DNA of 64,000 bases from Trematomus loennbergii (taxonomy: Eukaryota > Chordata > Actinopteri > Perciformes > Nototheniidae), in assembly GCA_012861695.1 (NCBI GenBank), contig JAAOOA010000127.1, positions 20,544,255 through 20,608,254 on the forward strand. Direction: 5' to 3'. The number at the start of each line of letters is the position of its first letter. Within the stretch, counting starts at the first letter, position 1. Positions 1 to 64,000 of the stretch are shown here, piece by piece. Below the pieces are notes generated by a model that was not told the origin of the DNA, searched no databases, and saw nothing but the letters and a program-made list of their open reading frames with translations. A program made the translations under genes and the position numbers.

Positions 1-334
1 GCAATTGGTAGAAGTGAATAGCTAATACAATCCTATAAACAAAATACCTGATGGTCGCATTTTACCCAGCTAAAATTAAATTGGACTCATGTTCATGTAA
101 GCACGTGTTATCCACAGACCATTTTTGTGCATCTAAGCAATAACTCATTAAAGAAATGATTCATTTTGATTCATTTCCAGGTAGCCCGGAAGCGCTCAAA
201 TGCTAACTCATTTCAAAGTTAAAGACTCATTCCTATACATTCCATTGCCTTTTTCCTTTGCCTATTCTTTAAACACTTCTTCTAATTTCATGACATATTT
301 AAAACTATTCCCACTGTGATGTTTTCCCAATCAG

Positions 335-1320
335 ATGAGATGCCTACCCCTGTGATGCCCGGCAGGTTGCCCATGGCTCTGGCCCTGGGGCAGCAGCAGC
401 AGCAACAGCTGGCACAAGCTGCCGCGCTGGAGAGTTTCAGAGAGAGGCTGGAGCGCAGCGCTGGAGGAGCCGCAGCCGACGGGCCAGAGAAGAAGATGAT
501 GAGGATGGCCGAGGAGCAGCAGCGCCTCATGCAGCAGGCCATCCAACAAACCTCCTGGCCTTCGCTTCTCACTTCAACCCCATGAATCTCAAACTTAACA
601 ATGGACATGGTGAGTTGTCTAGGCTGTGATTGTTATACTGGCTCTTTCATTACTTAACATGATTTAAGGAAAGTTTATTAAATGGAGTATTTTATTCCCC
701 CCCCCCCCCCACAGAGAACAAACAGGATATGTCTCTGAGCATCTCCACTAATGGAGCAGCCAGTATCAGTGTGTCTGTGGAGGTCAATGGCACAGTTTAC
801 TCAGGTGAGCGATACCATTTAAACAGGGTGTATGCCTTTTTAGTGCTTTTTAAATTCCCCCAAAAACTGCTACACCTCTGTCAGAAGATAAACAATGTAC
901 GCCTACAGGCTCCTGTACAACTCAGAAAACAAAATGTCCTATTATGTGTCTTTAATCTGTACAAAAGCAGGAGATAAACTACAAATTCTGGTTGAATAGG
1001 CGAGAATGGAATACAATTGAATGTAACTATTTCATGCCTTGGAGCAGTGATTTCCTCACAAAACATATATGTTTTCACTTTTATCAGCACTACATTCTTC
1101 CTCAAACTTGACTGAATTTCCTAATTTGTATGTTTTTTATGGTTTTCATTGTAATCTTATCTCTGATCTCTGCATTGCAGGAAAGCTGTTCGCCCAGAAG
1201 TCGGCTGCTCCTGCGGCGTCGCAGGCTGTAAATCTGGCAGGAACGAATGGTTTCAGTGCCATGTCCTCCTCGCATAGTCCCTCCTCTTCATCTTCCACTT
1301 CCTCTAAGGGACCAAATTAA
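335..1320 (+). CDS. arid3b: ARID3-family DNA-binding protein, C-terminal (REKLES) part; probably arid3b
   Basis: Partial gene: the upstream exons with the ARID DNA-binding domain lie left of the window. Three coding exons are visible: 335-609, 715-804 and 1181-1320, each with AG/GT borders, ending at TAA 1318-1320. The first encodes a Gln-rich stretch (QQQQQQLAQAAALESFRERL) and then EEQQRLMQQAIQQ, the start of the REKLES domain. The second encodes SLSISTNGAASISVSVEVNG, the conserved REKLES beta part, which in ARID3 proteins supports self-association and nuclear shuttling. The tail is Ser-rich. The family is certain. The paralogue choice (ARID3B rather than 3A or 3C) rests on synteny with EDC3 and CSK, as on human 15q24. 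Odd point: the frame breaks at the AAA run 548-550. One more A would give the family sequence IQQNLLAFA and keep frame to the exon end; as written, a stop follows at 583-585. Confidence 0.85.
697..710. repeat. 14-base poly(C) tract abutting a splice acceptor
   Basis: Fourteen consecutive C bases run directly into ACAG, the acceptor of the REKLES exon that starts at 715, and so form its polypyrimidine tract. Homopolymers of this length are unstable and are often miscounted in assemblies, which matters here because other homopolymers in the window seem to have lost bases. Confidence 0.9.
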
Positions 1321-2550
1321 GCCTCACTTGACCTTAAATGTGTCCTCAGCAAAATTATTTAGCACCATGCAAAAACTGTGTGAACTCTTAACTAAACTGC
1401 TGTCTCCTAGGACCCCTCTAGTTGTGCTAGTTGACTTCCTGTTTGTCTACTCAAGCAGTGCAGAAAGTCAGCCGTACCACTTCAGGAAATCTATAACTTT
1501 TACATTATTTTTACAATATAATGTGCTTTAAATAAGTTTTGTCAAGAGGACAGAGATGTTTAACCCCAAAGGCTTTAAAACTGACCATAATATAGATTCA
1601 GATCAGAGTTTACCTTTGTGCCTGTTAGATGTTTTTTCTTTTAAATGGCTTTACAAGGTTTGTTCAGAAGTGTATTGACTTTTCTTTGGTTTGTCAACTG
1701 CATTTATGTCTAATTATCTAACAGTTCGGTAGCTGCCTTTTTCCATAGCCATAGTAGAACAGTATGGTTGCCAAAATGCAGCTAATGAAGACCAAAAAGC
1801 CTTAGCTCAATGTCATAGCTCCTGTCTGTAACGGTTTTACTGGAGCCATTTTGTACCCCTTTTAGTTAAAATTTGGTTTAACCCGACCGAAAGCTCATAG
1901 TTTAATAGCAGCTTTCCAGGTTTATGTATAAAAAAAAAAAAATTAGAGAAATGTTTGCAGGTTGGATTTTTGTATGTTTTGTATTGTGTTTCATTTTATC
2001 TTTTTTTTATATTTAATCATTTGGCTCAGCCTCAAATTAATTTCAAAACATTGATTTCATGTCAGCTTTGAATCAAAGGCAAAACCAGAGAGACGGTTTT
2101 GCTGAGAATTATATGTAGGGTGGAAGTGGTTCAACATTTACCTCAATTGACTTTCCATGTTGGTAAGTTTCTCGGGAATTTCTTCTGGACTCAGGAATGT
2201 CCTTTTGGACTCATCACTGTTATTCTGTATCTTATAATATATATTGCTGTGTTGTGTTGCATTAATGCAGAGAATGTATCACTAATGACCTCAAGCTTTT
2301 GACAAGTGCACACTGAAACAGTGCTACCTCACTCTTCTAGAGAAATATGCAATACTTAATGCAGTGTGTTGGTTTAGACATCTGCTGAAATGGACTGTAT
2401 GTGGACAATCAAGTAGACATATCAATCATGCAAACAAATGTCACTGTGAACTTCAGAAAGCAAGGTGTATGCTAAACTCTGTTTTGATCTTTGCTGAACG
2501 TATTTCTTGGACATGTGGCCATAAGGAATAAAACCATCTTGTGTGCTGTA
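1321..2550 (+). other. 3' untranslated region of the ARID3 gene with poly(A) signal
   Basis: No protein-like reading frame continues after the stop at 1320. The stretch is AT-rich and T-rich on the sense strand, typical of a vertebrate 3' UTR. A canonical AATAAA lies at 2527-2532 and is the best candidate poly(A) signal. An A-run near 1930 is followed by no signal and looks like simple sequence. The true 3' end could lie elsewhere. Confidence 0.55.
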
Positions 2551-4149
2551 GAAAGACTGTGTTTTGTTTTTCTTCAGCCAAGTCATTGTTACCTTTGGAA
2601 AACCCCTGCATTTATAGGCTTGTTTTATCATGTTCCAATAGAAGTTAGCCTTGCGGTTGATAATGTTCGTTTAAGATTATAAAATTGTGTAGTAGTCTTT
2701 TAATAGACGTGTGTCAGCTTGAAACAATCCTAATAAGTAGTTAAGCAATTAATACCTCGTCAAAAAATCTCAGCACAGGTCCACTTATTGGCTGTTGACT
2801 GATCTTTAAACTGCATCTCACAATCTTCACCAGTGACTGAAATGATTTTTGATGTCACACATACTGATCCCAATGTCAAGAAATGAATTTCCATGTTTAG
2901 ATGTATTTAGGACATTCTAAACCTGGTTTGCAACCAAAAACCCAAATGGTAGAATGTAAATGAGTGTCTTTATTCAACTTGAGTACTTTCCATTTAATTT
3001 TACTTCACACTTCCAATCCAAAATGCACTATTTACCCTGCATATCAATCAAGAGTTTACATAGAAAACACATGGATCATTTTACAAATGTAATGCATTGT
3101 CGTAAATTAAACACATTATCAAATTACTTTTGATATTTTAAGTATATTTTGCTAAAAATAAGTATGCACCTTTTTCCGCACTATAATAATAGAGTATTTT
3201 TAATTGCAGTATTTCTAGTTTTACTCCAGTAAATTATCTGAATACCTGCACCTTTGCTGGACAGTACATGCCAAAGGAAAATAATACACGAGTGAGTGGC
3301 CAGATGGGGTAGTATTTACTCGGCTATAAAAAAAAGAGACCACACAAGTTCAGGGGTCTTATTTATCTGTAAACATGCACATTTATCCGTATTCAATGTA
3401 TCATCTCTGCTTTTAATCTCTTTAGCCAAGAGCATGGACCAGTAAACATGCAGTATTTTGTTTCCCTGTCTATAATCTTAAAAGTCATTTATATTTTCTT
3501 CCTAATTGAGACCGTGGTGTTTTTCCACATAAGTCTATCAGAAGTCTACTTAATTTCTACATGGAAGAGGAAGAACAGAAATAGTCTGTATTGAGAGTTA
3601 ATTCCTGAACTCTACAGCAGACCTTTGACAGACTTTATACCGGGTTAAACTAATGGAGATGAGAGCTCACGGTTCAGATTGAACAGGTTGTAGGATTTAA
3701 TGTGGGGAGGGTTATTCTATAACACTGCTGGATGGCATCTGGAATACTGTAGAAGAAAGATGCTACAGGCACAATTCAGAGGTATTATCAGATGATATCT
3801 CCGCCCACTGCCCCGCCAACCAGGGCGGAATAATACTCGTCAAGTCACTCAGTGCAGATGAAGGGATCACTGTCCTCGGACGATGACTGGAATATATTGT
3901 CAATGTGCAGGTTTTATTACTCAAAACTGAAACTTGTGTTTTAAATAGTGTGATTTTGTGTGCCTTTGTGTTTCTGGCACACCCAAATAATGGCATAGAT
4001 TGCCTGAAACAAAATCATGTGAGGGAGATCTCCAGGACTGAAAGCCAGAATGTGGTTTAATAAGCCAAACAAATTATCCTCTTCACCGGGACTTCTTGGC
4101 TTCTACTTGTGGATGTTTTAAAATAGGCTCTCAGCACTCTGTTGGCACC
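2551..4149. other. Intergenic stretch and 5' flank of the synaptotagmin-like gene
   Basis: I see no coding exon here. The stretch is AT-rich, with scattered short open frames that resemble no family. The last hundred or so bases before 4150 probably hold the promoter and 5' UTR of the next gene, whose first coding exon has no acceptor close upstream of its ATG. No clear TATA box or CpG-rich core stands out. Confidence 0.4.
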
Positions 4150-7100
4150 ATGCCTTACCACGATGAGGAGTATCCGGGTCAGCCTCTGTGGCAGTCGGTG
4201 CTGCTCTTCTGCTGTAAGGGTATGATCGAGGGCATCATGGTCATACTCTTCTTCTGGCTCCTGGTGCAGGTCCTTTTCACCAAACAACTGGAAGGTATGG
4301 CCCTAAAGGATAAGTTCACAGTTTTTATGATTCTAAATTAACATCCGCATGGTCATATTTGTACCAATACAAGTATGTGGTACAACGTTTTTAGGCATGT
4401 GAATATTGTTCTGAACAGTTTCTGAACAGCTGCCATCTGATTTAAGTTATTATTCTCTCTTTTGTCTGCAGTTCACCTCCAAATCCTTCTTTTGGTCGGA
4501 CTGATCGCTTTTTGTCTCAGTTTGTGCCTGGGATGTGTCCTGTGCTGGAGAAGTCATATGAGTGAAGTGAAAGACAAAGATGCTGTGACTTCAGTACAGG
4601 CTCCTGTTGAACCTTTGACCTTTGTCCAGAGCCCGCCTCCCTCATTGCCAAGGCAGCAATACGAGGAGCTGGACGGAGACATAGTGGAGTACCCCTCCAC
4701 TTTCACCAGCCCTGCCCCTTCGGTGTCTGATTTGTCCTCTCTGCCATTCTCTAAACCAGCTAGAGCTGCCTCTGAACAGACGCACCAGCCAAAGTCTTAT
4801 TTCTCCCTGCGTCACCTCAACACAACACCACAAACAGCCCCCCTTTACAAAGCCATTGATCCCAGCCATGCTTCCCTGCCTGCATTTCCCAAACTGGGAC
4901 AGTTGTCCAAAAAATGTAAGACTCTGCAGAGGCACTGCATGGTGACTGGAGATAAAATATCTTACAATGAACACAGCCGGCTCACTGGCCCAGTGCTGTC
5001 TCTCCTTCAATGCCTGAAGAACGAATCCCACTGGCTCAACTGAGCTATGGCTCCAGTGCCAGCTGCCAACAGCTAATATCACCAAATCCCTGCCTCAATT
5101 TCACTATGGCTTTCTCTCCAGATCAACAAACCCTGGCAGTGACTGTGCTCAGCCTCACTGGGACGCCCCACAGGCTGCAGGATGTGTCTGTGCTGGGCAG
5201 CCTGCCGCCTCTCTACCCCTGTCCCATACAGGCCTCTGCCCAGAGCAGCCTCAGCCCAGAGACCCACAGCCTGGTGCTGCTTTTGAAGGTGAGCTCTGTG
5301 AAGGAGCTTATGAGGTGTGTCCTGAGAATAGCCATATACACACGGGAACCTCCCAGCATGAGAGGCACCACGCTGGCTGAACTGGAGGCTGAATGTGGAG
5401 GGAGAGACTGGGGATCAGAGCAACAATTTCACTTCACAAAAGAGCTCGATCTAAACAAGTGGAGGACAAAAAAGGTACTGGTGTGTTGAACTAAAATATG
5501 TGAGTAGGTGTTGAATTCATTTTAAAGATATAGAGCAGAATAACCTGTAAGGACAACTGTATCAAAAACATGTTGCTGGGCCTCTTTCGAGCATGTTTAC
5601 GATGCATGTTTAAGATCAAAGGTCAAGACCTTTAGGGGCCCATGTGGGTCTCGGGCCCAAGGCAAAGTGTTGCCTGTTGAGCCCAGTTGGTAATCCTGTA
5701 GAAAGGTCACAGTTAAATGATCTGCTGAAACGTGCAACAAGCGAAAGACATGGAGACAAACAAAAACCTGTATTTGTCAGTATATAAAAAGACTGTTTCC
5801 TATGGTGATTTATCTGAATGTTGTACTCTACAAAGCTACTGCACTACACATGCTGCATGTCCTGCGGATCAATGTTTCTCTTTCTGCTCTTTGACGGCAG
5901 AGTCTGATATCACACGATGCACCGCCCTGTAAAGTGCTAAGCTGTCCTCCACAGATCTACATTTTGCTTCAGTATCAGACTACGGCCCACCGCATCAAAG
6001 CCACGGTCCTCAGAGCAGAAAACCTAGAAAACCTCGTCCACTCGCTGGCAGCAGCAGGTAAAGCCGGAGTTTAATGTCACTAGAATTTGACAAAATGTGT
6101 ATTTCATTCAGTGATCCTGTAAAGACAACCTGCATAGGGATTATGTAAGCATGCAGGGCGGAACCAACTTTTGCTTTTTAAGGGCTGATGTAAAGTAATT
6201 CCCTATGTTTGCTTTTAATGTTTAGGGGATTAAATTATGTCTTACAGGACTCAAATGCAGCAGGAGATCATCCCTTTTTTAATGACATTGTAGTTTAATC
6301 CCTCACTATTCACAATCCGCAGGAAAATGTTCCAATCTCCTCTGGATCTCTGATCTGACAGATCTAATCTTTGTTTGCATTAGCCTGTCTAGGCATTACT
6401 TTTATTGCAGACAAGCACATCCTGTATAAAGAGCCATTAGATGATATCTGTCTCAGTGCCGTTATGTCACATGAATTTGACTAGGATAATCTGTTTGTTT
6501 TATATCAGATTTGTTCATGCGAGTAGACAGAATGGCATTACAATGGATAAAGATAGGGGAGAAAATGCATGTTATGCTTTCTAGAGAGTGAGAACAGTAG
6601 AACATGTTGTCAGTTTGATAAACCTACTAGTGTGATGTGCTTTTTCAACATTTCTACCTTTTAGGTTTAGGTTTTACATCTGACTCATCTATAAGAAAAT
6701 GCCTGCTCGTCTGCATTTTAGTTTGGTAGCTGTTGCAAGAAAATATTTTACACCAAAAACATTGTGGCATGCGAACTCTACTCCACTGCTTCCATTTACT
6801 GTAGTTAGAAAGCCACTTCTTTCCTGCATGCATTTGAATATCAGCTGTCATGTTTAATCTTTGTTCAACAATAGACTTTCTTTCACACTTATAATCTTTG
6901 TGTGCACAGAATACCAGGTGGCGTCAATCTGCATAATAAAGGAGTCATGATCAACAGCAGAGAAACTGAAGGAAGCTCCTGTACTCTGTGGGATTCTTCT
7001 TTCCTGTTAGACCTGCCTCCAGGAGAGATCACTCAGCTGCCCCTCCTGCTTGAGTTTGTTATCATGCAGGTACATATCACAGAGTAAAATGCATTTATGC

Positions 7101-7315
7101 CAATTTATACATGTTTTCTTAACATAACCCTCTGAATTCCACTTTCTATTTCCTCTCTAATGGGACACATGTAGGTCCTTCCTGACGGAAAAGCTGTCGG
7201 TCGAGTGCTTATCGGAGCACAGGCTGCAGGTGCAGGACTCGCTCACTGGAGGGACATGTGCAGCCTGCAGGTGGAGCAGGCACGCTGGCACATTGTACAA
7301 CCAGAGTGTCTATAG
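4150..7315 (+). CDS. Synaptotagmin-like membrane protein with two C2 domains
   Basis: Five coding exons: 4150-4294, 4472-5474, 5955-6057, 6910-7069 and 7175-7315, about 517 codons. The start ATG at 4150 sits in a good Kozak context (GGCACCATGC). The N terminus carries two hydrophobic helices, about residues 15-45 and 49-75, the second ending in Cys-rich CLGCVLCW. A Pro/Ser-rich linker follows, then a C2A-like domain (from about TMAFSPDQQTLAVTVLSL) and a C2B-like domain ending in AHWRDMCSLQ...WHIVQPECL, the typical synaptotagmin C2B end. The usual Asp clusters for calcium binding are not apparent, so it may bind phospholipid or partners without calcium. Two frame breaks, near 4993-5010 and 6917-6924, each fit one missing base; the phase of exon 6910-7069 independently demands it. 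The exact member is unknown; syt18/syt19-type fish genes are candidates. Confidence 0.7.
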
Positions 7316-7925
7316 AGTGCTGACACTCAAGAAAAACTTTGGGAGCAGTGGACCTGATGTATTGTAAGAACTCTGGGTAGAAGTTAAAATATCATGTCAC
7401 CTTTGCCATGAAGGGCACACAGCTGGTGTTTACATTGTATATGAAATTGTTTGATTACTGAGAGTTCATTTGTGTGTATATATATATATATGGGCAATCA
7501 GCAATAGCCTTAGTAATGGCCTTATTTCAATGGATCAACCTGTTAATACTCCGTTGGGAAGGTGCTGTAAGTGCACAAAACAACCTTTGTAGAGTTCAGA
7601 ATGCATGGTCTTCTAACAGAACAATGCATGTCGTCTTTCTAAATGGATCTTTTACATTTTTTGGAGAACTTAATAATATCTTATAACCATTCAGTCACTC
7701 TACATGTAAATAAGAAGAAAAACATAAAGCTACTTGAAGTAATCGTTTGTAAAAGTCCTGCTTAACATCAGTCCTTGTTACTAAAATCCATGCAATACAT
7801 TTATTTTTTCATGTGCATATGGAATTTTATTGTTACTCTAAGATAGTTTTTTTAAATATCTTGTTGGCTGTTGGACTTTCTGAATGATGTGAAGAACGGT
7901 AGCTTGTCATATGAATAAAAGACAA
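7316..7925 (+). other. 3' UTR and poly(A) signal of the synaptotagmin-like gene
   Basis: Non-coding sequence after the TAG at 7313-7315, with a short TA repeat near 7479-7491. A canonical AATAAA at 7914-7919 marks the likely transcript end. On the opposite strand the next gene has its own AATAAA (TTTATT at 7946-7951 on the plus strand), so the two transcripts converge within a few tens of bases. Confidence 0.65.
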
Positions 7926-7945
7926 GTTTTGCTTGCTTGGTGACT

Positions 7946-7951
7946 TTTATT
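7946..7951 (-). other. Poly(A) signal of the coiled-coil gene
   Basis: AATAAA on the minus strand, about 150 bases beyond the TGA stop at 8098-8100. It is the nearest canonical signal downstream of the last exon and lies opposite the end of the convergent synaptotagmin-like transcript. Confidence 0.6.
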
Positions 7952-8097
7952 AACAGTGTCATCTGAGGTAAAAGCATCTATCAAGTATAACCTTAACATC
8001 ATTGTGTCTTTAAAATGCTGAAATAAGTTAGTCCTTTATTTTGAGTAAAACATTTAAAGCTATAAGGCACAAAGTTAGCTGGTTCAGCACAAACACC

Positions 8098-11000
8098 TCA
8101 TTTGTCTCCTTCCTCCTCTTCATCTTCATCTGGGCTACAGATATCTACCAGCTCAGCCAGGAATAATCCATCAGGATAGAGCAAAGCGGGCTTGATCTGC
8201 TGCAGGTCGGTCACATCTGAACCGAGAGCAGTCTTGTTTTTTGCAGTAAGAGGGCAGTCCTGGATTGGTTTGCACCTTAGTGTTGCTGAATCAGGAAAAA
8301 AAAGACATAAGTCACACAAAACATACACATTTTAAAATGTCATATCTTGCAAATACAGAAGATAGAAAATCAAGCAAGAACAGAAGAATAAAAATAAAAA
8401 TCAATTAAGATCAAAGTAAACAAATACAAATTAGAAAAGTAGCTTGTTATTGTATTAATAATGTATGAATCCCATAGATTTCCCAAAAGCTCGAAACTAT
8501 AAACATTGCACATATCAAAGCAAATGTCTACACTACTGATTATTACATTAATTCATGCACAACTTCACCTGGCAGCAGATTTTCATTGTTTGCCTTCAGT
8601 TTGCAGATAACTGCAGTCATAGTTGACATCTGGCAGGGGAAAGAGCAGTTTTTAATCTCTAATTTAATCTTTATTTTGGGTGCAGAGACCTCTTTTGCAG
8701 ATGTGTCTGTAGAATGCTATTTAAGTAAATTGTTGTGTTATTTTTTTTCAAACGGAAGCTTAAAAAGTGCAGAAGAGGGCAACTTCTTGTTTATCAAATA
8801 AGATAAAAGTTTTAAGAAGATAAAATGTGCAGTTTCTTATTTATCAGCACTGCAAACCATTAAGAGCTTTTAAAGACTTTGATAAAGACTTGTATTTTAT
8901 CTGAATGTTTTTCAGTACAAGACACTGACGTACTGTAACTCTTTCCTATCCTCTTATCATTGAGTCAGATGTGTTCCAGTTGACCGGTTCACTCCTCAGC
9001 TTCAATCAGATTATTTACCCAGTAGAAAGAGTCATATGTGAGATTATAGCTGAAAGACATTTCACATTGCGTTTAAGTGGTTATGCAGCCAGGCTGACAC
9101 TCCTCCCTGTAGGCCTATGTTCTTTGATTAAAGCAGAAACTGGGATTAGTGCACGTGTGTGTGCGTGCGTGCGTATGTGTGTGTATGCAATGAATGAATG
9201 TGTGGGTAGTTCTGCTCATTTTATTATAATATATGCAACGATTAAGCCATCAATGATATTAATTTCCACCGGTTGCAGATGCTAATACATTATATATCAA
9301 ACATGCTTGCATGCAGACAGGCAGATGCAGATGGTCTTTGAGCTGTGTTGTGGCTGGAGGTTTAAAACTGATGTTTTAGTCATTTAGCAGTTGCATACAA
9401 CCTGTTTAGACTGTTTGTTTATGTTTTTCTACTTAAAAAACCGTTACATTTGATGTAATCTAAGTCTGTGCACCTGTTGGCTTTGGTTGTGCCAGTTTTC
9501 CTCAACATGAGCCTCCTCCCCTCCTGGACAGTCACACTCCTCTTCATCCTCCTCAAACACTGGCATTAAACCTGAACCATGCTGCCAGATCCTCCTGTCC
9601 ACTGAATTCTGAATGGAGAAAAAAATGAAAATATTTAAGTTAAATGTAAACACTCTAGCTGTATATGTTAGTTTCTGAAAGGTTCCTCACCCTTACACCC
9701 TTAGATGTTTGGGACCGGTCTTCTGGTGAGGAGGGTGCATTTTGACCTGCAGCTAATCTGTTGTCAACCGTTTCCACCTCTTTTCCTTCTCGCTCCTTAA
9801 ACAGATTCTTTAACTACAACCATGGTAAGATACAATATATTCATCAAGTGATGCTTTGTCATTTACAAAAGGTAAAAACAAGGCTTACAGGCCTACATGG
9901 CTCGAGCTAAATGCTAATGTAATGAATATGACAATGCTAACGTGAGGATGTAGCACCTTTCTCCTTTGTTATTGTTACCCTATTAGTTTAGCATGTTAGC
10001 ATGCTATTGCTAACACTTGCTAATTAGCAGTGGTGGAAGAAAGAGGCTACTTTTGCTTAGGCCTACAAGTGAAAGTTATCAAGTATGAAAAGTCAAACTA
10101 ATCAATTATTCAGAATTGACAATTCAAGTATTATTCATATTATATTAATGGATTATAATGAACATTGCAACTGGTGTAGCTACTTTATTCTCTTCTGGTA
10201 GCTTGTGTATTTCAGCTAAATACTCTCGGGAAAGTATGTCTAAATAAAATGCTTGACCTATTCATCAAATAGTTGTTGAGATATTTCGGTCTTAAAAATG
10301 TATCAGACCAACATAACCAACCCTAGATCCTTGTATTAAAACACACTGAAATGGTGTTAGCATCAGGCATTGTGTACCTGCTCAGTGACCATCCTCTGCT
10401 GGTCTGTCTCTGGATCTAAAGGAGAGACAGTTGTATCCTTCCTGCCTTCAACAGATGGTATCTCATTTTGAACCTGTAGATAAGAAATCTGTCATTCATT
10501 ATGTTCACTACCACTATAGAAGGCCATCCTTAGAGGTGTTGTTTTTATGAACTTTACCGGATAAAGCTGCCTCAGTGTTTGGAGCCTCTGGTCTGACAAT
10601 GTTTCTTCTTCCTGCAGCTGCCTCGTTCTCCTCCTGCTCTCTGAAATCATACGAAGGAAAATGTTTTACATCTGAGCCAGTGAGGAAAAGCATTGCATGA
10701 GCCTACCAAATGTGTATTTATTTTAAAACAGTCTCTTACCTTCCAGCTGGGACCTCAGTGAGTTACTGGTCCAGATAGTTGCTTGGTTTCCATCATCCTG
10801 ATCTTCAGAGGACTTTAAAGTGAGTGTTCATGAGAAACAGATGATACAGGAAGAAGAGATGTGCTGGTTATTCCAACCGTTCAAGCACAGATCTATTGTG
10901 TTTTTAATTAATAGCTTGATGAGGCTGCATGTTTAGATTGAGAGAAAGAAAGTGAGACATCTTTAGTTGAACCTGTTGTTTTCAATTTCTCTAGCCTTTC

Positions 11001-14000
11001 CAGACTCTTAAAATCTTCTTCATTATCACATTTAGATTATCAACCGGTTACAGAATCACTTCCTAGTCTTTAAGACAACTCAGCATTTGTTATCTTTTTT
11101 AAAGAAAGCTTACTTTTCCTTTTCTTCCCTTACTCTGACAGTTTTTGCTTCTGCCTTAACCTCGCTGCGTTGTATACATATAACCTATATATCAAGTCAA
11201 CTGTAAGTATCCTACACACTACATATTTATCCTACATACATGTTTACATATACATACAAATACATCACTGTAGCCCCCCACCCCACCCTAAATTCAAAAG
11301 TTCAGTGAGAGAGGAACATGTTGTTACCTTGGGGGCTTTGTTTTGGCTGCTGTGAGAGGCTGATGATGGCTCCCATAACAAAGAGGATTCTGATAATCTG
11401 ACGAACAGATAGTCAGAGTACACGATAAAGACTCGGATAACAGAATTTCATTTTGAGCGTTTGCTGATCATGCATTTTGAAAATGACAATCTCATCAAAA
11501 TCCACCCACTCTGTCTGTGTCCCTCTGTCCTCAGTCTGTGCCAAGGCATCAGTGCCTGCAAATACAAGGTCACAGCACTTTAACGCCCCCTTGTGTTAAC
11601 ACAATAAAACAACACTTGTTGATAACATTTGCAGGTGCCACAGACTGCTGAAAGAGAAGTACATTCACCTTTATCTTCACATCTGTGAAGCAGAGTCCTG
11701 CTCCTCTCCAGCTCCAGCTGTTGTTTGCATGCGCCAAGCTCAGCCTTCAGCAGCAAGTCCGATTCCTTCAGATAAAATGCATATTGGTAAAAAGTGATTA
11801 TCTTGTCTTTCTGGCCCTCTATCTTAAGTCTTTTAATCTCTGTTGAGAGATTTACAGCTTGCATCTAAATGCACTGATAGAGATTAAAGCTATTTGTGGG
11901 GGATACCCATACATACATTTCTGGAGTTGCTCTTTTTGACTTCCTCTAGCTCCTCTTGCGTAGACTGCAGGGTCAAAGCCACCCTTTGCCATTTCTGTGC
12001 CCAGTGTGAGGCCACAGCCTTCAGCTCCTCGTTGCTCTGGAGTCTCCCTGCGTCTTGTTTTCGGTGCTCTACCTCTTGCAGTTGTAGCTTTTCCTCCCTC
12101 TCAAGGACCCCGGCCTCCAAATACATGCAGCGATCCTGCAGTTTCTGCTTTTCTAATTCCAAAACTCCACAGATTCCCTGCATAAATAGTTTGTGGGTTT
12201 GAGGACAGAGGGTACCCTACTTTTTAATAAGTTTATCTCCAGAATTGAAGGATTTGTTACTTGATTAACATCTCACCTGAGCAGGTGGCACGTTTCTTTC
12301 ATCGCTGTTATCTCTTCATGTCCACTTTCACTAACTTTACTCAGCAGTTCCTCTCTTTCTGTGGTCAGCTGAGCGCAGTCTGCCTCCAGATCTGTGATCC
12401 TTTTAGAGATGGTTAGCCTCTCCAAGGTTTCTTCCTGTAGCTGAGACTGTGATGTTTTCAGTTTCTGCTTAATCTTTTCAAGCTCCCCTGTCAGCTTTTC
12501 ATTTACCTGTTGTAAAGACACAACAGGGATCATTTTATAAAGAATTCAGTAAATGTGAAATAAAAAAAATGATGTTTAGTTGAAGCTTTCTACCTCTTTT
12601 AGCGACTTTAAATCTTCCTTCATTTGAACAGTTTCCTGATCGTGTTTATTGCTTTGGGATTCGCAACCCTCTGAACCTTGTTGGGTCCTCTCCTTAACAA
12701 CACACAACAGAAGAAAACAAATCGTGTTGTAATTCACACACATTATATTTTTATCTTAAATACCTTAGACACAGTTAAACATTTTATACCTGGATCAGGT
12801 GATCTTTGTCAAACAGAGCCCCTGTCAGTTTGTCCTTCAGCTCTTTTATATTTTCCTCCAGTTTTAGTATTTGAGTTGACAAGATGGCTTTTTCCTGAGA
12901 AGAATCAAAGACACATTTCAAGATGTAATTTTCTCCGATGATTGTGAAACAAAGGGCCCCTTGGCACAGACATGCAACACACACCACATGTCCTACATAA
13001 TAGCAAGGCCTACAGACTTTATAGTTCTCTTTGTGTTAATCATGCATTTCTTTGCGGTTATTTAATCAGCGGCAGACTTACCAGGCATGCTTGGCTGATC
13101 TTGTTGTTAGCCTCACTCAGCTCTTCTTGCAATGTAGAGAGATTCTGTCTCCTTTGATTTGTTTCCTCTATTTGATTCAACAGAGTCTGCTGTGTCTGGA
13201 AACGTAGAAACAAAATGCACAGAGCCTAAAGATGTGTACATTGAACAAAAACTAAATAGCAGCACAACAAACAACTACAGTGTGACTTTGTGTACAAATA
13301 TTTTTTATAGTATATTTTAAGATTTCCTATATATCATTTATACCTCTGTAGAAATCTGGAGTTTCTTAAGCGCCTGGTTGAGTTCATCTTCTTTTGTCTT
13401 TGCCCTCGCCTCAGCATCTCTTAGAGCATCTGTCAGCTTGCACAGCTCTAAGTCAACATTCTGCGTAACCTGAATTCAAATCCAAGTCAGAGATTGGCAA
13501 ACAAAACTATGGAAGAATGCATCATTTAGAAAACATATCTGTTTTTATAATACAAAAAGCTTACCTGTCTGTTAAAGTTGTCTTGACTCTTCGGTAATGT
13601 TCCGCTAAGCGAGTCAAGATTTCTCTCCGTTGGCTGATCATGGCTCCTTCTGTCCAAAGTTGATCTCAGATGCAACAACTCTTTCTCCAGCTGTAGCACC
13701 CTTATGAGTGAATTTCACAACAGTACTTTTAATCTTATCTAAAGTATTTTAACTTTTCCTTTCTATGTGTTTTGCTTCACTTACTTTTCTTGAAGCGCTC
13801 TGCGTTGGTGACTCTTTCCAAACTGTATTAATTCAGCTGCCTCTTTCTCCTGCTCCAAAGTGGCCAGTGTTTCTGACAGCTGCTGTGAAACACATCAGTG
13901 CAAAACAGGATGCTGTGTGCATATGAAACAAGATTAAACTTTTACCATAGTGTCCATTATGTTTTCGCTTACCTTATGTTTCATGTCAAGCAGTTGTGCA

Positions 14001-15094
14001 GCAGTTATGTTGTGGCTCAGCGGTGAATTTCTCATCCTCAGCCGGTCCAGCTGAGTGTCTAAACGCTTGTGAGCATCCTGCAGCCAATGGCTCCTTCTGC
14101 TTGTCTATAGCTGCTTTCACCTCGAGCAAACCTTAATCCAGATCCTGGAGATGGAGGAAAGGGCTGTGTCGCACATTCAGGTGCTAGGTGGGACAACGAC
14201 TGCCACTTCCTCAGACCTGGGTCACTCTGTCTGAAGCCACCAGTGCTCCCAGATGTGCTGGAATACATAACATATATCAACCAACCTTATTACTACGCAT
14301 CACTGACTTTAAAATTGCCAACAGCATTTCTGACACTGAACTAATTTCAGTATTTCCTCACCTGGAGCTGACATCCGACAGAAACCCAGTCCCAGAGACA
14401 GTTGCAGTACCACACCATGCTGAGCTCTAAGAAAGAAAAAAACATATTTCTTAAAACAACTCCTCTCTGATCAACCAACCTGCTATACCAGATACAAATA
14501 TTTGGGTCTTACTTGAGCTGTAAAACGAGATTTGGTGTCCCACATGTCGAGGTCACTGAGAGAAAATGGACTTGAGCTTCTGTACGACGGTCTGAACATT
14601 TTGGAGAGTCTTCCTCGATCCAAGTCATGTCTTCTCTTTGTACGGGTGAGGCTGCAGTCTTCCTCTCCCCACGTATGACAGGGTTAGATTTTCACACAAA
14701 GGTGGCAGCTTGAGGTGTGTGGCTATTCTTGGACCATGTGTCTAGATATTTCCATTGCTTGCGTGATGGTCAACAACTAGTTTTAACACTGCATGATTAT
14801 TACAGGGTTTTTGTGATTCACATAATTATTTTGTCTCATTTTACATTTGTTTAATCACATATTTTTCTATTTTAAAGGCAATTATGTCTGTATAAAAATG
14901 TGATTGACAAGAAAATAAACAATACATCTTTTGATCTAATACCTGGAGTCTGCACACAATTGCTTCCTCTTACAGTACCTTGCTGCAGAAACCCCCTCCT
15001 CTCCACTGACAATGCTCACTTGCTTTGCTTGTAAAGCATCACACAGCTTTGATTGCGAGCTTTTCAGTGTACAGTCTTTGAACTGAGTATCCAT
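8098..15094 (-). CDS. Large coiled-coil protein (CCDC/centrosomal type), about 20 exons
   Basis: I do not recognise the gene. Exons with good borders, by plus coordinates: 8098-8285, 9474-9608, 9691-9813, 10378-10473, 10558-10640, 10740-10812, 11328-11397, 11510-11555, 11669-11864, 11917-12177, 12277-12506, 12594-12692, 12790-12894, 13082-13195, 13344-13469, 13565-13700, 13785-13882, 13973-14257, 14362-14426, plus about 14513-14665 and 14943-15094. The N-terminal part is Ser-rich and probably disordered (SPFSLSDLDMWDTKSRF). The middle is a long heptad-rich coiled coil (for example EKIKQKLKTSQSQLQEETLE). The acidic C terminus ends CSPDEDEEEEGDK. The start is uncertain: ATG 15092-15094 or an internal ATG at 14597-14599, because the first splice phase does not resolve. 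Frame slips near 14090-14115, and the junction 12277/12177 is out of phase by one base. Confidence 0.6.
9150..9187. repeat. GT/GCGT-rich microsatellite
   Basis: An imperfect alternating purine-pyrimidine run (GTGTGTGTGCGTGCGTGCGT and similar) in the last intron of the coiled-coil gene. Confidence 0.85.
9900..10330. repeat. Dispersed repeat relics of percomorph type
   Basis: The stretch holds the alternating GCTAA / TTAGC words (for example TTAGCATGTTAGCATGC near 9990) that I associate with abundant dispersed repeats in perch-like fishes. Further right comes the phrase AGTTGTTGAGATATTTC, also repeat-like. A related phrase (AATATCTCAACAACTATT) occurs near 25170-25190 in inverted orientation. 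It lies in a coiled-coil gene intron and has no coding content. Confidence 0.45.
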
Positions 15095-16184
15095 GGTAAC
15101 TTGTGTACACAGGACGCAGTGAGATGGGTGTGTCATGTGCTAACACTTCTGGGATAGTCTGCATATGATCTCACTGCTGCTGAGTGGCTGTTTGTTGACA
15201 TGAGTCGTTAGGAACATCTCCCCAACACTGATAATAATGCACATAGCTAACCTCTGATTAATGATGTACGACAGTGAATGTGTAATGATTGATGATGGTT
15301 GCCTTAAGGGACACACACAAATAATTTCAGTAACTAATGCAAGTATATAAAAATTGCCTATTGAGTTATTTTCTATTCCCCCTTATTGCCGTATCTATAT
15401 GGTTTATAGTTAAATTACATGTGTTGTTATTAAATACAATATAGTAGTAGAGGATATAATTTTACCGCCAGGGATGATGAATGTCAGATAGTAACATGGC
15501 TTTACCAAGTATGCTGATACTCTCCAGCTCAGTGTGAAATATTGCATGCAACTAATTAAATAGTTGTTTCTTTGCATAGTCCAGGCAAATCATTATTCAG
15601 CTCTATGCTTAAAAAATATTGCACATCCCAATTAATAATGGTCATTAGCGCTACATGTGACTCAGACTTTCAAACAAAACAAAACAAAAACACAAGCTTA
15701 AAAGGGAAAATCAGCAGCATGTCAGATTGTGCGTAAACATTTCAGGGTTAAACTCTTATTTCGAAAAACGCCTTATACCGGAAGCAGGATGTTGTCATCC
15801 AGCAGCTAGCACCAGCAGCATCTTTTGACCATTCAATGAGCTAAGAGCTAACAGTTTAAAGGAGCTACACTTTTCCTTGCAGCACCTAACTTTACACTGT
15901 ATTCATTGGTTTTCTTGAAAAGAGTGTGTTTCGTATCGATTTCAAAAAGGTACAAAACTTAAACACGTGTTTAACCAAATACGGTGTTTGCGTCTTTAAA
16001 TGAACGCTAGAAAACAGGCCGAAGCTAACGCTAGTCACTTAGCATAACTTCGATAACCTCATGTAATCCGTGTTTGTGATGTCCTGCATTCAGAAAGTTA
16101 CTGAATAATTTAAAATCACGTTTGAAGTTATTACAAATATTATCCGACAACTAGCTAAATATTCTGTTCTTTATCCTTGTGCAG
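15095..16184. promoter_or_regulatory. Divergent intergenic region with the edc3 promoter and a candidate non-coding first exon
   Basis: This stretch separates the minus-strand coiled-coil gene from edc3. A candidate edc3 5' non-coding exon ends at 15949 with donor AAAAAG|GTAC, and the first coding exon opens at 16185 after the acceptor TTGTGCAG. No TATA box is obvious. The rest is AT-rich and I see no exon in it. Confidence 0.4.
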
Positions 16185-16186
16185 TC

Positions 16187-19119
16187 ATGGCAGCCGATTG
16201 GTTGGGTAGTTTGGTGTCAATTAACTGTGGTCCAACGCTGGGAGTGTATCAAGGAAAGGTGGTGTCTGTGGACCAGTCCAGCCAAACCATCTCCTTAAGA
16301 CAACCTTTCCACAATGGAGTCAAGTGCCCTGTTCCCGAGGTCACTTTCAGGTAAAGCTGTACTTTATTTAAATTCTTGGCTCTTCTTCCTCGGTTGCACC
16401 CAAAATACAACACATTAACAACAAAACAAAGGGAGATACGATACAATACGAGAAAGTAAAGTAAGCACCACAAATATAATCAGCCTTCACATACAGTATC
16501 ATATGTAGCCTTAAATAATTGCTGTTATTATTTTCTTTATAAAATTGATCATACTGGTAATCTAGGGTCGATGTAGTTTATCATGATTGATGTAGTCCTT
16601 TACATAACAGTTTATTTGAAGCATTGGTTTTAGGTAAAGATAATGTAAAGTGTCACATGAAGGTATGACTGGTGTGTCATCATTTTGTCTGTCTGGTATG
16701 TAGGTTAATCACACATTGGTCTTATGTACTGTATGTACCAATCGCAATTGGTATAAAACGCTGTTGCTCATTGGGTAGCAAGGTGAACAGCTCTGTTTTG
16801 AGTGAACTGGATCTTATTAAGATTGAAAGCATCTTTTGAAGCACTAAACCAGATGGCTAGACAGTTATCGAGGTGGAATGAAAATTACATTACTATTATA
16901 ATTGTAATCTCTTTTATAAAGTTAGTGGTCTTCCAATGACAAAAATGCCTGCCGCTGTTTCTTTCTGTCACTAAATATAAAATTGTCCCTTTTTTCTGCA
17001 GCGCCATTGACATAAAGGAGCTCAAGATTTTAGATATCACAATTGGCAATGCTAGAAACAGCTCTTCTGCATCTACAAAAGTAAGCAGTGCTCCAGTCGC
17101 AGTCCCAAAGGGCGACCCCAGGTCTGCGGCGAATCTCAACTCTCCTCAGCACTGCTCCAAAAGCCAAGGAGAACGTCACGTGGACATACCTGGCCAGCCA
17201 AAAGGATTTCGTCGAAGACACAACTCCTGTAAGTCCCTGAACTTAAACTTTTGAGCTTTCATTTGACGTTAAGAACACACACACCGTTGCAGTCCTATTG
17301 TTGATTGTTGCTCTGTTGAGATGATTATGTCATTTTCCCATCAGGGTCATCTAGCAGTAAAGGGGCAAACCAAGCAACACCGAAAAAGAATGGTGTGAAG
17401 AACGGCCAGATGAAGCCCAGAGACGACGAGTGTTTTGGGGAGGCCACCGACGACGGGCTGGATGCTGATTTTGATTTTGAAGGAAACTTGGCTCTTTTTG
17501 ACAAAGCAGCAGTTTTCTCAGAAATCGACATTTCGGAGCGCCGTAACGGTGCAAGATCACGTGGGACGCCTCTAGACCAAACGCCCACACGGTACCGCCA
17601 TGATGAAAACATCCTGGAGGCCAAACCTGTTGTGTACAGACAGATTACTGTGCCGCAGCCTGGGGCCAAAGAGTACTGCACTGGTAAGTTGTTTCTCATT
17701 GTAAAGAAATAAAGGTACTGAGGGCAAATATCTAAAGTAGACTGTTATATATATTTTTTTTACTTTCCATCAATACAGACTCTGGGCTTGTTGTACCCAG
17801 TATATCCTATGAACTACATCAGCGTCTGTTGTCAATCGCTGAGCGCCACGGTCTCTCACTGGAGCGAAGACTTGAGATGACCGGAGTGTGTGCGACTCAG
17901 ATGGCGCTCACGTTGCTGGGAGGACCCAACAGGTGAGGATGTACTGATGGTTTGTTAGCACAGATGAGAACAGCTTTAGGTAAAAAATTATAGTTAAGTC
18001 TTACTATTTTTGTTTCGCCTTCTGAGCTAGTATCCTGCAAAAAGAAATCTGCCAAGAATAACATATCAAGCCAGTATAGTGTTCAAGTTCCATAGAAATT
18101 AGTTGGTAACAGTTAGCATTTTATATTTTCAACGCCAAACATAAGTTTACTGCTATCCAGTGCTTGGAGAGGGCAAACTTCAGGAAATTCAACTTAGTCT
18201 CTTTTCCTTGTTTCCTCTAGATTCACTCCGAAGAACTTACACCAGCGTCCCACAGTGGCTCTGCTGTGTGGCCCTCATGTTCAGGGAGCCCAGGGCATCA
18301 GCTGTGGTCGTCACCTGGCCAATCATGAAGTGGAGGTCGTCATGTTTCTGCCCAATTTTGTCAAGATGCTCGACTGCGTCACCAGCGAGGTCACCCTCTT
18401 CAACAAGACCAGTGGCAAACAGGTGTCAAGTATCAAAGGTATGCATTTCTTTCTACTTTTGGTTAGATTTTTTCATCTCAGCTAAGCCTAACTGTGGGGA
18501 GATTTTTGGCTGTGTGCATATTGAATATATTCATAATGTCTATTTGTGCTCTTATAAGACTGTATGGTTAAGGATTTTTTTATTAACTACATTACAGTCT
18601 CGTGCTGTTAAGATGCATATATTTTTTTATCTTAACTATGAAGCATGGAGGGACAATTAAGTGAGATACAAGTCCTCATTGTTTGGGAAAGGAGAGGGAG
18701 ACCGACTTGGTAGAGATCTGCACTCTGACTACATTTTGCATTCCAAGTGGTCAGATATTCAAATTTTGCTCTTTGATTTTTCAGACCTCCCAGACACGCC
18801 GGTGGACTTAATCATAAACTGCCTTGACTGCCACGAGAACACATTCCTGATGGACCAGCCTTGGTACCGGGCGGCTGCAGACTGGGCGAACCAGAACCGA
18901 GCGCCCGTGCTCAGCTTAGACCCTCCTGGTAGTGGACAGGGTCAGGCGGTGGAGGCCAAGTGGTCCCTCTCTCTCTGTCTCCCCCTCTCCCTTGCCGAGG
19001 GGGCCGGCAGAGTTTACCTGTGTGACATAGGTATTCCTCGACAGGTGTTCAAGGAAGTGGGAATCAAGTACATTTGTCCCTTTGGCTGCAAATTCGTCAT
19101 CCCTTTGCACTCTGCGTAA
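16187..19119 (+). CDS. edc3: Enhancer of mRNA-decapping protein 3
   Basis: EDC3 is a P-body scaffold that binds DCP2/DCP1 and DDX6 and promotes mRNA decapping. Six coding exons: 16187-16350, 17002-17228, 17345-17683, 17779-17932, 18221-18438 and 18785-19119, giving 478 residues against 508 in human. The start MAADWLGSLVSINCGPTLG opens the LSm domain. The FDF motif (DFDFEGNLALFD, about residue 170) is the DDX6-binding peptide. The C-terminal YjeF-N domain, from about residue 250, includes ALLCGPHVQGAQGISCGRHL and the usual end KYICPFGCKFVIPLHSA. All six exons join in phase with no frame break, so this gene is a clean internal control for its disrupted neighbours. The first bases of the first coding exon are two UTR bases, then ATG. 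Confidence 0.97.
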
Positions 19120-21520
19120 TGGGACTAATAGTCAACATGAATCTTTCACCCTCCATGACCATTGGGTTTTGGCGCCTTATGTTCCAGAGTTCATCCATTA
19201 CGTTACTAACTCATCGACATGAGAAAGGGACCACTGTTTGGTCAATTAGTTCTACAAGGACTAAGTCCCTGTGGGTGGGATAGGAAAGAGCTTTATTGAA
19301 AAAGTAAATGTGTTGACCATCAGAGGCTTCAGCCATAATGTAGATACTATTGTTTTTACATGATACTTTTTAGACACATCTGAAGTGTCAAAATAATATT
19401 ACCTAATGTTCAAATGTTTCAGATTGACAATCTCTGACTTAAAAAGGAAATATTTCTGGATGTCACTGCAATCTAAACTCATTCTTGAGCTTATCTGGTG
19501 AATAAACACCATTCAAACATATATTTTGTTTAAATGTGATGATATTATATCACCACAGAAAACCAACATAGATTGGTGTCACCATTGCTAATGGCCTTAC
19601 AGCCTGCCATACTCTGCAGAACTTTATTACTCTTACTTCCCATTTAAGCAAATGTGGAAAATTGTCATTTATGGGAGTAGTTTTCTACTTTCTTAACCAG
19701 TGTTGAATGGAGCAGCTGAGAGAGAATCCAGATATCAGCAGTTTTGTTTGTTAAAGCTAAAGAAGGCCTTCATATGGGCTCTGATAAGATGTCATTTAAA
19801 ACCTCTTATAGGCAAAAAGATTTGCTTACAGAAATGTGTTACTGAAGTCATGATGTTCCACTAGCTTCTGTGCAATCTCTCCTCTCAGTCAAGCCAATGT
19901 GTCATCCACTATAGTAGTTATGAGAAATATCAACCTTAAATTGAACAGGGATTAGTTTTTTAGCATAAAATAAGTACAAGCTGGGAACCTTTGTCATTGT
20001 GTCTTGGTTTTCATTCCTATCCGTTCGCTTTGGTTCTCTATTGTATGTTAAAGGGCCACAGCAGAGTGTTTACACGTTTTAGTTCCTTAACTACCAATCA
20101 TTTATGTAATCTGATCTTTTTTAAATGCAGAACACAGATTACAGATTTTTGGGAATTCATCAGAGCGATCATAAAGTCTGTGGTAGTTAAATTGTTTTGT
20201 CGTAATGTAGTTGATTTAAAAAAAGTCTCCATGCATTCTAGACATAGTCTGTTATGGACTAAAATGTCAAGAATGTCCAAGTGGATTTTCATGTTTTATG
20301 AAAACAAATGAAAGCCAATGGATGCCTGGTAGACAAAATGGTCTTAAGTTTCGACCTCCAGGCAGGTGAGAATGTCGACAGGTTTTTTCGGTTGACAACA
20401 AGTTGTGTTTTCTTAAGTAAAAAGGCTCTTTATATTTCAGATATGAATGCATTTCCAGGTGAATCATCTGTGATGAGAAATGTAACTAATGTATCTTTTT
20501 TTAAATTCCCTCTCCTGGTATTGTGAAGTATGCCTGTTGTGTGTACTCCACCATTAGTGGTATTTACAATGAGAGCTGCTTGTTTTGTGCTGCTTTACGA
20601 GGCCTTGACAGGGGGTTGTAGGCATTTCTACTGCCAAAAAATGTGACAATGAAAGTCAAACCCTTTGCTTGTTCTTTTACAAAATCACATTCTTTTTAAA
20701 TGTGTCCAGAGACAAAGACCGTTGTATTAGGTACTGGACATGGACATTGTATACAACATGTCCCTAAATTGTGTATAATTGCGGTCAGTTTAGTCTATAC
20801 AAAGCTGCACTGAAGCAGTTACAGAAATGATAAAGGAAGTCATCTGGGGAAAGGTTTACAGTGGTTTTGTATCCACAAAATAACATCTCAGGAGGATTAA
20901 AAATACTTCCATTATATTTTTGCTTTTTCTCTGTGCACATTATCCTGCACAGGGTTCATACACTGATTCTGTGAAAATGACTTCTTATGCACAAAGGGTT
21001 TGTCCTTTCTCCAACATTCCTCCGGCCTGATGTGTTATGTCACATCTGTTGAGACAAGTCTGGCTGGGAAGCATCAGCCAGCGTTACTGATTGTGAAGAG
21101 CTGGCCGCCAGGGGGCCATTAAACCACACTTGGTGTCTCTTCCTTATTCCTTTGTAATGGCAGCTTAATATACCTTTCCCCCGAAAATATGGGTATTTCT
21201 CTACGAAATGTGAACAGTCATAAACCATGTGGTGATCTGGCTTTGGCAGGAAAGCATTTTGAAAGTGTATTTGTTTAAATGCAGGCTCTGCTTCTTGATA
21301 TATGCATTACATTAGTTTACATGTTTCACATCTGCGCTGGGTGTTTACTACATGCAAGGTTAGTTTGCAGTTCAGGAATAAAATGCAGCCAGTGGGAGGT
21401 TTTGTCTAGACAGTACAAGAGTTTCCTTTTTGGTGCGAAGTTCAGTATCAAGGTTCAAGTGCAAAAGTACTGTGCAGTCCTCTTGTGTCATGTCTGCAGA
21501 TTGAAACAATAAACACTTTC
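19120..21520 (+). other. Long 3' UTR of edc3 with poly(A) signal
   Basis: About 2.4 kb of AT-rich, non-coding sequence follows the edc3 stop. The first canonical AATAAA that I judge convincing is at 21508-21513, preceded by no intron-like borders. Shorter alternative ends are possible. I see no exon of another gene here. Confidence 0.5.
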
Positions 21521-24500
21521 AACGTTGCTTTATATGTGAGTACATTTTGTCCACATTAATGATCTAACACCTTCACCAAATCGCCTGAAATGAATTTAAT
21601 GATACATTTTTAGCCGGACTAGTTTCTCACTAACGCGCATGTGCACTGCAAAAACAAGGTGGGGCAAAAAAAACTTGAATGTGTGTGACGGGTTAAAGGA
21701 GTGGGACAGGCTGAAGTACACTCAAATTAATCTGAAAGCAGTCGTTTAATGGCTGCAATATTTAACAAGTTGGGTTATCGCGTTTTCACCTCACTCATTT
21801 TGACTTTTTCCACAAAATCACCGTCGAGACTGCAGTGAGAAGTTCGTAGCAAAGTTGTTTTTTCTTCATATAAAGGGGCTTTTTCAGGTGATGTTGACAG
21901 GAGACGCACCAACTAAAGTCTCGGCTGGTTTTATCGAGATACTTTTGGACTGCTGAAGGTTTCGTGTCACCTGGGGCAGATTTCACTTCCTCATCGGGCT
22001 TTGGTTTGTTTTTTCGCCTCGATATCAACTGTCGGTATTTTTTTTGGGGTGAATGGGAATTTGTGTGCTGTCCCTCAGATGAAAAGGCTCTTCGGACAGT
22101 AAACAAGTCACCTGTTATTACCCGAAACGTCTCGGTTTTTGCCTGGAAAAAAAGGTAAGAGTTCTATTTTGAAATTGAGCCTTTGCTTGCAGATACAGTG
22201 AAGTTGTGGTTGAAGTAGGCTACATAATAACCCTTAAGTAAATGTTACTTCCTTGTATGTAATGAGTACAGGATAACTAAATGTGTGATATCCTGCCAAT
22301 GTGGGGTGCAGCAGTTGCATCACGCAGCTCTCAAATGTCTCTGTTCCAACATGGTAGATAATAGTATTGATAATAGGCAATGTATCCTGCTGACTCAAAA
22401 CTGTCACATAGCCTGCCATCTTTGAACGTTTCTTTGTGTCTTATATTGTAAAACATAATGCACAAGTAGAGGGTTAATAATGTCTTTCAGTTTGCTATTG
22501 CTTTTTGTCACTTATCTCTCATTCCAATTAAACAATTTACCAACCAGAACCAGCATTTGTGAGAGAGAGGAACTGAGGAGCCATTGGGTCTGTTTCAGGG
22601 TGATGCCCCTTTTGCAAGTTTCTGAAAAAGACTGAAGCTAGTCTGATGCTGCTGGCATTGTCTTATAATATGGCAGAAGATGGAGGGTGACACATCTGAA
22701 AGAAGCATGAAGCTTGTGAAACAGGCTCTTGAAACCACAGCAAAGCATACTCTGTGTTGCATGCACGGCTGCATCAGCAGAGCATGTTGAGCAAAGCTCT
22801 CAGCCAGGAAGTGTCCGTCTGCTGCTCAGGCATTCAAGCGTTGCCTTACATGGTGTTTTTGACGTGTAGACTAGTTTAAATCACCAATTACCCACACATG
22901 TCTGAACTTTGGATAGAAGTAAAATGCACAGTTTGTTGTAATGCCTGGGTGCCAAATTGAGGGGGGTTTCCCCTGCCACTCTGACGACAGTCTTGCTTTT
23001 CAATGTGACGTTTTGTATTTAATTATGATAAGCAAGGTGCTATTTTACATGTATACCCTGCCAATGGCTTTTATGCCTTATATCAGTCTCAGAGGCAATA
23101 CTGACAGTCATTAAAGTGACACAATGAAGGCTTGTGCAGCAGGGCCTGCCACTGGACTCGTACTTCCTGTCTTACTTCCTGCAGACAGTTGATACAGTGA
23201 GCTCCACAGTCCAGCTGCTGTCCTGGAGGCAGAGGTGATTTCCTCCTCTGAGCTTTCTGAAAAACATCTGCAGGCTCTCAGACTCGCATGGCTGAACGTT
23301 GGCAGGAACTCTTTCTGTTTCGGTATTGTCTCCTTCTCGGTGCACTTGGCCCTGCCACCCTGCTGCTGTAATGGTGATGATAACAGGGCAGCAGCATCAA
23401 AGCAGTCAAAAGAGCCTCCTGAGGCTGGAGGGTCAGGATCATACATGTATGAGGGGCAGATTACCCAGGACCCCCTGCTGCACACAGATGCAGGAGCACA
23501 CAGTCAATAACACAGACATACTGCTCATTTTAAAAGTATTGCTTCAAATCACACTTAAAGCACAGAGGTTTTATCAACAAAATACACCAAGAGTACTCCT
23601 TACATAATTAAATGGCCGCTGTGTCTGATATATTGCACACTATATTATTAGATTGTTCATATTGGTGTATCGATATGTAAGCAGTATTTTACTTTTGTAG
23701 CTGATCAAGTCGTTTTACATTTTGCATACTTTATATAATTGTTAGGTGTCCAGAGGATCCCATCCAGCCTCTGAATTAATCGTTAACAAGGCATTTGATT
23801 TGATTTGTTTATAGCTATGTTTCTATTCAATGGTAAATGTTAATTGGAATTGTAAATCTAGCTGTCAGAGAAATGCTGTGGAGTGAAAGGTAGAATATTT
23901 CCCTCTGAAAGGTATAGTGGAGCTTAAGTACCCTCAAATAGAAATATTAAAGTGAAGAACACGTCCCTCAAAAATCTACTTACAGTAATGGAGTAAATGT
24001 ACTTTGAAGAAACATTTCAAAGACCAGTGAATAATGTTGTTTTTCAGTGACAAATGTCCACATAGACGTCACTGTATCGCAGCAGTTTTTCTACACCTTA
24101 CATGATCAGCATTTTCACGTCTGCAGATAGTCGAGGGAGTGGCAGATTTAAACAAGACCAAAGAAGATATTTCTACATTCCTGTCCTGTCTTGCTTGGTG
24201 CAGTCAGGCTAACTCATCTGTAAAATTCAGACTGCGACTGGCTTGCAAAAGACAAGAGCCAAATGTTGATCAACCAGTTTGGTTTGAACAATTGGATCGT
24301 TATGGATGTCAAGAATATGCAAAATGGAACTATTTATCCACAGTAGCTTTCTATCTACAGGTATGGCACCTTTATTTTAGTTACTTGTTACATTTGGAGT
24401 GTTTTTGTGCTCTCTGGGCTTCTTTCTGACTCATTTCATGTTAAGTCTGCCACTGGGTTTGCTGGTTTCCTGTTGTTCTCAGTAGCTTACTGTATGTCAT

Positions 24501-26809
24501 GAGTCGTTTCTTCTGTAACAGATAATTTCCACAGTCTGATATACAAATTCACTTATTAAAACATATCATTGTATTTATGTGGTTATTTTTTGCCTGTTTG
24601 AAATAATTTACTTCATAATACCAGAGCAGCTGACACTTGAACTCTCTGCATAAAACGTGAAGTGCAACTGATAACTACTGAACTGAAGCTTTACTGAACC
24701 GAAAGCCAGTTACTGGGCTGACTGATTTATGATGATAAACTTCTCAATGAGACAGAGGTCAGTAGAAGCTCAGGGGTCAGTAGAAACTCACAATGATAGC
24801 CTTGTCCCCTTACTGAATCGAACAAGCTGTGGTTCCATGTGGAGCTCTCTGGAAATGGCAATGTGACACCATGACAGACCGAGTTCTGTCCCTTTCAGTC
24901 AGCCGCTGCTGGCCTGCTGTTGCGATGCGTGCACTGTCCAAAAAGAGAGGAATTAAAAAAATGCTTGGCCCCACTCATCTATTCCTCAGTCGGTGAGATC
25001 ACTTTGCTTCTTCAATGAGGACAGACAGATTCTGTTGCAATCAACAACTGTTTTAGAGCATAGTGAGCATTTGTATCCTACGTAGATTTTATTAAGATTG
25101 TATTTGTAACCACATTAGTAGCATTGCTCTTGGGATGGCATTGTTGGTCAGTCCTCTTTGGTCAAGGCTGTAATATCTCAACAACTATTAGATGGATTGA
25201 CTTAAAATGTAATGTAATGTAATGCCTTGAGAACTGCTGGATGGATCACAATGACATTTAGTCCAAACACGAATAGTTTTTGTTCCACTTTCGTGATCCG
25301 CAGCCTTTTTTTTGGTGCTATTTATAACATGTGTTCCAATCTTTCATTTTCACGTAAAACAGACAGCCCTATTAAAAAACATTCACTAAAACAACACAAA
25401 TTGTATTAATAAAATATACTTAAATCTATAAAAGTAAGACTATGCAGCTAAAATGAGTTCCTTGTGTCGACTTTTAAACCGTTAATAGGGGTCACCTGGA
25501 GGTATTTGGGTTAGGATTCTTTACAATGAGAATAATGCTCTACTAGCATAGTTTCAGACTTATAGTTTTTGTGTTTCCTGTTAGAACATTCCCCCAGAGT
25601 GAAATGTCAAAGTGTCACATAGAAAAGATGGGTTTGGGACGAGCAGATGCAAAGTGGGGGTGTCCTTGCTTGGTTGCTGGGCGTGGGAAATATGTCCAGA
25701 TAGACAGCTGCAGGTCTCCACGGGGGACAACATCCGCGTCATCCTCATCATACTGGGTGATGACAGTCCTCTCTGGGACACATGAGCGTTTTAAGTCTCA
25801 CATTTAGTGTCTTTGAAGAGGCTGGTTCTTTATTTAAATGTGTGACATAGAAGAAATGCCAGTTTATGTTTTCAATGTAAGAAATATGCTTTTAAAAGGA
25901 AGAGCTTAAAGAGAACCCCACCCAAATACTGGTGTTTTCTAAATCCGGGCTCTCTCACAGGAAGTTCATTGCATAGTAATGGAGACGTCGGAGGATGTGA
26001 CCTCATGTAAAGTGACAGATCTATCAGCCAGGATTTTCCCTTAGCACTGACCATTAATCCCCCCCCACTTCTCCATGGGTACTGATACAGGAAGAGAGGA
26101 AGTGGTGTTTTTCGGGGAAGGATTGAGAGGGGGGATGTTAAGCATGACTTAATCCAGAGGTCATCATTTGGTTATACCGGTTCTGATGTGTTGTGCATGT
26201 ATCATGGAAACGCGGCCCCTGGGTGACTCAGGTCTGAGGTTAGAGTTGCAGTGGCTGCTTTATTGACGCAAAGAAACGCTGGACTGGATGAGTCCCTCTG
26301 GCCTGGTTAGATCTCACCACAAGTTTGCATTCCTGCGCTGAAGAGAGCTATCTTAACTCCTACAACGGCCAGTCATTGGTGCTTAGCTGGAGAGTGGAGT
26401 GTCCATTTTTGGTCAAAATGAACCGAGCACCATATGGAGTACATACTACATAATAGATGAAGTTTACCGCCTTTTCTTAATAGGCTAGAATATTTTCAGA
26501 AATCTTCTTTAGAGCATATTTCTAAGTTCGCTGAAGCCTTGTCTTTAGGTACAAACTGTCCTGTTATTCTGCGTCATGGAAACATTCTGCCCCAGTTGTG
26601 AAAGTGTGATTTCAAAAGAAGAAGACTTGTAAGTTCTGCTTTCTGAACCAGTGAGTTATTTTTACTCGCACGTACTGATCTGACGCCACTTTAGTGCATT
26701 CTGATAATAGCTGAATTGTTGACTAATGAAAAAATTATACATGACATTACAAATATACACCGCGTTCATGTCACTCAAGGTCACCTTACATCACACCTGT
26801 ACCTGTAGC

Positions 26810-27284
26810 CAGAGGTGGGAGAAGTACTCAGATCTCGTACTTGAGTAAAAGTAGAAGTACCAGAGTTTTGGAATACTCTGTTAGAAGTAAAAGTCCTGCA
26901 ATCAAAATGTTACTCAAGTAAAAGTAGAAAAGTATTAGCATCAAATATACCAAAAGTAAAAGTACTTATTATCCAAATTGGTCCATTTCAGAATAATGTA
27001 TTACATATATATATAATCCAAGGTAGCTTTTTAATTTACTCCAGGTGTAACTAAAGTCTTATTTAAGTGTTGATTATATTTCACATCATTAATCCAAATA
27101 TAAGTAACTAAAGCTATAAAATAAATGTAGTGAAGTAACAGTACACACGATTTACCTCTGAATTGTAGTGGAGGAGAAGTACAAAGTAGCATAAAATGGA
27201 AATACTTGAGTAAAGAACAAGTATCCTAAAATTGTACCTAATTACAGTACTTGAGTAAATGTACTTAGTTACTTCCCACCTCTG
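26810..27284. mobile_element. hAT-like non-autonomous DNA transposon (MITE)
   Basis: The element starts with CAGAGGTGGGAGAAGTA and ends with its inverted counterpart (TTACTTCCCACCTCTG), giving terminal inverted repeats of about 11 bases plus an imperfect extension. The interior is packed with GTAAAAGTA / TACTTGAGTAAA words, a well-known teleost repeat look. No transposase frame exists. I could not see a matching 8-base target duplication: the flanks are CCTGTAGC and TCACTTGT. It lies in the csk 5' region. Confidence 0.7.
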
Positions 27285-27296
27285 TCACTTGTTACT

Positions 27297-27490
27297 TGTT
27301 AGACGCTTTTATCCAAAGCGACTTACATACTCAATACTGTGGGCAATCCCCACAGGAGCAATTTGGGGTGAATTGTCTTGCCCAGGGACACAACGACATG
27401 CTGACTGCAGTGGGGTTTGAACCTGTGACCCCTGATACAAACACCAACGCACAACCCTCTGCACCACACGCCTCCCTCGCAAAAGAAGCA
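27297..27490. repeat. Interspersed repeat (fish SINE/LINE-tail type)
   Basis: Contains ACGCTTTTATCCAAAGCGAC, then a segment ending in GGGGTTTGAACCTGTGACC. I recognise this phrase combination as a very common dispersed repeat in teleost genomes. It abuts the hAT-like element on its right. Family assignment is tentative, and there is no coding capacity. Confidence 0.55.
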
Positions 27491-27889
27491 CCAGTACGTG
27501 AACATCAATGAAATCCTCATAATAAGATATACAATGGGCAACTGAAAATAACACAGATTCAAGATCGGTGTAAAATAAGACATATGCTGTTAAAGTAAGT
27601 AAGATGGGTTCAAATTATGGTTTTGAAGAGTGGTTTTAATTTTGTAATGGGTTCCAGTTTACGATGTGAGGGGAAAGTGTATTTCTCATACTATTAACAT
27701 GCTCTTACACACCAAGAAACCACACATTAATTGTCTTGCTGATACTTTGTGTGTAGATATAGTAAGGCAGCGGCATACTGACTTAATTCTGTTTCTTTTT
27801 TTAGGTACTGCATGTGTATGTGTGTTACCAGCTCTAATGTTAGCAGCTAGAAAACATCATCACTTGTGAGAGGATTGAACCGCCTCACC

Positions 27890-34093
<6,204 letters not shown>

Positions 34094-34915
34094 GACATCT
34101 GACAGAACGGATACAAAAAGTGACTTTCCTCTCCCTTCATTTTGACCACTTGGACCACAACCTAGGAGGAAGAAATATTTTGCAGACAATGTTAGCTTTG
34201 TCCGTGAACCGATATAACTGTCAACGTTTATGTTCCTTAGCAGCATCCATGTCTCAGGGTGTTCATATTGCAGTTACTATCTGATTCGGTCGCTCTTTCT
34301 GCGCTAGGTTTTCAAGAGTGAATGATTAACTGTCATATCAACGAGTCTTTCTTTAATACACAGTGCTGCCTCAGGGCCACAGTGCCTTGACCTGTTTTGT
34401 GTATTTTATGACCTTTATGTTGATAGCCTTGGTCATATTGGGGACTGCATTATTTTTTAATGAACATTTACAGTGGACCGTGACATAATTTGACTAAGTT
34501 GACTGAATCCATTGTTTCGGTTTAAAGAGGAGAGACATGTCAAAAGTAGGAAGATGGTTTTGATACATCATTACACACTCTATTCTTTTTTTACAGTTTC
34601 ATGGTACACCTTACTGCATGATCGTATAATTATTTTGTTAAGAGGACTAAGTTAAAATAACTTTAATTATGCAGCTTTACATTTTTTATTGTTGTCTATT
34701 TCAAATGCCCTATAAAAGGAAGCACAAGTGTGGACAAATGTAAACTTTACTACTGATATAGAACACCATTCAGCTGATTCATGTAGAAACCATTCCCATG
34801 TACAGAATTTTCCATCCAACATCATGAAATGTTTCTATTTTTCTGATTCTTCAGATTGAACCAAATATTCTGGATTTTGTATGTAAAAAGAAAAACGAAT
34901 GTTAATAAAATACAT
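34094..34915 (+). other. csk 3' UTR and poly(A) signal
   Basis: Non-coding sequence after the TAA at 34091-34093. AATAAA at 34904-34909 is the likely poly(A) signal. No further exon is visible. Confidence 0.65.
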
Positions 34916-35236
34916 ATTGAAAAAACATTTTTATTTTCCTTTTTTTCAAAGTCAAGTATTAGCTATTTAATATGGAATTATTCATGTATACATTTACACT
35001 TAAACCAATCAAAATCAAATACAAATGGTACCTAAACAATTTGGAGATATTTATATGTTACTAAGTATTTCTATTCTTTGCTGCTTTCTACTTCCACCAT
35101 TAACCTTTCTCAACTTTTATAATATGTTTTGCATTTAAAAAAAACCTGGATAACAAGATAATAACAGCCATTAGATTAATAAAGTACACTATTAAAAAAA
35201 AGAGTACAAATGTATGTACTTGTTTTCTAATATTTT

Positions 35237-35260
35237 ATATTATATATATATATATATATA
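35237..35260. repeat. TA dinucleotide microsatellite
   Basis: Perfect or near-perfect alternating TA of about 24 bases, directly left of a LINE fragment. Confidence 0.85.
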
Positions 35261-35261
35261 T

Positions 35262-35582
35262 CAAGACCAGGCTCAAAAACCTGAGGGGACCGAGCAGCTA
35301 GGCCCCAGGCTCTGGAACAGTCTGCCCCTCCATGTGAGGTCGGCCCAGACCCTAGGGGTTTTTAAATCCTCACTGAAGACTCACTTCTTCTCTCAGGCCT
35401 TCTAGTCAGAGTATGACTCCTGACATTTCCCTGTGTTTTGTTTTTATATTTGCTGTTGTAAATTATTGTCTTTTGTTGTTATTGTAGTAAAGTGTTTTTA
35501 TTACATGTGATGTACAGCACTTTGGCCGACCAAAAATCGTTTTTAAATGTGCTCTATAAATAAAACCTGATTTGATTTGATA
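35262..35582 (+). mobile_element. 5'-truncated LINE (L2-like) fragment
   Basis: A short frame reads GPRLWNSLPLHVRSAQTLGV then FKSSLKTHFFSQAF, the typical C-terminal end of the ORF2 protein of L2-type LINEs. It is followed by a non-coding tail with GCACTTTGG and a run of TGATTTGATTTGAT repeats, as expected for an L2-like 3' end. Only the last few hundred bases are present, so it is dead. It lies between csk and adal, outside any gene. Confidence 0.75.
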
Positions 35583-35922
35583 TATTCTAATAAAGGTTAT
35601 TCCTTTAAGCCATTGCAGTGCTATCAAGAGGTTCAGTTTCTTATTAACGGAGGCTGTGATAGTGGTTATGTAATTTTCCCTTTCTTCAAACGGCAATCAA
35701 ATAATACATGAACTAATAAGTAAATATAAGTCGCCTCATGGGGTTTCAACGATTTTAGAAGCGGAACCTTGAGGAAGAGAATCCCCCTAACATATGGGGG
35801 CTTATTACTGTGTTGCACTTGGTGTCACAGTGAAATACAGACTGAAAACAGTGTCAGCGTTAAGTGACAGCCTGCAGCTCTGATCACAGCTCAGGATTAC
35901 ACAGGCTTTGTTTTACTTTGTG
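35583..35922 (+). promoter_or_regulatory. 5' flank of adal
   Basis: About 340 bases between the LINE fragment and the adal start codon. No upstream exon or acceptor is evident, so the promoter and 5' UTR are probably here. I see no TATA box near a clear start. Confidence 0.4.
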
Positions 35923-38900
35923 ATGATGGACAATGAGGTCGATGTCTTCTATCGGGAGCTGCCAAAAGTGGTAAGTCGCAAAAGCATTGATACATCTTAA
36001 GATGAGAAGAAAGTTTGAGGAGTTAAACACGGTTAAAAGTATGTTTGTGTACATTTATAGTTACCTAGATGCTAACGTCAGCGTTTCAAACCGTCACCAG
36101 GAGCTCCATGCTCACCTCAACGGCTCCGTCAGCTGCCCGACCATCGAGAAGCTCATCAGCCGGAAACCGCACCTCAACATCGGACACGGCATGACGGCCA
36201 TCGGCAAGGGCCAGCGGAGGACCCTGGATGAGTGCGTGTAACTTCATATGAAAGTTTAATAAAGGACCAATTTTGTATCAATTAGAGCTATATTTGATGA
36301 TGACATCGTCGTTATTTCACAAGTACAAGTATAACAATGGGTGGGTATTAAAGTGTTACTGTTTTTAGATGAGAATAAAACAAAAACTGTCAATTATCAA
36401 AGACGTATTTCACTCCAGGGTGATAGCAGCACACCCCAACTAGTCACTTAGAGAATATCAGGATAATCTGTTTTTGATTTATTCTTTTCTAAAAACAGAG
36501 GGATGATAGCTCATATATGAGACTTCAATGGTATTTTATTTTGAAACTGTACATCAGATTGTCCTGATATTCTCTGAGTGACTAGATGGGGTGTCCTGCT
36601 ATCACCCTGGAGTGATATTAGTCTTTGATACTGGAGAGTTTTGTTTTATTCTTATCTAAAAACAGAGCGATGATAGCTCATATATGAGACTTCAAAGGTA
36701 TTTTATTTTGAAACTGTACATCAGATTGTCCTGATATTCTCTGAGTGACTAGATGGGGTGTCCTGCTATCACCCTGGAGTGATATTAGTCTTTGATACTG
36801 GATAGTTTTTGTTTTATTCTTATCTAAAAACAGATGGACGATAGCCCATATGAGATTTCAAAAGTATTTTATTTATTTTGAAAGTTTTACATTCACTCAG
36901 TTATAATGTGGTAGTTATACGTAGTTTGTTTTAAATAATTATTGATCACATTATATAGACCATATTTCTTAATTTAAGCTCCAGTATTTATGAATATGTT
37001 TGGTATGTTTTTTTGGTATATTTGTTATTGACGCGAGTAAGCGCTTTTATTTTGAAGGCAGTTTTTCCAGGCCTCTACCGTAATGCATAGGATATTCGCG
37101 CACCGCAATACAACGTGCAGGCTGGCTTGAACGTGTTTTCCGAAGTGGAGGCTGGCTTGACCGCAGTAATAGTTATGTGACAATGGGAAGAGGGGTTTTT
37201 TTTTTTTAAAGGGGTCAAATCTATAAGAAAATGGCGCGCATATCAGGTGTAAATTACATTTTTTAATCATAATAATATTATAATGAATTGTAGGCATAGA
37301 TATGTGTATATATTGTTTAATTAATCATATTGAAAAATGGAAATGGAATAGTTATACATGAAACATCAACGAATAGAATAGAATACAAAATAATGACCTG
37401 CCCATGCAGGAACATTATCTATGAATGTAGTTTTATGTTGGTTATTGGACAGACATTCACTTCTTTTTTTCTTTATAATTGATCTTGAATAAATATTTAA
37501 AAAGAAGATTATTTCAGATTTTGAACAATGCAAAGTAGGACACATTGCATTGAATTTATTTTAATTTTAATAGTGATATAACAAGTCAGCAGTTTCCTTT
37601 TTAAAAAGTCAGAACACATTTCAATAGCTTCCATGTCATGTAGTCTGAACAAATACGACATGTCGCTTTTATTGGATTTTAGTCCACCTTATGTTATGAA
37701 CATTTTTATGACTTTCATTTGTATTGCTTCACTGCTGTAAATTATAATAAATCTTTCCATAGAAAAAAACTGTAGTCCTATGCATGATGTTTACAGCCTG
37801 TTGACCAAACAAATAGCAAAACAGACAACATTGATCTGCACGAGGAAGATGTCAACTTAAGCATATTTGATGTCTGCAGGTGTTCCAAGTTTCAAGTTCA
37901 AGGTCCCATCAGCTGGTGGACACGGAGGAAGACATCCTGATGGTGAGGACTGACTGTTTGAAAAAAAATGAAATTAGCAGTTGTTGACTTAAATATATAT
38001 ATGTTTTGCACAGAATGTTACTGACAGCTGTTTCTTTTCTCTCTTACAGGTTGCTACAGATGTGATCAAAGAGTTTGCAGCAGATGGTGTCAAATATTTA
38101 GAGCTGAGAAGTACACCAAGGGAGGAGAAACATACAGGTGGAGAAGCAGCCTTATATCTGAGAAGTGATTTACTGTCAAGGTTGTTTTATTAAATGATTA
38201 GGCTCTCAAATTAGACAGTTTACACAGATATTTTATATTCCCATGGCACGTCTTTGTCAGTATTACCATTCAAGAAAACATGATTCCAAAAAATCCCATT
38301 TTATTTGTTTTGTGGGTTGATACAAATGTGTAAAATATTTATATTGTATCGTGGCAGACTTTGTGATTTCTTAAAACATTGTCCACACTATAAATAGTGT
38401 TGTTTGTGATGAAATGTGTAGTTTACACCCCTAATGTGTATACATTTACAGTATATGTGTGTCTTTGGGAAAACACTTTGGTGCAAAACATAAAACAAAC
38501 TTGAAGAATTTGAAACAAGTTTAATACCTTTTCCCTATAGGATTGACAAAGAAGAGTTACATTGAAACCGTCATCAAAGCCATTGAACAATGCAAAAGCG
38601 AAGGAGTGGACATTGATGTCAGGTAGGCAACAGTTTTATTTTTGTGTGCAAGTCGGCAAATGTTTATTTTTGTGTGTGTGAGAAGTGCCTGTGTTGAACA
38701 CACTCCCATTACAGTCTGCATAATGTTTTACTAGGAACGTGAGTGCTGGCCACAGTAGTGCATGGCTGTAAATGTGTTCATTGTTCTCAAGGTTTCTGGT
38801 GGCGATTGACCGCAGGAATGGAACTGAAGTTGCCATGGAGACGGTGAAGCTTGCTGAGGACTTCATGCTGTCGTCTGATGGTTTGGTGTTGGGACTCGAC

Positions 38901-41189
38901 CTCAGTGGAGATCCAACGGTTAGTACAAATTGAGCATCATTGGAATTAAAACATTCACTATTTAATTTCTCTGTGTTACCAGTTTCTGCCTTTCACATGT
39001 GCTGGCTGTATTTCTCAGACGGATCAAAAAGAGTTTTACTCCTAATATTACGCACCATTAGAGTTACAATACCCACTAGTTGGGGACCAGTTAGACTAGC
39101 ATTTTTTTGCAGGTTATGACATGTTCAGAAATAGTACTTTTGCTTCTGATACTTGTGCTTTTAAGTGCAAGCTACAAATACATTTACTTATACATTTATG
39201 AAGGTAATGTAAAGAAAAAAGCATAAAAAACAATGGTTAATGTTATCTCTTACAGAAAGTGCAGTCTTCCATAATGGTAGCTGTTGAACAATTTGCTCAG
39301 GTTTTTTTGGTAATCCCTGGTCCATGGTGTTAGCAGTCACTATAGTGTGTGGGAGTATTCCAATGACTGATCCCAACGTGGTTTCTTGTTTATTTTATTG
39401 CTTTTTTGCATTTTGACAGATGCATTGCTATAATCAAATGATGCTATTTGCAAAAAGAATAGTTGCAAATTAAAGGGACGGTACAGTACAGTAGATGCCT
39501 CCAAACCTTTACTGATAATTAAAAAAAATCAAATCCATGTAAATGAAATATTCAGTGAGATTTAAAAGGAATCCACCTGTCTGACATTTACTACATTTTC
39601 CCTCTCAGGTTGGCCATGGCAAAGACCTACTTCCTGCTCTGCAGAAGGCAAAGAACTGTGGACTGAAGTTGTCCCTGCACCTCTCAGAAGTATGACCATT
39701 TCATTAAATGTAATCCGTTATCAGTGAGCACATTATCTGAGAGAGATCTGATGTTCCAACATGAACGGTTGCAGGTCCCGTCCCAGCTGGAGGAGTCCGA
39801 CCTGCTGTGGATCTTCCTCCGGACAGGATCGGTCACGGCACCTTCCTGCACCCGGCCATGGGGGATCTCAAGGGCTTGTTGACAAAGTGGTGAAGCACAA
39901 CATACCGCTGGGTAAGAGTGAGATTAAAAGATTTATTTTCTGAGGTGTGCACCAGTGGACTTGCTTAAAGGTAGGGTAGGTAAGTTTGAGAAACCGGCTC
40001 GAGATCGCTAGAATTTGAAAATAGACAACCGGAGAAAATCTGCCACTTCCTCACAGAGCCCCTCCTCCAACACACACGAACGCGCACATGACCAATGAGG
40101 GCACGAGATAAGTTTGTGCACAGATGGAAGGCTGACAGGCAGGTAGGCCGGCTAAAATGATTGGTCGTGCTTTTTAACAGTACTACGGCTTCCACAGATG
40201 ACATTTTTGTATGGATTTTTTGTCAAAGCACTTAAGATATTCATTGCTATCGGGATGTTAAGAGCATTCCATGGAATATAACAAAAAGTGTATCTCGAGC
40301 CGGTTTCTCAAACGTACCTACCCTACCTTTAAGGATTTTTTATCTTTTTATCTCAGAGCTCTGCCTGACATCAAACGTCAAAGGACAAACGGTTGCACGT
40401 TACTCCGATCATCATTTCAAACACTGGTACCAGATGGGACATCCCAGTGTGATTTGTGTAAGTTTCGCCTCACATACGATACTATGACCAGTTTTTAATT
40501 GCATTTTGACATTTTGTGGCATACTGAACTGACGGTTTCCCAAAGTCAGAATAATGTATTTCAAAACTGAACAAAAATTATTATTTTGTTTGCTAAATTC
40601 GAATTAATTAGAGTCGAGGGATAGTATGCCATATAAAGGCTATTTTATGAGACACTATGAATGGACATTTTTATATTTTTATTGGAATATGCTTGCTTCC
40701 TAAATTGCTACTACATCATTACTTCAACCCTTAATTGGGCAATCGCATAAATATTTTGGAAAATAATTGATTTCTAAATAACACCTGATGTACACGGTTA
40801 TAACACCCGTTTAACAGCCAATATAATCACTTATCACACCCAGCTAATATTACACTTGTTACATATGGACACAGACTGTCAATGACACTAAAGTATGCAC
40901 CATGAAACTGTAACCATTTAAGGGTTAGGGACACCTGATATAGAACCTGAATTGACACCATGTTGACCATGAATGATTTTATTCTTTGTCACATTAGACT
41001 GATGATAAAGGAGTCTTCAGTACGGACTTGTCTCAGGAATATCAGCTGGCAGCTTCCACGTTTGATCTCAGTCGTGAAGCTGTGTGGAAACTTTCCCATG
41101 ATGCCATAGACTGTATCTTTGCCCCGGACACTGTGAAACAGCAGCTCAAACAGAAGTGGATTGATTTAAAGCCTCAAGTGTTCAAGTGA
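35923..41189 (+). CDS. adal: N6-methyl-AMP deaminase (adenosine deaminase-like)
   Basis: ADAL converts N6-methyl-AMP, released by RNA turnover, to IMP in the cytosol. Ten coding exons: 35923-35970, 36101-36231 (or 36235), 37880-37942, 38050-38137, 38541-38622, 38792-38918, 39609-39689, 39775-39911, 40357-40457 and 40998-41189; about 351 residues (human 355). Zinc ligands and catalytic motifs are visible: the HAH motif in ELHAHLNGS, LSLHLSE, the IGHGTFLHP segment and the TDDKGVF Asp pair. Exon 39775-39911 has two frame breaks, near 39803-39808 and at the GGGGG run 39860-39864. One extra base at each restores the family reading and the exon phase. The 36231/37880 junction is also problematic: the better-placed donor gives a phase error, whereas a donor after 36235 keeps frame but adds residues. 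Start: ATG 35923, or ATG 35926 directly after it. Confidence 0.92.
36361..36831. repeat. Inverted repeat with an internal 167-base tandem duplication
   Basis: In adal intron 2. The segment 36361-36470 is the inverted complement of 36555-36663 (for example CTCCAGGGTGATAGCAG against CTGCTATCACCCTGGAG). That right arm, with its spacer, is repeated almost exactly 167 bases downstream (36722-36831). The whole can fold into a long hairpin. It looks like a palindromic MITE whose right half was duplicated. No target duplication was identified. Confidence 0.8.
39965..40332. mobile_element. MITE with 38-base terminal inverted repeats and TTAA ends
   Basis: TTAA at 39965-39968 and at 40329-40332 flank ends that start AAGGTAGGGTAGGTA. 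The inverted repeats extend about 38 bases with one mismatch (through GAAACCGGCTCGAGAT). A TTAA target duplication suggests mobilisation by a piggyBac-type transposase, although the terminal bases are not the classic CCC. The body has no coding capacity. It sits in adal intron 8, and its right end is only 24 bases upstream of exon 40357. Confidence 0.85.
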
Positions 41190-41588
41190 TCCATTACAGG
41201 GAACTGACAGCCTTTAATATACCTCACATATCATTTTACAGAACTTATTCATTAACATTTTACATTGTAGAAATCATGTCTTCAACTAAAAGGGAAACTC
41301 TAAACATACTGTGAAAATGTTTAAAATAACTGAAAGTAAATCCTTCCTATTTAGTACAACATGTGTAAGTGTGTTATTTGCTGCCGATATACAGGGTCTC
41401 TGCAATGTTGCACACACCATAAAACAAAGCAACAAACTTGTTATGATGTACTGTAGAAAAAAAAAATCATAAGCATAAGAAAATATCTCAGAGGATATCC
41501 AGTCTTTTAGGTGCTCTTCAGTATCTGCAATATCATGTTGATACCGCTTGGTTCCCACACACTTTCCTGTCAACGCAGCAGTTTACGG
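41190..41588. other. Shared 3' region between convergent adal and nat10
   Basis: Four hundred bases separate the adal stop (41187-41189, plus strand) from the nat10 stop (41589-41591, minus strand). Both 3' UTRs must lie here or overlap. I see no canonical AATAAA on the plus strand in the first hundred bases and no clear one for nat10, so the ends rely on variant signals or run into each other. Confidence 0.5.
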
Positions 41589-44500
41589 TCACGCCCTCTT
41601 TCCAAATTTGCCCTGCTTGTCCTTGTTCTTCTTGAATTTTCCGTGTTGTGTCTCTTTCTTTTTCAGTTTTCCATGCTCTGGAGCCCCATTGCTTGCTTTT
41701 GTGTTTTCCCCTTCATACTTCCTCTTCTTTTCACTGTTGGGAGAAGGACATTGTTACAAACATGTTTCTACAACATCCAAACAACCACAGTCTGCCAAAA
41801 ATCCTGATGTCACTGCACCTTTTGATGCTGACGACCGCTGTGGTCCCTGCTTTCTTCAGCACCTGGTCCCATTCCTCATTATCTCCACGGATATTGTACC
41901 TGTAAATACAAAAAGGAAATTATTAAAACTACAACAGTAAATATTGCCCTGCGCATTTTCAAGATGCTACACAAATGACCAAAATCATCCCTCCTCAAAA
42001 CCTTATACTCACTCTTCCATGTCCATTTCCTTGACTTTCTCCACATCCTGCTTGTGTTTCTCATCAAACTCTTTAGCCGCTTCGTTCTGTGAGTGACAGA
42101 TTCATTTTTAAACATTTTGTCCCGAAACAAACGCAATTTTTCTTATATTCATTATTTTCCCTGATAGGTTACTTTTACATAGTAGAGAAAAAAGAAAAGC
42201 AACACTTTCCACATGAGCATTTGAAACCAGCAAAGGTTTTAAAATAATCAGAGTTGTTAAACACATACCAGATCATCATTGAGGCTTCTGACAGTGGGCT
42301 CCATGGAAACGTCTATAGAAGTCGCCATCTCTGCCTCAATGGCTTTTTCTTGGATGCTGGTGAAGACCTAGGATTGTTTCAAGTTTCAAGGCTTTATTGT
42401 CATGTGCACATTAGCTACAGTGTAGATATGGCAGTGCAACACATATACAAAGATGAATGTTGTTGCAGAAGTATTACATTACATTTGATGGCCTCTTCCT
42501 CACAGCATGTACGGCTTTTAGGAGTAAACTTACTTGTACAAATTTCCGGATCAGACGGTTGAAGAGGCCCATGAGCTGCGAGCTTGGGAGTTCAATTTCC
42601 TTTTCCAGCTGGTCTACTGATTTGTGCTGTAAACCTATGCCGAGCAGTAGAGCCTAGAGACAAAAGGGAAAAGCAACAGGTTCAAATAAAACTGAATTCA
42701 CGACAAAGAAGCAACTGAAACCATGAGCTCAAGGGAAACTTACACACTGTGCTGCGGAGAGAGACACGTCCCCGAGCTGCTTGAGGAAGAACATGCGAGC
42801 CACTGTTGGGACCAGGTCCATGATGAGGTGGTAGTCCACCATGCTCCTCGAATACAGCTCCAGGCGCTTGAGGTCGTAGGGGCTGAAATTGGAGGCCAGC
42901 TCGGATCTGCTGAGAACTGTGGAGGTCAAAGGCAGGTCAGAAAGTGTGTGCGGTGGAGAGGAAATCTGAAGGGTTAGAACTGCTACAATACAGATCAAAA
43001 TATTCAAATGAATAAAGATAGAGCACCCATTTTTTTTTTTTTAAAGGACCACACAGTTGCCGTTTACATTGGCAGTTACAGAGAAATGATTCCAGGGACT
43101 TAGGATCTCAATGAAACTCGTTTGATCACACATGTCTTTATAAAAAAACAAATATGGCATTTGCATTTGAAGCACGAGCCGGAATAAAGTGTTCACAATC
43201 TCAGAGAGCATGATACGTTTACTTTGGATGGTTACAACCTTTTGGCTAATAATCTGAATCTTCTGTTCAGAAAATGAATAGGTTTTTCCCTTCTGGAACC
43301 TCACTGTTGAGCTCTGTCTCCCTCTAGTGTGACAGCATCAGTTATTAAAGGAGTCTTACCGGTGGTCTCCTCCTTGGACTTCTTGTTCTGCAGGATGCTG
43401 AGTGACATGCTGGGATGGAAGCTGCTGAACTGGTAGGAGAGGAGAGACAGGAAGCGCCGGCGGAAATCTGAGGGAAACAATAACTTTGTAGTCAGACTAT
43501 CATGAGTTTAAACAAACCAGATCTTTAGAGGCAGTGCAGGAAAGTTGTTGAAGTTCACCTTTCCAGAAGGCAGAGAGCCACTGGCTCTGCTCCGGGGAGT
43601 CATCTGTGTTCAGCTCCTTCAGCATCACGCAGGAGTGCTCTCCTGTCAGGTCGTTCTACAGACACACACAATAATTACAGCCTGTGACGACAGCAAAATG
43701 CACAGACAAATATATAACAATCTCTTTTTATACGTACAGGGGTTGTCTTAAGTAGACCGGAGTATAACCAGCTTTCCTCCAGAACCTGTTAGGTTGCAAA
43801 AGAGTTTTTTTTAAATAAAATAAAAAATCTGCAAAAATACAACAACCCTCATCTCCATATTCAAGGACACTCACTTGAGCAGCCTTGTAGTAAGGCCATA
43901 GGAGACTCCCAGATAGTCCAGTCTCTCCGCTCTCCTCTCACTCAGCTTCAGCAGCAGAGGGGGGAGCTCTTTCCGTGGAGTGATCACCTCCTCCAGCAGA
44001 CTGACAGCCTGCACACAAGAGACAACAACACGACTGGCACATGAGTTTCTACCCTAGTTACAATGCATGTGTGTAATCGATGTCTTCTAAATATTGCTGA
44101 ATATATGTCATTTCATTACCTCGCTGCTGACGGATGTGATCTCATTTGGATTTGAGTTTGTGCTCTCATCCATGGTGGGGAACTTGCCCTCGTAGTACAT
44201 CTGCAGCAGTTGGAGAGCTCTGGAGCCGTAGCCCATCTGGAGGACAGGTGGAGAACCAGTTAGATACAGAACATGCAGATTAAAATGACACTGGAAACAT
44301 GCTGAGACTTGTGCAGGCTCTTACCCCCTGGTAGTCTGGGTTGACAGCGATCCGCACCACTCTGCCTCCGGAGAGGCCGCCAAACTCTGGGTCTTGGAAC
44401 TACAAAGAGAAAAAGTAGAGGATAAAATATTTGCACGTTGATAATGTGAGCTTAAAAATCTCAAAGCGCTTGTATCGAGTGTGTACCTGCTCTGACACCG

Positions 44501-47500
44501 TCCAGGGAATCAGGTCCCCAGAGGCCTTCTTTCCTCTGGACAGACTGTTCAAGATGGACTGCCGAGATATTTCTCCCTCCAGACACACCTGAGAAAAACA
44601 AATGTACATTTACTAAGAGTCAAGTCAATTCACAAATTAAAAAGATAGACGCATACAAAAATGGTAATTTTGTTAATAAAAGCTGTAACTGAGCATATTT
44701 GTGTATCCTGTGCTGCATAACAGGACTACAGCGGCAGCATACAATGAGCATAGTCAGGATTTGGAGTAACTTACTTATTTAAGTTTACTATAACAACAAC
44801 ATGGCTTGGAAGAAATTAAAGTAATGTTTTGGCTGGACTGACTGACATCAAATGTTCAAAATAATCTGGTGACTCAACAGTTTTTCATTGACTAAAACTA
44901 AGATAAGTTAGGGTTTTCTTTGACAAAGATAAGACAAAATGCCCAGACCTTTAGTCAACTAACAAAAAGGAAACAACCTACGAAACCTCAAAATGAACAA
45001 GTAAAATTGACACAGGTCTAACACTTAATGAAACAAATATCTGATCAAATGGCCGGCAGTCAGCAGTGTTTTACCTGCACCACAGCGAGGACCTCGGGCA
45101 GAGCGTTCTGTGTGGGGGGGACAGGAGGGAGGAGGCAGAAGAGGTGATGGGCCGGAGCATCGGACAACATCTGCAGGTCGTTGGGGGAATTCTGGATCCA
45201 GAGAAAACATTTGAGACGGCGAATAAACAAACAGATGACAGGATACTGTGCGTAGGATGCAATGTGATCCTCAGACTAATATTCTCACCTTGTAGTGCGA
45301 GGCCACGTAGAGGGCCATCAGCCTCTGCAGGAAGGCCTCAGACGCCTTGTGGTAACAGAACAGGGTGTCTCTGTTCACATAGTACCTGCACAGTGGGGGT
45401 TAAGGACAAACGCAGAACAAACTGGTGTGTAGGAGTGTGTCACTCAGACAGTTGCATGCAGTGATACATTTCACATTTTTTGTTGTCTGATTTGATTAAC
45501 ATAAGATTATGATTAGCTACAAAATTATAAGTTTATTTCTTGTTTCATGCATTAAATGTTATGGTCCTGAATGGTAATATCAAAAAAGAGATGAGCAGTG
45601 ATAAAAAGAGAAATGTTCTCTGTAAGCCCCAAGTTTTGTTATATCTTTAGAAATATTTGAAGTGGATATTGGAAAACTTAAAAAGAGGGTTGAAACATAC
45701 CAGTTGATATTAACTGGAAGGCAATCATTGATTTTATTACAAGTGTCTTCCCCTTTTCTTAATTATATGTCAAATATGTTTTGCTTCCATTACATGCTGT
45801 ATGTAACCAGTATGTGGCAGAGGATAAAAGGTCAGTAAATTAAATTAAATTAAATTAATTGAAATGTAATGTAATGTAATGTAACCCGGGCTGACCAGGT
45901 CAGTGCATAAAGGATACAGGTCACAGGTCTGTGGGAGGGGCAGCCGGAGATGAGTCTGGGTATGTTCATACAGTCGAGACACAGCAGGTCGTTCAGCCAC
46001 TTCTCCACAGCGTCTCCAGGGGCGTACCGGATCGACTCGTGAAGAGTGACCTCATGGAGAGAGCGAGCTGTGTGCAGAGACAGAGAAACAGTCAGTCCAT
46101 TTTCTGACTCACATTGGTCACTAAACAACCACAGACAGATCCCTGATGTCTGTACCTGCTGCCAGCCTCTCTGTGTTGGAGCTCCTGTTCTCTGCAGACA
46201 TGTTCTGCTGACTGTCGGCACTCTGTTGCCGCAGCTGCTGGATCAGTTTGAGGGAAAGAGAGCGCCCGGTGCCTTCATATCTGCAGAGAGAGAGAGGAAC
46301 ACAGCGGTGAGAGAGGCAAAGAGCTACAGCTGAAATAGTGAAGTAAATTATCGATCAACTGAAATATCAACCATTTCAAAACTCTAATCAGAATTACTGG
46401 TTGAAGGATTCTCGAGGGTGAATATTTGTTTAAAATACAAATATTCTATTATACAAAACTGAATATTATCAGAGGTTTTGACTATTGTTCAAAGAAAAAT
46501 CAAGCATATGTAACCTAGGCTTTACAAACATCATAATGCGTATTTCTTGACTATTTTTAAACAAAACAATCCAAAAATGCATTGAATAACTGCTCTTATT
46601 AAATATTTGTTTTCCTGCCTTTCAATGGCTTTATTGGTATTCATGTTTTTGCCAAAGCATCAAAGAACAAACTGACTTTTAATTAAAACCATAATAATCA
46701 AAATACCACCTCTAAATGTCTTTGCATGTATAGTTATTTGGACAAAAGTAGTGTGATATTGGATCATGTATGTCATCCAGCATACTGACCCGTTGATGGT
46801 GGAGGCCATGAACACCAGGTAAGGCCCCAGCAGTTTCTTCACCAGAGGCAGAGGGATGGCTGCAGCCTCGTCTATCACCAGCAGCTCAGCCTGACCCAGC
46901 TTCACTGCGTCTCCTGGGTGGATGTACTGTTGGTCACATGGACAGGAAGGTTAGAGGTGAGCAATTAACTAAATATGATATATAATAACTTTGAGAAGAG
47001 TGGCCTGGTCTTGTTTACCTGGATTGTCTGCCGGTGCTCTTTGAAGATGTTCACCCTCACCACAGCTTTGTTGAAGTCTGGATTTAAAGACTGGATGATC
47101 TCATAGTCAAGATGCTCCTACAAAAATGCAAAAGGGAATGTGAGCTTAGAGTATTAACGTACAGTCCTTGATACAGAGAAGACTCTCAGGCTGCATACCT
47201 GATACTGCAGAGAATCAAAGCCTTTGAAGATGAATTCAAACATGGTGTGCAGGTTGTCCGGGCTCGGGGAGGTCACAAAGATATTGGAATAGCTGTAGGC
47301 AATACCAGGAAATCAATATCAAATTAAGTCAGCATAATATACCAAACTGGTTTATTTGTAAGACATTATCAAACCAATCTTACCCAAATGCAACAGCTCC
47401 AGCGACAGCCAGCCCCAGAGCTGCAGACTTGCCTCGACCACGGGCAGCCGTCATAGCCACGGTGGTCCGCAGGGTCTTCTCTGAGATCGCCTCGATGAAC

Positions 47501-49570
47501 TTCAGCACTCCTTTAGCCTAGAGGACAATTCAAACCTTAAGATTTACATTTATTATGACTTGGACAATTATTGAGGTGTAATTCCTTTGTGTTGGTAACT
47601 TGAAATACGATCAGTACATTCATTGAAAATTGTACTTTGTATTGTTTAAAAGGTGAGAGGTACTGACCTGGTCCATGGTCTTGCAGCAGTCCACCAACAC
47701 ACCCACAGGCTGAGTGTCATGCAGAGATTCCTTTAGGTCCTTCAGCTCCTGTTCTCGTGGAGTCAGACCGTCCTCCTGAAGAAACGAGACAACAGGTCAG
47801 AAATCAGGAAGCAACGAGCCAACAAGCAAGCAAACTTCATTGATGTAGCACTTTTTAAAAACAGTTGCAAAGTAGTTTATAGAAGTGGAAAAAAAAGACT
47901 GACAAGTACCAAGTTACTTGGAAAATCAAGCAACTTTTAAGATGCCTCAGGAGGATATTCCGTAGTCAATGAGCAACAAAAAATAATGTCTCCTATAATA
48001 AAGTTACCTGAGTCTTTGGAGGAATGGGCTTGATGTTCGCCATGTGGCTGGAGATTGGCAGGATGTTGAGTTGGTCGTCAATGACAACACAGTTCTTGCA
48101 GGATGCAAGTGACAGAATGAATCTGAAAACAGTTGAAAAAAATAAATGAATACCATTTCACTTTTGGCTCCAAATTATATGAAATCCATAAGAGCCCTTG
48201 CCTCTCATTGAAGCGTCCCACCACATCCTGATGAGCCTCGGTCCGGTACCGAGAGTGCACATCCTGGGAGAAAAACAGACCACAATGATCCCAAGTCGAG
48301 CTAACAGAGTCTGACATGTGTGGAGATGTAACAAGTTAAAGACTTACCATAGTCATCGTGTAGAGCTGCTTGAGAGAGTTCACGGTCCTCAGCAGAATCA
48401 CCACTATACCTCCTCCTTCTACGGTCTCAACCGTTCTCGCTAACAGGTTGGGAGTGAGAGCTTCAAAGTCCTGGGTGACACAGAAAACAAAACCTCAAAT
48501 GAGTCAAGTAAATCTGCTATATCAAAATCTGACTACAGCCTAAACGTTTGTGGGTTGTGAGCCAATTAAATTAACCATATTCCATGTTCTTTGATAGAGG
48601 CACTCTGGTGTACAGCGGACGAGGAGACACTCACCTGCAGGACGCACATCCCGTATGTGTTTCCCAGGATCTTGTGGGTCTCGTTGTAGTAACAGTAGCG
48701 GATGTTGGTTGCAGCGATGAAGAGTTCAAACGGGTCATCCTGATTCAGATTCAACGTGCCAGTATTTATTTTCTTCTGGAGGTGTCTCATGCGCTTCTTC
48801 CGATTGCTGTTTCAAGCATTTTAGACAAGTTTAATACCCTTCTCCTTTATAATACAACAAATGGCAAACAGCTTATTCTCTGAGGAGTTTACCTGCTGAA
48901 GCCCAGCTCTTTTTTGTAGCACCAGAGTACAGAGGGCCGTGCTTTCACACTAGCTTTAGACAGCATGTGATGCAGAATGACAACCTGGATCAAAGGCAGA
49001 TTTAAATATTTAATAAAAAAACAGAAACAAAACTTTAAAAAGACTGTAGTTTGAACTACAGACAGCATTTCCATAAATACATCATAAGCAAAAGATTCAT
49101 AGCTCATTCACGGTCACCATACATCATGGAAAAGGACGATGCAGTGACACGACAAGCTGAGTTAAGGTTTGTTCAAAAGAAAATAGCAAGCAAGGGCTAC
49201 CTTTGGGCAGAATAGTTGAGTATCTGGAAATCAACATATGAAGGATGTTGAGGATCCAAGCAGAATCAGTATCAGTTTTTCAATAGTCTTTACCATTAAG
49301 GTAACCCTCACTCCTTACACATGCTGAATGTCATAAAGTGTAGCACCATTGATATTTTTCTTAGAAAAAAGTGCATTTGGTGGGATTCCTAATAAAAGGA
49401 TGTGTGTGTTGAATTCAATTGAAACTGATATACACACAGCTATAGATTAAGATTACCTGATCTCTCCCACGATCTCCCACCACCACATATATCGTCCGGT
49501 GCTGCAGAGCGACTCCATTCTCAATCTGGACTCGAATCCGGTTGTCTATCTTCTTGCGGACTGTTGCCAT
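41589..49570 (-). CDS. nat10: RNA cytidine acetyltransferase NAT10
   Basis: NAT10 makes N4-acetylcytidine in 18S rRNA, tRNA and some mRNAs, acting mainly in the nucleolus. Start ATG 49568-49570, 28 coding exons, about 1,037 codons (human 1,025 residues). Landmarks: the N-terminal module (VVVGDRGRDQVVILHHMLSK), Walker A in AARGRGKSAALGLA (exon 47384-47517), Walker B region LLVIDEAAAIPLPLVKKLLG (46790-46926), the GNAT acetyl-CoA segment VVRIAVNPDYQGMGYGSRAL (44325-44399 and 44120-44236), the C-terminal LSRSELASNFSPYDLKRLEL segment, and a Lys-rich nucleolar tail (41589-41733). Exon 45918-46067 is one base short of phase at the GGGG run 45937-45940. Exon 43738-43785 also appears to lack one base. 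The intron after exon 48202-48263 starts with GC (GAGAG|GCAAGG). Start choice is firm: MATVRKKIDNRIRVQIENG matches the family. Confidence 0.97.
42376..42490. repeat. Dispersed repeat fragment in a nat10 intron
   Basis: The phrase TTTCAAGGCTTTATTGTCAT followed by GTGCACA is a familiar fish repeat end. It lies in the intron between exons 42269-42367 and 42534-42653. No target duplication or full element could be drawn. Confidence 0.45.
45838..45890. repeat. AAATT / GTAAT pentamer simple repeats
   Basis: Tandem AAATTAAATTAAATTAA passes into ATGTAATGTAATGTAATG just left of (transcriptionally downstream of) the nat10 exon 45918-46067. A short GTAAT repeat also occurs near 25207-25223. Confidence 0.8.
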
Positions 49571-49576
49571 TGTTTC

Positions 49577-50520
49577 ACTAAGAGGAGTCAGAAAACACAA
49601 AGAAGCAAACAGTATGAGATACAGTGTGACAAATGGTGCAGTAACACCCACACAGTGCTGTCAAACTGAGTTGTTCTTCACAAACATAAATGGTGATGTA
49701 CAACATTTAACATCAGATATCTACCATTAAACAGTCACATTAAGTAGTGAAAAATAAATAAAAGCAGGAAGCATTCCTAATAAATTATTGTCATTAAAAG
49801 GAAATATTGATGTTAAAATGTTCAAGTTGCTTAAAACAGTAGAAATAAGGCTGTGTATTCAGGAATATATTCTTATTTAATGGATAATCTTGCAATAATA
49901 ATAATAATTATGCTATGCATCCTGTTTACATCTTTCAGAAACATAACAAAAAACACACTTTTTTAAATAAACAATGCATTTTTTTTTACAAAAGGCACAA
50001 CCACATTTACATTCATAAAATGGGCTAAATGTTATGTATTTTAATGTTTTAGAGACGTTATTATCCTAGAGCAAATCGGCGTTTAAAAAAAAGATACACG
50101 GAAAAATATATTTGATTACTAATTTTAAAGAGGAACTTATTAGGTAATATTGAAGTTGAACAATTCAAAAGTAATGCTGTCAAACTGAGTTAAGAGGAAT
50201 ATTAGACTGAAGCTAACTTGCAGCCAAAACAAATGAGAGTTCATGGCAGCAGGGAAACTCAAATCAGCCACACAGCGAAGAAGAAACGCAATGAAAGTCT
50301 CATATAAAGAAAATACACTTAATGTTTCCACTTACCTTCAGTTATCGGAACGAGTGGTTGTTTAATCTGTATGCAATTCCAACAAGTCAAGGGCTGATTT
50401 TACATGCTAGACATCATGCTGTTGATACACTCACGTGGAGACATCCGTTCATGGAGGACCCCCGGTATGACGTCAGAAGAGTGCGACGGCATCGTGAAAA
50501 CATGTGCAAGTAAGTCCCCG
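49577..50520 (-). promoter_or_regulatory. nat10 5' UTR, first intron and promoter
   Basis: On the minus strand the exon with the nat10 start opens at 49577 after the acceptor CTCCTCTTAG, leaving only a few 5' UTR bases. A preceding non-coding exon ends at 50336 (plus strand CTTAC|CTTCAG, a GTAAG donor) and probably starts near 50500. The promoter should lie around 50400-50600. No exon is visible in the intron between. Confidence 0.5.
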
Positions 50521-51490
50521 AGTTAGTATGCCAGGTGGAAAACTTAAACTCTTATTGCTTCATTTACACGTACGCGTTTATTGGTTTGATTGATGTAATA
50601 ATATATCCAGTTTTAACGTTTCAAATTAGGGACTGGTGGTACCAGAAGAAGGAGAAAGATCCTTTTGAATTCTGCCTGTCAGCATTAGTTGAGGGGGAAA
50701 AAGCCCATTAACCATGTGCACCAAATGAGCACGCGCCTCTCTGTGGTAACATACCTAGCAACCACAGCATGGACAATAGACTAGATTGATTTGGCTTATT
50801 AATAAAACAGTTTGTCAGGGATTTGTTAGCATTACAAATAACATTTAGCCTTACAGTCAAAATACTTAAAAAAACACAAGTTCTTATTGTTGCTGTAAAC
50901 AAATTACAGGTGATACGACAATTGAAAGGCAGCATCTCAGTTTTATATGAGATATAGTAATTAAAATAGAAATGTATGCACTTGTCACGTACTGTGTTAC
51001 ACTAATCATTCACTTCAGCATATTGCAGTCTAGTATCATTGGACTACAATTTACAGTCAATTTTAAAACATTGTATGTTATTGTTAATTGTTACTTAATA
51101 AATGTATCTTCTTTCACCTATTTTTAGCAACATAATAGCTAAATGTTTAAGTGCATTCACCTTTGAAAACTTAACCGCAGAGCTTAGTTTGGTTTGTTTC
51201 TCTAGGTCTACAGGATTAGGGAAAACATTACTGGTTCAATTTTCATGATACTTGGTGCAAGTGTGTATCATGGGCCAAGGAAGAACACCTTACATTTTGG
51301 AAGATTGGGCTTACTGGAGGTCTGCGCTCCATGGCCTTCCTAGTGGTCCTTTATGTTTAGCTGCATGTCTACATGTGTGCATTAACAACAATCTCCTTCT
51401 ATGTGTAGTGTCCACACATCTGGAAAATTAAACTGATTCAGATTGAGTAACTGTACAGTGGAAAACTAAGGCTGAAGCATGGGTATGCAA
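50521..51490. other. Intergenic stretch between nat10 and caprin1
   Basis: AT-rich sequence with no credible exon on either strand. It separates the caprin1 3' end from the nat10 promoter; the two genes run head to tail on the minus strand. I see no defined repeat or conserved motif cluster. Confidence 0.5.
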
Positions 51491-51945
51491 CACAACTTTA
51501 TTGAAACTCTTGAAGCAACATCAATTTACAAACAAGGAAACGGGAGCTCATTGAACATAAAAACGTTTTTTTAGAAACCAAAATGACAGTAAAGAACCAA
51601 GAAGGGGAACAAACTCCCAAGGGTTGGACCAGCAGTGGCAGGTGCATTTTTTTTTATACAAAAAATAACTTATGAAATCTTTCAAGTTTACAGGAATATT
51701 GTAGCACATGGCATGTGTAAATCGATGATTGGATTTACAGCTCAGCTTGTGTTTCAGACTTTAAACAATTGAATATTTCCAAATACCAAAGCAGAGTTTA
51801 CTTTGATTTAAGAGACAGGAAAAATACCACTGATAAAGAACAAAAAAAATAAAGAACATGAGTGAGCTGGGGCGAATGCGTTTTGGAATTGGAATTTTCA
51901 GTGTGGTGCAAAGTTAGTCAGTCACAGTCATTATGAAAGGCCTTT
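51491..51945 (-). other. caprin1 3' UTR with poly(A) signal
   Basis: Non-coding sequence after the caprin1 stop (TCA 51946-51948 on the plus strand). The minus-strand AATAAA at 51497-51502 is the likely poly(A) signal. Confidence 0.6.
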
Positions 51946-54900
51946 TCAGGATCGTATCGCCTGAGTGCTGCCTCTCGACACTCCTCTGGGTCCCTGACCC
52001 GCGCCGCGCTTGTAGTTCGGTTGGTAACCCTCCTGGAGCAACAGAGGGAAAAAAAACACATGTTAGAAACTACTCCCACAGAAAGCAAACCCAACAGAGA
52101 AAATTATCCAGTGTGAGGACTGAAAGCTTCTTTCATACCCTCTGATAATTCCCGTTTGAGTAATCCCGAGGTGTGTTGAACTGAGTCTGTCCATAACCAG
52201 AGTTTTGAGTATTGGCGAAAGGAGGACGATATCCATCATAGCCACCTGAAAGAAGGAAGACTTGAAACTTCAAAAGCTTCTCCTGAAATGTATACCAAGT
52301 AAGCTCTGAACATTTTGACCCTTGCATGCAATTCTAAATGTCTACAAGCATCTGGGTTACTTTGACAGGTACTATGTTAAAAAGACAGTTAAACTAATCT
52401 GAATTTAATCAAAATGCCTAAACTGAAAAGCAACACCAGTATGAAGTTACATAATTCAAGAAAAAAAGTGTTTAATTATTGTAAATTCTTGTCATTTTAA
52501 ATTACAAAAAGGCAAAATATTTCTAATGAATAATAAAATCGATAGGGACATTTGATCTCACTGTGAGAAGGAGTACCATGTCAACAAAGATCATTAACTG
52601 AGGCTTCAAAATTAATTTAAAAAATCTAAGTCAGCAATGCCATTTTTTCTGTAAAGGTTCTGTTAAGTCTGACTTAAGCCATAATGTAATTGACACCTAT
52701 GTTTGAATGACAACAAGCCCTATCTTTAACAGATGAGGCGATGTCACTTAAGTGAAAATAAAGGATATGTTTGTGGCTGTAGGATGTGTTCCTACCTCTG
52801 AATCCGTTCGAGGAGCCTCTGTATCCGTTGATCATCCCCCTGGCGTTGCGAGGTCCGCCGCGGGACATGCCTCTGCTGTTGTAGAAGGACTGGCCCTGCC
52901 TGGTGAAGCCCGGGCCTGCTGCTGGCCTGCTGACTGGTCCTGGGAATGGAAGGCACCAACTACCAGAAAACACAGTGGGTGCCCCAAAACGGATGCAAGT
53001 CAATCTCCAGTATAATTTGAACACAGTATTTATTAATAAAAATAGAGTTAATTGTACCGACTACCCAGGGAAAGGTCAGAGAATTTAAATTAATGTCTCT
53101 ATTTATGTATAATTTGCCAAGACTTGGAAGGAAAGGGGTAATGTATGTATGTGTATGTGAGCAATAACGTCCAGATTTGAGTGGACTGTAAACTGAGGCG
53201 GGGGTGACTTTTATGTACATCTCCATGTATGTTATATATTTGTGGAATAAATAAAAAGTTCTAACAAAAAAAAAAATAGAGTTAATGGTAACTTTATGTC
53301 AGGAAGACAAATCTTGCACAATCAATCCTGTAAGTACAAAATGAAAACATGTGCCCACCAGTCTGCAGCTGCTCTGCCTGCATCTCTGTCGGCTCCGAAG
53401 GATGCTGCGGCGGGCTGCTGAAGGCTGGGTTGTAGCTGTTCTGGTATTGGCTGGCCTGGTTCAAAGTCTCTGTCTCATTAGCTGGCGGGACTGGGGCATT
53501 GAGGTTGAACACCTGAGGGGAGAACAAGGGCCACATTGTAGTGAAGCCAAAACCAGAGGAAAGGTCACAGGCTCATTAGGAGTAAAGTCCATTACTCATT
53601 ACTTCCTGGATTCAGCTGCTTCACTTAAAACCCATACAACTGCAATATGATGAGAGAGCACACTTAAGGACTGCACTAGCAATCCCTAATGACAGTCATT
53701 CGTGATATATTTGGCAGTGATGCACGAAGTCCTGGAAATGCATTTCTATCTGCTTGACAGGACACATATTCTATTTGAGTACACTAAAAACACAAAATGC
53801 TTTAAATAGCTGTATTTCTGGATACCATGAACAACTATTGAGTAAGTTTGATAGATTACACAAGGGCCTTACTGTCTGCATTGACTGGAATGGTGCTGCG
53901 TTCACGTTGATGCCACTGCTGTGCGGAGCTTTGGAGACAGGCTGGAACACTTGTGTTTGAGAGGCAGACGGGAGAGCTGTGGAGGGCGGAGGCTGCTCCG
54001 ACGACAACGACATGGAGGTCTGACGAAGAGGGTCACAACATTGTTCAATGTCGTATATCATTTAAGTGCAGGTATTACAATGCAAATTCCAAGTTACATT
54101 CTCTTGGTAGGATCAAAAGAGAAAATGAAGATGTGATATTTGACAACTAAAGTCATGTCCTTCATTTTCCCCCTGGCTCTTATTTAAATAATACAGCTAC
54201 CTACCATCACAGCCTTGCAAACAGGACATTTTACAGGCTTTTAGTTCATTAAGACTATTATTTTTTAGTCAACTGAATTCAGGACTGGTGCTGGTTCTCG
54301 GTTTGTATACTTATACAGTATTTAAAGGACTATAAAAACGTTTTAAACTTAAAATGTTGCAATTGTTGTTAAACAAAATAGTCTCAAGTAAGAAACATTT
54401 CCTGATTGACAATCGGCTCAAATCTGATGATATACCCATCATTTTAAGAAGGGCTCTCACTCTTCACAGAGCATGGTTTACCTGGATGGGGTCGATGGTA
54501 TCTGTTGGGGGTCGAGGATCTGGCGTGTGTGAACTCTGATACATGGGGGCGGAGTTGGGGAAACAATAGGAACCTGGACACAGATATTAAACATTAAAAC
54601 ATATTCTCTTTCAAAGCATATTTGGCATGGCTACACAATCAGGGTTTTCCAGGGTTGACTACTTACTTGTGTGGGCTCAGGCTGGAGAGGAACAGAGTTG
54701 GGTTGCGATAGCCGGGACTCTGGGTGAACTAAGAAGATTTGAGCATTGCACCTTTAGTAAACCAGAAAAGTAATTTCAAGCTTTCAAATGTCATGTTTTT
54801 ATACAAGATCACCAGAACTGGATTTCTCTTTATAACCATACCTGGAGGACACACCATCTGTGGTAAGTCCATGTTCTGAGCGGGTTTCATGGGCTGTGCT

Positions 54901-57900
54901 GAGACAATGGCGGGGTCAATGGGCTGTCCGTCAAACTCCAGCATGGAGTCCTGAGAGCAGAGGAGTGATGAGCACCGTGCTTAATGTCTAATGTCTACAG
55001 TCAACTGTGTTTACTAGAGCGAAGTTCCCACCTGCATGAAGTTGTACGTTCCCTGCATCTGTGCCATTAGGTCCTTTACCACCTGCTTCCTGACCAAGGG
55101 GTCGTTCGGCGGCACAGGAGACGCTAAATTCAAGGGGTGGGTCTCCATAGCAACAGGTGAAACGGCAGGCTGCATAGGCGGCGGCTGTTGCTGCTGCAGT
55201 GCAGCGACTGCCTGAGGGTTTGGGAGACAGAACAGATGAATTAGAAAAACAGGAAAAACAGACAACTTGTATAGTGCTTAATAGATATTACCTGTGGGTT
55301 TAAAGTCAGATCATTAAATAAGATTCAACTTGACTAATATCATAGTTTGTTCATTTAAACTTCAAAGGTGATAATTACATGTAATGTTATTGCTGCAGAT
55401 TTATAACCACGATTAATGATTGGTCAATATTGACAGTAATGTAAATGTTGACATTAAAATATATACATGAATAGTCATTGAAGTTGGAAAACCTCGCATT
55501 TATTGAACTTTAAATAAAAATAATGTGTCTTCTAAGAAAGGGATTTCCTTAAACTTGAACTATAATCAACTAAAAAGCAAACAAAAGTAGGTAAATAGTA
55601 ATAAATAGTTAAAACAAACTACAAAGTAACACAAAATAATAATATATATTTATATATTAAAGAATGCAATCTTAGCTAAAATCAGAAGGGAAAAAAAAGA
55701 ATTAAAAAAATCAGCAACACAAGATGAATAAATAAATGTAAATCCCAGAAAGAACCATCCCTGCAGCATACCTCTGTTTCCGTGGTCCACTCGTCCCCCT
55801 GCTCCTTCTCACTGCTGCTGTATGTGCCATCGGGAATGAACTGTCTGTTTATGAACTACAGGGGAAGAAGAAACTATCAGCACAACGCTAGGAAAGAGTA
55901 GTAGCCCCAAGACCTGACTGGAAAGGGGAAAATGTATCTCACCTCTGTCGTCTCTACAGCAATGGGCTCTGTGAACTCCTCAATTATTTCTGTTTCTGTA
56001 AAGAGAAAAACTATTTAGAGAATGCAGTGCTGATTTATTATTGCTTTATTACATTAGCATTTCAAAATAGAGTTTAATGCAGCATGACTTCAGAGACTGG
56101 TTAGTACCTGGATCAGCAGTCTGCTCTTCTGCTTCTGACGATTCACGGCTGCTGCTGCCACCGCTGAGCTGCTGCTGAGGCTGCCACTTCCTCCTCCTCC
56201 TCCTCCTCCTCTTCACACATGCCGTTTTGGTGAGATGGAAGCCGGTCAAAGTACCCACTGAGCAGAACCTGGTCCAAAGTCTCTCTCAGAGCCTTGTCTA
56301 TTAGAGGAATTACATCGTAAGCACATTATTGGAAAGAAATCCACACAACAATACAACATCAATTAAAGTCAGGTCGACATGGTATTGGGGGGAAGCGAGG
56401 TGAAAGAGGCTACTGTGTGTGTAGTTCAGCTAGCTAGACTACACACACAGCACACTGTAACAATAAATACAGTGCTTTTAATTGGTCTGAGATTTTATCA
56501 TTTATCACACAACAAAATTAAATACCCAGTTTAACGCCCCACAATCTTCATATTAATCAAAAAATCTAATATTTATACAATCAAAGTTGAAGTACAGAGA
56601 ATATCTTTACTTTTTTTAAACACACAAAAACTAAGACAAGCTTTATCAGGACAGTGTGGGTATGGTTTGATCAGATTTAATTGCGAGTGTTCCAACAACA
56701 AAAGCAAGTAACCCTGTGACTGCTGACATATTTTGCTTAATCATGATGGATGCACGAATGTTAAGGGAAATCACTTTTTCCCCAAAACAACAATATTGAA
56801 TGTGAAAGCACCAAAACATTTAAATACATGCAAGACAGATTGAAACATATTTTTCAGGGCCATATCTCCATACTGGAAGAGTCAAAAGATGAACCAAAAA
56901 CTAATTTATGATATAAGAAAATCCAGGGCCTAAATGTCCTTAATTGCTGACAAAATCGATAAGAAATATGCTACTTTAACAATCAATACCAAGTCATTCG
57001 ACAACCATTACTTCATTCACTAGAAAACCCATCAAGCCTTTAAGCTAGCTCAGGCATTTCCACGTTTAGCTGTTCAGGAAGAGCAGGTCAGTGTTACTTC
57101 CTTCACTGCCTCATGCTTCAGGCCAAGCTGTCTGGCGCTGCCTTAAAAAGAATCCCCCTGAGTCACAGAGTAAGACCTCCTCACTGAGGGGAAAGCCTTG
57201 GCTGGTGTCACAACAGTGAACTGGGTCACAAGTATCCTAATGTGGCTCCGGAGATCTGACCAGTGGAACCACAGGCCACTGGCACCCTGCCCCCCCCCGC
57301 TGCTGAGTCAGGAGCAGCCCTCAGGCTCGGCCCACAGCAGAATGCAGCAGCCCTGAGGCCAGAGCGCTGAGAATGCAGAACATCATTTTCCCAAAGGCCT
57401 GATTATTCACATCAGAACACTGCACACATGCTGCATTCACAAAATACAATATATACTGGGCTACATTAACATTAACATAGAGCCTACAGTACTTTATAAC
57501 AAGAAGGTCTTGTTCAGAGCGTTTGACAATTTTAGCTTACTTATCTTGGGATTACTTGAAAGTTTCCAAGAAATTACTTACGGACTGTTTCATCACAAGG
57601 AAAGTCTTGCTAATGACTGCTGTGTCACCAACCATCTGACTAATGTTCTGCCAACAATTTTCATCACCAGCTGGGAATCTTAATAAAGCAAGTATTACTT
57701 AAATAATGCATCCCTTTTTATGCTAACTTAATATTGTACCTTTCAGTAGGGCCGCTACTTGTTATTACTTTGAATGAATGTCTTCAGATTGCTTGTTTTT
57801 GCCGCGGATGTTCTATCACCATCATCGTAAAATATAGTTAATAATTAACTGATTATCAATGAAGTTCCTTTTTGGTTTGAAGATACAAAACATTTGAGCT

Positions 57901-59130
57901 GGTAAATTGGGTGCTCGAAATAGTTAGCATGAGCAATCATTAACCAAAATATCAAGGTCTTTGCTCGCTAACAATCATAGGCTCCAAGTTAAATTTCACT
58001 TACATGTTGTTCCAACCACAACCTTGTCTCCCCGTCCAGCAGATCCCCAGAGGTGCACCGATGCTTCTTCGTACTGGTCAACCAACCTGCAAGTGATAAG
58101 ATACAGATTCTCTTGTTTACAACAACCAAAAAAAGCTTTTTTCATATTAACTCTATCTAGATATTAATGCCTCAGATCTACCTGATGCTTTGGTCACGGT
58201 CTGGCCCCACCAGTTTATAGAACTCATCAAAAGATGCAAGGTCTGCATCCGTCAGCAGTGATCCGCTGACGCCCTGCTTCAGGTCCTGCCGCACCGCGTC
58301 CTCTCCCAGCCGGTCCAGCAGGAACTGCAGCTCCAGAATCGTCTTCAGCCGCTTCTGCTCGGCCTCCTCCCGTTGAAGCTGTTCCCTCCGCGCAGTCTTT
58401 TTCACCGCCTTCTGGATCTAATGATAATATACATGAGCCACAAAAAGTCAAGTTACTATAAGTCAGGTCCAACATCACTCTTGAGGTGAAATTGAACCAA
58501 AAATAAAAATGTCATACTTACATCTTGTCCCAGTGTCATGAACGTCTTCTGCAAATCTCGGCCGAATTCTAAGTTATGCATGATTTCCTGGAATTTGGAG
58601 AGGGCCTCCTAATAAAACGCAAAGGAAAAAGTACTTGTAAGAATGACAGGATTATTAGTGCTAATGTACAGAATGATAAGGCTTCAGTGCACCCACCAGC
58701 TGGTCCTGATTCAGATTTTCCCCTTTATCCTTCCTGACTTGATAGTCGTCCAGTTTACTCTGTAACAGAAGATCCAAAATGCAGCAAATTCTTAATATGT
58801 TAGTACATATTAAAAGTAAAGATAATCTTCTCGTCAGTGATTTAGTTTTTCAAGGGCACTTCAGATATCAGTTAAAGATTGCTTCTGAGTGACACACATG
58901 TCATGCCACAACAAAACACAACAGCATGTCCACATGTTGTTATGAGGAAGCATCTGGAACAAAAGCTTCACCTTTTTCTTCTCCATGTTGCGGACCTTCT
59001 TGTCGAGTACACAAAGCACTTGCTTCATGACTTCAGGCTGTCCAGCAAAATTACCCATTGACCCTGGAGCGGATCCCACATCTGGGCTGGCAGACTGCAC
59101 GGTCCCGTTTGCATTCATCGCTGAGGGCAT
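51946..59130 (-). CDS. caprin1: Caprin-1, cytoplasmic RNA-granule protein
   Basis: CAPRIN1 binds mRNA and G3BP and promotes stress granules and neuronal RNA granules. Seventeen coding exons from 58972-59130 to 51946-52032, about 686 codons (human 709). The N-terminal coiled-coil region is clear (VMKQVLCVLDKKVRNMEKKK, KTARREQLQREEAEQKRLKT). Next come KALRETLDQVLLSGYFDRLP, an acidic Glu run, the FINRQF segment that corresponds to the G3BP-binding region, PIDPAIVSAQPM, SSGINVNAAPFQSMQT, and a C-terminal RG-rich region (YNSRGMSRGGPRNARG, YKRGAGQGPRG). Frames break in exon 56108-56297 (net one extra or two missing), in exon 54482-54573 at the GGGGG run 54545-54549, and in exon 52796-52959 near 52905-52925. 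The C terminus (SRGSTQAIRS) differs from the human MPQMNTQQVN end. Teleosts have two copies (caprin1a and 1b); I cannot tell which this is. Confidence 0.96.
53038..53286 (+). mobile_element. Short retroposed element (LINE-like tail) with poly(A) and target duplication
   Basis: The 15-base sequence AAAAATAGAGTTAAT stands at 53038-53052 and again ends at 53286. Between the copies lies about 220 bases ending in AATAAATAAAAAGTTC and then an A-run. Target duplication plus poly(A) is the mark of target-primed reverse transcription. The body resembles a fish L1-type 3' tail (TGTATGTATGTGTATGTGAG). It lies in the caprin1 intron between exons 53359-53512 and 52796-52959, on the strand opposite to the gene. 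It is non-coding. Confidence 0.8.
56298..58003 (-). other. Largest caprin1 internal intron, with a GC-richer motif-dense core
   Basis: No exon is seen. Most of the intron is AT-rich, but 57050-57380 is GC-richer and packed with transcription factor-like words: two TGAGTCA sites, an AACCACA site and GGAA-type sites. A poly(C) run (57291-57298) sits inside. This core is treated separately as a possible enhancer. Confidence 0.5.
57061..57320. promoter_or_regulatory. Candidate enhancer: Ets, RUNX and AP-1/NF-E2 type motifs
   Basis: Seen in the sequence: AGGAA at 57076-57080, ACTTCCTT at 57096-57103 (Ets type), TGAGTCA at 57159-57165, AACCACA at 57267-57273 (RUNX type) and TGCTGAGTCA at 57301-57310 (NF-E2/MARE type). 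Such combinations are typical of blood-cell enhancers. The target could be caprin1 itself or a neighbour such as lmo2. Motif matches alone are weak evidence. Confidence 0.3.
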
Positions 59131-60134
59131 CTATAGATGAAAATGTGAAAAATTAACTTATGGCGATAGCATAGATATGATATGCCTACATCTATTTAGA
59201 AATAACTTAAATTCATGGACAAAGGATTCATTTGACATAAGTGTAATCAGCATTATATGCACTGTAGATACAATTGTTAAAAATCACAAACTCATAAACA
59301 GTCCAAAATCTAAAGGGAACAGTTTGAAATGAAAACAAAAATAAAGAAAAGCCCAATTGATTGTGATTGTTTATCAAAAGTGTCCTGATTAATCAATGAG
59401 TTAACTAACTGCAAGTGTTACATGAAGTAATGTTAGATTGCATGATACAGTGGGCCTAGATAAAGTGAATGACAAAGAGAACCCACGACTCAAATATCAC
59501 AGAGATTTCCTGTGTATTAAGAATAGCAAACATTTTAACGAATGGAATAACGAAAGTGATACAAGTGATTGAGGTGGGATTTAATAGCACGAACAAAACA
59601 GTAACGTTACAGTAAAGTATGACTGGTAGAACATTACATTAATTATTTTTACAGAACAATTAAGGTCGATGTTGCCAGTGTTTCAGATTTGGAGGCACAA
59701 TCACATATGTATTTCTGACGCTGGTTATACATATGAAATTAAGCTTCCAAATAAAAAACGATACAAGTTCCAGTATATCCCTCACCCTCAGAAACCCATT
59801 CATCACAGCAACTGGCTAACTTTAGTCCTACTCTTTGAACCCCACATTTCTCCTTAGTTAACCTAATTATTTCCCCAATAGCTGCAGCTACACAGCTGTA
59901 TCTTCGGCTCCCAGCTCCTTGGACCAGTCAGCCCCGACATACGGTCAGGTCGCCAGTGTTATCTGAGGTCTGGTAAAATGGCCCTCCACACCACCGTTAG
60001 CACAGACCGTTGACTTAACGTTAGCATCTTCACGCATTGCTAGCACGGTTTTCTTGTAGCTACGGCGACGCGTGCTAACCAGCAGCCGGCTGGGAGCCGC
60101 GTTCCCCAGGCAACAGGACTGAAGATATACCCAC
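59131..60134 (-). other. caprin1 first intron
   Basis: On the minus strand the exon holding the start codon opens exactly at the ATG: the acceptor CATCTATAG is followed directly by ATG (59128-59130). The upstream donor is at about 60133-60134 (CATAAAG|GTGGGT). The intron of about 1 kb is AT-rich and holds no exon I can support. Confidence 0.55.
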
Positions 60135-60330
60135 CTTTATGGTATGTATCCACAGGGGAGCTTGCTAGTGAAATGTAGGAAACGGCCAAGTTGTTATTAT
60201 TGTTGTTGTGTTGCTTTATTTTCTCTTTTACTCTGGTGTGGGATCCGCCCCGCCGGCCTCACCGACAACTGAGACCGTGCGAAAGACGGAGAAACTCTAT
60301 ATAAAGGCGAAGCTCCGTTTTTAGGCGTCG
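60135..60330 (-). promoter_or_regulatory. caprin1 non-coding first exon and promoter region
   Basis: GC-richer sequence with several CpGs, upstream of a good GTGGGT donor on the minus strand. It contains TATATAAAG on the minus-sense side (near 60298-60306, plus strand CTATATAAAG). The AT-rich background resumes to its right. This is the best place for the caprin1 transcription start. Confidence 0.45.
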
Positions 60331-63300
60331 AAGACATGCCTGCATATATAAACCATAAATACTAAATCCCGAAAGAAGGTAGGATTAATAATAACCTCAC
60401 TTTCAAATATAACATACAAATATCAATTTGAATATTTAATAAATAATCAAACTTGCCACATTTAAACATAAGGATGTGATATTTGTAGTCAGGCAAAATA
60501 GTCAACAGCCTCTTGGCAGGAAACCTGCACAATCATTAGCTTTGATTAGGCGTCTCTATACTATACCATAAACTGTACACATTATAAAAAATGTACATTG
60601 TAAAGGCCCTATCCATGTGCCATATACAGTGTTTCTTTCTGCAGCTATACATGGCAATACAAGACTTTGCTATCTTTTGCACGTCATTTTGAAGTTCAAA
60701 TTCAGTGGCTGGTTTTTTTTCTGAAGATGCTTGTCATTTACACTTATTGGTTAAGGTTTAATAACTTATTTGAGAAATATTAGATTGCTGGTTATAAAAC
60801 AATCAGATCCAAAGTACACATCCAGAATGATACTATCATTCAACTATATATATTGTAAAATGATATTCCATGAATAATAAAGATACATTAAATGCATTTC
60901 TAAGCTGGTCAAAGGGTTGTTTTGGATAGATAGGCAGGGGTCCTAGGACCACACAAATGAACGGAAAGTGAGAGTCAGAAAGATGTAGGGCCGTTTGAGT
61001 TCTGCCCCTACTGGAGAAATGCATTCATGTAGTAAAAGGAAAAATGAAGGCAACATTTACCACAAAAAGACTCCGCTTGCAAAATTGCCAGTGTGAAATC
61101 CCACACCATGCGGGGAAAATAAGAGCCCAACTTGTAACACTTTATGTATATAATACATATACATTACACCTTACACTGACAGAACCTGCAATAATTGCAG
61201 TAAAAATTGAATTGTATATTGAAGAGCTGCAGTTGATAGGGCTGTCCTAGTTTGACTTAAGCATGTTAAGAGGTGTCAAATTAACAAGTAGACCACATAT
61301 CAGTAGAGATTACATTTTGCATTGCATTGCATTTTCAAGAACTAAGATTAGCTCCAAATATATGTTATGGAAGTCTTGATGTGTAGTATTCCCTAATCCA
61401 TTGTTCAAGTTTAGAACATAAACACATTTCAATCTGCATGTTCTACAAGCACAAATCCATCGGCATCTCTGTTGTCTTGACTTCAAGTGAATATACTCGG
61501 ATGTAAACTTTAATAAAAGAAAAACCATTCAATTCTGATGTGAAATGATATTGTATAAGGGTTTTTGTCAGAACTTGAATAAATGGAAGAACCAAACTGA
61601 TTCTGGTAGGTTGCCCCCTTACACCATTAGGTGGCAGTGAAGCTCAGCAATATGACAAACACTGAAAGAGTGAAACTGTACTCACAGATTAGGTTTAGTT
61701 TATGCACACCCCCTAGCCCTGATATGTGTGGAAATTCTGCAAATGTTTTATAAACTCATTTACAAATGTACCATTATAAGGTACAATTAATTGCTTACTA
61801 CACACACACAGCACACACACATACATGTATGTTAAAACCAAGTGAAAGCATATTTGATTATCTTACTTTTCTAATATATGTGGTGCTGCTTATATGCTTT
61901 TCAGTTTTTTTTCTTCATTTCTGAGCACAGACTTTCCATCAGTATTTAAAAAGGGAGCAAGAAGAATGTGAGACCAGCTTTCTTTTGTTTTACCGAATAC
62001 AGGAAGCAGTTAACATGGCTGCACAGTGTTTTGATTGCACTGTTCCACTGAAAGTGTTTTCTTTTAGGGATAATACTGATTATGGGAGGATCCCAAGGGT
62101 AAGTGAAGCTCCCTTTCAATGAGTGACTAATTTCCGCAGCCTGCTGTATTTCAATCAAACAACAACACTGAACACAGTCCACCAGCCATTTATAAAGAAT
62201 TCCAGGGTGTTTCCTCGTCTGACCTCTGACCTTTACACCTTGGCATTTTAGAATGTACAATGAATCCCACAGTTTGAGACTCTTATTGAAACCCATGTGG
62301 TAACATTTCCACCTTTGAAGATCCGTGGGAGAAGAGCTTTAAACCAGTTGCCAGTTATCACTTCACTTCAGATTAAGCAGGAAGTGGTCAGCTTTGCTAT
62401 TGCTGTTACAGCCTTTAAGCTATCAAATTGTCAACAATACGTCCAGAGTCCCCTTAAACCAGGAAATGGCCTGCAAATTTGGGCCAAATAGTCCATGATG
62501 TATGGATTACCATCTTTGTTCCACTAATATTTAGGAGATCTTTTAAGATCTCTAATGAGTCAGCAAGATGGTGGATATTGGTTGTACATCCTTCAAAAGC
62601 CTTGTTATACTTTGCTATTTAGTCGACAAACTTGTAACAAATCCACAATATTTGTTGAATGATGAGGAATATCTCTTTAGTATGAATCTGTTGCTTAGTG
62701 CTGACGCTCACTTTCCAGCTGCCCTCAAATTCCACACTGCTTTCAACTCCATAATGCTCTCAGTACCAAACAGGCAAAACAGGAAGCTGGACATGAGTGA
62801 CTCCACTTCCCAAAAGGTTGTCTACACTCTTAACCGTTTGCTCCCCAAATTCTACCTTAGATATAAATAAAAGTTATAGATGATCAACACGGAAAAACTG
62901 ACCGTGTGCACGTGTGGCCCATGACATAACATTACATATGAAATATTTAGACATTTTAGAATTGAGACATGACACTAGCACCACCTTTCCGGTGACATGA
63001 AGCCTAAAAACAGAGATAAGGGTTTTACCGCTTAATGACAACAAGCGTGTTTTTATGGTGCGCTGTAAGCCGTGTGACTCGTATCATACTGAACCATCTG
63101 GAGCCGACCTGTCTATCTGAGAGGCATTGAGAGGGGTGCCATCATGCATGGGAGGGAGTGGGTAGGAAGTGAAGGCAGTGTGCACCAACCCCCCAGGAAA
63201 GCTCCATCTCTGCTGCCAGTTGCACATCCTCTGGGCCTTCTCAGTCAACTCCACAGGAAGTAGTGGATGACTTGGGTGTCTTATCAGAACTGACTTTCTC

Positions 63301-64000
63301 TTTTCTTGTTTCTCATCTATCATAAATGTGTTCTTCAGCCTTGCAATCACATGACAGTGTGGAGGTTCATGGTACCGTACTTTTGAATAAGCTTTTCAAA
63401 CACCACAGTTGTGTTTATCATTACGAAGACTTCTGTGCAAACAAACACTGTTAAGATGCCAACAATTCTAGGACTACTTAATATGTCAAGCGGAATTTCA
63501 ACAAGGAATTATGCAAAAAGACATTTAATGCAATCGTACAGAGTACTGTTGATAATGATGCAGGGTGGTATAGCTTCAGTGCTGGCAAAAGCACATATGC
63601 CATGTGATAACATTTTTTGCTGTTTATCTTCTTTTATTTAGGGACATTTACATTGAAAGTTAATTATTAACTTAGAAACAGCAGTACAAAAAAAACTCTC
63701 TCCACAAGATCCATTCCTTAGCTAATTTTCCTTAGTGGATTTATAATAATTATGAAATATCTTGTAGACATTCATATTAGCCTTTTTATGAGCATGTTGG
63801 GGCTTGGCTAACAATTGAAACTGAGTAAAACAGTGTGATACCACTTAAAGCTCCAGAAGACCATGTAGGGAAAAAATGAACTACAAATATACATTTGTAA
63901 GCCAATATGTACAAGAGGTCCTTAAAAAGCTAATACAAAAATTGGTATTTGAACATCTCCATGAAAAATGGGCAATTTGTTTCCACTAAGGGAGGTTTTG
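60331..64000. other. Gene-free stretch upstream of caprin1
   Basis: No credible coding exon was found on either strand. Two minus-strand open frames, 61946-62296 and 63084-63350, lack family resemblance and are probably chance. A CA-rich simple repeat occurs near 61802-61822. In human, LMO2 lies on this side of CAPRIN1 and is transcribed away from it, so the stretch may be lmo2 upstream sequence; nothing in the window proves it. Confidence 0.45.
63190..63290. promoter_or_regulatory. Candidate regulatory cluster: E-box, Ets and GATA type motifs
   Basis: Within about 100 bases: CAGGAAA near 63194-63200, CAGTTG E-box at 63217-63222, CACATCCT (inverted AGGATGTG) at 63223-63230, CACAGGAAGTAG around 63252-63263, and TTATC (inverted GATAA) at 63281-63285. 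The Ets/E-box/GATA mix fits haematopoietic or endothelial control elements. This is motif reading only. Confidence 0.25.

Follow-up and report, generated by a model that had tools for sequence, protein, structure and literature searches.

Single-base frame breaks in six of eight genes of an Antarctic notothenioid genome window are very probably uncorrected assembly errors

When most genes in one stretch of an assembled genome have lost their reading frames, it must be asked whether the genes are broken in the animal or in the sequence. The stretch considered here, referred to as the window, comprises 64,000 nucleotides (C127:20544255-20608254) of an assembly of 1,208,474,268 bases in 3566 contigs. 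It is teleost DNA with 39.8% G+C and zero N. Judging from the identity of its nat10, adal and coiled-coil genes to notothenioid relatives, it is the DNA of an Antarctic notothenioid, and Dissostichus was the closest among the relatives compared for the arid3b and coiled-coil proteins. Dissostichus mawsoni, compared through a single protein (P0247), was rejected as the source because of differing residues. Eight genes are found in the window:

334..1320, + strand: arid3b, last three coding exons only, with the start of the gene upstream of the window
4150..7315, + strand: syt18b (synaptotagmin-like; name taken from the names of matching proteins), matches Pogonophryne albipinna P0124 at 512 of 531 codons
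8098..14599, - strand: unnamed coiled-coil gene, matches D. eleginoides P0241 at 810 of 832 codons
16187..19119, + strand: edc3, no frame break, four Pfam domains
27890..34093, + strand: csk, no frame break, start and stop codons read by eye
35923..41189, + strand: adal (N6-methyl-AMP deaminase), 334 of 339 codons identical to residues 1-346 of Champsocephalus esox P0122
41589..49570, - strand: nat10 (RNA cytidine acetyltransferase), matches N. coriiceps P0001 at 1013 of 1025 codons
51946..59130, - strand: caprin1, matched by PF12287, PDB 4wbe and caprin-2 chains, with ends read by eye

To find frame breaks, proteins were aligned to the DNA across introns by a dynamic programme in which introns are GT-AG and codons of 1, 2, 4 or 5 nucleotides are allowed at a cost. 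Five genes (arid3b, syt18b, the coiled-coil gene, adal and nat10) were aligned to proteins of close relatives, which are themselves predictions and one of which, P0122, may also contain a frame error; caprin1 was judged by profile. The frameshift-aware alignments gave nine clean one-base losses in the five genes, and Pfam added two in caprin1. The original prediction, made from the letters of this DNA, that six of the eight genes are broken therefore held. It had put the number of breaks at about nine, and the breaks are indeed present, but 11 clear losses were counted in the window:

548..551, + strand: arid3b, net loss of one base, may fall in an A run; peptide restored at 15 of 15 codons
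4987..4993, + strand: syt18b, net loss of one base; peptide restored at 15 of 15 codons
6922..6924, + strand: syt18b, net loss of one base, outside any run; peptide restored at 10 of 11 codons
14088..14090, - strand: coiled-coil gene, net loss of one base, three relatives agree; restored at 15 of 15
12164..12166, - strand: coiled-coil gene, net loss of one base, three relatives agree; restored at 12 of 12
39808..39809, + strand: adal, net loss of one base, three relatives agree; restored at 15 of 15
39860..39865, + strand: adal, net loss of one base in a G run, three relatives agree; restored at 15 of 15
45936..45940, - strand: nat10, net loss of one base in a C run; restored at 13 of 13
43742..43744, - strand: nat10, net loss of one base in the last codons before a splice donor; restored at 10 of 10
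54545..54558, - strand: caprin1, exon 54482-54573, net loss of one base, C run; frames of profile pieces 1-76 and 87-216 differ
52905..52925, - strand: caprin1, exon 52795-52969, net loss of one base; frames of profile pieces 87-216 and 233-323 differ

Three more anomalies are not simple losses:

about 37880..37907, + strand: start of adal exon 2, scrambled relative to the relatives, splice choice ambiguous; not counted
58043-58046 then 58029-58030, - strand: caprin1, exon 58005-58088, candidate compensated +1/-1 pair relative to PDB 4wbe
56157..56213, - strand: caprin1, exon 56108-56299, net +1 (or -2, or two -1) in a three-frame reading

At all nine clean sites, addition of one base restored the local peptide of the relative (at 10 of 11 codons in one case), which bears out the expectation that an added base would recover the family sequence. 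The coding sequence around the breaks was 96.4-100% identical to the closest relative used in the five aligned genes, and the alignments of these genes to close relatives contained zero in-frame stops. The reference proteins P0001, P0122, P0124, P0192, P0241, P0242 and P0244 were uninterrupted at the sites compared with each.

Within the window, arid3b was identical to D. eleginoides P0192 at 165 of 165 aligned codons and carried one -1 break; when frameshifts were forbidden, the alignment score fell from 781 to 651 and one stop appeared. The coiled-coil gene was 91% identical to Dissostichus eleginoides for the stitched query and 97.4% identical by codon, and matched two other references, P0242 and P0244, at 793 of 836 and 733 of 766 codons, respectively. 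A flag at 10625 in the P0242 alignment was absent with P0241 and P0244 and was not counted. In the compared part, adal was 97% identical to Champsocephalus esox, and 302 and 305 of 341 codons were identical to P0126 and P0128. We did not count a flag at 41187 and assigned it to the reference P0122, because the end of that protein differs from those of P0126 and P0128. Over 1037 aa, nat10 was 99% identical to Notothenia coriiceps. Codon insertions near 48200 in this gene were read by eye as a GC-AG intron and were likewise left out of the count.

For caprin1, no relative was named among the best 120 of 1091 proteins matched, so that this gene was assessed from Pfam and PDB only. The Caprin-1_C profile (PF12287, length 323) matched in three successive pieces, 1-76, 87-216 and 233-323, which lie in different exon frames; joined, they span 323 of 323 positions and score 407 bits. 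Since the boundaries between the pieces fall inside single exons, two one-base losses follow; their intervals, near 54545-54558 and 52905-52925, were placed by eye. Exon 58005-58088 probably holds a compensated pair, with about one base extra and then one missing: allowing the pair raised the number of codons identical to 4wbe from 68 to 71. It was found at frameshift costs of 10 and 7, not at 16, and because it is seen only at cheap costs we consider it likely, not certain. The frame change in exon 56108-56299 occurs in or after a GAG repeat.

No break was found in edc3 or csk. The coding exons of edc3, joined across five introns, contained zero frameshifts and zero stops over 478 codons, a test that shows an open frame only, since the gene was compared with its own exon join; alignment to PDB 3d3k gave zero frameshifts over 232 aa. 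Alignment of csk to PDB 1k9a covered 437 aa (span 28025-34066) with a single flag at 31915, which we rejected as a frame error on a by-eye reading of a GC-AG intron beginning at about 31916. The two genes thus appear clean, as had been noted, but the contrast with their neighbours is within chance, the probability of zero breaks in both being P = 0.08-0.11 (not significant).

The direction of the breaks was strongly biased. All 11 clear breaks were net -1 (two-sided sign test, P=0.001), and when the caprin1 pair and exon 56108-56299 were added the count was 12 versus 2 (P=0.013); the adal exon-2 spot was excluded from both tests. The earlier statement that the breaks are one-base losses therefore applies to every clear break; the caprin1 +1/-1 pair, the caprin1 net +1 and the adal exon 2 start depart from it. 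Over about 13.6 kb of coding sequence, the 11 clear breaks correspond to about one per 1.2 kb, a rate for which the coding lengths were entered by hand and those of csk and caprin1 were estimated (2043 for caprin1, against an exon sum of 2073). The breaks were distributed across genes as expected of random errors (dispersion P=0.63).

The original prediction had also placed several sites in homopolymers. Each site was scored as the longest run able to hold it, with the missing base included, at 10 sites that include adal exon 2 and exclude caprin1. The possible run lengths were 4, 4, 1, 3, 2, 3, 2, 6, 5 and 3, and their mean of 3.3 exceeded the 1.99 obtained from 3000 simulated deletions (P=0.0008); this null was drawn from 15-codon windows, 1856 of which were available, a small mismatch with the observed sites of 5 to 15 codons. 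Runs of at least 4 were possible at 4 of the 10 sites, as compared to 9.3% in simulated deletions. Without adal exon 2, the mean for the nine clean sites was 3.33 (P=0.0008). However, three of these nine cannot fall in a run of at least 3 even when the missing base is counted. The homopolymer bias is real but moderate.

We also considered truncation of long homopolymers as a fingerprint of the sequencing platform, as the window by itself looked truncated between 8 and 9. It contains 7 A/T runs of at least 9, where 19 further stretches of this genome would lead one to expect 9.8; those stretches may themselves be truncated and are not an outside control. Because these stretches have about as few long runs, the argument was dropped, which leaves no separate signature of the platform. 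The window has an excess of A/T runs of exactly 8.

The intactness of the close relatives, the bias towards losses and the stretches of repeated letters together indicate assembly mistakes, a warning about data quality and not biology. We are highly confident that the frame breaks arose as errors in the assembly consensus, in the form of uncorrected indels. Reads with indel-type errors would give a consensus that loses single bases and rarely gains them; such losses would be commoner inside short homopolymers, and the dropped bases would then have been left uncorrected by accurate reads. In the fish itself the genes are most probably intact, and reads would be expected to contradict the sequence as given. 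Against this reading stand the unbroken edc3 and csk, as well as caprin1, where one or more of the changes are something other than a simple loss.

It could be argued instead that the window is a block of recent pseudogenes, truly broken in the animal or its lineage. The given letters are indeed untranslatable through six genes, and loss of frame in the given sequence is what true recent pseudogenes would show. Decay, however, would be expected to bring stops and indels of other sizes, whereas the five aligned genes have no nonsense codon and have diverged little (96.4-100% identity), and nearly one event size is seen across many unrelated genes. Six such genes would have to break simultaneously by one-base losses, among them nat10, a housekeeping gene. 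Nor was a second copy of 43700-46100, the region with both nat10 breaks, found in the assembly: with 40 of 231 candidates scored, the region matched in full only itself, and its other matches cover just a short dispersed repeat within 44813-45051. We consider true gene loss here highly improbable. The same low probability applies to the view that the breaks reflect misread gene structure, in the form of unannotated introns, GC-AG splices or exon boundaries. The GC-AG introns of nat10 near 48201 and csk near 31916 do mimic breaks under a GT-AG model, splicing could account for part of the anomaly in adal exon 2, and the nat10 site at 43742-43744 adjoins a donor. At the nine clean sites, however, the peptide is continuous over a gap of a few bases within one exon, too short to hold an intron. 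Least likely of all, to the point of being negligible, is that the one-base losses are truly present in the fish and its proteins nevertheless work, through programmed frameshifting (slippage) or through editing or repair of the transcript. No point in support of such rescue was found; in the relatives the same peptides are encoded in an unshifted frame, and no motif common to the sites was seen in a comparison that set aside slippery-site and stem structures. The original attribution to error is thus well supported, by the intact relatives, their close identity, the uniform -1 direction, the run bias and the single copy found of the nat10 region.

Within the consensus-error explanation, the kind of data responsible is a separate matter. 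Long reads are a plausible source of the consensus, and the chromosome-size contigs (C127 has 31,057,693 bases) would suggest long reads with scaffolding. The platform is nevertheless a guess, because there is no sign of truncation and three of the nine clean sites lie outside runs. Loss in homopolymers is not unique to long reads, and with the fingerprint missing relative to the 19 other stretches, a different origin (a short-read, 454-type or linked-read consensus, or gap filling) has a small but appreciable chance of being correct.

The available part of PMC12007338 ties long-read indels to homopolymers and to frameshifted genes, and documents broken automated gene models for other long-read assemblies. 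The systems it describes there resemble the window in having single-base deletions, enriched in runs, that split conserved genes and mimic pseudogenes; they differ in being small genomes with reads available, whereas the window offers sequence alone and a third of its clean sites lie outside runs. PacBio CLR reads were the basis of the assembly of a similar notothenioid, for which the accessible text describes polishing with the same long reads only (PMC11708224; see also PMC9635638). Other Antarctic fish assemblies were polished with linked reads, according to the accessible part of PMC10256766.

The finding is an ordinary artefact. Automated gene models in the window would be expected to be broken, as predicted, and with a coding indel roughly every 1.2 kb, many long genes in an assembly of this sort would be divided, truncated or annotated as pseudogenes. 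To take such breaks as biology would mislead studies of gene loss in Antarctic fish. The upstream exons of arid3b, in two adjoining stretches outside the window, are identical to P0192 at 389 of 403 aligned codons, and one of these exons carries a twelfth -1 break (406 residues, one gene only); the problem therefore extends beyond the window.

Outside the window, on its upstream side, an additional net loss of one base was found in arid3b, a gene that starts upstream of the window. The break lies in an upstream exon within the neighbouring stretch L029, at about position 5101 of that stretch (near 20539355 of contig JAAOOA010000127.1).

Two introns of the window, read by eye, have GC-AG boundaries, and a gene finder that admits only GT-AG introns would mistake both for frame breaks:

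about 31916, plus strand: GC-AG intron of csk
about 48201, minus strand: GC-AG intron of nat10

The adal protein predicted from Champsocephalus esox (P0122) extends at its C-terminal end beyond the stop used in the window, and this end is unlike those of P0126 and P0128, the predicted adal proteins of other relatives. Because P0122 both overruns the stop and departs there from P0126 and P0128, the database record may contain a frame error of its own. At the start of adal exon 2 (37880-37907), the window looks scrambled relative to three relatives; a six-base motif is repeated there, and the splice choice is ambiguous.

With 19 stretches from elsewhere in this genome as the basis for the expected counts, the whole window contained an excess of A/T runs of exactly 8 bases (27 versus 10.5 expected; P of approximately 1.5e-5 in a post hoc test) and no excess of A/T runs of 9 or more bases. 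The same comparison showed it to be poor in dinucleotide repeats of at least 8 units (2 versus 21 expected). Other repeats were as follows, the match counts from the assembly search being lower bounds:

30000-30255: dispersed repeat, at least 40 matches
36470-36874: tandem repeat inside the long adal intron, 167-bp unit, 2.4 copies
44826-44962: dispersed repeat, at least 43 matches
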